Part shown: positions 1 through 55,127 of the stretch, one piece after another | Layout: the number at the start of each line of letters is the position of its first letter | How positions within the stretch are numbered: position 1 is the stretch's first letter | Assembly (NCBI GenBank): GCA_018814355.1 | Contig: JAHIZT010000054.1 | Coordinates: 1-55,127 of the forward strand | Source of the DNA: Candidatus Thermoplasmatota archaeon | Lineage (GTDB): Archaea > Thermoplasmatota > Thermoplasmata > UBA10834 | DNA length: 55,127 nt | Direction of reading: 5' to 3' | Made by a program: the position numbers and the translations under genes | Notes under the pieces: model-generated | Databases searched by the model: none | Seen by the model: the letters and a program-made list of their open reading frames with translations, nothing else | What the model was told of the DNA's origin: nothing

Positions 1-1
1 C

Positions 2-1090
2 GAGATAGAGATGGCCTACGATGTGGTGGACAAGGCGCTGCCTGAGCGCACGCTCGTCGTCATCGACAGCATAGACGCGCTCGCGGAGAAGTACGGCGTG
101 ACCGCATCGAGGATGATCAACACGCTTCAGAGAGACCTGGTGGAGGGCTGCGGGACGAACATAGCATATGTCCTGGAGACCCCGGACCCACTGTTGGACT
201 ACCTTGGCGACGGAGTCTTATATCTAAGCCTGAACAGTACAACTGGCAGAAGGATCAGGGAGATGGACATACTCAAGCTCAGGGGCTGCGAGATCAGGCA
301 GCCAAAATACGTCTACACCCTGCTCGGCGGAAGGGTCAGGACCTTCGAATACTCGAGGTACACCAAGCCCGACAAGCCGAAGAAGTTCGCCCCCATCGGC
401 GACCACGACTCGAAGCACGTGTCTACCGGCATCACCGACCTGGATATCTTGCTGGAGGGCGGACTCAGGAAGGGCACTATAACGCTCATAGAGCTCAGCC
501 CAGGGGTGCCAGTGGTAGCCTCCGGGGCGATCGAGAACGCCATCATATGCAACTTCGCTACCCAGAACCGGGGCGTTGCCTGGATACCCACCAAGAAGAC
601 AGGGGCAGAGCCTGCCAGGGAGGAGCTGCTAGGGTTCCTTGATGCCGACACCTTCGACAGGAATGTCAGGATACTCGAGCCTCACGCGCCCTCAGGAGCC
701 ATGAAGAAGTTCGCGATGACTCTCGAAGGCGAGGATGTCAGGGTGGACATGAAATGGCAGGACGTCCAGTATGCTCTCAAGGACACTGGCACGCCTGTCC
801 TCTCGATCATAGGGTTCGACTCGCTCGAGTCCATCTATGGCCCGGGCGTCCTCGACGGCATGATGGAGTTCCTGACCTCTCTGCTGAACAACGATGGCGT
901 GTTCGTAGCGACGGTCACGCCGTCTGTGAAGTCGACCAGCAGGTTGTCCGACCTGGCACATACCCACTTGAGGATCGACAAGATGTCCGGCGTCACGCTC
1001 ATCAGAGGCGAAGAGCCGTTCACGTCCCCGTGCGCCATGACCGACCCGGACTCAGGAGACTTCAGGCCGAAGCTCGTCCCGATCCTGTGA
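2..1090 (+). CDS. KaiC/RadA-like ATPase, two-domain, 5' end cut by window edge
   Basis: This reading frame is open to the first base of the window, so the true start lies upstream; numbering here is from the Met at 11. The fragment begins just before a Walker B-like strand (TLVVIDS, residues 14-20), so the Walker A of the first RecA/KaiC domain must lie outside. A second KaiC-type domain starts near residue 138 (STGITDLDILLEGGL, the usual opening of such domains). Its P-loop position reads ELSPGVPVVAS (161-171), without the GKT/GKS signature, so this half probably does not hydrolyse ATP in the normal way. The next gene, 37 bases downstream, is a related single-domain protein, and the two probably form an operon. 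Family membership is clear; the cellular role (signalling, DNA or motility-linked) cannot be read from the sequence. Confidence 0.8.
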   Translation, partial: EIEMAYDVVDKALPERTLVVIDSIDALAEKYGVTASRMINTLQRDLVEGCGTNIAYVLETPDPLLDYLGDGVLYLSLNSTTGRRIREMDILKLRGCEIRQPKYVYTLLGGRVRTFEYSRYTKPDKPKKFAPIGDHDSKHVSTGITDLDILLEGGLRKGTITLIELSPGVPVVASGAIENAIICNFATQNRGVAWIPTKKTGAEPAREELLGFLDADTFDRNVRILEPHAPSGAMKKFAMTLEGEDVRVDMKWQDVQYALKDTGTPVLSIIGFDSLESIYGPGVLDGMMEFLTSLLNNDGVFVATVTPSVKSTSRLSDLAHTHLRIDKMSGVTLIRGEEPFTSPCAMTDPDSGDFRPKLVPIL

Positions 1091-1127
1091 GGCGCGCGCG
1101 CTCGCGCAGGGTGTTCAACGGAGGCTC

Positions 1128-1802
1128 ATGTTCCCAGAGAACTACGCGGTTCTTGTCGTAGGGGACCCGAGTGCGGGTATGTTCGAGTTCTGCTGCTACC
1201 TCGGTGCGACCTATCTCAAGTCGGGCGAGAGCCTGGCCTTCCTCGAAGCCAATACCTCCCCCGACCAGGTCCGCAAGCAGATGCGGGAGTTCGGAGTGGA
1301 TGTCGACTTCTATCTGCGCGACGGCAGGCTGACCATCATCGATGCGTACACACCGGCCAATGCGGCGTTCCACGACCCAGGGATCGTGCGAGTAGAGGGC
1401 CTGGACGATCTGAGCGACATCTTCGAGGCTCTCACGAAGAGCATCGAGAACCTTGGAGAGCCTCCCGTCAAGGTGCTCGTAGACTCTCTGACGCCCTTCT
1501 TCATGCACCATGACGCCAACGCTGTTGGCAGGTTCTACAAGGATGTGTGCACGATGGCGAAGTTCAGCGGGACCATGACCTCGGTCGTCCACCAGGGGAT
1601 CCTGGACGAGGATCAGATAGCTCTTCTGGCATCGATATCTGACAGCCTGCTCGAGATGAAGGTGGACGAGAACTTCAGAAGATTCGTCCGCATAAAGCAT
1701 ATGAGAGGAGTCCTCGTCAAGCCGAAGTGGGTGCCCTTCGATTTCGAGCGAGAGGCGGCTGAGGGAGAGGGGGCTTCACTCGTGTGGAGCAGGGACGACT
1801 AG
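1128..1802 (+). CDS. KaiC/RadA-like single-domain protein with degenerate P-loop
   Basis: A 224-residue RecA-superfamily protein. The N-terminal strand-loop reads VVGDPSAGMFEF (residues 10-21), exactly where KaiC relatives have GxxGxGKT. Met replaces the nucleotide-binding Lys, so ATP hydrolysis is doubtful. A Walker B-like strand (KVLVDSLT) lies near residue 115 and the C-terminal half keeps the RecA-like pattern (SVVHQGI, LLEMKVDENFRRFVRIKHMRG). The start ATG is preceded by a GGAGG ribosome-binding site. It lies 37 bases after the two-domain KaiC-like gene, whose own second domain also has an altered P-loop, suggesting co-transcription and a shared, perhaps regulatory, complex (inference). 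Confidence 0.75.
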   Translation: MFPENYAVLVVGDPSAGMFEFCCYLGATYLKSGESLAFLEANTSPDQVRKQMREFGVDVDFYLRDGRLTIIDAYTPANAAFHDPGIVRVEGLDDLSDIFEALTKSIENLGEPPVKVLVDSLTPFFMHHDANAVGRFYKDVCTMAKFSGTMTSVVHQGILDEDQIALLASISDSLLEMKVDENFRRFVRIKHMRGVLVKPKWVPFDFEREAAEGEGASLVWSRDD

Positions 1803-1863
1803 CATCGCTGATTCTGAAGCTTGACAGAAGAAGACTCAAGGGGTTTTCGGGTTGTTCTAGATA

Positions 1864-3420
1864 TCAGTGCTTGAAGAGCCTGAGCCCGCTGAAGACCATC
1901 GAGATGCCCTGCTCGTCAGCCGCCTGGATGGCCTCAGCGTCGTTAACGGATCCTCCGGGCTGGATGATGGCCGACACGCCTACTTTGGCCGCCGCGTCGA
2001 CGCCGTCCCTGAACGGGAAGAACGCGTCGGAGACGAGCACTGAGCCTTTTGCCTCGTCCCCGGCCTTCATGCCGGCGATCTTGGCCGAGTCCACCCTGCT
2101 CATCTGGCCAGCGCCTACCCCGACCGTCCTCTCGCCCTTGACCAGGAGGATGGTGTTGGACTTGATGTGCCTGCATATCTTGACGCCGAAGATCATCGCG
2201 TCGATCTCCTCATCGGTCGGCTTCTTCTTCGTCACGATTTTCAGCTTGGACCTGTCGACCTCGGCGTAGGCGTCCGTCTGGACGAGCAGCCCGCCCTTGA
2301 CCTTCGTCATGAACATCCTGCCCTCGTCCCTCTTGATGGGCACATTCATCCTCAGGAGCCGGATGTTCTTCTTCGCCTCCAGATGGGCTTCCGCGTCCGG
2401 CTCATAGCTAGGCGCGATCACGGCTTCGACGAAGTGGCTCCCGATCTCCTTGGCGGTCTCCATGTCCACGGGCCTGTTGAGGCCGACGACGCACCCGAAC
2501 GCGCTGAGCGAGTCCGCGTTGTATGCGGTCCTGAAGGCCTCGGCGATCGTGGCTGCGCACGCCACGCCAGACGGGTTCGTGTGTTTGATCACAGCTGCTG
2601 TCGGCTTCTCGAAGTCGGATACTATCGCCAGAGCAGCATCGAGGTCTATCACGTTGCAGTATGAGATCTCCTTCCCGTGCAGCTTGTCTGCGGCCGCGAC
2701 GCTCAGAGGAGTCGGGTCGAACAGATCCTTGTAGAATGCCGCCTTCTGGTGCGGGTTCTCCCCGTACCTCAGATCGCCCAGCTTCTCGAAGGACAGTGTC
2801 ATGTTCTTCGGGAACAGCTCGCCACCGCCGAACTTCTTGCCGAGGTACTGCGATATTGCGGAATCGTACCTAGCCGTTGTCCGGAAGGCCTCGAGCGCGA
2901 GCTTTCGCCTCGTCTCCTCCGACAGATGGGCATCGTTGTCCTTCAGCTCCTCGAGGATCTGCGGGTACATCGCCGGGTTCGTGACGACTGCCACGGCAGA
3001 GTTGTTCTTCGCGGCCGATCTTATCATCGACGGTCCGCCGATGTCTATGTTCTCGATGGCGTCCTCGATCTTCACGTCGGGCTTGGCAATCGTTGCCTCG
3101 AACGGGTACAGGTTCACGACCACGAGGTCGATGGGTTCTATCCCGTGCTGCCTGATCGCCTCCATGTGCTGCGGCTTCTCCCTCATGGCCAACAGGCCGC
3201 CGTGGATCGCCGGGTGTAGGGTCTTGACCCTTCCGTCCAACATCTCCGGGAACTTAGTGACCTCGGAGACGCCGATCACGGGCACTCCCGCCTTCTCCAG
3301 GGCGGACATCGTGCCACCTGTCGATAGAATCTCGATACCGAGCTCTGACAATCCCTTGGCGAATTCGACCAAGCCGGTCTTGTCAGATACGCTGATCAAT
3401 GCCCTCTTCACTTTGCTCAT
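1864..3420 (-). CDS. purH: Bifunctional AICAR formyltransferase / IMP cyclohydrolase PurH
   Basis: Catalyses the last two steps of IMP synthesis: transfer of a formyl group from 10-formyl-THF to AICAR, then ring closure. At 518 residues it has the usual bifunctional length. The N-terminal MGS-like cyclohydrolase domain opens with RALISVSDKTGLVEFAKGL and has the STGGT motif near residue 36. The transformylase domain contains the catalytic KHTNPSGVA motif and the FGCVVGLN segment. Many archaea use the folate-independent PurP/PurO instead. A folate-dependent PurH fits the folate enzymes encoded beside it (Fhs, FolD, MetF). It is transcribed alone on the minus strand from a probable promoter near 3500, and its 3' end faces the KaiC-like operon. 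Confidence 0.95.
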   Translation of the reverse strand: MSKVKRALISVSDKTGLVEFAKGLSELGIEILSTGGTMSALEKAGVPVIGVSEVTKFPEMLDGRVKTLHPAIHGGLLAMREKPQHMEAIRQHGIEPIDLVVVNLYPFEATIAKPDVKIEDAIENIDIGGPSMIRSAAKNNSAVAVVTNPAMYPQILEELKDNDAHLSEETRRKLALEAFRTTARYDSAISQYLGKKFGGGELFPKNMTLSFEKLGDLRYGENPHQKAAFYKDLFDPTPLSVAAADKLHGKEISYCNVIDLDAALAIVSDFEKPTAAVIKHTNPSGVACAATIAEAFRTAYNADSLSAFGCVVGLNRPVDMETAKEIGSHFVEAVIAPSYEPDAEAHLEAKKNIRLLRMNVPIKRDEGRMFMTKVKGGLLVQTDAYAEVDRSKLKIVTKKKPTDEEIDAMIFGVKICRHIKSNTILLVKGERTVGVGAGQMSRVDSAKIAGMKAGDEAKGSVLVSDAFFPFRDGVDAAAKVGVSAIIQPGGSVNDAEAIQAADEQGISMVFSGLRLFKH

Positions 3421-3497
3421 TCGTCATTCGCTCCGCTGTCAGCTGAAGCATCCCTCCCCTCATATCAATGGGTATGCCACCATGTTATTGCCTGGTT

Positions 3498-3505
3498 GTT
3501 TATAA
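3498..3505 (-). promoter_or_regulatory. Candidate TATA box for purH
   Basis: On the minus strand the segment reads TTATAAAC. It lies about 78 bases before the purH start codon, which implies a leader of about 50 bases. Position and AT content in a GC-rich intergenic stretch are the only evidence. Confidence 0.35.
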
Positions 3506-3565
3506 CGGTTTTCGTGGGGACGCAGCGTGGCCTGGAGAACGGACGACCTTTCCGATTGGAGTGGT

Positions 3566-4486
3566 CTACTGGAAGGTCGGTCTCGGCAACAGCCCGGCCA
3601 TCTCGACTATCCTCGGGACCATCTCCTCCCATGCGACCGCCATTATGTGCACGCCGTGGACGCCTTTCACGCTCTTGAGGTGCTCTATCTGCTCGACGCA
3701 GAGTTTGATCCCCTCCTCCTTCGGGTCCTTGGCGGCCTTCATCCGATCGACGATGTGGTCGGGGACGATCATCCCGGGCACCTTGTTCTTCATGTATCTT
3801 GCAGCGCCCGCGGATTTCATGGGGATAACGCCTGCTAGGATGTGCATCTTCTTGTCCAACCCTCTCGCCCTGACCTCGTCCATCCACTTCTCGAACATGT
3901 CCATGTCGAATATCGCCTGTGTTTGGCAGAAGTCTGCTCCCGCGGTGACCTTCTTGGCCAGCCTCGAGACCCTGAACTCGTAAGGGGTCGCGAACGGGTT
4001 TTCAGCGCATCCGAGGTACGTCTTCGGCGGGTCCTTGACGACCTCGCCTCCCACCTGCTTGCCCTCGGTCCTGAGCTGGTTGAACACCTGCAGCTCCACG
4101 ATAGAGTCGAAATCGAACACGTTCCTTGCGGCCTTCTCGTTCCCGAAGATCTGGTGGTCTCCTGTGAGGCAGAGCACATTCTTGACACCCAATGCTGCAG
4201 CTCCGAACAGGTCGCTCTGGAGCGCTATCCTGTTCCTGTCTCTGCAGGTCATCTGTATGATGGGCTCCACGCCCTCGCGCATTATGATGACCGCGCTCGC
4301 GATGCTGGACAACCTCACGACGGCCGTTTGGTTGTCCGTCAGGTTGAAGGCATCAGCGAATCCTCTGAGCATCTTCGCGTGGTGCGTCAGCGGTTCCGGG
4401 TTTGCGGACTGAGGAGGCCCGATCTCGGCTGTGACGGCGAACTTCCCGGACTCGAAGACCTTCTCGAGGTTGCTGCCCGCCTTCAT
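3566..4486 (-). CDS. metF: Methylene-tetrahydrofolate reductase, MetF (short form)
   Basis: Reduces 5,10-methylene-THF to 5-methyl-THF on a TIM-barrel flavin enzyme. The 306-residue length matches the short MetF of acetogens, without the eukaryotic regulatory domain. Visible family features are the N-terminal FAVTAEIGPP strand with the catalytic Glu, the segment VLCLTGDHQ near residue 105 (substrate/flavin loop), and ADFCQTQAIFDMD near residue 186. Its ATG overlaps the stop of metV by four bases, so the two are translationally coupled. It is the last gene of an operon with two HdrA-type flavoproteins, mvhD and metV, resembling the MetVF-HdrABC-MvhD cluster known from acetogens such as Moorella (established knowledge). 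The electron donor is therefore probably the Hdr module rather than NAD(P)H (inference). Confidence 0.93.
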   Translation of the reverse strand: MKAGSNLEKVFESGKFAVTAEIGPPQSANPEPLTHHAKMLRGFADAFNLTDNQTAVVRLSSIASAVIIMREGVEPIIQMTCRDRNRIALQSDLFGAAALGVKNVLCLTGDHQIFGNEKAARNVFDFDSIVELQVFNQLRTEGKQVGGEVVKDPPKTYLGCAENPFATPYEFRVSRLAKKVTAGADFCQTQAIFDMDMFEKWMDEVRARGLDKKMHILAGVIPMKSAGAARYMKNKVPGMIVPDHIVDRMKAAKDPKEEGIKLCVEQIEHLKSVKGVHGVHIMAVAWEEMVPRIVEMAGLLPRPTFQ

Positions 4487-5187
4487 TGGACCGCCTCCTT
4501 TCCTTTCTTCTGGTGAGGCGTGAGCTTCGCGTCCTCGCGCACGTACACTCTGCGCCCGCCCGCATGGCTGGTGGACCAGTCCTTCGCTGGCATGACCTTC
4601 TCGATCAGGTCCAGCCTGTTCTGGATCTTCAGTCTGTCATAGATGGCCGCCCATGCGCAGTCGATCTCTAGGTTGACCTCGCACTTCCTGTTGGCCGAGC
4701 CTCCGCAAGGTCCGTTGAGCATGCTCTTCGCGCATCTCGAGATAGGGCATATGCCGCCCGTGGTGTGTATGATGCAGTTCCCGCATCCGACACATTTCTC
4801 CGACCAGACACCCTGCTCCTCCGGTACTCCGAAGATGCCTGTGTTCAGGCCTGGGAATGTCAGGTGCGAAGGGTACATGTCCCCGATTGTCTGCGCGCCC
4901 AACGAGCAGGCCATGGAGAGCGTGATATCGGAATCGAGCACCTTGTCCTCGACCTCCTTCACCCACTCCTTCTCGCACTGTCTCTCGACTACGAGCCCGT
5001 CGAGCTCCTGCTTCCTGCCCTCCTTCCTGTTCTTCACCTTGAGGGCGGAGACCAGCATCTTGACCTCCTTCTCGCCTCCTGCGAGGCAGATTGCAACGCA
5101 GCTCCTGCAGCCGATGACTGTGACTTTCTTGTAAGGCGCGAGCATCTCGGCGATCTCGTTCAAGGGCTTCCTCTTCGCCACTATCAT
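4483..5187 (-). CDS. metV: MetV-type zinc/iron-sulfur partner of methylene-THF reductase
   Basis: A 234-residue member of the MTHFR C-terminal domain family, the partner subunit of short MetF in acetogens. It is Cys-rich in the characteristic places: GCRSCVAIC near residue 26 and a C-terminal block CVGCGNCIIHTTGG followed by CPISRCAKSMLNGPCGG. These probably bind zinc and a [4Fe-4S] cluster and pass electrons to MetF. Both ends overlap neighbours by four bases (mvhD upstream, metF downstream), the tightest possible coupling. The role is inferred from the family and from gene order; the protein itself carries no flavin motif. Confidence 0.87.
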   Translation of the reverse strand: MIVAKRKPLNEIAEMLAPYKKVTVIGCRSCVAICLAGGEKEVKMLVSALKVKNRKEGRKQELDGLVVERQCEKEWVKEVEDKVLDSDITLSMACSLGAQTIGDMYPSHLTFPGLNTGIFGVPEEQGVWSEKCVGCGNCIIHTTGGICPISRCAKSMLNGPCGGSANRKCEVNLEIDCAWAAIYDRLKIQNRLDLIEKVMPAKDWSTSHAGGRRVYVREDAKLTPHQKKGKEAVQ

Positions 5188-5597
5188 TGCTTCTCACCCC
5201 CGATGGGACCGAGCTTCTTTGCAACACCGACCATCTTCGTAACTATCTCCGGGAAGGCCCACGCGTTCGTGGATGCCGCATTGAACATCTCGACACGTTC
5301 CTTCTCGATGCCTACCTCGGAAAGCATCTGCTTCACGTACTCGACCCTCTTCCGGCCCTCTATCGAGCCAGTGTCGTAGTAGCAGTTCTTCTCGAGGCAG
5401 CCGAGCACGAAGACCGCATCGGCCCCGTCCTCGAGCGCCTTCAGGATATGGATTCCGTCAACTCTGCCGGTGCACGGCACCTGGACGAGCCGCACGCTCG
5501 CATCGAACTGCTTCCCGCTCCTCGCGGACAGGACGGCTGCGTCCACGCCGTGCCTCTCACAGCAGAATCCGATGACCTTCGGCTTCCTCTCGGCCAT
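5184..5597 (-). CDS. mvhD: MvhD-family electron-transfer subunit of the MetFV-Hdr operon
   Basis: A 137-residue MvhD-family protein, which in methanogens carries a [2Fe-2S] cluster and links hydrogenase or formate dehydrogenase to HdrA. Conserved parts are GFCC (Cys12, Cys13), VPCTGRVD, and LGCLEKNCYY near residue 72. The first motif differs from the classic FCCNWC: after CC comes ERHG, so one of the usual Cys residues is missing. The copy in the formate dehydrogenase operon (18455-18874) keeps all of them. The start overlaps the HdrA stop by one base (TGATG) and the end overlaps metV by four bases. It probably bridges the HdrA core to MetFV. Confidence 0.88.
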   Translation of the reverse strand: MAERKPKVIGFCCERHGVDAAVLSARSGKQFDASVRLVQVPCTGRVDGIHILKALEDGADAVFVLGCLEKNCYYDTGSIEGRKRVEYVKQMLSEVGIEKERVEMFNAASTNAWAFPEIVTKMVGVAKKLGPIGGEKQ

Positions 5598-7174
5598 CAG
5601 AAATCACCTCCGAGGAGTGTGCGCGCCTCTTCCATCACTTGGTCGTCAGTGTAGTGGTGCAGGTCGATCGCCTTGCTAGGGCAGATGCCGACGCACATGC
5701 CGCAACCCTGGCATGCCTGCACTTTGATTTCTGCCTTGCTCGCGGCGCCTATGAACGGTGCCTCGTACGGGCATGTCCTGATGCATGTAAGGCAGGCGGA
5801 GCACTTCTCGGGCGTGACCTGCGCGACCGAACCACCGTACTCCAGCTTTCCGCGCTTGACGAACTCTCCTGCCATGGCGCCTGCAGCCTCACCTTCCGCC
5901 TTCGCGACATCTCTTGCCTTGGGAAACAGCGCTGAACCGCAAACGAACACTCCAGGCTTAGGGGTAGTGACAGGCCATCTCTGGATGCTCCCGCGTCTGA
6001 TAGAACCGTCGACGGTCAACGGGATCCTCAGCGCATCGGCGATCATCTGGTTGTCCTGGTTCGCCGGGATCGACGCGAATACGAGCGTCCCGAGCTTGAG
6101 GTTCAGGACTTCTCCTTGTGAGAAGTCCTTCACAGTGAGCGCAATCGGGTTCTTGGCGTCTATCTTCGGCGCTCCAGCCTTGTCGTATCTGATGAATCTG
6201 ACGCCCAGGTCCGCGGCTTCCTTGTACGCTAGCTCGGACAGTCCGAACGCCCTCATTTCTTGGAAGATGACATAGATCAGCAGCTCCGGGTGCTTCTTCT
6301 TGAGCTGGATCACAGTCTCTAGCGTGTCGTCCCACGCATAGTCTTGGACCTTCAATGTCTTGCCCGCGGGGTCCGGAGTATCGACGATCACGACCGGTCC
6401 CTTCGGGACATTACCTGACTGCATATGCTCGTAGAACATGTACAACGGGACAGCGTCTTTGACCGCCTTCGCGAGCGGGCCCTTCAAGGTAGTCCATCCG
6501 CCTCCAGTGGCGATGACGACGGCCGCCGCGCCGAGTTCCTCGACCTTCTCTCCGGCCTTGATCTTGAGCTGGAAGTTGCCGCCGTATCCGGAAGCACCGA
6601 CTAGCTGTGCATGCGTCATGATTACCCCGGGGACTTTGAGCGACTTGCTCGTCTTTTCCAGCAGTATGGTGTGGGCACCTGATTTCGCAGCCTCGTGCGC
6701 AGCCGCCTGACCTGCAACTCCAGCACCGACTATGACGACGTTCTTCGTCTTCATCTCCTCGCTCTGCTTCTCGAGTGGGGCGAGCATGATCGTGCGCGTG
6801 AGCGCTGCCTTCAGCTTCGTCTCCGCCTTCGCCTGAGCTCTCTCGGGCTCGTCCGCGTGTGGCAGGACGACCTCTTCCCTCATGTTCACGAGCTCGATCA
6901 GGAATTCGTTGATGCCAGCTCTCCTGTAGGCCTTCAGCAGGTTGGGGCTGATGTCCTTCTTGTGGCAGGCGAGGACGACGGCTCTATCGACCTCTCTTTC
7001 CTTGGCCTCGCCTACGATTCGTGCGAGGTCTTTCCCGTCGCACACGGCGTCCACGGTCATGACCGAGACGACCATGCTGGAGTCCTCAGCGAGCTTCTGC
7101 AGCTTCTCCATGTTCAGGAGCTTGGGCATCTCCGTGCAGCATTTGCACAGGACGACCTGGATTCTGGCCTTCAC
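5597..7174 (-). CDS. hdrA: HdrA-like flavoprotein (QmoB-like half) of the MetFV operon
   Basis: A 525-residue HdrA-family protein. The N-terminal part (1-130) is a thioredoxin-like Hdr region with VVLCKCCTEMP at 7-17. An FAD Rossmann motif (VIVGAGVAGQAAA) starts near 147, and the C-terminus has two [4Fe-4S] motifs, CSACLTCIRTCP (458-469) and CQGCGMCVGICP (488-499). The central QCVGSR/YCS/CC signature present in the other three HdrA copies of this window is absent; that region reads VDTPDPAGK and has no Cys. Its start overlaps the stop of the upstream HdrA partner by four bases. Length and gene order (short HdrA, long HdrA, MvhD) resemble QmoA plus QmoB split before its MvhD domain (inference). 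Confidence 0.87.
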   Translation of the reverse strand: MKARIQVVLCKCCTEMPKLLNMEKLQKLAEDSSMVVSVMTVDAVCDGKDLARIVGEAKEREVDRAVVLACHKKDISPNLLKAYRRAGINEFLIELVNMREEVVLPHADEPERAQAKAETKLKAALTRTIMLAPLEKQSEEMKTKNVVIVGAGVAGQAAAHEAAKSGAHTILLEKTSKSLKVPGVIMTHAQLVGASGYGGNFQLKIKAGEKVEELGAAAVVIATGGGWTTLKGPLAKAVKDAVPLYMFYEHMQSGNVPKGPVVIVDTPDPAGKTLKVQDYAWDDTLETVIQLKKKHPELLIYVIFQEMRAFGLSELAYKEAADLGVRFIRYDKAGAPKIDAKNPIALTVKDFSQGEVLNLKLGTLVFASIPANQDNQMIADALRIPLTVDGSIRRGSIQRWPVTTPKPGVFVCGSALFPKARDVAKAEGEAAGAMAGEFVKRGKLEYGGSVAQVTPEKCSACLTCIRTCPYEAPFIGAASKAEIKVQACQGCGMCVGICPSKAIDLHHYTDDQVMEEARTLLGGDF

Positions 7175-8406
7175 GTGCTCACCTCTCTCTGGTGATGCAT
7201 CCTTGAAACTGTAGCGGCTGCCCTGATTGCGGTCTCCTCGATGTCCATCGGTTCCGAAACGGCACCGCAGACGAACACGCCCTTGCTCTCCAGTTCGTGG
7301 TCCGCAACGGCAAAGCCCGACTTGTCTGTATGGATTCCCAAGGACTTCGCAAGCTCAGCAGAAGCGCCTGATGGGCGCATGCCAACGGACAGGATGATCA
7401 GGTCATACTCCGTCTCCGTGATATCCAGGTCGTTTTCTCCAGCGGCCCTCAGGAGCAGCTTTCCATCCTTGCCTGGCGAGACCACGGAGGGCATGCTCCT
7501 GATCAGCTTCACCGTCTTTTTGCTCTTCGCCCAGAGCTTGAACTCGTCTTGTGGTTCGTAGAGCGTCCTGAGATCCATGAAGTAGAAGTCGAGGTTGATC
7601 TCAGGGTCCGTATCGAGCAGGAGCTGGGAGATCTTGGTCGCGTACTTGCAGCAGAACTTGGAGCAGTACTCGACCCCCAGCTTGACTGTCCTGGAGCCCA
7701 CGCATTGCATGACAGCTATCTTCTTCGGGGCCTTCCCATCGGACGGCCTCATAAGCCGTCCTTTTTCGTTCAGGATCCTCTCGGCGTCCACGCTCGAGAT
7801 GACATCCTTCAGCGTGCCGCACCCGAGCCTGCTCATCTCGCAGGCATCAATCGGGTCGATGCCGGTTGCATAGACTACGGCACTCACGTTCCTTGTGAGG
7901 TTCTTCGCGCGATCCTCGTAATCGACCGCGTGCGTGGGACAGACAGATGCGCACTTGTCGCACTTGACCTTCTTGAAATGTAGGCACTTGGACCTATCGA
8001 TCCAGTGCAGTCTCGGCTGGCCGCTTCCGGTCGGAGGGAATATCGCCTTTCCCTCGACTGGGCAGACCGCCACGCACTTGCCGCAGCCGATGCAGTCGTC
8101 CGTCACGTATCTAGGGGAGGTCTTGATCTTGACGGAGTATCCATGGTCGGCCTTTGTGGCGGAGGCTACCTCAGAAAGAAGGAGCACTTCGGCGTTGGGC
8201 TCTCTCAGTATCTCGCCTGCGCGGTCCATGGCGAAGCACACTCCGCAGTTCCTGCACTCTACCAGACCCTTGCAGGTGAGCTCTCGGGCCATCCCGCCCA
8301 GTGATTCCTTCCGCTCGACAAGGACGACTTCTGTTCCCCTGTCGACGAGGGTCTTCGCAGCGGTCAGTCCCGCTGGCCCCCCTCCTACTATCAGGACTTG
8401 GTTCAT
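7171..8406 (-). CDS. hdrA: HdrA-like flavoprotein (QmoA-like half) of the MetFV operon
   Basis: A 411-residue HdrA-family protein. The chosen ATG at 8406 has a strong AAGGGGGG site about six bases upstream; a longer frame back to 8433 has none. The protein opens directly with the FAD motif VLIVGGGPAGLT. Then follow CRNCGVC, a [4Fe-4S] motif CIGCGKCVAVCP, a second Cys group CDKCASVCP, and the central HdrA signature QCVGSR with YCSKFCC. The C-terminus has the usual second FAD-contact segment GVFVCGAVSEPMD. It lacks the N-terminal thioredoxin-like part and the C-terminal ferredoxin pair of full HdrA, which sit in the partner gene downstream. It is the first gene of the operon, with its own TATA element near 8495. 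Confidence 0.87.
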   Translation of the reverse strand: MNQVLIVGGGPAGLTAAKTLVDRGTEVVLVERKESLGGMARELTCKGLVECRNCGVCFAMDRAGEILREPNAEVLLLSEVASATKADHGYSVKIKTSPRYVTDDCIGCGKCVAVCPVEGKAIFPPTGSGQPRLHWIDRSKCLHFKKVKCDKCASVCPTHAVDYEDRAKNLTRNVSAVVYATGIDPIDACEMSRLGCGTLKDVISSVDAERILNEKGRLMRPSDGKAPKKIAVMQCVGSRTVKLGVEYCSKFCCKYATKISQLLLDTDPEINLDFYFMDLRTLYEPQDEFKLWAKSKKTVKLIRSMPSVVSPGKDGKLLLRAAGENDLDITETEYDLIILSVGMRPSGASAELAKSLGIHTDKSGFAVADHELESKGVFVCGAVSEPMDIEETAIRAAATVSRMHHQREVST

Positions 8407-8490
8407 TTCAACCCCCCTTGGTGAACGGCTCATCGGTTGTCCCCCCTGTCCAGTGGGGACATGCTGTGGTAACCTGGAACGCTGATGGGG

Positions 8491-8499
8491 AGATAAAAG
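8491..8499 (-). promoter_or_regulatory. Candidate TATA box for the hdrA-mvhD-metVF operon
   Basis: The minus strand reads GCTTTTATCT here, about 90 bases before the start of the first HdrA gene, between that gene and the end of fhs. A second AT-rich element (CCTTAATAC) lies about 25 bases further upstream. Either would let the operon be transcribed separately from fhs. Confidence 0.45.
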
Positions 8500-8536
8500 C
8501 CCTCCCCGTTGGGATTTGTATTAAGGGGTTTTGGCG

Positions 8537-8560
8537 CCTCCGGAACTCAATGTCCGGAGG
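8537..8560. repeat. Perfect 8-bp inverted repeat after fhs
   Basis: CCTCCGGA, an 8-base spacer, then TCCGGAGG. It lies 13 bases after the fhs stop codon, where a terminator or mRNA-end hairpin is expected. No T tract follows on the fhs strand, so it is only terminator-like. Confidence 0.5.
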
Positions 8561-8572
8561 TTCTCGGCGTGC

Positions 8573-10291
8573 TTAGTTCAGTCCGGTGATGTAGCCCTTG
8601 TCGTCGATGTTTATCTTCTCGGCGACTGGTTCGACCGGCAGGCCCGGCATCGTCGACATCTCGCCCGTGATCGGGACGATGAATCCTGCACCTGCAGACA
8701 GCCTGACCTCTCTCACGGTTAGCGACCAGCCCTTGGGCGCGCCCTTCTTCTTTGGGTCGTCGGTGAGCGACAGCTGGGTCTTTGCCATGCAGAGCGGGAG
8801 CTTGTCGTTCCCGTTCTTCTCGATGGTTGCGATGTTCTGAGATGCGGTCCCGACATATACGACTCCGTCCGCCCCGTAGATCTCCTTCGCAATGATCTCG
8901 ATCTTCTTCTTGATCGGGAGCTTCTCGTCGTACAGGTAGTGGAAGTTGGACTTCTCCTTCTCCAGGCACTCGAGTACGGCCTTGGCGAGTTCGATGCCCC
9001 CCTTCCCTCCCTCAGCGAACACGCGGGAGTGGGCAGAGCGCACGCCCATCTTGTCGCAGTGCTTCTTGCACAGGTCAAGCTCTGCCTCTGTGTCGGTCGG
9101 GAATCTGTTCAACGCCACGACCACTGGCACGCCGAACTTGTGCATGTTCTCTATGTGCTTGTCCAGGTTGGCGAAGCCCTTCTCGAGGTACTCGAGGTGC
9201 TTCTTCTCCTCTTCCTTCGCCGGAGCGTTCTTCTTGAGAAGCGCATCTAGCTCGTCCTCGGTCATGTCGCCGTGCATCTTGAGCGCCCTAACGCTCGAGA
9301 CGAGGACTGCCACATCGGGCTTGAGGTTCGCGGTCCTGCAAACTATGTCGTAGAACTTCTCTCCACCCAGGTCGGCTGCGAAGCCGCCCTCGGTGATCAC
9401 GTAGTCGGCCATCTTGAGCGCGTACTTCGTGGCGATGATCGAGCTGTTGCCGTGGGCTATGTTGGCGAACGGAGCGCCGTGGACGAACGCCGGCTGGCCC
9501 TCGAGGGTCTGAACCAGGTTGGGCATCATCGCGTCCTTGAGCAATAGACACATCGAGCCGATGCCCTTCAGCTTGTCAGCAGTGACCGGCTTGTTGTCGT
9601 ATGTGTATCCAACCACGATCCTCGACAGCCTCGCCCTCAGGTCGGCCATGTCTTTCGATAGAGCCATGATGGCCATGATCTCGGATGCGACTGTAATATC
9701 GAACCCGCTCTCGTGTGGGATGCCGCCGTCCTTCCTGCCGCCGAGCCCGACAACGATCTTCCTGAGCTCCCTGGCGTTCATGTCCATGACCTTTCTCAGG
9801 ACGATCCTGGTCGGGTCTATCTGGAGCGTGTTCCTCTTGCCTATGTGGTTCTCGAGGAGCACCGACAGAAGGTTGTGGGCCGTGCCCACTGCATGTATGT
9901 CGCCCGTGAAGTGGAGGTCGATGTCCCACATGGGGTATATCTGGGAGTTACCGCCACCGGTGGCGCCTCCCTTGATGCCGAAGGTCGGCCCTAGCGAGGG
10001 CTGCCTCAGGGACAGCATGACCTTCTTGCCCAATACTCCGAAGGCCTGGCACATGCCTATGGATGTGACCGTCTTTCCCTCCCCCGCCTTTGTTGCCGTT
10101 ATTGCAGTCACGAAGATCAGCTTGCCATCCTTGTTCTTATCGAACTTCTTCAGGACGTCCAACGGGACCTTGGCCTTGTATTTCCCATAGAATTCAAGGT
10201 CGTCGCGGGAGAGACCTACCTTCTCCGCGATCTTCTCGATGTGCTGGACCTTCGCTGCCTGCGCAATCTCAATATCTGGTTTCATGGCCAT
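8573..10291 (-). CDS. fhs: Formate--tetrahydrofolate ligase
   Basis: Makes 10-formyl-THF from formate, THF and ATP, the entry step of the bacterial-type methyl branch of the Wood-Ljungdahl pathway and a formyl source for PurH. From the ATG at 10291 it is 572 residues, close to the usual 557; the 28 residues before it in the open frame look non-coding. Key features are the P-loop-like TATKAGEGKTVTSIGM near residue 65, LRQPSLGPTFGIKGGATGGG near 95, and DIHAVGTAHNL. The C-terminal end GEMSTMPGLP is also typical. It is minus-strand, just upstream of the Hdr-MetFV operon but separated from it by 166 bases containing a hairpin and a TATA element. folD lies divergently on the other side. Confidence 0.96.
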   Translation of the reverse strand: MAMKPDIEIAQAAKVQHIEKIAEKVGLSRDDLEFYGKYKAKVPLDVLKKFDKNKDGKLIFVTAITATKAGEGKTVTSIGMCQAFGVLGKKVMLSLRQPSLGPTFGIKGGATGGGNSQIYPMWDIDLHFTGDIHAVGTAHNLLSVLLENHIGKRNTLQIDPTRIVLRKVMDMNARELRKIVVGLGGRKDGGIPHESGFDITVASEIMAIMALSKDMADLRARLSRIVVGYTYDNKPVTADKLKGIGSMCLLLKDAMMPNLVQTLEGQPAFVHGAPFANIAHGNSSIIATKYALKMADYVITEGGFAADLGGEKFYDIVCRTANLKPDVAVLVSSVRALKMHGDMTEDELDALLKKNAPAKEEEKKHLEYLEKGFANLDKHIENMHKFGVPVVVALNRFPTDTEAELDLCKKHCDKMGVRSAHSRVFAEGGKGGIELAKAVLECLEKEKSNFHYLYDEKLPIKKKIEIIAKEIYGADGVVYVGTASQNIATIEKNGNDKLPLCMAKTQLSLTDDPKKKGAPKGWSLTVREVRLSAGAGFIVPITGEMSTMPGLPVEPVAEKINIDDKGYITGLN

Positions 10292-10325
10292 TCCAAACCC
10301 TCTCTTGGAGGGGGTAGCGTACACA

Positions 10326-10335
10326 CCTAAAAAGC
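10326..10335 (-). promoter_or_regulatory. Candidate TATA box for fhs
   Basis: Minus-strand GCTTTTTAGG about 35-45 bases before the fhs start codon, giving a predicted leader of about 15-20 bases. It is flanked by another AT-rich run (CGAAATTTCG). Confidence 0.45.
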
Positions 10336-10523
10336 TTTTTCGAAATTTCGACGAATATCGCAGCGTTTGATGCAATAGATTCGTTTGTCGAGGAGAACGT
10401 GGACAGTTCTCGTCATGGAGCCATGCTTTCAGGCCCGTTGCCGGGAATCGGGCCCATCGAGGAATGAAAACGCTATCGATTTTCGCTCACCCATCTCTTC
10501 GAGGAAGGCAATTTGCCAAGAAT

Positions 10524-10532
10524 CCTTAAGTA
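10524..10532 (+). promoter_or_regulatory. Candidate TATA box for folD
   Basis: CCTTAAGTA, centred about 36 bases before the chosen folD ATG, so transcription should start roughly 10 bases before it. The same CTTAAG-type core recurs before the polyprenyl synthase and rubrerythrin genes of this window. Confidence 0.5.
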
Positions 10533-10563
10533 CGGAATCTGCATCCCGTTTTCAGGTGGTCAC

Positions 10564-11454
10564 ATGGTCGCCCAAATCATAAGCGGCAACGAAGTCGCCA
10601 AGAGCATCAGGATCGAGATAAAGGCGGAGGTCGCCAAGATGAAGGCCAAGGGCATCGAGCCAGGCCTTGTAGTGATTATCGTCGGAGAGGATGCCGCATC
10701 CCAGGTCTATGTCAGGAAGAAGGGCGAAGCGTGCAACGAGCTGGGCATCTGTTCCGAGACGATCAGGCTCCCTGCAACCACCAAAGAGGACGAGCTTCTG
10801 AACCTCATTGACAAATACAACAAGGACCCGAAGTTCGACGGCATACTAGTGCAGCTCCCGCTCCCGAAGCACATCAGTGAGGAGAAGGTCCTGGTGAGGA
10901 TCGACCCGGGCAAAGATGTCGATGGCTTCCACCCGATTAACGTCGGCAAGATGGTCGTCGGAAGCGACTGCTACCTGCCCTGCACCCCGCACGGCATCCA
11001 GGAGCTTCTCGTTAGGAGCGGGAACGACCCCGCAGGAAAGCATGTGGTCGTGCTCGGCCGAAGCAACATCGTGGGGAAGCCTGTCGCATGCATCCTGATC
11101 CAGAAGGCGAAGGGCGCGGATGCGACGGTGACGATCTGCCACTCGAGGACCAAGAACCTCGCGGATATGACAAGGCAGGCGGACATACTCATCGCTGCCA
11201 TTGGCTCTCCTCAGTTCGTCAAGGCTGACATGGTCAAGGAAGGCGTCGTGGTGATCGATGTCGGCGTCAACAGAATCAACGACCCGACAGCGAAGGGGGG
11301 CGCCAGGCTAGTTGGCGATGTCGATTTTGAGGCCGTGAAGGAGAAGGCGAAGGCCATCACGCCGGTCCCGGGCGGGGTCGGTCCGATGACCATAACGATG
11401 CTGATGCAGAACACTGTCCATGCGGCCAAGGTCCATCACCACTGGAAGGACTGA
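10564..11454 (+). CDS. folD: Bifunctional methylene-THF dehydrogenase / methenyl-THF cyclohydrolase
   Basis: Interconverts 10-formyl-THF, methenyl-THF and methylene-THF, using NAD(P), and so connects Fhs to MetF. The ATG at 10564 follows AGGTGGTC and gives 296 residues, the normal FolD length; the 17 residues upstream in the frame are not FolD-like. Motifs are SQVYVRKKGEACNELGI with the catalytic Lys (about residue 55), DGILVQLPLPKHI, the Rossmann segment VVVLGRSNIVGKP near 160, and the C-terminal PVPGGVGPMTITMLMQNT. It is divergent from fhs and is followed by a 344-base gap before the acetyl-CoA synthetase. Confidence 0.96.
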   Translation: MVAQIISGNEVAKSIRIEIKAEVAKMKAKGIEPGLVVIIVGEDAASQVYVRKKGEACNELGICSETIRLPATTKEDELLNLIDKYNKDPKFDGILVQLPLPKHISEEKVLVRIDPGKDVDGFHPINVGKMVVGSDCYLPCTPHGIQELLVRSGNDPAGKHVVVLGRSNIVGKPVACILIQKAKGADATVTICHSRTKNLADMTRQADILIAAIGSPQFVKADMVKEGVVVIDVGVNRINDPTAKGGARLVGDVDFEAVKEKAKAITPVPGGVGPMTITMLMQNTVHAAKVHHHWKD

Positions 11455-11483
11455 AACATGTACTGTATCTAGCGGGTCGAGAA

Positions 11484-11502
11484 CCAGGACTATGAGTCCT
11501 GG
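11484..11502 (+). terminator. Hairpin downstream of folD
   Basis: A perfect 8-bp stem, CCAGGACT / AGTCCTGG, with a 3-base loop, about 30 bases after the folD stop. It is followed by a pyrimidine-rich stretch (CCCCTTGTTCTCCTTCT), which fits an archaeal transcription end. Confidence 0.45.
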
Positions 11503-11660
11503 ATCGATTCCCCTTGTTCTCCTTCTCGCTATGCCAATCGTCGTTCATCGAAACGCATTCGTTATTCGTCGTACTGGTACGAGAATCGTCGCCGAATGTG
11601 CCCTCAGTGGAAGTTCAACACCCGTGGCGATGTTATGAATCGGCGTGGTCGCAACGAAAA

Positions 11661-11670
11661 GCATTATACC
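11661..11670 (+). promoter_or_regulatory. Candidate TATA box for acetyl-CoA synthetase
   Basis: GCATTATACC is the most AT-rich element in the gap. It lies about 130 bases before the ATG, implying a long leader of roughly 100 bases. Confidence 0.3.
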
Positions 11671-11798
11671 ACCTTCAAGGATGCGGTCGATAGAAACCGA
11701 ACTGGCCCCTGCTGCGACTCCTATGGGAAGGTCGCATCCGGATTGCGGTCAGGTTTCTTGCAGACTAAGGATTCAGAGACAGCATTGGAAGTGATTGG

Positions 11799-13553
11799 AT
11801 GGCTGAGGAGAGCACTGAATTGATACACGGAGATCTTGTCAAGAAGGATCCCGCGAAGCTGCGATTGAAACCGAATCTACAGAACTACGTTGAACTGAGG
11901 AAGACCTTCAGGTGGTCGGACGCCGACAAGATGGTCGAGTGGTTCCCTGGCGGCAAGATCAACGCAGCGCACAACGTGATCGACAGACATGCCAAGGGGA
12001 CGCGAAGGGACAAGACCGCGCTCATATTCGATGAAGGAGACGGCAACTCGCGGATGTTCACCTTCCACCAGCTGTACGTGTTGACTAACAAGTTCGCAAA
12101 CGTGATGAAAAAGCTCGACATCAAGAGACAGGACAGAGTCTTCTTCTTCCTGCAGAGATCGCCCGAGCTCTATGCCGGCTTTGTCGGAGCGATCAAGGCG
12201 GGCGCAATCGCCAGCCCGATGTTCCCTGCCTTCGGCCCGGACGCCATCAGGGACAGGCTCCTCGACAGCGGCGCAGTGGCCATCGTCACCGACTCCGAGC
12301 TCAAGAAGAGGGTCTACGAGGTCAAGGACCAGCTCCCGGAGCTCAAGCACATGATCGTGGTCGGCAAGGATGTCGCCGCAAACGAAATCAGCTGGGAGAA
12401 GGAGATGGAAGCCGCATCGGACGAGTTCGACCCTGTCCCGATGGACCCGGAGGAGTTCATGTACATGCTTTACACATCAGGTACGACCGGCAAGCCGAAG
12501 GGCGTGGTGCACGCTCACAAGGCCATTGTGCAGGCAACCCTATCGACCAGATGGGTTCTTGATGTCCATGATGAGGACATCTACTGGTGCACTGCAGACC
12601 TGGGCTGGGTGACAGGCGTCGTTTACGGCGTCCTCGGCCCGTGGTCGAACGGCATCACACAGGTCGGCCTCGGTGGAAGGTTCGACCCTGAGAGATGGTA
12701 CAGGACCATCCAGAGCTACAAGGTCTCGATCTGGTACACCGCCCCGACCGCCGTAAGGATGCTCATGGCGAAGGGCGACGAACTACCGAAGAAGTACGAC
12801 CTCTCGAGCCTGAGAGCGAACTACTCGGTTGGCGAGCCGCTCAACCCTGAGGGAGTGAGGTGGGCTCTAGACGTCTTCGACCTCAAGCCCTTCCACGACA
12901 CTTGGTGGCAGACGGAGACCGGCAGCATTCTGATCACCAACTTCCCCGAAATGGACATCAAGCCTGGCTCTATGGGCAAGCCGCTGCCGGGCATCGAGGC
13001 TGCAATCGTCGACGAGAACGGCAAGGAGCTGGAGCAGGGGGAGGAGGGCAGCCTGGTTATCAGGCCAGGCTGGCCGTCCATGATGAGACAGATATGGAAG
13101 AACCCGACGAAGTACAACGAGTGTTTCAGGAACGGTTGGTACTACACAGGCGACACAGCCCAGATCGACAAGGACGGGTATTTCTGGTATGTCGGGCGCG
13201 CGGACGATGTGATCAAGACCGCCGGTGAGAGAGTCGGTCCGTTCGAGGTCGAGAGCGCACTGATCGAACACCCGGCGATTGTAGAGGCCGGGGTCATAGG
13301 CAAGCCCGATCAATTGAGGGGCAACATCATCAAGGCATTCATCGTGCTCGCGCCTGGCTACACCGAGACCCCTCAGCTGAAGGAAGACATTCAGAAGTTC
13401 GTCAAGACCAAGCTCGCCGGCCACGCATATCCGAGGGAGATTGATTTCGTCAAGAGCCTCCCGAAGACGAGGAGCGGCAAGATAATGCGGAGGCTGCTGA
13501 GGGCGAGGGAGCTGGGCCTCCCGATCGGGGATACATCGACGCTGGAGGACTGA
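11799..13553 (+). CDS. acsA: AMP-forming acetyl-CoA synthetase
   Basis: Activates acetate with ATP and CoA through acetyl-AMP; it could work toward assimilation or dissimilation. The 584-residue protein has the adenylate-forming signature YTSGTTGKPKG (225-235), the acetate-selective tryptophan motif DTWWQTETG, YYTGDTAQIDKDGYFWYVGR, the hinge region KTAGERVGPFEVES, and the C-terminal catalytic Lys at about 561 in KTRSGKIMRR, a residue often regulated by acetylation. It is shorter than bacterial Acs (about 650), mainly at the N-terminus. The ribosome-binding site before the ATG is weak. Acetate specificity is inferred from the Trp motif. Confidence 0.9.
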   Translation: MAEESTELIHGDLVKKDPAKLRLKPNLQNYVELRKTFRWSDADKMVEWFPGGKINAAHNVIDRHAKGTRRDKTALIFDEGDGNSRMFTFHQLYVLTNKFANVMKKLDIKRQDRVFFFLQRSPELYAGFVGAIKAGAIASPMFPAFGPDAIRDRLLDSGAVAIVTDSELKKRVYEVKDQLPELKHMIVVGKDVAANEISWEKEMEAASDEFDPVPMDPEEFMYMLYTSGTTGKPKGVVHAHKAIVQATLSTRWVLDVHDEDIYWCTADLGWVTGVVYGVLGPWSNGITQVGLGGRFDPERWYRTIQSYKVSIWYTAPTAVRMLMAKGDELPKKYDLSSLRANYSVGEPLNPEGVRWALDVFDLKPFHDTWWQTETGSILITNFPEMDIKPGSMGKPLPGIEAAIVDENGKELEQGEEGSLVIRPGWPSMMRQIWKNPTKYNECFRNGWYYTGDTAQIDKDGYFWYVGRADDVIKTAGERVGPFEVESALIEHPAIVEAGVIGKPDQLRGNIIKAFIVLAPGYTETPQLKEDIQKFVKTKLAGHAYPREIDFVKSLPKTRSGKIMRRLLRARELGLPIGDTSTLED

Positions 13554-13601
13554 GGTGTCGACCTCTGTTTCCCCACAGGAACTCATAGGACACGTGATGA
13601 C

Positions 13602-13838
13602 ATGACGGACGAGGATCACAACAGGCTGACAGTTCTTGAACACAAAGTCCAGGGGCTCAGGGAGATCCTATCGGTGGTGACTATTGTCGCTTTCACGGTG
13701 TTCCTGGGAATACCCATCGTCTCCTCGGTTGTAGGAGTCGGAACGTACTCCGAGTTCTTCGGGGCAGCTTGGAACACGACGCTTCTCTATGGACTGCTGG
13801 TTGCCAACACCGTAGGGTATCTGTGGAGCGAACTCTGA
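13602..13838 (+). CDS. Small two-helix membrane protein
   Basis: A 78-residue protein with a charged N-terminus (about residues 1-22, possible short coiled coil LTVLEHKVQGLREIL), a membrane segment at about 24-45 (VVTIVAFTVFLGIPIVSSVVGV) and a second at about 57-74. No family is recognised. It lies 48 bases after the acetyl-CoA synthetase and 12 bases before a larger membrane protein, so the pair probably forms one transcription unit, perhaps with acsA. Function unknown. Confidence 0.65.
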   Translation: MTDEDHNRLTVLEHKVQGLREILSVVTIVAFTVFLGIPIVSSVVGVGTYSEFFGAAWNTTLLYGLLVANTVGYLWSEL

Positions 13839-13850
13839 GAGGATGGTCAC

Positions 13851-14888
13851 ATGGACAAGAAGATTCGCAACACCATCATACTAGTCATCACCGTTTTTGT
13901 CTTCGTCGCCATCCAGCAGGGAATCCTCTACGCGGCCGACAAGGGGATAGGGATCGGGAATGTGCTGGTCATCGCCCATGATGCCGACGGGGATGAGCAG
14001 TGGAGTCTGGGATTGATACCCGAGCTCAGGACGATGGCGAAGGCTGACGCGATATCCCAGGGTATGAAGATCTGGGCCTCACCAGGTGATTACTCCGGGG
14101 ACTCGATCATGGGGATAACCGCGGCCATAGCGTCGGTCATGTGGATTGTCTGGCTGGGCATATTCCTCGGGTTCCCTGGTAATATCAAGCTGAAGAAGGA
14201 GAGGGTTCTCGGGCTCGCTGGACTCACTCTGCTCGTGGTCATGCTGAACCTCGTGTTCCTCAGGGCGATCGCCGATGCGACGACGTCTGGATCCGTTGTC
14301 AGGAACACGGCGGGGCATCTCTCTCTCGCTCTGAACAACACTGGAATATTCATGGCTATCCTGTTGCACAGGCTAGGCGTGGGAGTGAAGGACCCGGCGA
14401 TGCCGATGATGCCGGCCCTCGGCGCAACAAGGTGCGACAGTGCTCATGGCAATTTCTACAGGAAGTTCTACGGCGTCATGGCGATCCTCATCGCGGCGGC
14501 GCTCATCGAGATCGTCTTCCAATTCGCAGATGCGGCTATTCCCGAGGTTGCCGTGGACGCCTCCGTATGGCTGATATGGGGCGTGATCTTCATCGGTCAC
14601 TTCGGGACATTCCCGAGCGACTGGCGCATGGGCAAGCGGCCCAAGGGGATCGCCTTGATGCTGGTGCTCACGGTTCTCACCATCGTTGGCTTCTACGCAA
14701 TGCAGGTGGCCACGGGTGAGAGCATAGGCAGCGGGGTCTTGGAGACGAGATTGGCGAACGCGGGCTTGAGCGAGAACGCCGGACTCAGCCTGATGTTGTC
14801 GTGTTGGCTCGTCTTCTGGACGATCGCAGTCGGAGCCGCGGGATACTGCGACCCGGGCCAGTGCAGACCGGCCGAGACGAAAGCCTGA
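13851..14888 (+). CDS. Polytopic membrane protein of unknown function
   Basis: 345 residues with about seven or eight hydrophobic segments: near 8-28, 88-112, 120-141, 152-174, 207-229, 238-256, 267-286 and 312-332. The first is followed by a long hydrophilic stretch (about 30-85). A conserved-looking loop, MPALGATRCDSAHGNFYRKF, precedes the fifth segment, and the C-terminal tail holds GYCDPGQC. I do not recognise the family. The start follows a GAGAGGATGGTCAC stretch, 12 bases after the small membrane protein. A palindromic hairpin follows the stop. Being next to acetyl-CoA synthetase might suggest a transport or membrane-anchor role, but nothing in the sequence proves that. Confidence 0.65.
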   Translation: MDKKIRNTIILVITVFVFVAIQQGILYAADKGIGIGNVLVIAHDADGDEQWSLGLIPELRTMAKADAISQGMKIWASPGDYSGDSIMGITAAIASVMWIVWLGIFLGFPGNIKLKKERVLGLAGLTLLVVMLNLVFLRAIADATTSGSVVRNTAGHLSLALNNTGIFMAILLHRLGVGVKDPAMPMMPALGATRCDSAHGNFYRKFYGVMAILIAAALIEIVFQFADAAIPEVAVDASVWLIWGVIFIGHFGTFPSDWRMGKRPKGIALMLVLTVLTIVGFYAMQVATGESIGSGVLETRLANAGLSENAGLSLMLSCWLVFWTIAVGAAGYCDPGQCRPAETKA

Positions 14889-14897
14889 GTCCTTCGG

Positions 14898-14913
14898 GCA
14901 GGGAGCTCCCTGC
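14898..14913 (+). terminator. Hairpin terminator after the membrane protein gene
   Basis: A perfect 16-base palindrome, GCAGGGAGCTCCCTGC, starting ten bases after the stop and followed by a T-rich tail (TCGGTTCAATCATTTTC). Confidence 0.55.
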
Positions 14914-15016
14914 TCGGTTCAATCATTTTCCATGAGAGCATCTCCGCCTGCGACCAGTCCATGTAGGTCACTCCGCAAAGATTACCTATCGCCAGAGCCG
15001 TTTCCACCTCGCGCAG

Positions 15017-15625
15017 GTGATTGTCGCGACGGGAGAGAGATTCTCTGCTGCCATTACGAAGGCCTTCGGCGAGCTTAGCGCCAGGGATATTGAGTTGGTG
15101 GCCTCGAATTCTGGCGGAGTTGTTTCAGGCACGGAACTGCGGATCGCGGTCTTGGACAGAACCGCTCTTGTGGACACCGATGTTGGGACCGTGAGGTGGG
15201 ACGACGGGACCGAGCCGGAGGACACCCTCAAGGTGATACTGCTTCACTATCTCTTGGGAGCCGACGGCAGAATCGACGGCGAGTGGATGTCATTCCGGGA
15301 GTTCGAGAGCGGCAATCTCTACTACTCAGTCTTCCACGGAAGGGCGCTGGTCCAGTTGATCTCAGCGTTTGGATCGGACCCGGCCCGGCTGGTCGCCGCT
15401 TCGGTCAAGCTGGGCGGCACGAGAGTGGAGCGGGGCGATGCATCCTTCGACTTTCTGTTCTTTCCCCACCTCAAGATGAACATCACGATATGGAAGGGTG
15501 ACGACGAGGTCCCCGCATCGGCAAACATATTGTTCGATGCCGCTGCCGGCAGGATCCTTGGCGCTGAAGACCTTGCGCATCTCGCAGAAGATATCGCCGA
15601 GACGCTCGAACGCATGGCTAGGTGA
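15017..15625 (+). CDS. DUF3786-like protein
   Basis: 202 residues resembling DUF3786: an N-terminal helix (FSAAITKAFGELSARDIELVA), a beta-rich part ending in ILLHYLLGADGR, then WMSFREFESGNLYYSVFHGR, and a C-terminal beta segment ending in a helix. DUF3786 proteins are often encoded near corrinoid or Wood-Ljungdahl genes in anaerobes, though their function is not established. The start is a GTG; no ATG is available nearby and the ribosome-binding site is poor, so the start is uncertain. It converges on the end of fdhA, six bases away. It could serve C1 metabolism, but this rests on neighbourhood alone. Confidence 0.6.
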   Translation: MIVATGERFSAAITKAFGELSARDIELVASNSGGVVSGTELRIAVLDRTALVDTDVGTVRWDDGTEPEDTLKVILLHYLLGADGRIDGEWMSFREFESGNLYYSVFHGRALVQLISAFGSDPARLVAASVKLGGTRVERGDASFDFLFFPHLKMNITIWKGDDEVPASANILFDAAAGRILGAEDLAHLAEDIAETLERMAR

Positions 15626-15631
15626 GAACGA

Positions 15632-17668
15632 CTAGGCCTTGGCTACTTTTGCCGCACAGACCTTCAGTTCGGGGATGTTGGATATCGGGTCGAGCGCCGC
15701 GTTCGTCAACCTGTTCGCCGCCGCCTCGGCATAGTGGAACGGGATGAAGATCGAGCCGAGGATTATTCTGTCGGTGACTCGCGCTTTCAGCGTGATCGAG
15801 CCACGCTTGGATGACACCGCCACCCTCTCACCGTCATTGATGCCGAGCCGCTTCGCATCCGAACCGTTGATCTCGACGTACGGCTCAGGGGCCTCCCGCT
15901 CGAGCTTGGGCGATCTTCGGGTCATCGTGCCCGTGTGGTACTGGAACAGGTTCCGGCCGGTGGTCAGGATGAACGGATACTCCTCAGACGGCTCCTCCAT
16001 CGGCGGTGCATGCTCCACTGGTGCAAAGACTCCGAGGCCTTTCGTGAACTTCTGAGTGTGCAGAATCCTGGTCCCCTGGTGCTCCTTCGTCGGACAGGGC
16101 CACCGGAGCACCTGCTTGTCTATCCTGCCGAAGTCGATTCCGGCGTATTGGGGAGTCAGGGAAGCCATCTCTGCCATGACCTCTGCAGGGGACGAGAAGT
16201 CAAAACCGGGAGAACCCAGCCGCTTGCCCAGGTCGCATGCGATGACCCAATCGGCCCTAGCCTCTCCTGGTGGATCCACAGCCTTCCTGAGCAGTCGTAT
16301 CGCTCTGTCGGTGGATGTGAACGTGCCATCTTTCTCTGCGTAGCACCCCGCCGGGAGAACCACGTGCGCCTTCTGGGCAGTTTCAGTTGGGAATATGTCG
16401 ACGACGGCAAGGAACTCGAGCTCCTCGATCGCTTCCTCGAGGTGTCCGAGGTCCGGATCGGAGATCATGACGTTCTCGCCGAAGATGATCATGGCCTTCA
16501 ACTTGCCAGCCATCGCCTCCTTCATCGCACACGTAAGTGTGAGCCCCGGATTGCCAGGCAGTTGCACGCCCCAGGCCTTCTCGAACTTCGCTTTGGATTC
16601 CGGGTCATCTACCCTCTGATATCCCGGGAAGAGGTTGGGAAGACCACCAGCATCACAAGCTCCCTGGACATTGCACTGTCCTCTGAGGGGGTTGAGTCCG
16701 GTGGACTCCTTACCGATATGGCCGGTCACCATCGCGAGGTTTGCCATGGCCTTCACAAGGTTCGTACCGTTGCTGTGCTGTGTGATGCCCATCGCGTATG
16801 CGATCATGGCCTTCTCGGTCTTGGCGTACAAGCGCGCGGCCTCGACCAGCTTCTCCCTAGGTATGCCGGTCGTCGCCTCGACCTTCTCGGCTGTGTAGTC
16901 CTTCACGACCTCCTTCAGCTCATCGAAGGCCGTCGTCCTCTGCTTGACGAATTCCTCGTTGACGAGGCCCTCGTCGATGATGATCTTGATCATGCCGTTT
17001 ATCCACGAGATGTCCGTGCCCGGTCTCTGATGCAGAGAAAGATGGGATATCCTTGACAATGGAGTCTCCCTTGGATCGACGACGATTATCTTCGCGCCCT
17101 TGTCCAGCGCTCTCAACATCCTAGCACCGATCATCGGGTGGGCTTCGAGCGTGTTTGAGCCAGTGATCAGAATGCATTCGGCATTGTCGAACTCCGGGAT
17201 GGTGTTCGTCATCGCGCCGCTTCCGAAAGAGTAGAGCAGTCCAGAGACGGTAGATGCGTGGCAGAGCCTCGCGCAGTGATCCACATTGTTGGTGCCCAGA
17301 GCCGCACGCGCGAGTTTCTGGATCAGATAGTTCTCCTCGTTGGTGCACTTCGCAGAGGCAAGAACGGCGATCGAATCCGGGCCGAATTTCTCCCTGATTC
17401 TCGTGACCTCCTTCACGATCCTGTCCATGGCCTGCTCCCAGGTGACCTGCTTGAGCTGCCCACCCTCTCGGATCATCGGGTGCTTGAGCCTGTCAGGGTG
17501 CTGGACGAAGGCGTGTGCGTTGTATCCCTTTATGCAAAGCCTCCCGAGACTTATCTCATCAGTCTTGCATGGGACGACGCCCACTAGCCTGCCATCGGCG
17601 ACCTGCAGGAAGAAGTTGCAACCGGTGCCGCAGTACGGGCAGGTGGTCAGCACGTGCTTAACACTCAT
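15632..17668 (-). CDS. fdhA: Formate dehydrogenase catalytic subunit (molybdopterin, Cys type)
   Basis: A 678-residue molybdo/tungsto-bis-PGD oxidoreductase catalysing formate oxidation or CO2 reduction. Numbered from the Met at 17668, the N-terminal [4Fe-4S] site is CPYCGTGC (Cys10, 13, 17) plus Cys45. The metal ligand is Cys136 in HCARLCHAST, at the selenocysteine position of E. coli FdhF, followed by the conserved His137. The C-terminal dinucleotide-binding domain has LTTGRNLFQYHTGTMTRRS. An ATG nine bases earlier (17677) directly abuts the GGAGG site, so 17668 has better spacing. It overlaps the end of the upstream iron-sulfur gene. It has the length of FdhA of F420- or Hdr-linked enzymes and no fused diaphorase. 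The operon partners point to electron exchange with an HdrA-MvhD module. MobB for the cofactor is at 29440-30162. Confidence 0.9.
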   Translation of the reverse strand: MSVKHVLTTCPYCGTGCNFFLQVADGRLVGVVPCKTDEISLGRLCIKGYNAHAFVQHPDRLKHPMIREGGQLKQVTWEQAMDRIVKEVTRIREKFGPDSIAVLASAKCTNEENYLIQKLARAALGTNNVDHCARLCHASTVSGLLYSFGSGAMTNTIPEFDNAECILITGSNTLEAHPMIGARMLRALDKGAKIIVVDPRETPLSRISHLSLHQRPGTDISWINGMIKIIIDEGLVNEEFVKQRTTAFDELKEVVKDYTAEKVEATTGIPREKLVEAARLYAKTEKAMIAYAMGITQHSNGTNLVKAMANLAMVTGHIGKESTGLNPLRGQCNVQGACDAGGLPNLFPGYQRVDDPESKAKFEKAWGVQLPGNPGLTLTCAMKEAMAGKLKAMIIFGENVMISDPDLGHLEEAIEELEFLAVVDIFPTETAQKAHVVLPAGCYAEKDGTFTSTDRAIRLLRKAVDPPGEARADWVIACDLGKRLGSPGFDFSSPAEVMAEMASLTPQYAGIDFGRIDKQVLRWPCPTKEHQGTRILHTQKFTKGLGVFAPVEHAPPMEEPSEEYPFILTTGRNLFQYHTGTMTRRSPKLEREAPEPYVEINGSDAKRLGINDGERVAVSSKRGSITLKARVTDRIILGSIFIPFHYAEAAANRLTNAALDPISNIPELKVCAAKVAKA

Positions 17669-18458
17669 CGCACTCATCCTCCAAAGTCTCTCCCTCGAGA
17701 GTCGTGTTCAGCGGGCTGACGGCCTTCGGATCTCCGGGAACATAGCCGTAGACCTCCTTCATGTCTTTGGCCAGCATCTTTCTCAGGGTCAGCAGAGGTA
17801 TCTCCGCCGGGCAGGAGCGCTCGCACTCGCCGCACTCGATGCACTTATCGATCATGTGGTACGACCTGATCATGTGGAACGAAAGGCCCGGGGGTATGCT
17901 CTGCTCGGGGACGAATGTCCTCTCCTCGAGAACGCAGTCGTCGCAGAAGCAGACCGGGCAGTTATGCGTGCACGCGAAGCACTTGTTACACTTTCTGAAC
18001 TGCTTGACCCAGAACTTCAGCCTCTCCTCTGGGGACAGCTTTGCCAGTCTCTCTGACAGATCGTCCTTCGGCACAGGCTCGTTCGGCTCGCCGATGTCGA
18101 CCTTGCTGGGGACGGGGTCGCTGCACCTGCACTTCGCTATCTGCTCCTTGCTGCACGCCAGTCCTATCTTGATTATCCGCTTCTCGTCGATGTAGTTGCG
18201 CTTCGTGAGTTCCGCAAGTGCCTTCTCGTCGCACCTGCGCGTGATGACCGCTATTTTGCCCTTCGGCACCCATGAGTAGATAGTCTCCAGTATAGTGATC
18301 AGCTGATAGGGGATGTCGACCCTGATCTCACCGACATCCTCACCCTTGGAAATGAGCGCAGGAGCGACATTCCCGTGCTCCTCCCTCATCATCAGGAGGT
18401 GGTCTGCGCCGCGCTCGTCGAAGGCGACCTTTGCCAGTCTCCTGCCGAGTTCGCTCAG
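17658..18458 (-). CDS. FdhB/FrhB-like iron-sulfur protein, probable CTG start
   Basis: The protein has an N-terminal alpha/beta part (GKIAVITRRCDEKALAELTK, then IGLACSKEQIAKCRC, as in FrhB/FdhB relatives) and a C-terminal ferredoxin region with CNKCFACTHNCPVCFCDDC and CIECGECERSCP. It would carry electrons between FdhA and the MvhD/HdrA subunits. The open frame runs far upstream through mvhD, but those residues are shadow translation. The only position matching the operon's spacing is a CTG at 18458-18456, whose last two bases belong to the TGA of mvhD and which follows GGAGGTG by five bases; this gives 266 residues. An ATG at 18392 would give 244 residues but lose part of the conserved N-terminus. 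No clear flavin motif is seen. Confidence 0.75.
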   Translation of the reverse strand: MSELGRRLAKVAFDERGADHLLMMREEHGNVAPALISKGEDVGEIRVDIPYQLITILETIYSWVPKGKIAVITRRCDEKALAELTKRNYIDEKRIIKIGLACSKEQIAKCRCSDPVPSKVDIGEPNEPVPKDDLSERLAKLSPEERLKFWVKQFRKCNKCFACTHNCPVCFCDDCVLEERTFVPEQSIPPGLSFHMIRSYHMIDKCIECGECERSCPAEIPLLTLRKMLAKDMKEVYGYVPGDPKAVSPLNTTLEGETLEDECDEC

Positions 18459-18874
18459 AACTTCACCTCCCTCAACGGATTGGGCCCGAGCTTCTGGATA
18501 TCCTGGACAAAATCGGTTATGACCTTCTGGAACTTCTCGCCCTCGGCCGCGCTGACCCAATCCAGTTTCATCCTCTTCTCGTCGATCCCGGTCTCCTTCA
18601 GGACCTTCTGGACCAGGGGCATCCGCTTCGCCGTCCTGTGGTTGCCGGTCATGTAGTGACAGTCGCCTATGTGGCAGCCCAGTACGAGAACGCCGTCGAT
18701 GCCCTGCGACAGGGCTTTTATGACGTATTCCGGCTTCACGCTCGCGCTGCACATGACCCTGATGACATGGACGTTGGGCGGCATCTGGAGCCGGCTGACG
18801 CCCGCCAGGTCGGCCCCAGCGTACGAGCACCAGTTGCAGCAGAATGCGAGTATGGTCGGCCTGAAGTCCGTCAT
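18455..18874 (-). CDS. mvhD: MvhD-family [2Fe-2S] electron-transfer subunit of the Fdh-Hdr operon
   Basis: 139 residues from the ATG at 18874, which overlaps the HdrA stop by four bases; a longer frame to 19000 is an artefact. It has the full set of MvhD Cys: FCCNWCSYAGAD (about 12-23), VMCSASVKPEYV (about 41-52) and LGCHIGDCHY (about 67-76), unlike the copy in the metF operon. MvhD docks hydrogenase or formate dehydrogenase onto HdrA in methanogens (established). Here it should connect the FdhA-side proteins encoded just downstream to the two HdrA-type flavoproteins encoded upstream. Confidence 0.92.
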   Translation of the reverse strand: MTDFRPTILAFCCNWCSYAGADLAGVSRLQMPPNVHVIRVMCSASVKPEYVIKALSQGIDGVLVLGCHIGDCHYMTGNHRTAKRMPLVQKVLKETGIDEKRMKLDWVSAAEGEKFQKVITDFVQDIQKLGPNPLREVKF

Positions 18875-20562
18875 GGCGTCTCCTCCATCGCGCTCTTGAC
18901 GAGCGCGTCGATCATGGCGCCCAGCTGCCTGGTCGTGAACCCTCTCTGTTGCATCGCGTCGTTCGGGCACGCGGCCACACAGGTTCCGCAGCCCTTGCAC
19001 TGGGTCTCGTTGACCTTGGCATAGCGTCTGCCCTCGGATTCCACGATCTCAATCGCCTCGTACGGGCACGCGATCACGCAGTTCCCGCACGCGGCGCATT
19101 TGTCCGGGTCGGACTGCGCCGTGATGGCCTCGATCACGACCTTGCCCCTTCTGATGGGTATGGCAGCTTTCGCGGCGGCCGCCATCCCCTGTGATATGCA
19201 CTCGCTCACGCTGCCTGGCCACCGGGCCGCCCCGCAGACGAAGATGCCGTCCGTGGCGAACTCCACAGGCCTCAGCTTCACGTGAGCCTCGAGGAAGAAC
19301 CCGAACTTGTCTAGCGGGACCTTCAGGAGCTTCCCCACATCGCGCGAGTCTTCGCGTGCCACCATGGGCGACGCGAGAACGACGAGGTCGGCATCGACAT
19401 CGATGTCCTCGTCCAGGGTCTCGTCGAACACCTTCACGACAGTGCCATTCTGGGTGCGTGAGACCTTCGCCGGCCTGTCCAAGCCGTACCTCATGAACCT
19501 GACCCCCTTCTCGGACGCGAGCCTGTACATGTGCTCCGAGGCCGTGCCGGAGCTCATGATGTCTCTGTGCAGGATGGACACGGTAGCATCCGGTGACGCC
19601 TCGAGCACCCTAAGCGCGTTCTTGAGAGAAGTGTTGCAGCAGACGCGGGAGCAGTACTCCCTTCCGGGTTGCCGGCTCCCGACGCACTGTATGAACACCA
19701 CGCGCTTCGGCTTCTCCCCCTTCGCCAGTCTCTTCTCGAGGTCCAGCTGGGTGATTACTCCGGGCACGGTGCCGTAGCTGTACTCCCCCTCCGGGGTCCA
19801 CTCCTTCGCTCCCGTGGCGACTATGATTGCTCCCGCGGGGATCTTCTCCGTCTTTCCGGCCTTGTCGACCGTCACCTCGAAGTTGCCGACGAACCCCTTC
19901 ACATCGGTGACCTTCGATGACATGTGGACATGGGCCTTCGGAGAGGCCTTGAGCTCCTTGGTGAGCATGTCCAAGAGCTCCTCGCTCCTCCTGAACTCCG
20001 GGCCCACGACCTCGATGTCCGCCAGGTTTCCACCCAGCCTTGACTCAGCCTCGATCAAGTGGGTGTCGATGTTCTGGGCGACGAGGGAGGCCGCGGCCGT
20101 GAGGCCTGCTATGCCTCCTCCGATGACGACCGCTGTCGGTATGACGTTCGACTCGCCCTCCTTCTGGGGCTCGAGCAACGCGGCCTTGGCCACACCCATC
20201 GCCACGAGCTTCTTGGCCTTCTCGGTGGCGGACTTCGGCTCCTTGGCGTGTATCCAAGAAACATGCTCCCTTATGTTGACGAATTCGAACTGGTACTTGT
20301 TGATCCCTGCCAGCTCCACGGTCTTCCTGAAGAGCGGCTCGTGGGTCCTCGGCGTGCACGCCGCGACGACGACCCTGTCCAGCTTGTTCTTCTCGATGCT
20401 CTTCTTGATGGAGCCAAGGCCCTCCTCCGAGCACGAGTACAGGTTGTGATCGGCCACGACGACTTCAGGGAGTGTCTTGGCGAACTCCGCGACTTCCTCG
20501 ACGTTCACGGTCGATGCTATGTTGTGGCCGCAATGGCAGATGAATACTCCGATCCTGGCCAT
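18871..20562 (-). CDS. hdrA: HdrA-like flavoprotein (QmoB-like half) of the Fdh operon
   Basis: 563-residue HdrA-family protein. The N-terminal thioredoxin-like region starts MARIGVFICHCGHN and contains the conserved YSCSEEGLG and ACTPRTHEP segments. FAD motif VIGGGIAGLTAAA lies at about 146-158. The central signature QCVGSR with YCSRVCC is intact near 295. Two C-terminal [4Fe-4S] motifs are CAACGNCVIACP and CKGCGTCVAACP. Compared with full-length methanogen HdrA it lacks the inserted ferredoxin region near the FAD site, which the partner gene upstream supplies. It ends in a four-base overlap with mvhD, and its start is only two bases from the partner's stop, so 1:1 synthesis is likely. Confidence 0.9.
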   Translation of the reverse strand: MARIGVFICHCGHNIASTVNVEEVAEFAKTLPEVVVADHNLYSCSEEGLGSIKKSIEKNKLDRVVVAACTPRTHEPLFRKTVELAGINKYQFEFVNIREHVSWIHAKEPKSATEKAKKLVAMGVAKAALLEPQKEGESNVIPTAVVIGGGIAGLTAAASLVAQNIDTHLIEAESRLGGNLADIEVVGPEFRRSEELLDMLTKELKASPKAHVHMSSKVTDVKGFVGNFEVTVDKAGKTEKIPAGAIIVATGAKEWTPEGEYSYGTVPGVITQLDLEKRLAKGEKPKRVVFIQCVGSRQPGREYCSRVCCNTSLKNALRVLEASPDATVSILHRDIMSSGTASEHMYRLASEKGVRFMRYGLDRPAKVSRTQNGTVVKVFDETLDEDIDVDADLVVLASPMVAREDSRDVGKLLKVPLDKFGFFLEAHVKLRPVEFATDGIFVCGAARWPGSVSECISQGMAAAAKAAIPIRRGKVVIEAITAQSDPDKCAACGNCVIACPYEAIEIVESEGRRYAKVNETQCKGCGTCVAACPNDAMQQRGFTTRQLGAMIDALVKSAMEETP

Positions 20563-20564
20563 CC

Positions 20565-21863
20565 CTAGGCACCTCCTTCCAGGAGCTCGGCGACCCTGGC
20601 CGCGACGCCCGAGGCCTGGGCGACGGAGTCGGGGATGTCCATGGGAGCACCCGCGAATCCACAGATAAGGATGCCTTTCATGCTCGAATCGACCGGGTGC
20701 CTGAGGCTAGGTGTCCTAAGGAACCTGTCATCATCGAGCTCGATCCTCAGTAGCTTGGCCAGGTCGGGCGCGCCGCTGGACGGAACGAGTGCAGGGCAGA
20801 GCACCAGCATGTCGAACTCCTCAGTGACCTGCTCCCCAGCCAATCCCCTGGTCTCGTAGGTGACGAGCACTCCGGATCCATCGTTCGCGGGTTGGACCTT
20901 CGCGGGCCTCGACCTGATGTATCTCACGCCGTAGTTCTTCTCAGCTCTCTGGACGAATTCCTGGAAGCCCTTCCCAGTAGCGCGCATATCCATGTAGAAT
21001 ATCGTGCTGTTGATGTCCGGGACGTGCTCCCGGACGAGTATCGATTCCTTCGTCGCGTACATGCAGCACACGCTGCTGCAGTACTTGTACATCTTCTCGT
21101 CTCTCGAGCCGACGCACTGGACGAATCCTAGCTTCCTCGGCTCTTTGCCGTCCGAAGCTCTGACCAGATGGCCGCCTGTAGGCCCGGACGCTGACAGGAT
21201 CCTCTCGAGCTGCAGCGATGTAACGACGTCCTTGCAGATGCCCAGGCCGTACTGGGAAAGAACGGTCACATCGGCCAAGTCGAAGCCGGTCGCCACAACC
21301 ACCGCGGACGCATCCAGCACGACCGTCGAGTCCTTCTGGTCGTACTCTATGGCCCCAGCCTGGCACACCTTCTTGCAAATGCCGCACTTACCGCTCTTGA
21401 TCATCGTACAGTGCTCGGCGTCTATGGTCACCTTGCGAGGGACCGCCTGTGGGAAAGGGAGGTATATTGCCCTCCTTTTGGACAGCTTCTCCTCGAACTC
21501 GTTCGGGACCTTGACGGGGCACTTGGCCACGCAGTCCCCGCAGCCGGTGCACTTGGAGATGTTGACGAATCTCGCTTTCTCCTTGATCGTGACCTTCAGT
21601 TTCGGGAATTCGCCGCTTATCCCCACGACCTCTGAGTATACGTGAAGCTTGACGTTCTCGTGACCAGCGCACATGATCATCTTCGGAGACAGGATGCACA
21701 ACGAGCAGTCGTTTGTGGGGAATGTCTTGTCCAGCTGGGCCATCCTCCCGCCGATCGACGGCGACCTTTCTACGAGATGCACCTCGTATCCCATGTCCGC
21801 GAGGTCCAGCGATGCCTGTATGCCGGCGATCCCTCCTCCTATCACCACGACCTTCTTGGACAT
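20565..21863 (-). CDS. hdrA: HdrA-like flavoprotein (QmoA-like half) of the Fdh operon
   Basis: 432 residues from the ATG at 21863, which has GAGGT seven bases upstream; the extra 20 residues of the longer frame cover the promoter. The protein starts with VVVIGGGIAGIQASLDL and contains the HdrA hallmark TFPTNDCSLCILSPKM, a [4Fe-4S] motif CTGCGDCVAKCP, a second Cys group CGICKKVC, and QCVGSR with YCSSVCC. The C-terminal segment GILICGFAGAPMDIPDS is the usual second FAD contact. It is the first gene of the operon. It pairs with the 563-residue HdrA and MvhD in the same order as the QmoA-QmoB-MvhD-like set in the metF operon. Confidence 0.9.
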   Translation of the reverse strand: MSKKVVVIGGGIAGIQASLDLADMGYEVHLVERSPSIGGRMAQLDKTFPTNDCSLCILSPKMIMCAGHENVKLHVYSEVVGISGEFPKLKVTIKEKARFVNISKCTGCGDCVAKCPVKVPNEFEEKLSKRRAIYLPFPQAVPRKVTIDAEHCTMIKSGKCGICKKVCQAGAIEYDQKDSTVVLDASAVVVATGFDLADVTVLSQYGLGICKDVVTSLQLERILSASGPTGGHLVRASDGKEPRKLGFVQCVGSRDEKMYKYCSSVCCMYATKESILVREHVPDINSTIFYMDMRATGKGFQEFVQRAEKNYGVRYIRSRPAKVQPANDGSGVLVTYETRGLAGEQVTEEFDMLVLCPALVPSSGAPDLAKLLRIELDDDRFLRTPSLRHPVDSSMKGILICGFAGAPMDIPDSVAQASGVAARVAELLEGGA

Positions 21864-21913
21864 GATTAGACCTCTGCTGCTCTGGCCAGTATATGAATGG
21901 GACGCACCCACGC

Positions 21914-21921
21914 GATATATC
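21914..21921 (-). promoter_or_regulatory. Candidate TATA box for the hdrA-mvhD-fdhA operon
   Basis: GATATATC lies about 50 bases before the ATG of the first HdrA gene and would give a leader of about 25-30 bases containing the GAGGT site. Confidence 0.5.
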
Positions 21922-22069
21922 ATTTCCGCAATACCGCTGTAACGTTGTTTCCGACCAATCCTTCCGGCGGCCGGTTCTCAAAGGGGTAAGCAAGTCCTCT
22001 TGATAAGAATTGCCGTCGTGCAGGGCTCCATTCAGGACACCGGAGTCGGCCCGCCACGCTCACGCCAAA

Positions 22070-22078
22070 GCTTTTAAC
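22070..22078 (+). promoter_or_regulatory. Candidate TATA box for kptA
   Basis: GCTTTTAAC about 38 bases before the kptA ATG; transcription should start fewer than 12 bases before the ATG. Confidence 0.45.
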
Positions 22079-22112
22079 AGGTTCAGACATAACCCGTTCC
22101 CAGGAATTCATC

Positions 22113-22865
22113 ATGCTGAAGGAGTGCACGGACCACGGGTATTTTAGGGCGGAGATATGCCCTGTCTGTGGCGACGAGGGAAAGTTCCTGATGGACACAG
22201 ATGAGCTGGACAGGCTCAGCAGGACCCTGGCTGGCGTCCTGAGGCACTTCCCAGAGCGGTTCGACCTCAAGATGGACAGTCACGGGTTCGTCAGCCTGAG
22301 GGACTTCGTGAACGCCGTTCAGACGAAGCAGCGCAGGTTCCACTGGGTCAGGCCGCATCACATCATCGCTATCATCGAGACTGACAACAAGGGTAGGTAC
22401 GAGCACCGGGACGGGATGATCCGGGCAACATATGCGCATTCGTTCGCGGTCGATCTCGACCTGCCATCCGGTGGAACCCCGGACAAGCTGTATTACCCGA
22501 CCACCGGTGAAGAGGTGGACATCGTGCTCGAAGTCGGCTTGAAGCCTTCGGACCGAAAGATGGTCCACTTGAGCAGAGGCATCGGGGATGCGGTGAACGC
22601 GGGAAGGGTCAGGACTCCCGACCCGATAATCCTCGAGGTCGACTCGAGGGCCGCCACAGAGGACGGGATAGTCATCCAGAAGGCCGGCAAGACGGTCTAC
22701 CTGACGACCGATATCCCCCCGAAATACCTGTCAAAGATAGAAGTTGACCTCTCCGAGTTCCCGCCTGAGAGGCCGAAGGACGACAAGCCCGAGGAGAAGG
22801 TGGAGATGGAAGGGAGCGAGGAAGAGGACAAACCGGTCGAGCAGGAGCTCCCTCCGGACGAGTGA
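22113..22865 (+). CDS. kptA: RNA 2'-phosphotransferase with N-terminal zinc ribbon
   Basis: KptA/Tpt1 family: transfers an internal RNA 2'-phosphate (left by tRNA splicing in eukaryotes) to NAD. The C-terminal part matches the family: LSRTLAGVLRHFPERF near 33, HGFVSLRDFV, RPHHIIAIIE, the catalytic-region IRATYAHS (normally RAxxGHS) and LEVDSRAATEDGIVI. Before it, residues 5-20 form a zinc ribbon (CTDHGYFRAEICPVC) fused to the enzyme. After residue 215 there is a highly acidic tail with many Glu, Asp and Pro. The family call is firm; the tail and ribbon may bind RNA or a protein partner (inference). Confidence 0.88.
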   Translation: MLKECTDHGYFRAEICPVCGDEGKFLMDTDELDRLSRTLAGVLRHFPERFDLKMDSHGFVSLRDFVNAVQTKQRRFHWVRPHHIIAIIETDNKGRYEHRDGMIRATYAHSFAVDLDLPSGGTPDKLYYPTTGEEVDIVLEVGLKPSDRKMVHLSRGIGDAVNAGRVRTPDPIILEVDSRAATEDGIVIQKAGKTVYLTTDIPPKYLSKIEVDLSEFPPERPKDDKPEEKVEMEGSEEEDKPVEQELPPDE

Positions 22866-22897
22866 GCCAGCGCACATTCGGCCGCCCCGGCTAAGCT

Positions 22898-22906
22898 CTT
22901 AATATC
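22898..22906 (+). promoter_or_regulatory. Candidate TATA box that decides the DUF2797 start
   Basis: CTTAATATC ends only four bases before the first possible ATG (22910) but 25 bases before the second (22931). A TATA box this close cannot serve the first ATG, so a leaderless start at 22931 is favoured. Confidence 0.5.
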
Positions 22907-22930
22907 CTCATGACGACCTTCTGTGTCGAT

Positions 22931-23782
22931 ATGTTCCAGAGGGCCGACCACATCGCCGCAGAGGAGATTGAGGACAAGTTCCCGCTACACGTTGTAGATT
23001 TCCATTGGGACGATTTCACACCCCACATGGAGTGCTATGATCTGTCCTCTGGGCAGGTGTCGGAGTTCGACCTCGACGACGTCAGGTTCTCCGCCAGCAA
23101 GCGGAAAGTCTGCGTCGGCTACTGGGACGGTGAGGAGTATGTCAGATGCCCGAACCATGCACAGGTCACCCGGTTCGACCAGTGCCCTCAGTGTGCTGGT
23201 GAATTCTTCATCCCGTTCCAGGAGTGCATCTTCGAACCTGAATGCGATGGAGAGAAGTGCGATTGGGAGTTCTGCAAGAGAGAGCATGTGGTCTACATTG
23301 CCTTCTTTCATACACGTATGAAGATAGGTATGAGTTCGACTAGAAGGGTTGAGGAGAGACTGGTCGAGCAGGGCGCAGACGCGTTCTCCATCATAGGCAC
23401 GTTCGGCTCCCGCAAGAAGGCGAGGAAAGCCGAGAAGGACATCTCCGGCAGATTGAAGATCCCGCAGTTCCACAGGCAGCAGGTCCTGCTGGACAACCTG
23501 GCAAGACAAGTTGATTCAGCCGGCATCGAGGGAAGGTCTGAGGCGCTGTCAATCACACTTGGTGAGGCATATCACCTTGAACCGGAACCACTCAGATGGC
23601 TGAAGGACTATCCGATCGACCTGCCCCTCAGAGAACCGCCGAAGCTGATGCAGTCCTGGGGCAGGCATGCGGGAGACCTAGTCGGCATGAAGGGCAAGTG
23701 GCTGATTTTCGAGTCAGAGGGGTTGAAGGCAATCAGCCTACCAGACCTGCCTGCGAGGTTCCTCTCCAGGGAGCTTCTGTGA
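22931..23782 (+). CDS. DUF2797 family protein with Cys-rich inserts
   Basis: 283 residues from the ATG at 22931, chosen because of the TATA spacing; 22910 is the alternative. The middle carries the DUF2797 core: VVYIAFFHTRMKIGMSST, then RRVEERLVEQGADAFSIIG and SRKKARKAEKDIS, a GIY-YIG-like arrangement of strand and helix. Before it lie several Cys pairs (CPNHAQVTRFDQCPQC, CIFEPEC, CDWEFC), probably zinc-binding. Function is not established for the family. It is transcribed alone, 65 bases after kptA. Confidence 0.75.
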   Translation: MFQRADHIAAEEIEDKFPLHVVDFHWDDFTPHMECYDLSSGQVSEFDLDDVRFSASKRKVCVGYWDGEEYVRCPNHAQVTRFDQCPQCAGEFFIPFQECIFEPECDGEKCDWEFCKREHVVYIAFFHTRMKIGMSSTRRVEERLVEQGADAFSIIGTFGSRKKARKAEKDISGRLKIPQFHRQQVLLDNLARQVDSAGIEGRSEALSITLGEAYHLEPEPLRWLKDYPIDLPLREPPKLMQSWGRHAGDLVGMKGKWLIFESEGLKAISLPDLPARFLSRELL

Positions 23783-23844
23783 CCACAGCGGTCCTTCAAA
23801 ACACAGAAATACGTATCCAGCCTTGATGGGTTATGGTGGCTTGA

Positions 23845-24525
23845 TTGAAGATAACATGGCTCGGTCATTCAGCATTCTTGATAGAGGGCAGGAACAAGGT
23901 TCTCATAGATCCGTTCTTTACGGGCAACCCGAAGGCTGCAGTATCTGCGGACAAGGTCAAGTGCGACATCATATGCGTCACCCACGGTCACGGAGACCAT
24001 CTCGGGGACGCAGTTGAGATTGCGAGGCGCACAGGAGCCACGATTGCGTCCATAGTCGAGATGGCGAACTACGTCGAGAGGACCGGCGTGAAGAGCGTCG
24101 GGTTCAACCTGGGCGGCACAGCGAAGGTACTGGACACCAGCATCACGATGGTCCCAGCGTTTCACTCGTCCTCGATAGGCGCGCCCGGTCTCGAGTTCTC
24201 TGCGGCGATGCCCGTGGGCATGGTCATCGATTCCGGAAAGGTCGTCTACCACGCGGGCGACACGTGCGTCTTCGGGGACATGAAGCTCATACGCGAGCTG
24301 TACAGACCTGAGGTGGCGATGCTTCCCATCGGTGGGTTCTACACGATGGATCCCAAGCAGGCCGCGATGGCCACCGAGCTGATCAACCCGAAGATAGTGA
24401 TACCCATGCACTATGGCACTTGGCCTCCGATCGAGCAGGATCCGAAGGAGTTCGAGAGGCTCGTGAAGAAGTCGTCCAAGGCGAAGGTGGTCATTCTGAA
24501 GCCAGGTGAATCGCTGGAAGTCTGA
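23845..24525 (+). CDS. UPF0173 metallo-beta-lactamase-fold hydrolase, TTG start
   Basis: 226-residue metal-dependent hydrolase. The family opening MKITWLGHSAFLIE begins exactly at a TTG codon, with GGTGG six bases upstream and no ATG in position, so TTG is the start. Metal ligands are visible in THGHGDHLGD (about 47-56), FHSS, HAGDT near 132, and the C-terminal MHYGTWPPI. The substrate of UPF0173 enzymes is unknown. Six bases separate it from the next gene, the marker-11-like protein, so the two are probably co-transcribed. Confidence 0.9.
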   Translation: MKITWLGHSAFLIEGRNKVLIDPFFTGNPKAAVSADKVKCDIICVTHGHGDHLGDAVEIARRTGATIASIVEMANYVERTGVKSVGFNLGGTAKVLDTSITMVPAFHSSSIGAPGLEFSAAMPVGMVIDSGKVVYHAGDTCVFGDMKLIRELYRPEVAMLPIGGFYTMDPKQAAMATELINPKIVIPMHYGTWPPIEQDPKEFERLVKKSSKAKVVILKPGESLEV

Positions 24526-24531
24526 TCCAAG

Positions 24532-25488
24532 ATGACCGCGAAACTCAACCCGGACGAGATCAGGCAGCGGCACGGGCCCATGTTCTCGAAGCGATTCATT
24601 ACCATGGTCGACGAGCGAACGGGCAGGGCAAAGATATTCGAGGAGTGCTGCGCCCAGGGGCCGGTCGAATGGGACGCCGTCAACAGGCTCAGGGCACGAG
24701 GGGTCGTGGAACATGTTGAGGTCCTCGGTACCACATTGATCATGGACGCTAGGATAGGAGAGGGCGAGGTCCGGTTCGGTCCAGCGACCAACAGCACTGG
24801 CGGCCAGGCCTTGAAATCGCTTTTCGTCAAGGACGGAAAGGTGGAAACCACATGGATCGGCCTTGCTGGTGCAAGCGTCGGGGTCGGCGCCTGTCTTCCC
24901 CAGGCTGAAGGCGTCGAGAAGACCGAGTTCTTGAGCGACGAGCTCGTGGGCGGAAGCAGGAAGGTGGAGGTGAGGATCACCACACCGGTCCAGAGGAGAC
25001 TGATCATCGGGATAGACGACACCGATACGAAGGATGAAGGCGCGACATGGGTCTTGGGGCTCAACATGGGCCGGAAGATGCCCTATGGGGTGTTCTTGTC
25101 GCACAAGATAATCCAGCTCAACCCGCACGCGCCCCAGAAGACGACGAACTGCGCGTCAACAGGCGTCGGGTTCGCGATGAAGCCGGAAGAAATCAAGAAG
25201 GCGGTCAGCTGGGCCAAGGAGTTCGTGGAGAAGAACACTCTCTCGGACCAGACTTCGATGGCAGTCTACGAGGGCCTGGAGGTCCCGAGGAAGCTCGTGA
25301 GATTTGGTGCTGATGCCAAGGAGATCATACTAGCCATACATGATGCCGATCATACCGCGAAGGAGAACGGCGTGCACATACACGAGATAACAGGCAGGAG
25401 AGGTGCCATTGGAGCTGTAGCCGCCATAGGATGCTTCGACCTGGGCCTGTACAGCGCTGGCCTGCCTGAGGATTTCCGCCACGCCTAG
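24532..25488 (+). CDS. Probable methanogenesis marker protein 11
   Basis: 318 residues with the segment LIIGIDDTDTKDEGATWVL near 165, followed by NPHAPQKTTNCASTGVGFAM and a C-terminal GVHIHEITGRRGAIGAVAAIG. The GIDDTD box is shared with TiaS (tRNA-Ile2 agmatinylcytidine synthase), but the Thr-Lys-Asp-Glu-Gly continuation, the short length and the absence of TiaS zinc and OB domains fit the methanogenesis marker 11 family better. The function of that family is unknown, though it is largely found with methyl-CoM reductase. No mcr gene is in this window. It starts six bases after the UPF0173 gene. Recognition is from memory of the motif pattern, so this needs a profile search. Confidence 0.65.
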   Translation: MTAKLNPDEIRQRHGPMFSKRFITMVDERTGRAKIFEECCAQGPVEWDAVNRLRARGVVEHVEVLGTTLIMDARIGEGEVRFGPATNSTGGQALKSLFVKDGKVETTWIGLAGASVGVGACLPQAEGVEKTEFLSDELVGGSRKVEVRITTPVQRRLIIGIDDTDTKDEGATWVLGLNMGRKMPYGVFLSHKIIQLNPHAPQKTTNCASTGVGFAMKPEEIKKAVSWAKEFVEKNTLSDQTSMAVYEGLEVPRKLVRFGADAKEIILAIHDADHTAKENGVHIHEITGRRGAIGAVAAIGCFDLGLYSAGLPEDFRHA

Positions 25489-25497
25489 TTTTAAGTG
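25488..25497 (+). promoter_or_regulatory. Candidate TATA box for uppS
   Basis: GTTTTAAGTG overlaps the stop codon of the marker-11-like gene and lies about 40 bases before the uppS ATG, giving a leader of about 12-15 bases. Confidence 0.45.
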
Positions 25498-25534
25498 CAT
25501 TTTGCGCATTTGGTTGCCCTGACGGTCAATCACA

Positions 25535-26317
25535 ATGACATCCGATCTCTCAAGGGCGATCTCCACAACCGCCTACAACACCTATGAGAAGCGGCTCATG
25601 AAGGAGGTCCTGGCCTTGCCCGTTCCGCACCATGTCGCCATCATCATGGACGGGAACAGGCGCTACGCCAAGGAGTTCGGGCTGCTCGTGTCCGAGGGAC
25701 ACGAGAAGGGCAGGGAGAAGCTCGAGAGCATACTCGAGTGGTGCATGGAGCTCGGCGTCAGGATACTCACCGTCTACGCCTTCTCTACGGAGAACGTCGG
25801 CCGGGACAGGGACGAGGTCGAGGAACTGATGCGCCTGTTCGTCCAGAACTTCCGCAATCTGGCAGAGGATAAGAGAGTGCACAAGTACAAGATAAGGGTC
25901 AAGGTTCTGGGCCAGAAGGACCTTCTCCCGAAAGACCTCAGGGAAGCTATCGAGTACGCCGAGGAACAGACAAAGAACTACAACGAGTACTTCTTCAACA
26001 TCGCTGTTGGCTACGGCGGCCGCGAGGAAATCGTCCACGCCATCAAGAAAGTCGCTGAGGCGGTCAAGGACGGAAAGATGAAGGTAGACGATATCACCGA
26101 GAAGACTTTCACCGAGTTCCTGTATACAAAGGACATGCCCGACCCCGACCTCGTCCTCAGGACATCGGGCGAAGAGCGGATATCCAACTTCCTCCTTTGG
26201 CAGCTGGCATATTCGGAGCTCTACTTCTCGGACGTGTACTGGCCCGGCTTCAGGAAGATCGATTTCCTGAGGGCCGTGAGGTCGTACCAGCTCAGGAAGC
26301 GCCGGTTCGGCACTTGA
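25535..26317 (+). CDS. uppS: Cis-prenyl (undecaprenyl-type) diphosphate synthase
   Basis: Builds long cis-polyprenyl diphosphate from IPP, the precursor of the archaeal dolichol-type glycan carrier. Family motifs are HHVAIIMDGNRRYAKEFG (about 28-45, catalytic Asp), ILTVYAFSTENVGRDRDEVEEL, the NIAVGYGGREEIVHA segment, and the C-terminal PDPDLVLRTSGEERISNFLLWQ and ELYFSDVYWPGF. At 260 residues it has the normal length. The start is taken at the first ATG after the promoter; the catalytic domain begins around residue 25. Confidence 0.95.
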   Translation: MTSDLSRAISTTAYNTYEKRLMKEVLALPVPHHVAIIMDGNRRYAKEFGLLVSEGHEKGREKLESILEWCMELGVRILTVYAFSTENVGRDRDEVEELMRLFVQNFRNLAEDKRVHKYKIRVKVLGQKDLLPKDLREAIEYAEEQTKNYNEYFFNIAVGYGGREEIVHAIKKVAEAVKDGKMKVDDITEKTFTEFLYTKDMPDPDLVLRTSGEERISNFLLWQLAYSELYFSDVYWPGFRKIDFLRAVRSYQLRKRRFGT

Positions 26318-26458
26318 CGGCAATTCGGCGCTGTCTTAATTGCCAATCGTCAGGTTTTGGCTCTGTTCGATACGAAGTTATGCCTTCTTCACCTGTTTTT
26401 TGTGTGGATTCCGTTACCTTGAAGTATGCCTTGCCTATTGCAGGGGCGGGTATCATCA

Positions 26459-26977
26459 ATGACATCCGCGCCTCCGGAAGAGCACCCGTGCGAGATATAC
26501 GAGAGATGGAAGGGCCTAGACCTCAAGATGCTCCCCATCGACAGGACCGACATCAGGATACTCTGCGAGCTGAGGGAGAACGCCCGCATGAGTAACTCGG
26601 AGATCGCCAAGAAGCTGAGCGTAACGGAGGCGACGGTCAGGCGGAGGATCAAGAACCTGATCGAGAAGGGAATCATCCTCAGATTCTCCATACACATCGA
26701 CTACAGGCTTATCGAGAACACGGTCAAGGCATACATCCATGTCAAGACCGTCACGGACAAGCTCGACAAGGTCGTGCAGCATCTCACGAACCACAACAGG
26801 GTGGTCGCAGTCTACAGGGTCACGGGCGAGTACGACCTTCTCGTTGTAGCGCTCTTCGTAGGCATGACCGAGCTGCAGGAGTTCATAGACACCTTCCTGA
26901 AGACGGACGGGATCAAGGAGACGGACACGCAGATCGTCATGAGCGCACACAAGGGTGTGCCGTGGACGGGCATCTGA
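26459..26977 (+). CDS. Lrp/AsnC-family transcriptional regulator
   Basis: 172 residues from the ATG at 26459, preceded by GGGGCGGG; an upstream in-frame ATG at 26426 adds eleven unconserved residues. Residues about 26-75 form the Lrp helix-turn-helix (LPIDRTDIRILCELRENARM, then SNSEIAKKLSVTEATVRRRI) and the rest is the RAM ligand-binding fold (VKAYIHVKTVTDKLDKV, VYRVTGEYDLLVVALF). Such proteins sense amino acids or related metabolites and act locally or globally. No operator is identified. The adjacent acetyltransferase genes could be targets, but that is only proximity. Confidence 0.88.
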   Translation: MTSAPPEEHPCEIYERWKGLDLKMLPIDRTDIRILCELRENARMSNSEIAKKLSVTEATVRRRIKNLIEKGIILRFSIHIDYRLIENTVKAYIHVKTVTDKLDKVVQHLTNHNRVVAVYRVTGEYDLLVVALFVGMTELQEFIDTFLKTDGIKETDTQIVMSAHKGVPWTGI

Positions 26978-27035
26978 GTCTTAGAGCTCCGAATGAATGC
27001 AATACGGGCATCGCCATCATCCCAGAGGGACCTTT

Positions 27036-27578
27036 GTGAACATCGAAACTAGAGGGCTCATCCTCCGTGGATTGGGACTTAAGGACGCTAGCTTTCTGGT
27101 AGAGCTGGTAAACGACCCAGAGACCAGGGAAGTCATGGGCGCGTACGATCTGGTCTTTCCGGTCTCTGTCGATTCTGAAGAGAAGTGGATCTCGAAGGTT
27201 TCGGAGAGGACCGATGAGGCCCACATGATCATCACCACTCGGAAGGGTGGCAGGGCGATCGGCATCCTGTCTCTCAAGGATATGAGCAACAAGAATGCAT
27301 CCGCCCATCTATCCATCATCCTCGAGAGGAAGAGCTGGGACAAAGGGCTCGGCACGGAGGCCGTGACAGGAGTCCTCGATTTCCTATTCAGCAGGAAGAA
27401 CACGCATCGTGTCTGGCTCAGGGTCGACCGGAGGAACGCGAGGGCTATCAGGTGCTACGAGAAGTGCAGGTTCTCGATGGACGGCGTCCTCCGAGAGGAT
27501 CATTTCGCGGCCGGCGCGTGGCAAGATTCGCTCATCATGTCCATCCTTGCGGATGAGTTCAGGAGACGCTCCCGATGA
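27036..27578 (+). CDS. GNAT acetyltransferase, RimJ/RimL type (first of a pair)
   Basis: 180 residues from a GTG at 27036, which follows AGAGGGA by five bases; the ATG at 26997 has no ribosome-binding site and adds unrelated residues. Typical GNAT features are the N-terminal ETRGLILRGLGLKDA, the acetyl-CoA region LERKSWDKGLGTEAVTGVL, and VDRRNARAIRCYEKCRF near 138. The substrate (ribosomal protein, small molecule or antibiotic) cannot be told. The stop overlaps the start of a second GNAT gene by four bases (ATGA), so the two are coupled paralogues. Confidence 0.85.
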   Translation: MNIETRGLILRGLGLKDASFLVELVNDPETREVMGAYDLVFPVSVDSEEKWISKVSERTDEAHMIITTRKGGRAIGILSLKDMSNKNASAHLSIILERKSWDKGLGTEAVTGVLDFLFSRKNTHRVWLRVDRRNARAIRCYEKCRFSMDGVLREDHFAAGAWQDSLIMSILADEFRRRSR

Positions 27579-28144
27579 TAAGAGGCACGAAAATCAATCT
27601 TGTCGCCGTGAGCGAGAAGTATCTCAAGGAGTATGTCCGCTGGATCAACGACCCTGCGGCCACTGACATGCTCGGCGTTCTTCTCTTCCCCATGTCAACG
27701 GAGCAGGAGCGCAAATGGGTCGACGGTGCCATCGCCGAGAAGGACTTCGAGAAACCATTCACGATTTTGACTAAGGACGGCAAGCCGCTCGGCAATTGCG
27801 GGTTCAACAGGATCGACTATGTGAACAGATACGCGGTCCTGGGCATTCTCATCGGGGAGGTCGACTTCTGGGACAAGGGATATGGAACCGACGCCATTCG
27901 GACGCTCCTCAGGTTCGCCTTCCAGGAGCTGGGGATGCACAAGGTCTGTCTGAACGTAGACTCTGTCAACGACCGCGCGATCGCATGCTACAAGAAGTGC
28001 GGTTTCGTACAGGAGGGACGGTTCAGGGAGCACCAGTTCCACCACGGAAAGTACGTAGACAGCCTGTCGATGGCAGTCCTTGCCGAGGATTGGTTAAGAG
28101 AGAACGGCAAGCCCAGGCGGGATAAGAAGGGTCCGAAGAAGTGA
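27575..28144 (+). CDS. GNAT acetyltransferase, RimJ/RimL type (second of a pair)
   Basis: 189 residues. It begins MIRGTKINLVAVSEKYLKEY and contains the acetyl-CoA loop EVDFWDKGYGTDAIRTLLRF and the C-terminal GNAT motif LNVDSVNDRAIACYKKCGFVQEG. It is clearly related to the preceding gene and translationally coupled to it. The end is basic (RRDKKGPKK). It converges on the HdrD-like gene with one base between their stops. Substrate unknown. Confidence 0.87.
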   Translation: MIRGTKINLVAVSEKYLKEYVRWINDPAATDMLGVLLFPMSTEQERKWVDGAIAEKDFEKPFTILTKDGKPLGNCGFNRIDYVNRYAVLGILIGEVDFWDKGYGTDAIRTLLRFAFQELGMHKVCLNVDSVNDRAIACYKKCGFVQEGRFREHQFHHGKYVDSLSMAVLAEDWLRENGKPRRDKKGPKK

Positions 28145-28145
28145 C

Positions 28146-29303
28146 CTACGCTGCCTGAAGAGCTATCTGGACGACATCCATCGTCTTGATGTCCAGACCC
28201 GCCTTTTTCGCGCCTGCATTCAGGTTCACCTGGCAGAACGGACACGATGTGGCGATGACCTCCGCCCCTGCCTTGACGAACTGCTTCACGCGCTCCGCGG
28301 CGATGTCCTCGGCCATGTCATTGAAGGCCGACTTGAACCCACCACCCGCGCCGCAGCATTGGGCGTCCTCTTTCTCTTCCCTGATCTGGATGAGCTCCAG
28401 CCCTGGAATCGCCTTTAGGATGTTCCTCGGCGCATCGTAGACCTTGGCATGTCTGCCCAGGTGGCACGGGTCGTGGTACGCCACCTTCTTCTTGAACTCT
28501 TTGGTGAATTTCAGCTTCCCGTCCTTGATCAGCTTCTCGAGATACTCTGAGATGTGGTACAGCTTGTAGGACGGCTTTCCCGTGAGGCTGGGATAGTCGT
28601 TCTTCATCGTGTTGTAGCAGCCCGCGCAGGCAGTGACCATGGCCTTCCAGCCGCGTCTGTCCATCTCCCTGACATTGTGCGGCGCGAGCTCGTCCCGGAC
28701 GGGTCCTTTCTGGCCAGTCCTCAGCAGTGGGGAGCCGCAGCACCATTCGTCCTCGCCGAGGATGTTGAACTTGACGCCTGCCTTGTCGAGCAGCTTCGCG
28801 GTCGCCGCTGCCAAGGGCTGCATCCTGTATGCCTCCGTGCAGCCCGTGAAGAAGACGACATCCGGGTTGGGTGAGAGCTTGATGTCAACTGGCAGCCACG
28901 CGGCCCTCTTCTCCTTGGGCTCGTCGTACGGGTTCCGCTTCTGTACCACCCTCTCCTTGATCTTCCTGGAAGCCTCTGGCGGGCTAAATCCCTCTGAGAT
29001 CAACCATTCCTTGACCTCTTCCCAGAGCTTCGGGAACTCGATCTCGACATGGCAGGTGTGCTCGCACGCGGCGCATGAAGTGCACTGGAACACCCTCTCG
29101 ACGAACTTAGGCGTTATCTTGGTGCTCCGTCCGAGCAGCCTGTCCATCGGGGTCCGCGCGGCCATCTGCTTGAGGTAGAAGACCTTGCCTCTTGGAGATG
29201 AGGACTCCCAGCCAATCACTCCGTGGACCGGACAGACATCCTTGCAGTATCCGCATTGCAGACAGGCGTAGAGGTCCTTCTCAATCTCGTTGATCTTTCT
29301 CAT
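28146..29303 (-). CDS. HdrD/GlpC-like iron-sulfur protein with two CCG domains
   Basis: 385 residues from the ATG at 29303, which has GGTGA seven bases upstream. The N-terminal part has two [4Fe-4S] motifs, CLQCGYCKDVCP (about 14-25) and CTSCAACEHTCH (about 74-85). Then follow two CCG domains: CTEAYR, WCCGSPL, CAGCYNTM; and CHLGRHAKV, QCCGAGGGF, SCPFCQVNL. In HdrB/HdrD such domains hold the non-cubane clusters that reduce disulfides; GlpC and LutA are other members. No HdrE-type cytochrome, glycolate oxidase or dehydrogenase is beside it, so its partner is unclear. It could supply the disulfide-reductase role missing from the two HdrA operons (inference). Confidence 0.85.
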   Translation of the reverse strand: MRKINEIEKDLYACLQCGYCKDVCPVHGVIGWESSSPRGKVFYLKQMAARTPMDRLLGRSTKITPKFVERVFQCTSCAACEHTCHVEIEFPKLWEEVKEWLISEGFSPPEASRKIKERVVQKRNPYDEPKEKRAAWLPVDIKLSPNPDVVFFTGCTEAYRMQPLAAATAKLLDKAGVKFNILGEDEWCCGSPLLRTGQKGPVRDELAPHNVREMDRRGWKAMVTACAGCYNTMKNDYPSLTGKPSYKLYHISEYLEKLIKDGKLKFTKEFKKKVAYHDPCHLGRHAKVYDAPRNILKAIPGLELIQIREEKEDAQCCGAGGGFKSAFNDMAEDIAAERVKQFVKAGAEVIATSCPFCQVNLNAGAKKAGLDIKTMDVVQIALQAA

Positions 29304-29439
29304 GACAGTCACCAAATGATCGTCCAATGCTCCCGGACCTGTCCCATCAGGGTCGGGAGCCGCTTCAGTCCCTTGTCCCGAGTGATGGCTTCAATGATGA
29401 TAAACCTAGCGAGCTACATCCGTAGTGGTAGTACCTGGC

Positions 29440-30162
29440 CTACTTGCGTCGGCTACGGGATTTCGCCTTCGGCTTCTTAGGCTCGAGACGAATCTCAACT
29501 ACCTTGCCCGGCCCGTATCCCTTTAGGCTGCTGAGCATCCCCCGGACGGTGTCGTCAACGATGCTCGACACGAACCTCCCTGCCGCAATCCTTTTGCCGC
29601 CCACCAGTATCTGCACGCCAATCTCCGAGAGCTCCTTGCAGTCTTTGAGCACTCTCTTCCCTGCCACGATCGCCCTTGCGAGGCCATCGCAATCCAGACC
29701 GCACTTGCCGCAGTCGAGGCCCGGGAGCTTGTCCTTGACCCGCTCGACCGCAACCTCGTTCTCGACATACTTCACTATGTCCCCCAGCTTCGGGTTGGTC
29801 AGTACGGTGCCCTTCCTGGGGGTTACATGGCCGATCGCAACCTTCGGGAACGAGCCCTCCTTGAACCCTTCTATGATCAAGACATCGGGCTTGAACTCCG
29901 ACATGATCATGCACGCGATATCGTCCGCTGGGGTCTTCGAGTGTTTGATCAATGTCGTCTCGGTCTCAGACGAGAACACGACAGGGTCGCTCCCAGCCTT
30001 CCAGTGCCTCCAAGTGTCCTTGCCCTCGCAGTCGATGGTCTTGTCGTGGGGCGTGTGCTTCATCGAGGACACTTTGTACCCTTTCTTCACCAGCGCGCGT
30101 ACCAGCTCCTCCACGAGCATGGTCTTGCCGGAATCCTGGTAGCCGTAGATACCTATGATCAT
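29440..30162 (-). CDS. mobB: Molybdopterin-guanine dinucleotide biosynthesis protein MobB with Cys-rich C-terminus
   Basis: 240 residues from the ATG at 30162, which places the P-loop GIYGYQDSGKT right at the N-terminus as in other MobB proteins; ten extra residues upstream are not needed. It binds GTP and helps attach GMP to molybdopterin. Further family motifs are SSMKHTPHDKTIDCEGKDT and VLIIEGFKEGSFPKV. An extra C-terminal region has LDCGKCGLDC near 155, which looks like an iron-sulfur or zinc site, and then a basic tail (KPKAKSRSRRK). The product serves molybdo/tungsto enzymes such as the FdhA of this window. Confidence 0.88.
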   Translation of the reverse strand: MIIGIYGYQDSGKTMLVEELVRALVKKGYKVSSMKHTPHDKTIDCEGKDTWRHWKAGSDPVVFSSETETTLIKHSKTPADDIACMIMSEFKPDVLIIEGFKEGSFPKVAIGHVTPRKGTVLTNPKLGDIVKYVENEVAVERVKDKLPGLDCGKCGLDCDGLARAIVAGKRVLKDCKELSEIGVQILVGGKRIAAGRFVSSIVDDTVRGMLSSLKGYGPGKVVEIRLEPKKPKAKSRSRRK

Positions 30163-30217
30163 CCTGCCGTCCTCGTGACCGATACCTGTCACCGGGGATA
30201 AAAAGAGATTGAGGTTG

Positions 30218-31924
30218 CTACTTCCGCCTAAGAAGCGAGCCGACCATCCGGGGTATGCTGGAGTATATCGAGTCCTCGCTCCAGTCCAGCTCCTCCTTCT
30301 CGCATACTGTCGATTCGTTCAGGGCGGACGCGGCCTCTCTCAACGCCTCCATGTCCTTGTCCGTCGCCGTCCTCTTGCTCACGATCGAATCGATCTTCCG
30401 CAACATCTCCTGGGCAGCTACTATCCTGTTCTCCGTCCTCTCCGCGACCTCGGCCGAGATGAGCCCCATCCGCTTCTTGATGGCGTTCATGCCCAGCCCC
30501 GATGCGTAGGTGGCGTCGACTATCGCATCCCGGGTCATCCATCCGGTCTCGTAGTTCAGGACGTATTTCCAGCTGGGCATCGTCGCGAGCTTGATGTGGT
30601 CTTCGAGGCTGGATGCGAACAGCCTGTAACCAGTCTGCTCCGGATTCTCAAAAGCAATCCCGCCGGGGTCGATGAACGGCGCCAGAGGACTGATGAACGG
30701 AAAGAGCCTCTTTCCCTTGAACTTCTCATAGAGCTTCTCGGCGTATCTCACGGTCCCCTCGACGGATTCCTTGGTCTGGGTCGGCAGGCCGATCATGTAG
30801 AACATATCGAACCTCCCGCACCCCGCATTGAGGAACGCCTCAGCGGACTTCTCGAGGCCCGCGTTCGTATAGTGCTTCCCCTGAGCCGTTCTCACGCTCT
30901 CGTCATGCGTCTCCGGCGACATCTGGACGCTGAAGCTCTCGATGCTGTTCGAGACCTCGGTCGCGAACGCCCCGTCAGCTGGGGCGAAGAGTTCGATCAC
31001 TACCTCGTTCCTCACCTTCCGTTTCTTGAGCTCCGCCAAGAATCTCGAGGCGTAGCCCATACCTGCCTGGCGGATGTCGCCGACGACGAAGGTGGCGCCC
31101 TTGACATAATCCTCGGCCCTCGAGACGTCGTCCGCCAGCAACTCAGGGGATCGGTATGCAGGCTTGCTTCTGCCGAAGTTGCCCTTGAACGACTCGCACG
31201 AGCCCGCGCAGTTGACGCAGTTGTGCGTGCACCCCCTGACGGACACGGCGATCGACATCGGGTTGGACTTCCAGTTCTTGTAAGGCAGATGGCCTTCGAG
31301 GTCGCGGTACTTGAGGACCTTCCTGATCATCAGACCGTAGTCAATGAGTACATCATCCAGGGTTTCCGGGACGTGCGATAGCGGATTGACCTTGACGCTC
31401 TCTCCGCTCCTCCAGGTGAGATTGGGGACTTCAGACGGGTCCTTGCCCGATGAGGTGGCATCCATGAGCATCTCTAGCGGCTTCTCCGTGGAGTCCCCTC
31501 GGACCACGAAGTCCACTTCTGGATGATTCCTCAGGAGCTCCTCGTGGTAGTATGTCGCGCTGAACCCCCCCATGATCACGGGCTTGTCGGGATGGTGTCT
31601 CTTGACCATCTTCGCGAGCTCGAGCGCCCCCTGGACATGCGGCATCCAGTGGAGGTCTATCCCGAATGCCTTCGTATCGATGGATCTCACGAACCTATCA
31701 GGGTCGAACCTCTTTGATGCGAGCATCCTCGTGGCTATGTTGACTATCCTTACCTCGTACCCCTTGGATTCGAGGTGGGATGCTATCGTGGTGAATCCGA
31801 TCGGATACATCTCGAAGACTGGCGTCGATGGTATCAAGTCGCTGACTGGCCCTAGAAGAAGGGTCCTCTTCCTGAAGTCCATGACGCTCGGGGGATGAAG
31901 GAGGATGAGATCGGGCCTGGCCAT
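30218..31924 (-). CDS. B12-binding domain / radical SAM protein
   Basis: 568 residues. The N-terminal region (about 1-190) is a cobalamin-binding-like Rossmann domain (LILLHPPSVMDF, YPIGFTTIASHLESKGYEV, VIMGGFSATYYHEELL, FVVRGDSTEKPL). The radical SAM cluster motif is CTHNCVNC near 234, with CX3CX2C spacing, and the barrel continues to about 470 (MFYMIGLPTQTKESVEGTVRYAEKL). It resembles uncharacterised archaeal B12/SAM proteins of Thermoplasma type. The reaction is unknown; methyl transfer to an unreactive carbon or ring rearrangement are family options. MobB lies 55 bases downstream on the same strand, and the promoter makes it leaderless. Confidence 0.85.
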   Translation of the reverse strand: MARPDLILLHPPSVMDFRKRTLLLGPVSDLIPSTPVFEMYPIGFTTIASHLESKGYEVRIVNIATRMLASKRFDPDRFVRSIDTKAFGIDLHWMPHVQGALELAKMVKRHHPDKPVIMGGFSATYYHEELLRNHPEVDFVVRGDSTEKPLEMLMDATSSGKDPSEVPNLTWRSGESVKVNPLSHVPETLDDVLIDYGLMIRKVLKYRDLEGHLPYKNWKSNPMSIAVSVRGCTHNCVNCAGSCESFKGNFGRSKPAYRSPELLADDVSRAEDYVKGATFVVGDIRQAGMGYASRFLAELKKRKVRNEVVIELFAPADGAFATEVSNSIESFSVQMSPETHDESVRTAQGKHYTNAGLEKSAEAFLNAGCGRFDMFYMIGLPTQTKESVEGTVRYAEKLYEKFKGKRLFPFISPLAPFIDPGGIAFENPEQTGYRLFASSLEDHIKLATMPSWKYVLNYETGWMTRDAIVDATYASGLGMNAIKKRMGLISAEVAERTENRIVAAQEMLRKIDSIVSKRTATDKDMEALREAASALNESTVCEKEELDWSEDSIYSSIPRMVGSLLRRK

Positions 31925-31946
31925 TGGTCTGGAAAGCCTCGCTCGA

Positions 31947-31957
31947 CATTTAATAAC
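31947..31957 (-). promoter_or_regulatory. Candidate TATA box for the radical SAM gene (leaderless)
   Basis: Minus-strand GTTATTAAATG is centred 28 bases before the ATG at 31924, so transcription would start at or within a few bases of the start codon. Confidence 0.55.
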
Positions 31958-32017
31958 CTGTTAAATTACATCAGGAAGGGTTGCGGACATGGTGCGGGCT
32001 CGGGATTCTGCCAATAA

Positions 32018-32027
32018 GACTATATCC
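32018..32027 (+). promoter_or_regulatory. Candidate TATA box for the GOLD-like membrane protein gene
   Basis: GACTATATCC lies about 33 bases before the ATG at 32055 and is divergent from the radical SAM promoter. Confidence 0.45.
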
Positions 32028-32054
32028 GGAACAAGGAATCTAAGGGTGATAACC

Positions 32055-32648
32055 ATGAAGCTAGCAAGGATACTAGTCGGATGTCTTGCGCTGACAATGC
32101 TTCTGTTGGCGGTAGCTGGGAACTCTGCTGCGGGTGTTGACACCATTGGACCTGGGGCCTCGCACACCGAGAAGTTGAAGGTAGATTCGGGAGAACTGGT
32201 GGTCTACTGGTGGGCCGCTACTTCGGATCTGCACTTTGTGATGAAGGGCCCGGACGGGACCACGATTGTGGACGTCACGGACGACTCCTACACCTACGAC
32301 GTCTCCTTGATCGCGACCCAGGGCGGAACTTACACCCTGAAATGGACGAATGACGGCACAACCGCGTCCGTCTTGACCTTCTCCAGCCCGTTGCAGGATC
32401 TCGGACACACCTTCGACGTGCTCTTCTGGGGAGTTGTCATTGGCGGAATCATCATAGTTGCCGTGATCGTCCTTGTCGTGGTCCTCTCGCTCACGAAGAA
32501 GAGCAGGACGCCCCAGCCGGGAATGACCCCGCAGATATCGGCCCAGTATGTGGCCCAAGTAGCGGCGACGGGCAAGTGCCCGATGTGCGGCATGCCTGTG
32601 GATCCTCAGGGGTTGTTCTGCGCGAAGTGCGGTGCCAAGCTGAGATGA
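32055..32648 (+). CDS. Membrane-anchored protein: signal peptide, GOLD-like domain, helix, zinc ribbon
   Basis: 197 residues from the ATG at 32055 (GGGTGAT site upstream); the 22 residues before it are not signal-like. Residues 1-27 form a signal peptide (MKLARILVGCLALTMLLLAVAG). An external beta-domain (about 30-118) with VVYWWAATSDLHFVMKGPDG and GGTYTLKWTNDG looks like a GOLD/emp24-type sandwich. A transmembrane segment follows at about 127-152, and the cytoplasmic end has a zinc ribbon, CPMCGMPVDPQGLFCAKCG (about 176-194). The layout suggests a sensor or adaptor spanning the membrane. Function unknown; the GOLD similarity is by pattern only. Confidence 0.7.
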   Translation: MKLARILVGCLALTMLLLAVAGNSAAGVDTIGPGASHTEKLKVDSGELVVYWWAATSDLHFVMKGPDGTTIVDVTDDSYTYDVSLIATQGGTYTLKWTNDGTTASVLTFSSPLQDLGHTFDVLFWGVVIGGIIIVAVIVLVVVLSLTKKSRTPQPGMTPQISAQYVAQVAATGKCPMCGMPVDPQGLFCAKCGAKLR

Positions 32649-32666
32649 GCTAGGCTTCGGTCTAGC
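32649..32666 (+). terminator. UUCG-capped hairpin directly after the GOLD-like gene
   Basis: GCTAGGC, loop TTCG, GTCTAGC: a 7-bp stem (one G-U pair) closed by a C(UUCG)G tetraloop, starting at the base after the stop codon. No T tract follows, so it may be an mRNA-stabilising end or a terminator. Confidence 0.4.
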
Positions 32667-32901
32667 GTCGCACATCTGCGATCGATAGATCCGTCGATGA
32701 GCCAGAGGGCTCGATTGTCTCCGTGAGATGCCCGTGCGGAAGAATCATTTATCCCATCGGACCATCCTTGAACAAAGTTCGAGCACAGTCGCCGAAACAC
32801 GACACTGACGGCCTTCAATCGCGACCCATTATTCGATAAACCCTTTATGCAAATGAACACCGCATTATCGACGTTCTGAGGGGTAGATTTCGAAGAGTCG
32901 C

Positions 32902-33171
32902 TCATCTTGAGAGAGATTGCGAGAAGCCTATACTCAGAGACGAGGCGCAGACTCTTTCGTACATCCTTGTTCCTAAGTAGTAGAGATACGCTCCAACGAC
33001 AATCACCGCAATCCCAAGAAGCATGAGCCACCACGTTGGACCGACGGACTGGTCGTATGGAAGCTCTCTGGACTCTTCGCTTATGGACATCACCGACATG
33101 CTGCCAATCAAGAGAGCGAGAATCCCCAGGACTATGAGTATGATCCCCTTGACTTTGAGCCAATTCGTCAT
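32902..33171 (-). CDS. Small two-helix membrane protein
   Basis: 89 residues. MTNWLKVK precedes a first membrane segment (about 9-26, GIILIVLGILALLIGSMS). Then comes a polar external loop (about 30-44), a second segment (about 46-66, WWLMLLGIAVIVVGAYLYYLG), and a polar tail with one Cys. No family is recognised. It is alone on the minus strand, in a sparse region between two secreted-protein genes. A 235-base gap lies on its 3' side toward the UUCG hairpin, and I see no further gene there. Confidence 0.55.
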   Translation of the reverse strand: MTNWLKVKGIILIVLGILALLIGSMSVMSISEESRELPYDQSVGPTWWLMLLGIAVIVVGAYLYYLGTRMYERVCASSLSIGFSQSLSR

Positions 33172-33257
33172 TCGAACCCTCTGCCCGAATCGTCTTTCCT
33201 CCCCTATTGGCTTTTCTCGGAGAACAAGGCTGGGGCAGAGAGTGGCTCCACGACGTT

Positions 33258-33268
33258 GATTATATAGC
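33258..33268 (+). promoter_or_regulatory. Candidate TATA box for the repeat-rich secreted protein
   Basis: GATTATATAGC, the clearest AT-rich element in the gap, about 57 bases before the GTG start; the leader would hold the strong GGGGGAGGA ribosome-binding site. Confidence 0.55.
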
Positions 33269-33319
33269 GACCGCTCGTTCCAAGAGTCACCAACTGAGTG
33301 TGGCAGGGGGAGGAATTGC

Positions 33320-35011
33320 GTGAATGCTAGAGTCTTAGTTGTACTGATTGGAGTTGTGCTAGGGTGTCAGGTCCTGATGATTGGAGGGCCGGCTCAGACT
33401 ACTGCGGCTGACGTGGATTCGCGTCCTGTTTGGGGATATGCGAGCCCCATCGAAACGGAGGAAGCCGGAGATGCCTTGTACCCGAGTATCGTCATGAACG
33501 AGGAAGGGTATGGCGTAGCCGTGTGGATACAGTCCGCCGAACCCGAAGGCCTGGTCCATTCCATCTGGGCGAACAGATACTCGACTTCTGAAGGATGGGC
33601 AGGTCCGGTGCAGGTCAGCTCCACGGAGGGTTTGGATTGCACAGTGGCGCGAGCGGCCGTCGACCCGCAGGGGAACATCATCGTCGTGTGGACCTCCTTT
33701 GGGAACGGGGCCTTCAACATCTGGAGTATCAGGTACTCCGTTGGAGAGGGATGGGGAGTTGCGGAGCCGATCGACCCGAGCCCAACCGTCTCGACTTTGT
33801 TGGCTGATGTCGTCTGCGACAGTAACGGAAATGCGTTCGCCTTTTGGCTCGAGTACGGCGCGGTCAAGTCAAGCAGATATGTTGATGGTGTCGGTTGGGG
33901 ACCCGCGGAAAGCGTAAGCACTCATGGCGGGTACGCGCAACCTGCAAGCTTTGGAGTGGATTCGCACGGCAATGCAATCGCGGTCTGGTATGACGGGGGC
34001 GACTATAACTCAGCCATGCATCGCATCTGGTGCAACCGATATGTTGTGGGAGTAGGCTGGGGACTGGACGAGCTACTGATGTCCGCACCGGGTGTGGCCA
34101 ATCCATCGGTCGTGGTGGACGACGCTGGCAACGCAGTCGCGCTCTGGTTCGAGCCGAAGTCCGATGCCGGCTTTGCCCCTAGAGACGTTTGGTCGAGCAG
34201 ATTCACCGTCGGCGCGGGCTGGGGCAGCCCTGAGATGATCGAAGGGATCACAAACTACCTCTGGAGCATGAATCTAGCCGGCGATGGATCCGGGAACGCC
34301 ATTGCTGTGTTTGAGGAGTTGGACACGATAACCACCTCATTTCATCTCTGGACCAAGAAATACTCTCCCTTGACTGGATGGAGTCCAAAGGTGGAGGTCG
34401 GAACTTCCGGATTCTCGCCGGCTATTGACATCAACCACGATGGACTAGCTGTATTGATTTGGCTGGAATGGAATCAGGGTACGGTGTCGTCGAGCAGATG
34501 CACGCCTCAGACGGATTGGACCCAACCTGAGCTGGTCGGTACGGAGGGGAGCCAAGACCTGTGCATTGCGGTAGATGGCAATGGTAACGCCATCGCTGCT
34601 TGGATGTTGTACGACGAGCGGTCCAACATCTATGGCAACGAGTACGGAGTCCCACTCGAGGTCATTAGCGCGACGGTCGCCATCAAACCCGAAGCGTTGA
34701 ACCCGGGCAGCATGGGCAAGTGGATCACGGCGTACATAGAACTGCCGGAGGGCTTCGAGATCAGCGACGTCGTGGTGGACTCCATTAGGCTCAACGGCCA
34801 GTTCCCGGCGACAGGCCCCAGCGATTTCGTGGACTACGACAAGGACAAGGTCAAAGAGTTGATGGTCAAGTTCGACTTGCAGAGTGTATTGCACACGTGC
34901 CCTGAGATTGTAGGCAAGACGTTCACGGCCACGATCACCGGCACGTTGACTTCGGGGATTATGTTCGAGGGTTCGGACACCATCACTCTGTTGGCTCCGC
35001 GTTCGCGCTGA
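33320..35011 (+). CDS. Secreted protein with propeller-like GNAIAVW repeats
   Basis: 563 residues starting at a GTG five bases after GGGGGAGGA. Residues 1-30 are a signal peptide (VLVVLIGVVLGCQVLMIGG). From about 50 to 455 there are about eight imperfect repeats of roughly 50 residues with the core D-x-x-G-N-A-I-A-V-W and then a W-S-x-R-Y / G-x-G-W-G element (for example PQGNIIVVW, SHGNAIAVWYDGG, DAGNAVALWFEP, GNGNAIAAWMLY), most like blades of a beta-propeller. The C-terminal 110 residues (VAIKPEALNPGSMGKWITAY onward) form a separate beta-domain. It is probably cell-surface or extracellular and may bind polymers or proteins. No enzymatic motif is seen. Confidence 0.75.
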   Translation: MNARVLVVLIGVVLGCQVLMIGGPAQTTAADVDSRPVWGYASPIETEEAGDALYPSIVMNEEGYGVAVWIQSAEPEGLVHSIWANRYSTSEGWAGPVQVSSTEGLDCTVARAAVDPQGNIIVVWTSFGNGAFNIWSIRYSVGEGWGVAEPIDPSPTVSTLLADVVCDSNGNAFAFWLEYGAVKSSRYVDGVGWGPAESVSTHGGYAQPASFGVDSHGNAIAVWYDGGDYNSAMHRIWCNRYVVGVGWGLDELLMSAPGVANPSVVVDDAGNAVALWFEPKSDAGFAPRDVWSSRFTVGAGWGSPEMIEGITNYLWSMNLAGDGSGNAIAVFEELDTITTSFHLWTKKYSPLTGWSPKVEVGTSGFSPAIDINHDGLAVLIWLEWNQGTVSSSRCTPQTDWTQPELVGTEGSQDLCIAVDGNGNAIAAWMLYDERSNIYGNEYGVPLEVISATVAIKPEALNPGSMGKWITAYIELPEGFEISDVVVDSIRLNGQFPATGPSDFVDYDKDKVKELMVKFDLQSVLHTCPEIVGKTFTATITGTLTSGIMFEGSDTITLLAPRSR

Positions 35012-35243
35012 TGCCTTTCTTGCCTTAGGGCCTTCTCCGATGCGAGGCTAGAAGGGAAGAGAGACACCCCGACGATGGAGGCTATGCTCGCACACCTAGA
35101 TGCACTCTCGATGCCTAGCAGAACCCCGAAGGCGAGAGAGTCTCCCCTATTTCGGGTAGGCCTAAACCCCAAACCCTTTACACTGTTTTGCACTCACGAC
35201 TATTCAGAATTGTCGGTAGTCAGCTTCATGGACTGAGTAACGA

Positions 35244-35251
35244 CTTTATAC
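35244..35251 (+). promoter_or_regulatory. TATA box for the nuo operon, leaderless start
   Basis: CTTTATAC is centred 26 bases before the nuoA ATG at 35273, so the mRNA should begin at the start codon. It lies in the 261-base gap after the repeat protein; no other feature is seen there. Confidence 0.6.
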
Positions 35252-35272
35252 ATTGTAGCGAATCCCCGGGCA

Positions 35273-35632
35273 ATGCTTGCAGAGGACTATATGGGAGTCG
35301 CAGTTTTTGCGATCATAGCCCTTCTGATTCCAACGCTCGTATTCCTCCTCTCGAGATACATCCGGACGGACAAGAACGACCCTCGAGGCATGACAACCTA
35401 CGAGTGCGGTGAGGTCCCGGTGGGGGACGCTCGGATACAGTTCCATTTCCAGTACTACATGTATGCGATCATCTTCGTGGCATTCGACCTGGTGACTGTC
35501 TTTGTTCTCATGTGGGCACTGGTGTTCTCTGACCTGGGTCAGCTTGCGAAGCTCTACATGCTGATATTCCTGGGAATCCTTCTCGTTGGAGTGACGTACG
35601 CGCTGAAGAAGGAGGAGATAATCTGGATATGA
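35273..35632 (+). CDS. nuoA: Complex I subunit A
   Basis: 119-residue membrane subunit of the Nuo/Fpo proton pump. It has three membrane segments (about 8-28, 65-87, 92-110) and the family motif YECGEVPVGDARIQFHFQYYMYA between the first and second, the loop near the quinone cavity. It is the first gene of a run extending to nuoN, with ATG directly at the predicted transcript start. Its stop overlaps the nuoB start by four bases. Confidence 0.93.
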   Translation: MLAEDYMGVAVFAIIALLIPTLVFLLSRYIRTDKNDPRGMTTYECGEVPVGDARIQFHFQYYMYAIIFVAFDLVTVFVLMWALVFSDLGQLAKLYMLIFLGILLVGVTYALKKEEIIWI

Positions 35633-36204
35633 AGACCGCTCCCAACGATCCATCCATGGGAAATGTCCTCGCGTTCCGGTCAAAGGATTTCCTCAAATGG
35701 GCTGACAATGTTCTCGAGGGCATCCTTAGGAGGTCGCCAATAGGGACCGGAGTCGACCTCATCACCAAGGACTTCTTCAACTGGGCCACCAGGAACTCCA
35801 TATATCCCTTGCACTTCGGCATCATGTGCTGCGCGCTCGAGATGGCCGTCGCATCCGCCCCGAGGTTTGATGCACAGAGGTTCGGTGTCATCTACCGGTC
35901 CACGCCGAGGCAGTGCGATGTCCTCCTCGTCAACGGCCCAGTTAGCAAGAAGCTCAAGCCGGCCCTTAGGAGGCTGTACGACCAGATGCCTGGGCCGAAG
36001 TGGGTCATAGCGATGGGCGAGTGCGCCATATCTGGTGGGCCTTTCTACAACAGCTACAGCGTCGTGCCAGGCGTCGACCAGTTCATACCGGTCGACATTT
36101 ACATACCGGGGTGTCCAGCCAGACCAGAGGCGCTCATTGACGGGTTCATCAAATTGCAGAAGATAATCAAAGACAACAAGAAAGGACTGCTGACAGGCAA
36201 GTGA
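35629..36204 (+). CDS. nuoB: Complex I subunit B (N2 cluster)
   Basis: 191 residues. It carries the ligands of the terminal [4Fe-4S] cluster N2: adjacent Cys67-Cys68 in IMCCALEMA, Cys132 in GECAISGGPF and Cys162 in PGCPARPEA. N2 hands electrons to the quinone (or methanophenazine-like carrier) at the NuoB/NuoD interface. The first 35 residues are a short extension compared with methanogen FpoB. The start overlaps nuoA by four bases. Confidence 0.95.
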   Translation: MKTAPNDPSMGNVLAFRSKDFLKWADNVLEGILRRSPIGTGVDLITKDFFNWATRNSIYPLHFGIMCCALEMAVASAPRFDAQRFGVIYRSTPRQCDVLLVNGPVSKKLKPALRRLYDQMPGPKWVIAMGECAISGGPFYNSYSVVPGVDQFIPVDIYIPGCPARPEALIDGFIKLQKIIKDNKKGLLTGK

Positions 36205-36233
36205 ATCTCAAGACAATCAAAGGGGAGACTGAC

Positions 36234-36743
36234 ATGGGAGAGCGGGGGAAGAGCATTCTGTCGGAGGGCCTTGAGAGAGCCCCCAGCAGAATAGACGAGG
36301 TTCCCGAGGAGAGGGTCATCAGAGCGCTCCTTGACAACTTCCCATCGACCGTTACCGACTTCAAGAAGCTCAGGAAGGGCGTCATAAGGGCAAAGATGGA
36401 GCGCAGGGAGCTCTACAAGTGCTGCAAGTTCCTCAGAGACCAGCTGGGGTTCGAACACTTGTCCATGATCTCAGCGGTCGAGTACGACAACAGGTTCGAG
36501 ATCGTCTACCACATATCCTGCTACGGTTCCTGCCTGCTCCTGGAACTCATCACGAGCACGCCCAAGGACGACCCGAGCGTCGACTCCGTCTCCTCCGTCT
36601 GGGGAGGGGCCAACTGGCAGGAGCGGGAGTCCTTCGACCTAATGGGCATCAAGTTCAACAACCACCCGAGGCTGGAGCGCATACTGCTCCCCAAGGACTA
36701 CCTGTACCATCCGCTGAGGAAGGATTTCAAAGGGGGTGACTGA
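36234..36743 (+). CDS. nuoC: Complex I subunit C
   Basis: 169 residues from the ATG at 36234, which follows AGGGGAG; a GTG at 36201 overlapping the nuoB stop is the alternative but lacks a good site. Family features are LGFEHLSMISAVEYDNRFEIVYHI and the C-terminal WGGANWQERESFDLMGIKFNNHPRLERILLPKDY pattern. It is not fused to NuoD, as it is in some bacteria. It stabilises the peripheral arm next to NuoB and NuoD. Confidence 0.92.
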   Translation: MGERGKSILSEGLERAPSRIDEVPEERVIRALLDNFPSTVTDFKKLRKGVIRAKMERRELYKCCKFLRDQLGFEHLSMISAVEYDNRFEIVYHISCYGSCLLLELITSTPKDDPSVDSVSSVWGGANWQERESFDLMGIKFNNHPRLERILLPKDYLYHPLRKDFKGGD

Positions 36744-37826
36744 GTGGCCGAGATGTGGATCAACATGGGCCCCCAGCACCCGATGACGCACGGTCTCTGG
36801 AACCTCAGGATCAAGGTCGACGGGGAGACGATCACAGACGCAGAGCCGGAGGTCGGGTACCTGCACAGGGGGATAGAGAAGCTCTGCGAGGGCAAGACGT
36901 ACACTCAGATCATACCTCTCGCCGACAGGCTCTGCTACGGGTCGTCCATGACCTGGAGCCACCTGTACTGCCTCACGGTCGAGGACCTGATGGGCGTCGA
37001 GGTGCCCGAGCGCGCGGAGTACATTCGCGTGGCAGCGATCGAGATGCAGAGGATAGCGTCTCACCTGATGTGGCTCGCGGCGTACGCTGTGGACCTCGGG
37101 GCTATGGTCGGATTCATCTACACTATGAGGGACAGGGAGGTCTTCATCGACCTTCTCCAGGCGCTGACCGGCTCGAGGCTCACCTACAACTATCCGAGGA
37201 TAGGCGGGGTGGCGCACGACGTGCCTCCGGACTTCGAAAGGGATTCCTTGCGCGCGTGCGACTACATGGAAAAGAAGCTCGTGGAGTACGAGGACCTGTT
37301 CGACGGTTCGAAAATCTTCATGATGAGGAACGTCGGAGTCGGCAAACTGCGCAAGGAGGATGCCATGAACCTCGGGGTCACGGGCCCGCCGCTCAGAGCC
37401 TCCGGCGTGAATTACGACCTCAGGAAGGATATGTCATATTCGGTCTACCCTGAACTTGATTTCCAGGCATGCACCCTTCCGGACGGCGACTGCTATGCCA
37501 GATACCGAGTCAGGATGGATGAGATGTACGAGAGCTGCAAGATCGTCCGCCAGGCGATACAGAAGATGCCCAAGGGCAAGTGGAGGATTGTGGCTCCCAG
37601 GAACGCCCCATCGGGCACCGGCCTCGGAAGGGTCGAGGACCCGAGAGGCGAGGGGATGATGTACGTCGTAGGGGACGGGACTGACAAGCCCTACCGCCTC
37701 AAGATCAGGAGCCCGATCTTCGTGACCGTATCTGCAGCCAAGAAGATGCTCGTGGGATACAAAGTGGCCGATGTCGTGGCGATCATGGGCGGGCTCGACA
37801 TGTGCATCGGGGAGGCTGATAGGTGA
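36744..37826 (+). CDS. nuoD: Complex I subunit D (quinone-binding)
   Basis: 360 residues starting with GTG, four bases after GGGGGTGA and directly after nuoC. Key residues are the NMGPQHPMTHG N-terminal loop, whose His lies in the quinone pocket, and GYLHRGIEKL near 40. Its C-terminus, GGLDMCIGEADR, has the non-hydrogenase form (no paired Cys of a NiFe site). It is therefore the complex-I-type subunit and not a membrane-bound hydrogenase large subunit. Confidence 0.94.
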   Translation: MAEMWINMGPQHPMTHGLWNLRIKVDGETITDAEPEVGYLHRGIEKLCEGKTYTQIIPLADRLCYGSSMTWSHLYCLTVEDLMGVEVPERAEYIRVAAIEMQRIASHLMWLAAYAVDLGAMVGFIYTMRDREVFIDLLQALTGSRLTYNYPRIGGVAHDVPPDFERDSLRACDYMEKKLVEYEDLFDGSKIFMMRNVGVGKLRKEDAMNLGVTGPPLRASGVNYDLRKDMSYSVYPELDFQACTLPDGDCYARYRVRMDEMYESCKIVRQAIQKMPKGKWRIVAPRNAPSGTGLGRVEDPRGEGMMYVVGDGTDKPYRLKIRSPIFVTVSAAKKMLVGYKVADVVAIMGGLDMCIGEADR

Positions 37827-37833
37827 TGCCAAG

Positions 37834-38961
37834 ATGAACCTGTTCACTTTCAGCTACGGTATCATACATTGGCTCGTCGACCTCATCAACCATCTGTGGT
37901 ACTGGCTTGGCGATGTCCTGCCCTGGCAGTTCGGGGACTTCTTCGACGCCGTCGGCGAATTCGCAGCGTCCGACGGGCATATCACGGTGATGGCCATCTT
38001 GGTGGAAGTTCTCATAATCGTCATCATCGCGCTCGTGAACGTTCTCAACTTCATCTGGATCGACCGGAAGTTCATGGGACGCATGTTCGATTTCTACGGC
38101 CCGTACTACGTCGGCTACAGGATCGGCGGCTGGCTCCAGAACCTTGCGGACGGGATCAAGCTGTTCGTGAAGGAGATAATAACGCCTGCTAAGGCCGACA
38201 AGCTGGGGTTCCTCCTAGGACCAATCATATTCGTCGGCTCGTCGTTCCTCGCCTTGTCCACGATACCTCTTGGCCGTGACTTCGGGATATCGACGAACGC
38301 CTCCGGGGCCGGCGTGCCCGGCAGCGCGCTTATCGCGTTCGCGTTCTTCGCCATCGCTCCGTTCTCGATACTCATCTGTGGCTGGTCCTCGAACAACAAG
38401 TATACGCTCATCGGCGGACTGAGGTCCGCTGCCCAGATGATGAGCTACGAGATACCCATGCTGCTCACGGTCGCGAGTGTCTTCCTGATGGCCGGGAGCT
38501 TCAACTTCATGGAGATCGTGGATGCGCAACACGATGTGTGGTTCGCGATACCACTCTTCCTCGGATTCGTCATATTCCTGATATGTCTCGTCGCTGAGGT
38601 CGAGATACAGCCGTTCGACCTTCCGGAGGCCGAGGCCGAGCTCGTGGAGGGCTGGACGACGGAGTACTGCGGCATGCGGTTCGGCTTGTTCATGATGACC
38701 TCCTACCTGAGGGGATACATAGGAGGCGCGCTCGCCACCGCCCTCTTCCTGGGCGGTTGGCACGGCCCTGCACTGATCCCGGACCCGATATGGTTCCTGA
38801 TCAAGGCGTACATCGTCTTCGTCATAATCGAGTGGATGCGCTGGTCCGTCCCGAGGGTCAGGGTGGACCAGTTACTGAACATCGGCTGGAAGAGGCTAAT
38901 GCCTCTGGCGATGCTCAACCTGCTCATAGCTGCGTCCCTTAAGACCTTGGGGTGGTTCTGA
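37834..38961 (+). CDS. nuoH: Complex I subunit H
   Basis: 375 residues from the ATG at 37834 (TAGGTGAT upstream); a longer frame from 37771 overlaps nuoD and is not used. Eight or so membrane segments are visible. The family loops are LNFIWIDRKFMGRMFDFYGPYYVG near 72, QTLADGIK-type QNLADGIKLFVKE, EVEIQPFDLPEAEAELVEGWTTEY near 270, and the C-terminal RWSVPRVRVDQLLNIGWK. It connects the peripheral arm to the proton-pumping arm. The N-terminal 60 residues are longer than usual. Confidence 0.93.
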   Translation: MNLFTFSYGIIHWLVDLINHLWYWLGDVLPWQFGDFFDAVGEFAASDGHITVMAILVEVLIIVIIALVNVLNFIWIDRKFMGRMFDFYGPYYVGYRIGGWLQNLADGIKLFVKEIITPAKADKLGFLLGPIIFVGSSFLALSTIPLGRDFGISTNASGAGVPGSALIAFAFFAIAPFSILICGWSSNNKYTLIGGLRSAAQMMSYEIPMLLTVASVFLMAGSFNFMEIVDAQHDVWFAIPLFLGFVIFLICLVAEVEIQPFDLPEAEAELVEGWTTEYCGMRFGLFMMTSYLRGYIGGALATALFLGGWHGPALIPDPIWFLIKAYIVFVIIEWMRWSVPRVRVDQLLNIGWKRLMPLAMLNLLIAASLKTLGWF

Positions 38962-39869
38962 TGCCGGCCAGGAAGAGACTGAACAGCTTCGGTTTCGTGT
39001 TCAGGCCGATGAAGCGGACCGGGAAGCAGGTCTGGGAATCTCTCATAGTCGGCAAGCCCAATACCGTTCTTTACCCGTACCACAAGCTCAATCTCCCGCC
39101 GACCTACCGCGGGAAGCACACGCTCGACTTCAAGAAATGCATCGGCTGCGCCAACTGCGTCCAGATATGCCCCAACGACTGCATGTGGATGGAGAAGATC
39201 GAGGATCCCGAGCTCGGAAAAATAGAGAGGCCCGGGATCGACATGGGAAGATGCCTGTTCTGCGGTCTGTGCGTGGAAGTCTGTCCCACTGTGGCGCTCC
39301 ACGAGACGGTCGAGTTCGAGCTCGCGAGCAGTGACAGGGGCAAGATCAAGTTCAGCGCGAAGGAGCTCAGGGACGACTCCTATGCTGACAAGGTCGTCGA
39401 GGAGCGGCAGAAGCGAGCTGTTCCAGTGCTCGACCTGGGCAAGTGCACTGGATGCGAGAAGTGCGCCGGCGAGTGCCCCGAGATGTGCATCGCGATGATG
39501 CCCGTCGAGAGCGTGGGGAAGTTGAAGCCGGAGATCGCGCTGCCCAAGTGCACTGCGTGCGAGAAGTGCGTGGTCGCGTGCCCTGAGAAGGCCCTGACGA
39601 TGAAGGACATGTACGAGTCCTACTTCGAGATGCCAGAACCGAAGTTCATACTCAAGAACTGCACTGGCTGCAACGCGTGCGCGAAGGCCTGTCCCGCGGA
39701 TGCGATATACATGATGGAAATGCCGGGCACGGAGAGGATACTCAAGGACGGCAAGAAGAGCAAGCCGAAGAAGAGAGCCGTGTTCGTGCTGGAGAAGTGC
39801 GTCGGGTGCGGCAAGTGCTTCCGGGCGTGCAAGTTCCAGTCGATCGAGATGCCGGGGGTGAAGAAGTGA
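38961..39869 (+). CDS. nuoI: Extended complex I subunit I with six [4Fe-4S] motifs
   Basis: 302 residues from the ATG at 38961, sharing a base with the nuoH stop and preceded by GGGGTGG. The first 120 residues are ordinary NuoI/FpoI, with clusters at Cys60-63-66-70 and Cys98-101-104-108. Four more CxxCxxCxxxC motifs follow: 162-172, 197-207, 234-244 and 280-290. The last motif ends in Lys rather than Pro. A normal NuoI is about 150-180 residues with two clusters, so this is a fusion with a polyferredoxin-like region. As the operon lacks nuoE, nuoF and nuoG and no FpoF follows, this extension is a good candidate for the ferredoxin docking or electron-entry site (inference). Confidence 0.9.
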   Translation: MPARKRLNSFGFVFRPMKRTGKQVWESLIVGKPNTVLYPYHKLNLPPTYRGKHTLDFKKCIGCANCVQICPNDCMWMEKIEDPELGKIERPGIDMGRCLFCGLCVEVCPTVALHETVEFELASSDRGKIKFSAKELRDDSYADKVVEERQKRAVPVLDLGKCTGCEKCAGECPEMCIAMMPVESVGKLKPEIALPKCTACEKCVVACPEKALTMKDMYESYFEMPEPKFILKNCTGCNACAKACPADAIYMMEMPGTERILKDGKKSKPKKRAVFVLEKCVGCGKCFRACKFQSIEMPGVKK

Positions 39870-40129
39870 CCTGGGAGCTGTTCATATTCCTGTTCATGGC
39901 TGCCTCGGCCCTGATTTCCGCCATGATGGTCATCGCGTCCAAGGAGATAGTCCATAGCGTGATCGCCCTGGCTACCAGCTTCATATCCATTGCCGTCCTG
40001 TTCGTCATGCTAAGCGCAGAGTTCGTCGCCATCGTGCAGATCCTGGTCTATGTTGGCGCGGTTGTCGTCGTCATCCTGTTCGGTATCATGCTCACAAGGC
40101 GCGAGATAATGGAGAGTGAGAAGCGATGA
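39866..40129 (+). CDS. nuoJ: Complex I subunit J, N-terminal half
   Basis: 87 residues starting at a GTG that overlaps the nuoI stop (GTGA), four bases after GGGGGTGA. A longer frame from 39677 is a shadow of nuoI. It holds the first NuoJ membrane segments (WELFIFLFMAASALISAMMV, HSVIALATSFISIAVLFVML and AIVQILVYVGAVVVVILFGIM) and ends in the charged MLTRREIMESEKR. The rest of NuoJ is a separate gene, as in methanogen FpoJ. Confidence 0.88.
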   Translation: MTWELFIFLFMAASALISAMMVIASKEIVHSVIALATSFISIAVLFVMLSAEFVAIVQILVYVGAVVVVILFGIMLTRREIMESEKR

Positions 40130-40368
40130 ACACCGCAGTCCCGCGCGCATTGGCGGCCGCGGCCCTCGCGCTGCTGTTCATAGGCGCCATCCTGCAGGTC
40201 GACTGGCCCTCCGGCGAAATGGACCAGACCACTAGCCGGGAGGTCGGCCAGACTCTCTTCGGCTATTCGAACCTCTCGGGATACGGCCTCATCATGATGC
40301 TGATAGGTCTGTTGCTGCTCGTCGCCATGCTCGGCGGGGTGTTCCTCGCGAAGGAGGAGAAACCATGA
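40126..40368 (+). CDS. nuoJ: Complex I subunit J, C-terminal half
   Basis: 80 residues with membrane segments near 8-23 and 52-74, overlapping the first half by four bases and nuoK by four bases. It matches the C-terminal part of NuoJ (ending LLLVAMLGGVFLAKEE). Both halves are in separate frames with their own starts, so this is a genuine split gene as in Methanosarcina, not a sequencing frameshift. Confidence 0.85.
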   Translation: MNTAVPRALAAAALALLFIGAILQVDWPSGEMDQTTSREVGQTLFGYSNLSGYGLIMMLIGLLLLVAMLGGVFLAKEEKP

Positions 40369-40685
40369 TCCCGATCGAATACTGGCTCGTGTTCAGCTCG
40401 CTCCTGTTCGCGATCGGAGCATACGGCGTGCTGTCCAGGAAGAACGCCATCGTCGTGCTAATGTCCATCGAGATCATGCTCAATGCCGCGAACATCAATC
40501 TGGTGGCATTCAGCTCATATCACACTGCGCTGCACGGAGTCCCGGACGCCTCGGGCCAGGTGTTCGCGCTGTTCTCAATCGCAGTCGCCGCTGCAGAGGT
40601 TGCAGTCGGCCTGGCCATCATCCTGTCGGTCTACAGGGGATATCAGACGATCGATGTTGACAAGATCAACATCCTGAGGTGGTAA
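40365..40685 (+). CDS. nuoK: Complex I subunit K
   Basis: 106 residues, three membrane segments. It shows the family pattern YWLVFSSLLFAIGAYGVLSRKNAIVVLMSIEIMLNAANINLVAF with the membrane Glu (SIEIMLNA) important for proton transfer, then SIAVAAAEVAVGLAIILSVYR. Start overlaps the second nuoJ gene by four bases. Confidence 0.94.
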   Translation: MIPIEYWLVFSSLLFAIGAYGVLSRKNAIVVLMSIEIMLNAANINLVAFSSYHTALHGVPDASGQVFALFSIAVAAAEVAVGLAIILSVYRGYQTIDVDKINILRW

Positions 40686-40686
40686 G

Positions 40687-42651
40687 ATGCTGGAGTACGC
40701 GTGGCTCATACCGGTCTTCCCCTTCGTTGCCTTCATCCTCATAGGTCTCCTACCAAGGCGCACGCTCGGCTGGGAGGACGGTGCGGGCTATGCGATTGTG
40801 GGCGCCGGGGGCGCGCTCATCATCTCCATGCTCATGATATGGGAGGTTATCAACGGTCGTACTCTGACGATCGATGCGCCCAGCACGGAATGGCTCGTCA
40901 TCGGCGGCTTCTCTATCAGGTTCGGGATCTGGATAGACCAACTCACGGCGGTGATGCTTGTGGTCGTCTCCATCGTGGGCACTCTCGTCGTCATCTACTC
41001 GGGCGGGTACATGCACGAGGAGGCCGAGCGGAGGAGGCGGTACTACGCGGAGATCATGCTGTTCATATCTGTCATGTACGGCCTCGTGATTGCCAACAAC
41101 TACCTCGAGATGTTCATCTTCTGGGAGCTCGTAGGTCTATGCTCCTACCTGCTCATAGGCTTCTGGTACGAGAAGCCCTCGGCTGCCAGTGCGGCCAAGA
41201 GGGCCTTCATTGTGACCCGCGTGGGCGACATCATGTTCATGGCGGGCATCATCATCCTGCTCAAGTATGTGGGGGCGCTCGACTTCGCCACACTATTCGC
41301 ATCGGGAGGCGTGAGCGCAGTTCCCCAAGACATGCTGACGCTCTCCACCGCTCTCATCTTCGGCGGCGCGATAGGCAAGAGCGCGCAGTTCCCGCTGCAT
41401 GAATGGCTGCCGGATGCGATGGAGGGCCCGACGACCGTGTCCGCCCTCATACACGCTGCGACCATGGTGAATGCCGGTGTGTACCTGACGGCTAGGACAT
41501 ATCCACTCCTTGTCCAGACTCCGGATAGCCTCCTGTTCGTCGCGGTCATAGGCGGAATAACGGCGCTGCTCGCCGCAACGGTCGCGCTCGTGGCTACGGA
41601 CATCAAGAGGGTCCTCGCATACAGTACCGTGAGCCAGCTCGGGTACATGATCCTCGGACTGGGCGCGGGCGGCTGGCTGCTGATCAAGTCGGGCTCCACC
41701 GCTGGCTATTCCGCGGCCTTGTTCCACCTGATGAACCACGGTTTCTTCAAGGCGCTCCTGTTCCTTTGCGCTGGCAGCGTGATCCATTCTGTCGGCACCA
41801 ACAATATGCGCGTCATGGGAGGTCTTCGTAAGAAGATGCCGATCACATCGATCACGATGCTCATCGGAGCACTGGCAATCGCCGGCATACCCCCGCTCTC
41901 GGGCTTTTGGAGCAAGGACGAAGTGCTCTCGTCGGTCTATCACGCTGGCCAATTCGACAGCGTGTTCCTGCTGCTCTGGTTCATGGGCGTAGCCACAGCT
42001 TTCCTGACAGCGTTCTACATGTTCAGGATGTGGTTCATGACCTTCTCCGGCGAGCCGAGGTCCGAGTACCACGCGCATGAGTCCCCCAGAATAATGACCG
42101 TGCCTCTGATGATCCTTGCCGGGCTTGCGGCAGTCTCTGGATTCGTCCTGTTCATGGGGGAGGGCTTCAAGCTCTTTCTCGAACGCTCTCTTGAGGGCCT
42201 CCCGATGCTCGTCCCCGAGCACGAGTCCTTCGCGGACATCGCTTCGAACGTGTTCACTGATGTGTTCACCTATCTTGTCCTCGGCCTAGTGGTCGCGGGC
42301 GTATTGATTGCCTACAGGATCTATCACATGCCAGGCTTCGACAGGTCAGTGTTCGCCAGGGGCTTTTCGGGCAGAATGCAGAAGGTCCTCGAAAACAGAT
42401 GGTACATCAGCAAGTTCTACGACGATTTCGCGCTGACCGTCTGGTACGGATTCTCGCTCATAGCTGATAAGTTCGACAGGTATGTCATAGATGGCATCGT
42501 GAACGGCTTCGCCTACCTGGGAGCGAACTTGGGCGGAGTCATCAGAAAGGCCCAGTCAGGGAATGTCCAGAGGTACGCGAGCCTGATAGTCCTGGGTATC
42601 GTCCTGCTGCTGATCTTCGTGGTATACATCTTGCCTTGGGGAGGTCTGTGA
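40687..42651 (+). CDS. nuoL: Complex I subunit L (antiporter-like)
   Basis: 654 residues. It has the Mrp-antiporter-type core with about 14-16 membrane helices, including MFIFWELVGLCSYLLIGFWYE (the Glu of helix 5), FPLHEWLPDAMEGPTTVSALIHAATMVNAGVYL, the broken helices and LAYSTVSQLGYMILGLGAG. The C-terminal region (about 560-654) contains the long lateral helix and the last membrane segment. Normal length. One base separates it from nuoK. Confidence 0.95.
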   Translation: MLEYAWLIPVFPFVAFILIGLLPRRTLGWEDGAGYAIVGAGGALIISMLMIWEVINGRTLTIDAPSTEWLVIGGFSIRFGIWIDQLTAVMLVVVSIVGTLVVIYSGGYMHEEAERRRRYYAEIMLFISVMYGLVIANNYLEMFIFWELVGLCSYLLIGFWYEKPSAASAAKRAFIVTRVGDIMFMAGIIILLKYVGALDFATLFASGGVSAVPQDMLTLSTALIFGGAIGKSAQFPLHEWLPDAMEGPTTVSALIHAATMVNAGVYLTARTYPLLVQTPDSLLFVAVIGGITALLAATVALVATDIKRVLAYSTVSQLGYMILGLGAGGWLLIKSGSTAGYSAALFHLMNHGFFKALLFLCAGSVIHSVGTNNMRVMGGLRKKMPITSITMLIGALAIAGIPPLSGFWSKDEVLSSVYHAGQFDSVFLLLWFMGVATAFLTAFYMFRMWFMTFSGEPRSEYHAHESPRIMTVPLMILAGLAAVSGFVLFMGEGFKLFLERSLEGLPMLVPEHESFADIASNVFTDVFTYLVLGLVVAGVLIAYRIYHMPGFDRSVFARGFSGRMQKVLENRWYISKFYDDFALTVWYGFSLIADKFDRYVIDGIVNGFAYLGANLGGVIRKAQSGNVQRYASLIVLGIVLLLIFVVYILPWGGL

Positions 42652-42652
42652 C

Positions 42653-44176
42653 ATGTTCGAGGGCGTTCCGATAGTTTCGATCATAATCCTGATGCCTCTC
42701 ATCGGCGCCGCGTGCACCTTCCTCCTCGGGAGGTACGAGAAGTATGCCAAATGGGTGGCGCTCTCGTTCTCATTGGTCGCGCTGGTACTGTCGGTCCTAG
42801 TGGCCCTGGTCTTCATGGTCGAGCCCGATTCGACGGCAACTGGATACCATGACGGGCGCGGGTTCTACAATTTCCAGTTCTACGAGTCGGCCACCTGGAT
42901 CAAGTCGCTCGGGATAACGTACATCGTGGGCCTCGACGGCATCGGCCTCCCGATGTTCGTGCTAACCACGCTCCTAAGCACGCTCTCGATATTGTTCTCG
43001 TGGGACACCAAGCTCAGGCCGAAGGAGTACTTCGGGCTCATGCTCATACTCGAGGTCGGCGTCCTGGGCGTGTTCTCGTCTCTGGACTACTTCGTGTTCT
43101 ATGTGTTCTGGGAGATCGTCCTGATACCGATGTACTTCATGATCGGTGTCTGGGGCGGGCCGAACAAGGACTATGCGGCGATCAAGTTCTTCATCTACAC
43201 GCACATCGCGAGTCTAGCGCTCCTCATCGCCATAATGGCCATGTACTTCCAGGCGGGCGTGAACTCCTTCGGCATGGAGGACATATGGCGCGCGGGGCAG
43301 ACGGAGTTCACAAAGGTGTTTCAGGTAGCTGCCTTCGGAGCAACATTCTTCGGGTTCGGCGTGAAGCTTCCCATGGTTCCGTTCCACACTTGGTTGCCTG
43401 ACGCGCATGTCGAGGCACCGACCGCTGGAAGCGTCTTGCTGGCCGGCCTGCTGCTCAAGATGGGCGGCTACGGCATCATCAGAGTGGCCATTCCCACTTT
43501 GCCCGAGGGCGCGGATGCGTTGCAGATAGTGATGGCCATTGTCGCCATCGCGAGCATCCTTTACGGTGCGATTTTGTGTCTCGCCCAGAAGGACCTCAAG
43601 AAGATGGTCGCGTACAGCTCCATCAGCCATATGGGCTTCGTGCTGCTGGGATTCGCGACGTTCACTCAGCTGGGGATCGTCGCGGGCGTGTTCCAGATGT
43701 TCGCCCATGGGCTCGTCACGGCAGTCCTGTTCATGATGTGCGGTGTTGTCCAGCACCATTGCGGTACCAGGATGATCCCGAGCCTGGGAGGGCTGTCCAA
43801 GAAGATGCCCGTGGCCTCGACCATGATGACGATCGGGTTCCTTGCCTCATTGGGTCTGCCGGGCCTGGTTAGCTTCGCTGCCGAGTTCATGGTGCTCGCG
43901 AGCATGTATCAGACTTGGGCGCTCTGGCTGTTCCTTCCGATAATCAGCGTCGCGATCACTGCTGGGTACTACATGTGGGCCCTGCAGAGATCCATGTTCG
44001 GTCCGATGACGCAAAAGATCGACACCGCGCATGTGCACGATATCAGCTGGTTCGAGGGAGCTCCTGTTGGGATACTCATCGCTCTGATCGCGCTGTTCGG
44101 CGTGTTCCCGATGCTCATATTCCAGTACATAGACCCAGCGGTGAAGATAGTGCTCGGGCTTCTGGGAGGTGGATGA
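42653..44176 (+). CDS. nuoM: Complex I subunit M (antiporter-like)
   Basis: 507 residues. It shows DYFVFYVFWEIVLIPMYFMIGVWGG (membrane Glu), KLPMVPFHTWLPDAHVEAPTAGSVLLAGLLLKMGGYG and KKMVAYSSISHMGFVLLGFAT, all standard NuoM signatures. It begins one base after nuoL. The end overlaps the ribosome-binding region of nuoN. Confidence 0.95.
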   Translation: MFEGVPIVSIIILMPLIGAACTFLLGRYEKYAKWVALSFSLVALVLSVLVALVFMVEPDSTATGYHDGRGFYNFQFYESATWIKSLGITYIVGLDGIGLPMFVLTTLLSTLSILFSWDTKLRPKEYFGLMLILEVGVLGVFSSLDYFVFYVFWEIVLIPMYFMIGVWGGPNKDYAAIKFFIYTHIASLALLIAIMAMYFQAGVNSFGMEDIWRAGQTEFTKVFQVAAFGATFFGFGVKLPMVPFHTWLPDAHVEAPTAGSVLLAGLLLKMGGYGIIRVAIPTLPEGADALQIVMAIVAIASILYGAILCLAQKDLKKMVAYSSISHMGFVLLGFATFTQLGIVAGVFQMFAHGLVTAVLFMMCGVVQHHCGTRMIPSLGGLSKKMPVASTMMTIGFLASLGLPGLVSFAAEFMVLASMYQTWALWLFLPIISVAITAGYYMWALQRSMFGPMTQKIDTAHVHDISWFEGAPVGILIALIALFGVFPMLIFQYIDPAVKIVLGLLGGG

Positions 44177-44177
44177 G

Positions 44178-45671
44178 GTGTCCGTCTGGAACTACTTGGA
44201 CGTGCTTACCCCACAGCTGCTTCTGATAGTGTTCGCGCTGCTGATGCCAGCCCTCGACTACATCTTCAAAGACAAGCGGGTCATCTCCATGATGGCACTC
44301 GCGCCGCTGGTCGCGGTCGCCGCTGCGCTCATATCATGGATATTCCTAGATATCTGGACCCCGCCGGAGAGCCAGATCAGCCTGATCGATTTGGACATCT
44401 TCGCCGGCCTGTTCATGCTCGTGTTCGTCTCGGTGGGGATCGTCGTCGTGCTCGGCTCACCAGAGTTCATCAAGAACGACAAGAACCAAGGTGAGTACTA
44501 TGCGCTCATCCTGCTGGCCATCACGGGCATGACGATCGTTGCAGAATCCACCGACCTGATCGCCCTGTTCGTGGGCCTCGAGATCGCAGGCATATCGTCG
44601 TTCGCCCTCTCCGGCTTCAGGAAGACGGAGAAGAGGAGCGCAGAGGCAGCGACCAAGTACTTCATCGTCGGAGGCTTCTCGTCAGCGCTGACGCTGTTCG
44701 CCATATCGCTCCTCTACGGGGTCGGCGGCACGACCAACATAGCCTCCATAGGTTCCATACTGACGACATCCACCGCGCCCTGGATCATAGACTCTCACCC
44801 GGTCGTCCTGCTCGCTGCGGTCATGCTAATGGCGGGCATCGGGTTCAAGATCGCAATGGTCCCGTTCCACATGTGGGCCCCGGACGTGTACGAGGGTGCT
44901 CCGACGCCGATATCAGGCCTGCTCGCAGCCGCCTCGAAGAAGATGGGATTCGCCGCGTTCTTCAAGATATTCCTCGTTGCGATAATCGTCACGAAGACGG
45001 ATTGGGAGGAAGCGGTCGCCGTCCTCGCGATCCTCACGATGATTGTCGGCAATCTGATCGCGGTCTCGCAGACCAACATAAAGAGGATGCTCGCGTACTC
45101 GTCGATCGCCCAGGCGGGCTACATACTGATCGCGCTCCCGGTGGCAACCCAGTACGCAGTCGCTGGCGGCATATTCCACATCATCACGCACGCGTTCATG
45201 AAGTCCGGGGCGTTCATGGTCGTCGCGGCAATGGGGGCCGTGGCTGTCGGCGAGAAGCTCGAGGATTTCAAAGGACTGAGCAAGCGGTCGCCCTTCCTCG
45301 CGTTCTCCATGACACTGTTCCTGCTCTCGCTGGCGGGCATCCCGCCTCTTGCTGGCTTCTCTAGCAAGTTCGTGCTCTTCTCGTCGGCGGTGGAAGCCTC
45401 CTTCATAGATGGTCAGGGATGGATGATATGGCTCGCGGTCGCTGGCGTGCTCAACAGCGCTTTGTCATTGTACTATTACGCGCGCGTGATCAAGAATATG
45501 TACATGGAGAAGGGCCCTTCGGAAAAGGTGAGGGTCCCGCCGATGCTCGGAGCCGCCATCTCCGTCGCGGTGATCATGGTAGTCGCAATCGGCATCTATC
45601 CGGATGCGGTCGTCACAGCCTGCAGGCACGCGGGCGAAACCTTCTCGGGCCTTGTTTCCGGCTGGCCCTGA
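44178..45671 (+). CDS. nuoN: Complex I subunit N (antiporter-like)
   Basis: 497 residues from a GTG at 44178, six bases after GGGAGGTG. A GTG three codons earlier (44169) lies inside that site and is less likely. Family motifs are LIALFVGLEIAGISSFALSGFRK, KIAMVPFHMWAPDVYEGAPTPISG and KRMLAYSSIAQAGYILIALP, and it ends near residue 490 after 14 membrane helices. It is the last pump gene; quinone-related genes follow after 72 bases with their own promoter. Confidence 0.94.
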   Translation: MSVWNYLDVLTPQLLLIVFALLMPALDYIFKDKRVISMMALAPLVAVAAALISWIFLDIWTPPESQISLIDLDIFAGLFMLVFVSVGIVVVLGSPEFIKNDKNQGEYYALILLAITGMTIVAESTDLIALFVGLEIAGISSFALSGFRKTEKRSAEAATKYFIVGGFSSALTLFAISLLYGVGGTTNIASIGSILTTSTAPWIIDSHPVVLLAAVMLMAGIGFKIAMVPFHMWAPDVYEGAPTPISGLLAAASKKMGFAAFFKIFLVAIIVTKTDWEEAVAVLAILTMIVGNLIAVSQTNIKRMLAYSSIAQAGYILIALPVATQYAVAGGIFHIITHAFMKSGAFMVVAAMGAVAVGEKLEDFKGLSKRSPFLAFSMTLFLLSLAGIPPLAGFSSKFVLFSSAVEASFIDGQGWMIWLAVAGVLNSALSLYYYARVIKNMYMEKGPSEKVRVPPMLGAAISVAVIMVVAIGIYPDAVVTACRHAGETFSGLVSGWP

Positions 45672-45730
45672 AGCCCCTGTCGGAAGGCATGGCCAGACGC
45701 TCATTTTCCACCCTGTCCAGCAGGCACTAC

Positions 45731-45740
45731 GCTTAAGTAG
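45731..45740 (+). promoter_or_regulatory. Candidate TATA box for the polyprenyl synthase gene
   Basis: GCTTAAGTAG is centred about 30 bases before the third in-frame ATG (45765), which would be a leaderless start, but too close to the first ATG (45744). Confidence 0.45.
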
Positions 45741-45743
45741 CAA

Positions 45744-46736
45744 ATGGTCAATATGCGCAACACCATGACCACGAAGCCATGGGATTTCGGCATCCAGAAG
45801 GAGCTCCGGATGGTTGATGAGAAGCTCCACGAAATGGTGAAATCCCGGGAGAAGGTTCTGACTGACGCCTCCTTGCATGTCATAGACGCCGGTGGCAAGA
45901 GGATCAGGCCGACGGTCACGATCCTCGCATACAGGGCTCTTGGCGGCTCCGATGTCTCGAAGATAGTCGATATCGCAGCCGGGTTCGAACTCATACATTC
46001 AGCGACGCTCATACACGACGACATCAACGACGGCGGCTCCACTAGGAGAGGCCGGGAGACAGTTTTCAAGAAGTACGGTATGCACGATGCCATCGTAACC
46101 GGCGACTTCCTCTTCTCGCAGGCGTTCAGGATAGGAGGCGTGTTTGACAAGACGGTAGTGCAGACGACAGCGGACGCCTGTGCCGCGTTGGCCGAGGGCG
46201 AGATACTTCAAAACAGGTACAGGCACAGGAAGGATCTGACCGTTGACACTTATCTCCAGGTCGCCGAAAGGAAGACCGCGGAGCCCATCAGAGCAGGCGC
46301 GATGGTGGGCGCCTACCTGGCAGGCGGCAGCCCTGAGGCGATCCAGAGCTTGGGAGCGTACGGACAGGATCTAGGCATCGCGTTCCAGATCGTCGATGAC
46401 ATCCTCGATTTCACAGGCGATGAGAAGAAGACCGGCAAGATGGTCGGGAACGACCTCAAGGAGGGCAACCTCACTCTGCCTTCCCTGCTCGCAATCAAGA
46501 GCTCCAAAGATGCGAAGAAAGCAATCCTGGACGTGATAGCCCGCGAGGAACCATCGGCGGACGATGTCAGGAAATGCGCTCAGCTCGTGATCAAGTCGGG
46601 AGCCATCAAGAAGGCCAAGGACATGGGAGAGTTCTACGGGATAGAGGCCCTAGGACATCTCGGATGCCTGTCTGATAACCAGCACAGCCAAGGCCTCAGG
46701 GACCTGGTGAACAAGGTGCTCGGAAGGGAATCGTGA
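45744..46736 (+). CDS. Trans-polyprenyl diphosphate synthase
   Basis: 330 residues. Both Asp-rich motifs are present: HDDINDGG near 92 (DDxxD) and VDDILDFTGDEKKTGK near 215, plus GGKRIRPTV near 50. The order STRRGRETVFKKYG after the first motif resembles long-chain (hepta/octaprenyl) synthases used for quinone tails rather than short GGPP synthases. The following MenG-like and reductase genes support a quinone role. The product chain length cannot be fixed from sequence. The TATA spacing favours the ATG at 45765, removing seven residues. Confidence 0.88.
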   Translation: MVNMRNTMTTKPWDFGIQKELRMVDEKLHEMVKSREKVLTDASLHVIDAGGKRIRPTVTILAYRALGGSDVSKIVDIAAGFELIHSATLIHDDINDGGSTRRGRETVFKKYGMHDAIVTGDFLFSQAFRIGGVFDKTVVQTTADACAALAEGEILQNRYRHRKDLTVDTYLQVAERKTAEPIRAGAMVGAYLAGGSPEAIQSLGAYGQDLGIAFQIVDDILDFTGDEKKTGKMVGNDLKEGNLTLPSLLAIKSSKDAKKAILDVIAREEPSADDVRKCAQLVIKSGAIKKAKDMGEFYGIEALGHLGCLSDNQHSQGLRDLVNKVLGRES

Positions 46737-46746
46737 GGATGCACTG

Positions 46747-47472
46747 ATGGATCCGCAAGGCATGAGTGGAAGGGAATGGCACGAAGTGATGGACGCCATG
46801 GAGGAGGTCGGGCCTTACTACGACAGGGTCAATTGGATGATAACATTCGGACTGGTGGACAAGTGGCGGAAGAAGGTCGCCTCCATTGCTGGTCCGGACG
46901 ATGTGGTGCTCGAGATCGGGTCCGGTCCGGGCAACTTCACAAAGCATCTGACATCGAACCAGGTGTTCGCACTCGAGCCGTCCAGCGAACTGTCGTCATA
47001 TGCGAAGCAGCTGCTCGACCACGACAGGGTGACTTTCCTGAAGGGCGTAGGCGAAAGGATCCCTCTCACTGACAAGTCCGTTGACAAGGTGTTCTGCGTA
47101 TTCTCGTTCAGAGACTTCTTCGACAGGCGCGCAGGGGCGGAGGAGATGCACCGCGTGCTCAGAGACGGCGGAGAGGTCGTGATTGTCGACATGGCGAAGC
47201 CACCGCCAGGTCCGTTGGCGAAGATGCTTGAGTTTCATGTCAGGCATATGGTCCCGCCGCTCACGCGCCTTGTAGTGCCATCTGTTGCCAGGGAGAGATG
47301 GACCCGGGATCCCTACCGAATTCTCCTCGATACATACGATGCCTACGGGTCAACAAAGGTCTATGAGGACCTTTTAAAGAGGACAGGTTTCTCTGACGTA
47401 TCGACCGAGTATCTGGAGCTCAAAGGAGCGACGATGACCAGGGGGATGAAACCTTGGACGTCGACGTTCTGA
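46747..47472 (+). CDS. UbiE/MenG-like quinone methyltransferase
   Basis: 241-residue SAM-dependent class I methyltransferase. SAM-binding motif VLEIGSGPGNFTKHL lies near 55, followed by FALEPSSEL, GVGERIPLTDKSVDKVFCVFSFRDFFDR and EMHRVLRDGGEVVIVDMAKPP, the pattern of UbiE/MenG. It probably methylates the prenylated quinone ring. Ten bases separate it from the polyprenyl synthase, and its 3' end overlaps the start of the flavoprotein gene by 19 bases. Another small-molecule substrate is possible. Confidence 0.82.
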   Translation: MDPQGMSGREWHEVMDAMEEVGPYYDRVNWMITFGLVDKWRKKVASIAGPDDVVLEIGSGPGNFTKHLTSNQVFALEPSSELSSYAKQLLDHDRVTFLKGVGERIPLTDKSVDKVFCVFSFRDFFDRRAGAEEMHRVLRDGGEVVIVDMAKPPPGPLAKMLEFHVRHMVPPLTRLVVPSVARERWTRDPYRILLDTYDAYGSTKVYEDLLKRTGFSDVSTEYLELKGATMTRGMKPWTSTF

Positions 47473-48536
47473 TAGTCGGCGCTGGTCCGGCTGGGAGCAC
47501 GACCGCTAGGTACTGTGCGGGAAGAGACCTAGACGTTCTGATGATAGACAGGCGGACCGAGATCGGTTACCCTGTCCAATGCGGTGAGTTCCTCCCCGAT
47601 GCGAAAGAGATGTACTCGATGTTCCCCAAGAGCATGGACCTCGAGGAGCTTTTCACGCTCGACGACTCGCTGGTCACCGGAAGTTCCGACCACATCGATC
47701 TGATCTCCCCCAAGGACAGGGTCTACAGGTGTGCGTTCAGGGGTCGCACCCTAGACCGCAGGTCGTTCGACAAGTACCTGGCGGGACTGGCTGTCGAGGC
47801 GGGTGCGAGGCTGGAGACCGGCGCTTCATTGTTGTCTATCAAGGACGGGTTGGCAAAGACGACCCTCGGGGATGTCAAGGCGAGGGTGATAGTTGGAGCT
47901 GATGGACCGAATTCGAGGACCGCGAAGAGCATCGGCTTGTCTGGCCCGGCTGCGAAGTATCCTGCGATAACATGCCATGCCGATGGCGACTTCGAGCCCG
48001 TCATCAAGATGTATTTCGGACACCTGGCTCCGGGAGGCTACGCCTGGGTGATCCCCAAGCGGACCGGCGCGAATGTGGGGGCCGGATTCAACCCGAAGCT
48101 GTTGAAGGAGCGCCCAAGCGAATTGTTCAGGAGGTTCGCTTCGAGGCTCGGGCTGACCTACGAGGACGTCTCCATGAAGCTCGTTCCTATGTCAGGACCT
48201 GTGCCCCAAACCGTGAAGGACAACGTGCTCCTCGTAGGAGATGCTGCGGGCCAAGTCATGGCTACAAACGGCGGTGGCATACCGATAGCTATGATCGCTG
48301 GTAGGATCGCCGGACAGACTGTCAGGCAGCACTTGAAGGATGGCCGGGCGCTGTCGGAGTATGAACGAAGATGGAGGGACGTCCTGGGCAAACCACTTGC
48401 AGATTCCTTGTGGACGAAGACGCTCGGGGACCGCTTCTTCCCGACAGACAGGCGCACCGAGTTCGCGATGTTCGTGCTCAGGAGATGGGGCCTGGCCAGG
48501 GCGATCAGGTGCACCAAGGTATTCTATCTATTCTAG
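47454..48536 (+). CDS. Geranylgeranyl reductase-family flavoprotein, TTG start
   Basis: 360 residues. N-terminal FAD Rossmann motif VLIVGAGPAGSTTARYCAG, then YPVQCGEFLPD (the conserved GGR Cys region), RGRTLDRRSFDKYLA, IVGADGPNSRTAKSIG, and GDAAGQVMATNGGGIPIAMIAGR at about 262-284. These enzymes saturate double bonds in archaeal lipid or menaquinone side chains. The start is a TTG at 47454, with GGGGGATG seven bases upstream and no suitable ATG. It lies inside the end of the methyltransferase gene. Its place behind two quinone-type genes favours saturation of the quinone tail over core lipid, but both are possible. Confidence 0.9.
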   Translation: MDVDVLIVGAGPAGSTTARYCAGRDLDVLMIDRRTEIGYPVQCGEFLPDAKEMYSMFPKSMDLEELFTLDDSLVTGSSDHIDLISPKDRVYRCAFRGRTLDRRSFDKYLAGLAVEAGARLETGASLLSIKDGLAKTTLGDVKARVIVGADGPNSRTAKSIGLSGPAAKYPAITCHADGDFEPVIKMYFGHLAPGGYAWVIPKRTGANVGAGFNPKLLKERPSELFRRFASRLGLTYEDVSMKLVPMSGPVPQTVKDNVLLVGDAAGQVMATNGGGIPIAMIAGRIAGQTVRQHLKDGRALSEYERRWRDVLGKPLADSLWTKTLGDRFFPTDRRTEFAMFVLRRWGLARAIRCTKVFYLF

Positions 48537-48559
48537 TCATGGCTCGAAATCGGGAAATG

Positions 48560-48568
48560 CCTTAAGTC
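48560..48568 (+). promoter_or_regulatory. Candidate TATA box for rubrerythrin
   Basis: CCTTAAGTC about 33 bases before the ATG, with an AGGAG site in the short leader. Confidence 0.45.
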
Positions 48569-48597
48569 CCCATTCCATTTCCCAGAACAGGAGCTAG

Positions 48598-49143
48598 ATG
48601 CATATGACCAAAACCGAGGAGAATTTGAGACATGCCCTAGCCGGCGAGAGCGAGGCGAGGGCGAAGTATGTGAAGTGGGCCGGAATCGCCAACAAGGAGG
48701 GCCACCAGGCTGTCGCAAGGATATTCCTGGAGACCGCAGAGAACGAGTACGAGCACTCAGCGATGATCATGAACCTGTTGAATATCCCTGGTACTACCGA
48801 GGAGAACCTGAAGACCGCCGCCGGGGGCGAAGTCCATGAGTGGACCAAGATGTACCCACAGTTCCTGGAGGAGGCCCGGAAGGAGGGGAACGAGCGGGCC
48901 GTGAAATTCTTTGAGAACATCCAGGCGATCGAGAAACACCACGGGAAGAGGTACCAGCTGCTGCTCGACCGCCTGAAGAACAGCACTCTGTACAAGTCTG
49001 ACAAGGAGGAGACCTGGTTCTGCACGAACTGCGGCTTCATGCACAAGGGAAAGGAAGCGCCGCAGACATGCCCGAACTGCCTGCACCCCAGAGGGTATTT
49101 CAAGAGGATATCGGAAGTGGACTACGGCAAGATCGAGTTGTAA
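48598..49143 (+). CDS. rbr: Rubrerythrin
   Basis: 181 residues: an N-terminal ferritin-like di-iron four-helix domain with the motifs GESEARAKY (about 15-23), ENEYEHSAM, and the second pair around FENIQAIEKHHGKRY, then a C-terminal rubredoxin-like domain CTNCGFMHKGKEAPQTCPNC (about 142-161). It reduces hydrogen peroxide in anaerobes. Its presence and single-gene transcription point to a strictly anaerobic host that meets occasional oxygen. Confidence 0.95.
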   Translation: MHMTKTEENLRHALAGESEARAKYVKWAGIANKEGHQAVARIFLETAENEYEHSAMIMNLLNIPGTTEENLKTAAGGEVHEWTKMYPQFLEEARKEGNERAVKFFENIQAIEKHHGKRYQLLLDRLKNSTLYKSDKEETWFCTNCGFMHKGKEAPQTCPNCLHPRGYFKRISEVDYGKIEL

Positions 49144-49167
49144 CAACCTTTCAAGGGTGGCCAGTAA

Positions 49168-49177
49168 CCATTAAGCC
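49168..49177 (+). promoter_or_regulatory. Candidate TATA box for the ASCH-like protein gene
   Basis: CCATTAAGCC about 38 bases before the ATG at 49211; a GCGGGTAGAT site lies in between. Confidence 0.35.
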
Positions 49178-49210
49178 ACGGGACGGATAACCCCCTGCGG
49201 GTAGATACGA

Positions 49211-49543
49211 ATGCGATTCAGGGCCATGCAGTTCTCCCAAGACTGGAAGAAGTTGGACGACCGGTTCTTCGCCACCATCAGGGCGCATCGCGGTGAGCTG
49301 AAGTACAGCCCGGACGAGAAGGTCGAGGTCCAGAGCCCGAAGAAGAAATTCACGGCACACGTGCTGCTCGCTCTTGACACTCCGATAAGGAAAATCCCGC
49401 TGGCGTTCCTCGAGTACGACCTCGAGGCGAAGCCCGGCGAGACGCGTGAGGACCTGATCAACAAGCTCGCGAAGCTGTACAAGTTCTCGGAGAAGCCCAG
49501 GGAAGAGGAGACGGTCACGATCTATTTCCTCGAGAGACTCTAG
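49211..49543 (+). CDS. Small archaeal protein, possible ASCH-like fold
   Basis: 110 residues. The pattern RFRAMQFSQDWKKLDDRFFATIR, then YSPDEKVEVQSPKKKFTAHVLL and IPLAFLEYDLEAKPGETREDLINKLAKLY resembles the beta-barrel ASCH/PUA-like small proteins that bind RNA or nucleotides in archaea. No catalytic residues are evident. It converges with nob1: the two stops overlap. Assignment is by pattern only. Confidence 0.6.
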   Translation: MRFRAMQFSQDWKKLDDRFFATIRAHRGELKYSPDEKVEVQSPKKKFTAHVLLALDTPIRKIPLAFLEYDLEAKPGETREDLINKLAKLYKFSEKPREEETVTIYFLERL

Positions 49544-50019
49544 GGTTTTCGCTTCCTGCGGGTCCTGGTCTCAGAGCCGCAGATGTCGCATGTGCGGACG
49601 TCTGCGGAGAAGACCTTGCCGCAGCCCTTGCACCTCGCCAGCCACTCGAAGACTTCAGCTATCCCCTTCTGGTCCATGCCCCTTGCGGGCACTCCCAGGA
49701 CCCTGGCCAAATTCTGTATCGAGTAGTCATCCGTTAGTAGCTCGTAGCCGAGGTCCAGGGCGAGCGCGAGCAGCTCCTTGTCCGCCTCAGACAAGCGCCT
49801 CGAATCGCCCGTCTTCTCGGATTCCTCCCTGACCTTCTTCAACGAACTTGCGCTAGGAGACGACACTCTGATCCTCGTGGCCATCAGCAGCTCCAGCCTG
49901 TCGCCCATCCCTTCCTTCTCGAGCTCCCTGACTACTCCCGGCGTGATCACGCACTCGAAACCGTCCGGCAGGTCCTTGCCGTAGTATAGGACGGACGTGT
50001 CGAGCACGAAGCCCTTCAT
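49540..50019 (-). CDS. nob1: rRNA maturation endonuclease Nob1
   Basis: 159 residues: a PIN nuclease domain with catalytic acidic residues in FVLDTSVLYYG (Asp7), VVRELEKE, LSEADKELLALALDLG and LLTDDYSIQNLARVL, followed by a zinc ribbon (CKGCGKVFSADVRTCDICG, about 129-147). Nob1 makes the 3' end of 16S rRNA in archaea. Its start overlaps the end of the ThiI-like gene by four bases, tying it to a sulfur-transfer gene pair. Confidence 0.92.
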   Translation of the reverse strand: MKGFVLDTSVLYYGKDLPDGFECVITPGVVRELEKEGMGDRLELLMATRIRVSSPSASSLKKVREESEKTGDSRRLSEADKELLALALDLGYELLTDDYSIQNLARVLGVPARGMDQKGIAEVFEWLARCKGCGKVFSADVRTCDICGSETRTRRKRKP

Positions 50020-50642
50020 CGCAGTTCGACCGTCCCTTGGAACTCGTCCTCTGCGAGCTTCTCGATGTCCACCTTGGTCTCCTCATCCATCGCGTCCGCG
50101 ATCTTGCTGTACGTCGAGGGTTTCTTAGGCGCAATCGTGCAGCACAGTCCCGGCCTGATGGATATGTCATAAGTGCCGATCGACTTGGCGATCCTCTCGA
50201 TCTCCACCTTGTCGAAGCCGATCAGCGGCCGAAGCACGGGCAGCGATGTCGATCGCTCCTCCACGTTGATGTTCGCGAGCGTCTGCGATGCGACCTGGCC
50301 GAGCGATTCGCCGGTCACGATGAATCCAGCATCATGTTTCTTGGCAAGCTTCTCCGCCACGCGCAGCATCATTCGTCTGCACAGGACGCATTCCATGTTC
50401 CTCCGGCAGCATTTCGCGAACTCCGCCTGCGCCTTCCCGTGAGGAACTAGCAGTCTCAATGATTCCTTCCCGAGCGCGTTGTCGAGCTGCTTCATGAGGC
50501 TGATGGCCTTCTCGACCTCGTTGTCGCTCGTGAACGGTCTGTTGTCGAAGTGCACGAGCACGAGGTCCAACCCCTGCTTTCCCATGAGGTACCCCGCGAC
50601 TGGGGAATCGATGCCCCCGGAGAGCAGGACGATCCCGCGCAA
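50016..50642 (-). CDS. Stand-alone ThiI-type PP-loop sulfurtransferase, TTG start
   Basis: 208 residues equal to the PP-loop (adenylation) domain of ThiI, without the NFLD and THUMP domains. The PP-loop is VLLSGGIDSPVAGYLM (about 4-19). Cys-containing segments CCRRNMECVLCRRMM and PGLCCTIAPKKPST match the family. It starts with TTG directly after the stop of the ThiF-like gene, with GGTGA four bases upstream, and overlaps nob1 at its end. It probably thiolates tRNA or makes the thiazole sulfur, taking sulfur activated by a partner; the missing THUMP domain implies a separate RNA-binding partner or a different substrate. Confidence 0.8.
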   Translation of the reverse strand: MRGIVLLSGGIDSPVAGYLMGKQGLDLVLVHFDNRPFTSDNEVEKAISLMKQLDNALGKESLRLLVPHGKAQAEFAKCCRRNMECVLCRRMMLRVAEKLAKKHDAGFIVTGESLGQVASQTLANINVEERSTSLPVLRPLIGFDKVEIERIAKSIGTYDISIRPGLCCTIAPKKPSTYSKIADAMDEETKVDIEKLAEDEFQGTVELR

Positions 50643-51647
50643 TCAATCACCGACGTATTTCGAGAAGATGGTCTTGGCCTTCGACAGGTCGGTCGTGCCC
50701 CCAATAATGGTCCTGCCGTCCCGGAAGACGGTGATGTCCACGCCCGTCGTCTTGAACTTGAGCACGCCATCGGCGACGCTGGCAGTGCCGGATCTGGAGA
50801 GTTTCTTTCTCAGGTCCGAAAGGCCGTCCTTGAGCGGCTCCGCCGGGATGATCTGGACCGCGTTTCTGCCGCATAGCGAGACTACGAGCTTCCTCTGGTG
50901 CGCCTGCAGGTAGGGGAAGTGCCTCTTCCCGCAGCAGTCGCATTCAGGGTTCTTCTTGACCTTGACCTTCTGAAGCTCACCTTGCCATATGTCCAGGACT
51001 AGGAGTTCCTTGAATGGCTCCTTGCCCTGCATGATCTTGAAAGCCTCCGTCACCTCGATGGATGCCACCATGCTCGGGAGGGTGTTGACGATGCCGACGG
51101 TGTCACATGTCGGCAACTGCCCCGGCTGCGGCAGCGTCGGGAACACGCATCTGAGACAAGGACCGTCTGATACCACGGGCATCACCATGCCCGTGACACC
51201 CACGGCTCCCGCGTAGATCCATGGTATCCCGAGCTTCACGCAGGCGTCGTTCACGAGAAAACGGGTGTCCATGTTGTCAGTGGCGTCGAGCACGACAGTG
51301 GCGTCCTTCACTATCCGTTGGACGTTGGCATAGCTGATGTCCGCTACCTCCCCGTGGATCTCGATCTCAGAGTTGATCTCCTTGAGCGCTTCCTCTGCGA
51401 CCTTCGCCTTGGGCCGTCCTACATCCTTCTCCCCGAACAGGGACTGCCTCTGTAGGTTGGAGATATCGATGATGTCCCGGTCCACGACATACACCTGACC
51501 TACCCCCGCCCTTACCAAGAAGGATAATGCATAAGTCCCCAGGGCTCCGCAGCCAATGACCAGGGCTTTGCTCTTACCCAACCTCTTCTGTCCCTCGGGC
51601 CCTATCTCAGGCAGGAGCGTTTGCCTGGAGTATCTGTCCTCTTTCAC
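50643..51647 (-). CDS. ThiF/MoeB/HesA-type E1-like adenylyltransferase, leaderless GTG start
   Basis: 334 residues from a GTG at 51647, selected because the TATA element lies just upstream and because the family opening KEDRYSRQTLLPEIGPEGQ begins there; the open frame reaches 51794 but those residues look non-coding. It has the nucleotide loop ALVIGCGALGTYALSFLVRAG, DATDNMDTRFLVNDAC, a zinc site CLRC and CDCC, and Cys in PTCDTVGI where MoeB/ThiF form the thioester or persulfide. The C-terminal 70 residues form a small extra domain. It would activate a ThiS/MoaD-like carrier for molybdopterin or thiamine or tRNA sulfur. No carrier gene is in the window. Confidence 0.85.
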   Translation of the reverse strand: MKEDRYSRQTLLPEIGPEGQKRLGKSKALVIGCGALGTYALSFLVRAGVGQVYVVDRDIIDISNLQRQSLFGEKDVGRPKAKVAEEALKEINSEIEIHGEVADISYANVQRIVKDATVVLDATDNMDTRFLVNDACVKLGIPWIYAGAVGVTGMVMPVVSDGPCLRCVFPTLPQPGQLPTCDTVGIVNTLPSMVASIEVTEAFKIMQGKEPFKELLVLDIWQGELQKVKVKKNPECDCCGKRHFPYLQAHQRKLVVSLCGRNAVQIIPAEPLKDGLSDLRKKLSRSGTASVADGVLKFKTTGVDITVFRDGRTIIGGTTDLSKAKTIFSKYVGD

Positions 51648-51670
51648 GAAAGCGGAATGGGCACTGGCGG

Positions 51671-51678
51671 TATTAATC
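51671..51678 (-). promoter_or_regulatory. TATA box for the ThiF-like gene
   Basis: On the minus strand it reads GGATTAATACC, centred about 27 bases before the GTG at 51647, predicting a leaderless transcript. Confidence 0.5.
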
Positions 51679-51823
51679 CATTGCAGGAGTCGACAGTCAA
51701 GCTCGGCTGAGCGCGAAAAGAGGAGTCCACTACCGTCATTGCGCAACATTCTTATCGAGACCTCCCATTCCGGCAAAGCAGTAGCAACCATCAAGTAGAA
51801 AGTGGAATCCGAGGCGGATCTTC

Positions 51824-52993
51824 ATGAAAGTTCTTGTCGTGGGCGCATCTGGGCAGATAGGAGCATGGACAGTACATGATTTGGTGAACTATTACGATGC
51901 AGATGTCATCGCTGCCGACCTCAGCCTCGATAGGGTCAAAAAGCTCGCAGAGCAGATTGGAAAGGACAACGTGATGCCCATCAAGCTAGATGCGAGCAAC
52001 ACGGAGGAACTCAGGAAGGCAGCCAAAGGCGTCGATGTGATCCACAACTCCGCGTGGTACGAGCTCAACCTGAAGATTATGCCAGTTGCCATGGATCTCG
52101 GTGTCCACTACTCCGATCTAGGCGGGTTCTACGACCGTACTTTCGAACAGCTCAAGTATGACAAGAAAGCGAAGGATGCAGGAATCACCTGCGTTCTTGG
52201 CATAGGCAGTTCGCCAGGCATAACCAATGTGTGCGGGGCAGCGGGCGCAAAGAGGCTCGACTCTGTGAAGGACATAAGCATCTACTGCACCTGGGGTACT
52301 AAGATCAAGAGCGACAGTGCAGCCTTTCCGTCATATTCGATCAGGACGGTCCTTGACGAGATCACGCAGGAGCCAGGGATCGTGGAGAATGGGGTGAAGA
52401 AGAAGGTGCCAGTGCTCTCAGGTATGAAGGAGGTTCTGATGCCGGATCCAGCGGGGAAGGTCGTTGCCTACTACATAAAGCATTCAGAGCCCGCAACGAT
52501 GGCGGATTTCATAGGCAAGGGGACCAAGAACGTGAGCTTCAGGATAGGATTCCCGGCGAACGACTTCTCCACGTTCAAAACTATTGCTCAATTGGGGTTT
52601 GGGAGCACCGAGAAGATGGATTCTGCCATCTCCCCCAAGGATTTCATCACAAGCATGTACCTCAAGGCTGTGGAGTCCTCGCGAAACTCGAGTACGCCAA
52701 TGGACGAGTTCGATTACTTCAGGGTGGACGTCGATGGAAAGAAGAACGGCAAGGACGCCAGCGTCGTGTTCTATGTCAAGACCTGGAACGATCCCGACAA
52801 AGGCATACCTTCTGCTAGGGACACGTCTGTCCCCCCATCCATAGTTGCGGACTGGCTCGTGAGGGGCAAGATGCGCAAGAGGGGCGCGTTGCCACCTGAG
52901 GCGTGCATTGAACCCGAACCGTTCTTCAAAGAACTTGCGAAGAGGAAGATACTCGTCGAGGAGGAGCTGCAGACGACGAAGTCGTTCTACTGA
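51824..52993 (+). CDS. Saccharopine dehydrogenase-family oxidoreductase
   Basis: 389 residues. It begins with an NAD(P) Rossmann motif, VLVVGASGQIGAWTVHDL, followed by VIAADLSLDRVKKLAEQ and a segment of VIHNSAWYELNLKIMPVAMDLGVHYSDLGG, then CVLGIGSSPGITNVC, all typical of the Lys9/saccharopine dehydrogenase family. The second half (SFRIGFPANDFSTF onward) is the family's substrate domain. Archaeal members often act in polyamine or amino-acid metabolism; the substrate is not evident here. It is divergent from the ThiF-like gene and transcribed singly. Confidence 0.85.
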   Translation: MKVLVVGASGQIGAWTVHDLVNYYDADVIAADLSLDRVKKLAEQIGKDNVMPIKLDASNTEELRKAAKGVDVIHNSAWYELNLKIMPVAMDLGVHYSDLGGFYDRTFEQLKYDKKAKDAGITCVLGIGSSPGITNVCGAAGAKRLDSVKDISIYCTWGTKIKSDSAAFPSYSIRTVLDEITQEPGIVENGVKKKVPVLSGMKEVLMPDPAGKVVAYYIKHSEPATMADFIGKGTKNVSFRIGFPANDFSTFKTIAQLGFGSTEKMDSAISPKDFITSMYLKAVESSRNSSTPMDEFDYFRVDVDGKKNGKDASVVFYVKTWNDPDKGIPSARDTSVPPSIVADWLVRGKMRKRGALPPEACIEPEPFFKELAKRKILVEEELQTTKSFY

Positions 52994-53118
52994 GCGAGAG
53001 AGGGCGGCAGACGATACGGTGTGTTTGAATGCTGGATAGTCACTGAAGTTCGAATCTGCTCGATTTCGAAGCAAAGCTATCGAGTTCACACCACCTCGAT
53101 TTGAATGCGTAAGCTAGT

Positions 53119-53127
53119 GTATTAATG
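53119..53127 (+). promoter_or_regulatory. Candidate TATA box for the TrmO-like gene
   Basis: GTATTAATG, 48 bases before a TTG at 53171 and 108 bases before the preferred TTG at 53231. This leaves the start somewhat open. Confidence 0.4.
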
Positions 53128-53230
53128 CTAGTCGTGCGAGTCCACGAACTGTTCATCTTGAGGAAAGACCTTGGGGAAGGAACGTAGCTACCAGAAGTGC
53201 AGCTCAACTACACCCCTGGAGGAGGTCATC

Positions 53231-53734
53231 TTGAAGTTAAGACGAATCGACACAGTTGTCAATGGAGTGGCAGAGACTGCTAAGGATTGGCATGAGGTGA
53301 CATCGAAGATGGTCTTTGAGCAGGAATACGTTGACGCCCTATTAGTGCTCGATCAGCTGAAGCGAATCTGGGTAATGTTTGGCTTTCATCGTCACCGAGG
53401 GTGGACTCCCAGAGTTCGGCCCAGACACGCGAAGGACGAATCGCTTGTTGGTGTCTTCGCCAGCAGAGGCGTACAGAGACCGAACAAGTTGGGCCTGACT
53501 CTCGTTGACTTGGTGAGCGTCAAAGGGAACATTGTTACCGTGAGGGGTCTCATTGCATTCGATGGAAGCCCCTTTTACACAGGTGAAAATGAGCCAGGCA
53601 CTCAAGTATGCAGACGGCTCAACACTAGACGATGTTACGAGCAAGGAAGATCAATAGCTCATACTCGGGAACGGGCTTTTATCGTGGGTCGTTTATTGGG
53701 TCATCGGAGTGATCTAAATGGTAAAAGCTCGTGA
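53231..53734 (+). CDS. TrmO/TsaA-like tRNA methyltransferase, probably frameshifted near its 3' end
   Basis: From a TTG at 53231 with GGAGGAGGT just upstream, the frame opens LKLRRIDTVVNGVAE and shows the TsaA/TrmO pattern: ALLVLDQLKRIWVMFGFHRH, RPRHAKDESLVGVFASRGVQRPNKLG, then VTVRGLIAFDGSP. Such proteins modify tRNA t6A37. After FDGSP the family normally continues with a short hydrophobic and acidic end. Here the open frame turns Arg/Cys-rich (CRRLNTRRCYEQGR) and runs to 53734, overlapping the promoter and start of the next gene. Skipping one base in the AGCCCCTTTTAC stretch (53570-53581) gives TQVKMSQALKYADGSTLDDV and a stop at 53657. One base too many in the record, or a real frameshift mutation, are the two options. 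A longer N-terminus from 53171 is possible. Confidence 0.65.
   Translation: MKLRRIDTVVNGVAETAKDWHEVTSKMVFEQEYVDALLVLDQLKRIWVMFGFHRHRGWTPRVRPRHAKDESLVGVFASRGVQRPNKLGLTLVDLVSVKGNIVTVRGLIAFDGSPFYTGENEPGTQVCRRLNTRRCYEQGRSIAHTRERAFIVGRLLGHRSDLNGKSS
53675..53683 (+). promoter_or_regulatory. Candidate TATA box for the PRC-barrel gene
   Basis: GCTTTTATC, about 39 bases before the ATG at 53718. In the unshifted TrmO-like frame it would lie inside coding sequence, which supports the shorter reading of that gene. Confidence 0.45.
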
Positions 53735-54002
53735 ATTGGTGGGGTTGAGCGTGATTACGTCGGATGCAACCAAACTAGGAAAGGTCGACGGTACGGAGGT
53801 TGATACTGAGTCGTGGAAGGTGACACACCTTCGCATCGACCTGACGGACGATTCTATCCGTGAACTCGGGTTGAAGAAGCCCTTCATGGGCGGAATAAGG
53901 ATTTGCCTTCCGGTGTCCCACGTGAGCAAGATGGGAGATGTAGCGACTCTGAATATCTCACTAGCTGAGGTCAGGAACACCCCAGAATGCAAGGCGAAGT
54001 GA
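53718..54002 (+). CDS. PRC-barrel domain protein
   Basis: 94 residues covering one PRC-barrel: VKARELVGLSVITSDATKLGKVDGTEVDTESWKVTHLRIDL, ending in the GIRICLPVSHVSKMGDVATL strands. Archaeal stand-alone PRC-barrel proteins are common; roles in RNA processing or cell division (CdpB type) are known for some. Nothing here picks one. It is alone in its unit. Confidence 0.85.
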   Translation: MVKARELVGLSVITSDATKLGKVDGTEVDTESWKVTHLRIDLTDDSIRELGLKKPFMGGIRICLPVSHVSKMGDVATLNISLAEVRNTPECKAK

Positions 54003-54301
54003 GCAATCCCACGAACTTTCTCGTCTTTGTGTCTCAGATTGGCCAGACAGACTTTGCTGCGAAAAACAATGCAGCACAGCGTGAGGTGTGGAGTGGCCCC
54101 TTGAAAACAAGGCCGCGAAAGAAGAGGCAGTCTGGCTCGATGCAAGAATCCTCTGATTGATGACATGCTAAAAGAGGCTCCCCGCCCATGTGGCAGTTGC
54201 ACAACTGGCCCAAGGGCTGTCTTCATGACCGCGGAGCGCAGGAACCAGAAGCATTATCTGATCCGAACATGCTTGACAATTGACGCATCTGGGGGACTAG
54301 A
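54003..54301. other. Gap between PRC-barrel and beta-helix genes
   Basis: 299 bases without a supportable gene. It contains a short inverted repeat, CAGTTG CA CAACTG (at about 54195-54208), and the GGGGGA ribosome-binding site for the next gene near 54291. No clear TATA box and no RNA gene was recognised. Confidence 0.4.
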
Positions 54302-55127
54302 ATGAGAGCATCACTCAAAGAAGCATCAGTACTTTCAGTCTTGTTCTTGTTTGTCGCATCTTCTTGCGCCTTCTACGTTTCGAGTCATCCTGGTGAAAAG
54401 GATGTGGGACCTGCACACAGTCTTGTCCTCACCCCTCATGACCCAATATTGATCCTTGGCGACGGCGACTTCACACTCGCGAATGGCGTCACGAGCGGAA
54501 CCGGAACGCCTGGGGACCCGTACGTCATCGAGGGATGGGAGATCAACGCCTCAGCAGAGAATGGCATAGAGATTCAGGACACTCGTGCCGATTTCACAAT
54601 CCGCAACGTTTATGTGCACGGCGGGAGGGACGCAATCTTCAACGGCATCGAGCTATACAATGTCCGAAACGGATGCATACAAAACTCGACAATCTCCGAT
54701 AACTATCGCGGGATATACTCCTGGTTTGCACTTGCGGATTTCAAGATCGCAGAGAACAATGTTACTGGCAATATGATGGGTGTCGATTTGAGGGACTCTA
54801 CTACGGTCAATGTTAGTGGCAACAACATCTCTGGAAACTGGTATGGCATCTATTTCAGCGGAACGGGATCAACAATCTCGGGCAATGCCATCTCAGTGAG
54901 CAACGGGTCTAGCATTTATGCATACGGCTCAGACAGAATCATTATCACGAACAATACGGTATCGAATAGCCGCGGAGGAGCCTATCTCTCAGGTTGCACA
55001 CGGACAAACTTTTCCGTCAATCTCCTCCTTGCTCCGTGTGATGGACTATTCATCAGCGATTCAACGGGGTTGGCACTATCGAGCAATGTTATTGTTCAGA
55101 CTGGTCTCGAAATTGGAGGGGACAATA
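54302..55127 (+). CDS. NosD-like right-handed beta-helix surface protein, cut by window end
   Basis: This frame starts at the ATG at 54302, six bases after GGGGGA, and stays open to the last base, so the 3' end is missing; 275 residues are present. Residues 1-32 form a signal peptide (VLSVLFLFVASSCAFYV). Then comes the NosD/parallel-beta-helix opening GTPGDPYVIEGWEINA and several short rungs with N-N/S-G-N spacing (NNVTGNMMGVDL, SGNNISGNWYGIYFSG, NNTVSNSRGGAYLSG). Such archaeal surface proteins are usually long and often have C-terminal PGF or membrane anchors, not visible here. It is probably cell-surface; the ligand is unknown. Confidence 0.8.
   Translation, partial: MRASLKEASVLSVLFLFVASSCAFYVSSHPGEKDVGPAHSLVLTPHDPILILGDGDFTLANGVTSGTGTPGDPYVIEGWEINASAENGIEIQDTRADFTIRNVYVHGGRDAIFNGIELYNVRNGCIQNSTISDNYRGIYSWFALADFKIAENNVTGNMMGVDLRDSTTVNVSGNNISGNWYGIYFSGTGSTISGNAISVSNGSSIYAYGSDRIIITNNTVSNSRGGAYLSGCTRTNFSVNLLLAPCDGLFISDSTGLALSSNVIVQTGLEIGGDN

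Follow-up and report, generated by a model that had tools for sequence, protein, structure and literature searches.

Does the folate-type methyl branch encoded in a conserved 18-kb block of an archaeal genome lead to acetyl-CoA or only feed biosynthesis, and do its two redox ends rely on the same coupling core? The block, which carries the genes from CO2 to the methyl group, lies in a window of 55,127 nucleotides (GenBank contig JAHIZT010000054.1). The host is a sediment archaeon of the class Thermoplasmata, near Euryarchaeota archaeon RBG_13_57_23, a kinship also seen in the MetFV tree. An archaeal 16S search of its genome gave no match, and no paper on RBG_13_57_23 was found in the literature. 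Based on the methyl branch in the window, the CO dehydrogenase/acetyl-CoA synthase (CODH/ACS), AcsC, AcsD, AcsE and AcsV elsewhere in the genome, the presence of dihydropteroate synthase (DHPS) and FolC, and the absence of Mch and McrA, we consider it probable (roughly 0.7) that, in this anaerobic archaeon, the block encodes the methyl branch of a bacterial-type Wood-Ljungdahl pathway that uses tetrahydrofolate (THF) and is complete, with HdrA-heterodimer complexes as its redox ends.

Gene content and conservation of the block

Open reading frames (ORFs) of the window were called by NCBIfam/TIGR and Pfam profile matches with cut-offs (Table 1); those assigned in this way are open and match strongly. 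The sequence-only reading had named fdhA, fhs, folD, metF, metV, acs and purH, and had described two operons, each with MvhD and a pair of HdrA genes, one short and one long; both statements are borne out by the ORFs and profile scores. The block exists over the span first proposed (3,566–21,863), except that the short HdrA gene of the formate dehydrogenase (FDH) operon ends at 21,923 and purH lies just outside. The original gene list lacked fdhX, located between mvhD2 and fdhA. A 390-aa ORF at 17,658–18,830 was rejected as a single protein, since its first ~120 residues overlap mvhD2 in another frame. In both Hdr operons, neighbouring genes overlap or abut, with gaps of −20 to +2 bp.

Table 1. 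Genes in and beside the block, with the basis of each assignment
Gene	Product	Position	Strand	Basis
purH	AICAR formyltransferase/IMP cyclohydrolase (uses 10-formyl-THF)	1864..3420	-	NCBIfam PRK00881, 726 bits; TIGR00355 above cut-off
metF	Methylene-THF reductase catalytic subunit	3566..4486	-	Pfam MTHFR, 149 bits; tree
metV	FeS partner subunit of MetF	4483..5187	-	Pfam DUF5981, 119 bits
mvhD1	FeS docking subunit of MetFV module	5184..5597	-	Pfam FlpD, 122 bits
HdrA-long 1		5597..7174	-	N-terminal cluster domain, FAD domain, C-terminal ferredoxin domain
HdrA-short 1		7171..8433	-	No N-terminal domain; inserted ferredoxin domain present
fhs	Formate-THF ligase	8573..10375	-	PRK13505, 809 bits (cut-off 652); tree
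folD	Methylene-THF dehydrogenase/cyclohydrolase	10513..11454	+	NCBIfam FolD models, up to 389 bits; both Pfam domains
acs	AMP-forming acetate-CoA ligase	11799..13553	+	PRK04319, 841 bits, above cut-off
	Predicted membrane protein, 345 aa	13851..14888	+	Conserved between acs and fdhA
	DUF3786 protein	15017..15625	+	Pfam DUF3786, 147 bits
fdhA	Formate dehydrogenase catalytic subunit	15632..17677	-	TIGR01591, 844 bits (cut-off 666)
fdhX	FdhB-like electron-transfer subunit, 267 aa	17658..18461	-	phmmer to 7bkb_E/8rvu_E; AlphaFold model
mvhD2	FeS docking subunit of FDH module	18455..18874	-	Pfam FlpD, 185 bits
HdrA-long 2		18871..20562	-	N-terminal domain, FAD domain, C-terminal ferredoxin domain
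HdrA-short 2		20565..21923	-	Inserted ferredoxin domain; no N-terminal domain

The predicted 345-aa membrane protein, which matched no known family in profile searches, has orthologues in L156 and L164 with 76–82% identity. A gene related to that of the DUF3786 protein also adjoins acsE. MetV, as a query against the PDB, returned no match.

Linkage of the FDH and MetFV modules could be assessed in the nine family genomes in which both lie on a single contig, and in all nine FdhA and MetV are separated by 3.8–12.8 kb. Three genera of the family share the gene order of the block, and a second family of the same taxonomic order preserves it for the metFV-fhs-folD half; this recurrence rules out chance or an assembly artefact as its origin. 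In genome G005, the FDH module directly adjoins acsE-acsV-acsC-acsD, tying FDH to the carbonyl branch. The MetFV and Fhs trees each place these proteins in one old Thermoplasmata clade, common to the Methanomassiliicoccales and nested among bacteria, with metF grouping with bacterial MetF; the trees, suggested earlier as a check on bacterial origin, support a bacterial affinity for MetFV and Fhs.

HdrA modules and predicted electron flow

According to PMC9012536, heterodimeric HdrA pairs consist of one copy with the N-terminal domain and without Cys197, and a partner with the reverse arrangement. Both modules follow this rule, and the cysteines are conserved in the family: HdrA-long 1 and HdrA-long 2 lack Cys197, whereas HdrA-short 1 and HdrA-short 2 retain Cys194/197. 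The bifurcation signature (E356/K409, taken from PMC9430772) has equivalents in HdrA-short 1, HdrA-short 2 and HdrA-long 2, all of which also keep the FeS cluster of the TrxR domain; signature and cluster are missing from HdrA-long 1, consistently over the family. The MetFV operon, which was fully read, contains neither HdrB nor HdrC, and HdrB/D-type CCG proteins are encoded elsewhere. The idea that the two ends share one type of coupling core thus holds for their common short HdrA, long HdrA and MvhD, but not for the long HdrA of the MetFV side. Judged by these residues and domains, the two cores are related in build and not identical, and we infer one bifurcation-type FAD on the MetFV side and two on the FDH side, with a corresponding difference in predicted bifurcation capacity.

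FdhA carries a Cys-His active-site motif at residue 139. FdhX is ∼115–145 aa shorter than the FdhB of methanogens (380–414 aa) and consists of a shortened flavin/F420-type domain and a two-cluster ferredoxin domain. Its phmmer match to 7bkb_E/8rvu_E covers the ferredoxin end only; the AlphaFold model again matches these chains best, and there the match extends over a portion of the N-terminal domain. FdhX matches the FdhB of solved Fdh-Hdr complexes in both sequence and modelled fold.

In the proposed pathway, FdhA would interconvert CO2 and formate, Fhs and FolD would convert formate to methylene-THF, and MetF/MetV would reduce the latter to methyl-THF. The corrinoid protein AcsCD would receive the methyl group from AcsE, and the fused CODH-ACS would combine it with CO to give acetyl-CoA. 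From homology, both redox ends are predicted to be multi-subunit complexes whose electron carrier is a heterodimer of two HdrA paralogues. On the FDH side, the electrons would pass from FdhA through the FdhX clusters and MvhD2 to the C-terminal ferredoxin domain of HdrA-long 2 and onward, via two bifurcation-type FADs, to the ferredoxin domain inserted in HdrA-short 2 (soluble ferredoxin). On the MetFV side, electrons would enter at the MvhD1 port, MetF/MetV would replace HdrBC as the high-potential acceptor, and the exergonic reduction of methylene-THF would be coupled to ferredoxin reduction, with the single bifurcation-type FAD located in HdrA-short 1. Counting against this coupling, the related MetVF-Hdr system of Sporomusa ovata showed no co-reduction of ferredoxin or NAD (PMC9430772). 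Complex formation, bifurcation, direction and electron partners are all predictions from homology. We regard as doubtful a redox loop with the two modules as its unequal halves: the single-signature MetFV-HdrA heterodimer would split electrons and so reduce ferredoxin as methyl-THF forms, and the FDH-HdrA heterodimer, with its double signature, would spend that ferredoxin, together with a second donor, on the conversion of CO2 to formate; if such a loop exists, an archaeon without methanogenesis could run acetogenesis with folate.

Carbonyl branch and alternative roles

The window contains no CODH/ACS, as originally noted, but the genome does. A 1379-aa ORF matches TIGR01702 and NF040764, both above cut-off, as a fused CODH/ACS; AcsE-type (methyl-THF methyltransferase) and AcsV-type proteins are present, as are AcsC and AcsD, which were classified via G007 orthologues, acsD being split by a contig break. 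The CODH/ACS genes of this assembly are spread over two small contigs. Since all these proteins occur in the same genome, we conclude that the methyl branch, whose destination the sequence-only reading had left undecided, probably leads to acetyl-CoA. That acs is of the AMP-forming type points to acetate being taken up rather than produced. DHPS and FolC both score above cut-off and, judged by these two enzymes, the cell would make THF. Mch (methenyl-H4MPT cyclohydrolase), detected in three control archaea, is absent from all 40 genomes searched (this one and 39 relatives). The methanopterin (H4MPT) branch, named earlier as the counter-case, is therefore rejected, and the assignment of a THF-type branch to an archaeon stands. 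The suggested search for methyl-coenzyme M reductase found McrA absent from this genome and its family and present in two other members of the class.

Two directions are conceivable for the pathway: one leading from CO2/H2 or formate to acetyl-CoA, and an oxidative one starting from methyl groups that the MttB-type methyltransferase system of this genome would deliver. A mainly oxidative, methylotrophic role is a serious contender, at somewhat less than even odds: methylated amines or betaine-like compounds would give methyl-THF via MttB-type proteins, a corrinoid protein and MeTr, part of which would be oxidized to CO2 via MetFV-FolD-Fhs-FdhA and part joined with CO2-derived CO into acetyl-CoA. 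Contig C37 of the genome carries together two MttB-family ORFs, their cognate corrinoid protein and a methyl-THF:corrinoid methyltransferase-type gene. The THF-branch steps are reversible in principle, and PMC11264602 proposes methylotrophic acetogenesis for Gimiplasmatales. However, direction is not readable from genes, and the Vhu-type hydrogenase of this genome, linked to HdrA and MvhD, suits reductive use equally.

It is very unlikely that the THF genes serve only purine, thymidylate and methionine synthesis, as in Methanosarcinaceae, with the Hdr modules working in some unconnected part of metabolism. Although purH adjoins metF in family genomes, and MetF and MetV of Methanosarcinaceae sit in anabolic clusters, that anabolic set lacks the Fhs found here (PMC9012536). 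AcsE and the full CODH/ACS, the position of FDH beside acsE in G005, and the overlap of MetFV and Hdr genes within one operon further contradict a purely biosynthetic role, which we reject. FdhA might also be another molybdopterin oxidoreductase on the same Hdr port, with formate for Fhs supplied from elsewhere, as a large part of FdhB's F420/flavin domain is missing from FdhX, and FdhA-like proteins in ANME Hdr clusters have unproven substrates (PMC9012536). This is unlikely, given the TIGR01591 match far above cut-off, the Cys-His motif, and linkage to the MetFV-fhs block in nine genomes and to acsE in G005.

If the block does belong to a complete Wood-Ljungdahl pathway, folate-type acetyl-CoA synthesis would be old and stably inherited within one archaeal class, and relatives of the pathway genes occur in methylotrophic methanogens of the same class. 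One organism would offer two natural HdrA heterodimers with different predicted bifurcation capacity, and the energy gain of acetogens at the methylene-THF reductase step becomes testable by comparing two modules of one cell.

Relation to known systems

The pathway is already known in such archaea, and the design has archaeal precedents: gene sets of similar content have been reported from Methanomassiliicoccales and Gimiplasmatales (PMC6147122, PMC10804542, PMC11264602). What looks new is the way the genes are laid out and how the two modules differ. Ca. Gimiplasmatales COMBO-56-21 (PMC11264602) and Methanomassiliicoccales MALP (PMC6147122) share Fhs, FolD, MetF, CODH/ACS and the THF carrier. 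Gimiplasmatales likewise lack Mcr (PMC11264602), whereas MALP has Mcr and lacks formate dehydrogenase (PMC6147122). Kinship of the window genome itself is shown only to RBG_13_57_23. Within the phylum, cdhED is reported only for Gimiplasmatales and Methanomassiliicoccales (PMC9287336). Linked FDH-Hdr and MetFV-Hdr modules, HdrA heterodimers and a CODH-ACS fusion are not described in the available parts of PMC11264602 and PMC6147122.

The MetVF-HdrCBA-MvhD systems of Moorella thermoacetica and Sporomusa ovata (PMC9430772) have the same MetV, MetF and MvhD in an operon and an HdrA with two FAD halves, and S. ovata shows the one-signature pattern of the MetFV module. In contrast, HdrA in the window is split over two genes, HdrB and HdrC are missing from the operon, and HdrA-short 1 keeps the inserted ferredoxin domain absent from the compared S. 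ovata HdrA part. Archaeal MetFV, HdrA and MvhD are shared with the Ca. Syntrophoarchaeum clusters (PMC9012536) and with the putative Met complex of M. intestinalis (PMC6085437), for which bacterial ancestry has been proposed; M. intestinalis, unlike the window archaeon, is a methanogen. The available parts of these two papers describe neither an FDH-Hdr twin module nor Fhs linkage.

The FDH module has the same FdhA, FdhB-type subunit, MvhD and HdrA as methanogen Fdh-Hdr (7bkb, 8rvu chains) and ANME FdhAB-HdrA clusters (PMC9012536), but its operon lacks HdrB and HdrC and its FdhX is shorter. As the organism lacks Mcr, the Hdr module of the window has no known heterodisulfide role. As in the window, the tandem HdrA copies 5/6 and 12/13 of ANME complement each other in Cys197 and the N-terminal domain (PMC9012536).

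Gene layout and host

All genes called in the sequence-only reading were identified in the window. The genes of each Hdr operon overlap or abut (spacing −20 to +2 bp), and neither operon contains HdrBC genes. Absent from that reading's list was fdhX, which encodes a 267-aa protein in the FDH operon. A sequence search aligned its C-terminal half with residues 280–388 of 7bkb chain E, the ferredoxin portion of methanogen FdhB, and the top structural matches to its AlphaFold model (mean pLDDT 78) are the same methanogen FdhB chains.

Features of the window and of related loci
Location	Feature	Context
11–1802	two neighbouring KaiC-related ATPases, archaeal type	
	purH	low end of window, before metF operon
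	operon 1: metF-metV-mvhD-HdrA-long-HdrA-short	
	fhs	139 bp upstream of metF operon
	folD, then acetyl-CoA synthetase (acs)	strand opposite to fhs/MetFV operon
13851–14888	345-aa predicted membrane protein, no known family	after acs; position between acs and fdhA conserved; orthologues in loci L156 and L164 (76–82% identity)
15017–15625	DUF3786 protein	between membrane protein and operon 2
	operon 2: HdrA-short-HdrA-long-mvhD-fdhX-fdhA	
28146–31924	HdrD/HdrB-type protein with CCG domains, MobB with FeS domain, 568-aa B12-binding protein	grouped; between pathway genes and complex I cluster
35273–48536	complex I-type cluster (NuoA, B, H, I, L, M, N), then polyprenyl synthase, UbiE-type methyltransferase, geranylgeranyl reductase	
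L070 5636–6232; L155 13894–14466; L093 3750 region	DUF3786 genes	other loci
L171 4104–8984 (same genome, contig C37)	two MttB-family methyltransferases without in-frame stops, cognate corrinoid protein	methyl-THF:corrinoid methyltransferase-type gene divergent from these

DUF3786 genes recur next to fdhA, next to acsE and, in Methanomassiliicoccales, between fhs and hdrA; thus, this family of unknown function looks linked to the Wood-Ljungdahl pathway. The complex I-type cluster and its neighbours suggest a quinone-linked or ferredoxin-linked respiratory complex near the pathway genes.

At 2.06 Mb in 135 contigs, the genome is 97% complete. Euryarchaeota archaeon RBG_13_57_23 is a close relative, as are several Thermoplasmata MAGs; the MetFV and Fhs of the genome cluster with theirs in trees, and Methanomassiliicoccales lie one step further out. 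Judged by sequence, the host is an archaeon of the class Thermoplasmata. Since cdhED has been reported only in Ca. Gimiplasmatales and Methanomassiliicoccales (PMC9287336), it is likely a (putative) Ca. Gimiplasmatales member.

End point and origin of the pathway

Whether the branch ends in acetyl-CoA or only feeds biosynthesis had been left to a search of the genome for CODH/ACS, methyltransferase, folate and methanogenesis markers. A search for the ACS domain revealed a 1379-aa ORF in this genome, and most of the family has one of comparable length. In the 1379-aa ORF, CO dehydrogenase (TIGR01702, residues 28–652) is fused to acetyl-CoA synthase (NF040764, residues 680–1378), both matches being over cut-off. 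AcsD, AcsC, AcsV, CooC-like ATPases and AcsE are encoded next, acsD being split in this genome across two contigs (C96 and C73). Dihydropteroate synthase and FolC are also present. The methanopterin-branch marker Mch gave no match in 40 genomes, with positive matches in three control archaea, and McrA is absent from the family. Taken together, these presences and absences settle, at the gene level, that the predicted pathway is a full bacterial-type Wood-Ljungdahl pathway, not a biosynthetic remnant.

In a concatenated MetV and MetF tree, sequences from the window's order and those from Methanomassiliicoccales fall into a single clade (SH-aLRT 99) within the bacterial spread, with Bacillota nearest (93). 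The Fhs tree recovers the archaeal clade (99) with the same split, except that Fhs of one Methanomassiliicoccales MAG (locus L096) groups with Chloroflexi. The trees support a bacterial affinity of MetFV and Fhs and fit a single early acquisition from bacteria followed by descent. As these are quick trees without bootstrap, with a bacterial sample taken from search matches, we do not claim an exact donor.

The CODH-ACS fusion also occurs in Methanomassiliicoccales (52–60% identity). Like the Thermoplasmata, a Bacillota MAG (L182/L197, G053 C221) seems to encode CODH and ACS as a single fused 1429-aa open frame, a resemblance that may hint at the side of the donor.

HdrA composition of the two modules

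Aligned to M. thermolithotrophicus HdrA (5odc), both modules match the heterodimeric-HdrA pattern (PMC9012536), whose cysteines are conserved in the family. The residues marking the bifurcating flavin, E356 and K409 (PMC9430772), are both found in HdrA-short 1 of the MetFV module and in HdrA-short 2 and HdrA-long 2 of the FDH module, and are invariant among family-level matches (n=22, 22 and 15, respectively, some genomes being counted twice). HdrA-long 1 of the MetFV module, in contrast, has lost E356, K409 and the TrxR-domain cluster. By a pattern test in which several loci represent the same genome seen twice, this cluster occurs in 0/27 MetV-adjacent long HdrAs of the HdrA-long 1 type, in 18 of the 20 long HdrAs that are not part of MetV operons (almost all of these are linked to FDH), and in 10/10 of the other type in bacterial, mostly actinobacterial, MetFV operons. 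Therefore, the proposal that both redox ends share the same type of coupling core needs correction.

In Thermoleophilia-type MetFV operons of Actinomycetota (L107, L108, L115, L117, L119, L122), the short-HdrA matches lie ~1.4 kb or more apart, a spacing reminiscent of the NfnB-like insertion reported for HdrA of ANME-1.

Linkage, direction and known systems

FdhA orthologues (68–79% identity) occur throughout the family and in a second family of the order, and FdhA lies 3.8–12.8 kb from MetV in all nine genomes with both genes on one contig. Three genera share the order FDH module, acs, folD/fhs, MetFV module, which is rearranged locally in one genome (G007). In RBG_13_57_23, the FDH module directly adjoins acsE, acsV, acsC and acsD instead, and thus is independently tied to the carbonyl branch.

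CO2 reduction is the endergonic end of the branch. Methylene-THF reduction is the exergonic end, at −200 mV (PMC9430772). HdrBC genes are lacking in both operons. In the simplest interpretation, MetV-MetF would fill the HdrBC place on the MetFV side, and the FDH module would work between formate, ferredoxin and a partner docking elsewhere. The genome encodes a Vhu-type hydrogenase that has an HdrA and an MvhD of its own, and also MttB-family methyltransferases together with a corrinoid protein and the product of a MeTr-type gene, so acetyl-CoA formation may be either CO2-reducing or methylotrophic. The MeTr-type gene on C37 could be the second methyltransferase reported missing in Gimiplasmatales (PMC11264602).

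In open-licence literature, we found no description of the conserved FDH-MetFV Hdr module linkage, the non-equivalent HdrA heterodimers of these modules, the shortened FdhB, the absence of HdrBC, or the fused CODH-ACS. For Gimiplasmatales MAGs, Fhs, FolD, MTHFR and acsA-E have been reported and methylotrophic acetogenesis proposed (PMC11264602). Other published accounts describe a C1-THF pathway with ACS/CODH, without FDH, in Methanomassiliicoccales (PMC6147122) and, for the archaeon M. intestinalis, a putative bifurcating Met complex with proposed bacterial ancestry (PMC6085437); Thermoprofundales have H4F genes and almost no Cdh/Acs (PMC6461988). Of the two modules, that on the MetFV side resembles the Sporomusa ovata system, with one signature flavin of two, and that on the FDH side is similar to the type in which both flavins carry the signature.

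Follow-up and report, generated by a model that had tools for sequence, protein, structure and literature searches.

The window considered here, a stretch of 55,127 nucleotides from a Candidatus Thermoplasmatota archaeon (assembly GCA_018814355.1, contig JAHIZT010000054.1, positions 1 to 55,127), carries at 35273-45671 an intact nuoABCDHIJJKLMN operon without nuoE, nuoF or nuoG (Table 1), whose gene content and order are the same in every relative with a contig spanning it. The core residues of the complex are intact: the NuoB cysteines given in the table are the four N2-type cysteines, and the HPxTHG and DRxxY motifs of NuoD hold the histidine and tyrosine positions of the quinone site. NuoD finds its best matches, above 400 bits, among NuoD models, and a motif check of this protein found none of the L1/L2 cysteine patterns of [NiFe] enzymes, which excludes a group 4 [NiFe] hydrogenase.

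Encoded between nuoH and nuoJ is a protein that is a NuoI according to the NCBIfam model TIGR01971 (157.4 bits for a cut-off of 113.05, residues 29-135), with two motifs in this region, the N6a/N6b pair of ordinary NuoI, and four more downstream of it. The first-pass annotation had read six such motifs from the gene, and the translation carries them at exactly the residues that it gave; the last of them is followed by a lysine (CK, not CP). Chance can be discarded as their origin: 20,000 shuffled versions of the protein contained 0.0135 motifs on average and never more than two, against the six observed. The ATG of nuoI overlaps the stop codon of nuoH by one base (TGATG) and its own stop overlaps the GTG start of nuoJ by four bases (GTGA), so that, with one reading frame between these ends, nuoI is a single translated unit and not two genes misread as one.

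Table 1. Features of the nuo operon and of other genes in the window
Feature	Position	Strand	Remarks
HdrA-like gene pair (adjacent genes)	5597-8433	-	each gene matches parts of HdrA/HdrA2
Formate-tetrahydrofolate ligase	8573-10375	-	809 bits; near HdrA-like gene pair
Formate-dehydrogenase-alpha-like gene	15632-17677		near HdrA-like pair 18871-21923
Fe-S protein	17658-18830	-	390 aa
HdrA-like gene pair (adjacent genes)	18871-21923	-	each gene matches parts of HdrA/HdrA2
HdrD/TfrB-like protein	28146-29327	-	CCG domain twice, dicluster ferredoxin domain once
nuoA	35273-35632	+	PF00507
nuoB	35629-36204	+	CC67-68, C132, C162 present
nuoC	36201-36743	+	PF00329
nuoD	36744-37826	+	HPMTHG and DRLCY present; [NiFe] L1/L2 motifs absent
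nuoH	37834-38961	+	PF00146
nuoI	38961-39869	+	302 aa, six CxxCxxCxxxC motifs, fused tail (putative polyferredoxin)
Motif 1, CIGCANCVQIC, residues 60-70	39138-39170	+	in TIGR01971 match
Motif 2, CLFCGLCVEVC, residues 98-108	39252-39284	+	in TIGR01971 match
Motif 3, CTGCEKCAGEC, residues 162-172	39444-39476	+	pairs with motif 4 in the first added ferredoxin-like unit
Motif 4, CTACEKCVVAC, residues 197-207	39549-39581	+	first extra unit, with motif 3
Motif 5, CTGCNACAKAC, residues 234-244	39660-39692	+	pairs with motif 6 in the second added ferredoxin-like unit
Lys/Arg-rich loop, KDGKKSKPKKR, residues 262-272	39744-39776	+	between motifs 5 and 6
Motif 6, CVGCGKCFRAC, residues 280-290	39798-39830	+
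nuoJ, N-terminal part	39866-40129	+	GTG start; by position and the split J of Methanomassiliicoccales
nuoJ, C-terminal part	40126-40368	+	by position
nuoK	40365-40685	+
nuoL	40687-42651	+
nuoM	42653-44176	+
nuoN	44169-45671	+
Polyprenyl synthetase, UbiE-like methyltransferase, geranylgeranyl-reductase-like flavoprotein	45744-48536	+	directly after nuoN

The tail that follows the core of this NuoI is best explained as a short polyferredoxin, made of two fused ferredoxin-like units, one with motifs 3 and 4 and the other with motifs 5 and 6. Profile and fold searches returned MvhB, FwdF and RnfB among its best matches, and an AlphaFold2 model of residues 141-302 (15 sequences; mean pLDDT 75.8, pTM 0.43) displays two ferredoxin-like units separated by a hinge of low confidence around residues 219-223. 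A model of the whole protein, likewise from 15 sequences, is too weak for placement of the tail (pLDDT 61.6, pTM 0.40); the stretches of low confidence in NuoI modelling lie at 145-152 and 217-226. With its 46-residue spacing, the 5-6 unit is the one nearest to the tail found in family f9 of the same class (scores of 167-175 versus 98-100 for the 3-4 unit), so that motifs 3 and 4 may represent an addition made in the order of the window. Simple local duplication of one unit is unsupported, the two scoring no nearer to each other than to other pairs of ferredoxins.

We searched 300 genomes of the class, Thermoplasmata, with the NuoI model and then read loci in most of the families, which yielded three forms. 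NuoI has two motifs in families f4, f5, f8, f11, f12, f13, f14, f17, f18, f26, f28 and f31 and in one f22 genome; it has four in f6, f9, f10, f15, f19, f20, f21, f23, f24, f27, f29, f30, f32 and f33, as well as in another f22 genome, while f3 displays three under the strict pattern. Six motifs, or five accompanied by a three-cysteine motif, are confined to f1 and f2, that is, to the order of the window, which consists of uncultured archaea, and their presence in relatives across this order means that the tail is no peculiarity of one genome. In a tree of NuoI cores the six-motif proteins make up one clade (support 100/99), nested within a larger clade (96/86) together with four-motif proteins, including those of methanogens; the root of this tree is arbitrary and its deeper forks are weak, which leaves room for one or several origins of the four-motif form. 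The six-motif form is an elaboration of a four-motif form that was already common, and no isolated oddity. Seven sampled genomes, belonging to f6, f20, f29, f30, f32 and f33, contain MCR, and all have a four-motif NuoI; in this class, possession of MCR suggests that they belong to Methanomassiliicoccales. Two f9 loci (L070 and L071) associate a four-motif NuoI tail close to the 5-6 unit with a core that groups, weakly, elsewhere, a mismatch possibly due to domain exchange or to a long-branch effect.

Within the order, the cluster cysteines vary at two positions only among 18 genomes. C200, the second cysteine of motif 4, is replaced in 9 of the 16 f1 genomes, by His (five), Gln (two), Glu (one) or Lys (one); in the two f2 genomes the change is in motif 3, whose second cysteine, C165, gives way to Lys. 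Eleven of the 18 genomes therefore have a tail motif without its second cysteine, so that a six-cluster wire is not universal in the order, while the protein of the window keeps all six motifs. Replacement of the second cysteine in small ferredoxins often goes with a [3Fe-4S] or a labile cluster, and the relatives without C200 or C165 may hold five full clusters and an altered one. In eight pairs of sequences dN/dS ranged from 0.05 to 0.13 for the core and from 0.04 to 0.21 for the tail, somewhat higher for the tail in some pairs; these low values place both parts under purifying selection.

The first-pass annotation had further stated that the pump lacks NuoEFG and that no FpoF gene follows, and this holds for the operon, for the genome as a whole and for 20 relatives. 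Neither FrhB_FdhB_C (PF04432, for FpoF) nor Complex1_51K (PF01512, for NuoF) was found in the 21 genomes of the order, this one included, in searches where the positive controls worked, and no separate FpoF or NuoEFG module, which it had named as a refuting finding, turned up in the genome or in the order. The order has, in consequence, neither the FpoF of an F420H2 dehydrogenase (Fpo/Fqo) nor the NuoF of a NuoEFG-type NADH:quinone oxidoreductase; with subunits A-D and H-N present and E, F, G and FpoF absent, the complex is headless and of the 11-subunit type. A gene may be missed because of genome incompleteness (this genome is 97.2% complete), but this is unlikely to have happened across 21 genomes. 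The genome contains five POR gamma domains, and its gene names include two Ior alpha, a Por gamma-delta and one 2-oxoacid oxidoreductase beta; 2-oxoacid oxidoreductases of the POR/Ior type produce reduced ferredoxin. Reviews report that the headless Fpo of Methanosaeta and of Methanomassiliicoccales oxidizes ferredoxin (PMC7374477, PMC7886697), the same activity is assumed for truncated complexes I in other Thermoplasmata (PMC9038741), and the structure of the headless NDH-1 of cyanobacteria has ferredoxin bound at NdhI, from where its electrons enter N6a (PMC7021789). By analogy with these systems, ferredoxin is well supported as the donor.

We can therefore propose, with a probability of about 0.65, that ferredoxin feeds this headless complex I through a relay fused to its NuoI subunit. 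Ferredoxin oxidoreductases, possibly also bifurcating enzymes of the Hdr type, would supply reduced ferredoxin, which would dock on the outer unit of the tail. Assuming that the clusters are occupied, electrons would then run along the extra clusters, enter the NuoI core at N6a and N6b, and go on to N2 in NuoB before reaching a membrane quinone at NuoD/NuoH, thereby powering ion pumping; the docking site, the path, the direction of flow and the quinone are all parts of the model that we infer. Directly after nuoN, three genes (polyprenyl synthetase, UbiE-like methyltransferase and geranylgeranyl-reductase-like flavoprotein), the order of which is kept in relatives, may make the lipid quinone for the pump. 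The original proposal was that the extension could replace the missing input module. Of this, input from ferredoxin is supported, and the need for a tail is not: in a comparison of 35 genomes of the class, where part of the two-motif proteins could come from complexes of hydrogenase type, both input modules were absent from 14 of 19 genomes with a four-motif NuoI and from 11 of 16 with a two-motif one (Fisher P = 1). As headless complexes are equally common with two-motif NuoI, ferredoxin input is possible without a tail, which is better read as a device that tunes, captures or channels ferredoxin electrons than as a precondition for headlessness.

The place where ferredoxin would land can be approached through electric charge. 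In cyanobacterial NDH-1, Lys86, Lys89 and Lys91 of NdhI touch ferredoxin (PMC7021789). These residues map between motifs 1 and 2, where the matching loop is acidic in f1 (EKIEDPELGKIERPG, net -3) and neutral, not acidic, in f2. Motifs 5 and 6 flank a loop which has, over its whole length, a net charge of +4 to +6 in f1, with KPKKR invariant, and which is a candidate patch for docking of ferredoxin. An acidic loop in the core and a basic one in the tail suggest, as an argument from charge, that the landing site may have shifted outwards. It may be supposed, tentatively, that docking moved from the core to the lysine-rich loop of the tail and that one tail cluster, with three cysteines in many relatives, is a tuned [3Fe-4S] or non-cysteine-ligated gate selecting the donors able to feed the pump.

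Other redox genes accompany the operon. The two HdrA-like gene pairs of Table 1 look like split or doubled HdrA subunits. Between the second pair and the formate-dehydrogenase-alpha-like gene lies the gene of the 390-residue Fe-S protein, to which Pfam assigns Fer4_2 alone, with weak partial matches elsewhere; the formate-tetrahydrofolate ligase close to the first pair suggests folate-linked one-carbon metabolism. HdrD has been proposed as the acceptor partner of the pump in Methanomassiliicoccales, and the HdrD/TfrB-like protein of the window is, by analogy, a candidate for this role. Such a setting may lead one to see the tail as a fixed port plugging the pump into a soluble enzyme, be it a complex of Hdr, of formate dehydrogenase or of a 2-oxoacid oxidoreductase. 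Indeed, its nearest solved relatives, FwdF and MvhB, are polyferredoxins with fixed partners in methanogen supercomplexes, and at least four further HdrA-like genes, elsewhere in the genome, add to the two pairs and to the formate-dehydrogenase-like gene of the window. However, the nuo operon has no gene of the Hdr, Fdh or Por type in any relative read, and physical contact with a soluble enzyme is conjecture, so that we hold this arrangement to be rather unlikely.

It is less probable still that the tail is an inherited elaboration, either an element of assembly or stability or a branch off the electron path, with at least one cluster dispensable for electron flow. While the equally headless complexes with two-motif NuoI, and the motif that repeatedly lacks a cysteine in relatives, would fit such a role, no other cluster cysteine varies among the 18 genomes and purifying selection on the tail is comparable to that on the core. 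Finally, reverse running, in which quinol and the membrane potential would reduce ferredoxin through the tail, is quite improbable: neither a heme-copper oxidase nor, in this genome, MCR was found, which makes the electron sink uncertain, but the several 2-oxoacid oxidoreductases should make ferredoxin plentiful, and its oxidation is the direction reported in relatives.

Fused relay input of ferredoxin electrons thus remains our preferred reading, and its interest comes from the fact that electron entry into archaeal headless complexes I is largely unsettled: a core subunit bearing a polyferredoxin offers a concrete, testable route. No description of NuoI or FpoI extensions was found in the literature searched, which took in few subscription papers, and the novelty of the six-motif protein is accordingly provisional. 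Our survey suggests that well-studied methanogens of the same class may carry a shorter tail, of which we found no discussion. The closest known system is the Fpo-like complex of Methanomassiliicoccales, which shares the subunit set, the split J, the absence of FpoF and ferredoxin as reported donor (PMC4153887, PMC7374477). The sampled MCR-bearing genomes of the class also have a NuoI/FpoI with a fused extension, but one with a single extra unit (four motifs, about 242 residues) where we find two units in 302 residues, in a genome without MCR. Photosynthetic NDH-1 is likewise a headless complex I in which a NuoI homologue, NdhI, takes ferredoxin, yet NdhI has N6a and N6b only, with a lysine-bearing docking loop where the f1 loop is acidic, and the complex recruits the extra subunits NdhS, NdhV and NdhO. 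FwdF and MvhB, the polyferredoxins of methanogens, consist of serial dicluster ferredoxin units, as the tail probably does, and are its best matches in sequence and fold, but they are separate proteins of soluble enzyme complexes, whereas the tail is fused to a subunit of a membrane pump. As for the two-motif complexes I of the same class (f18, f26 and f31), they too are mostly headless, with a NuoI of about 145-157 residues restricted to N6a and N6b, so that two-, four- and six-motif forms coexist within one class as a natural series on what added clusters bring.
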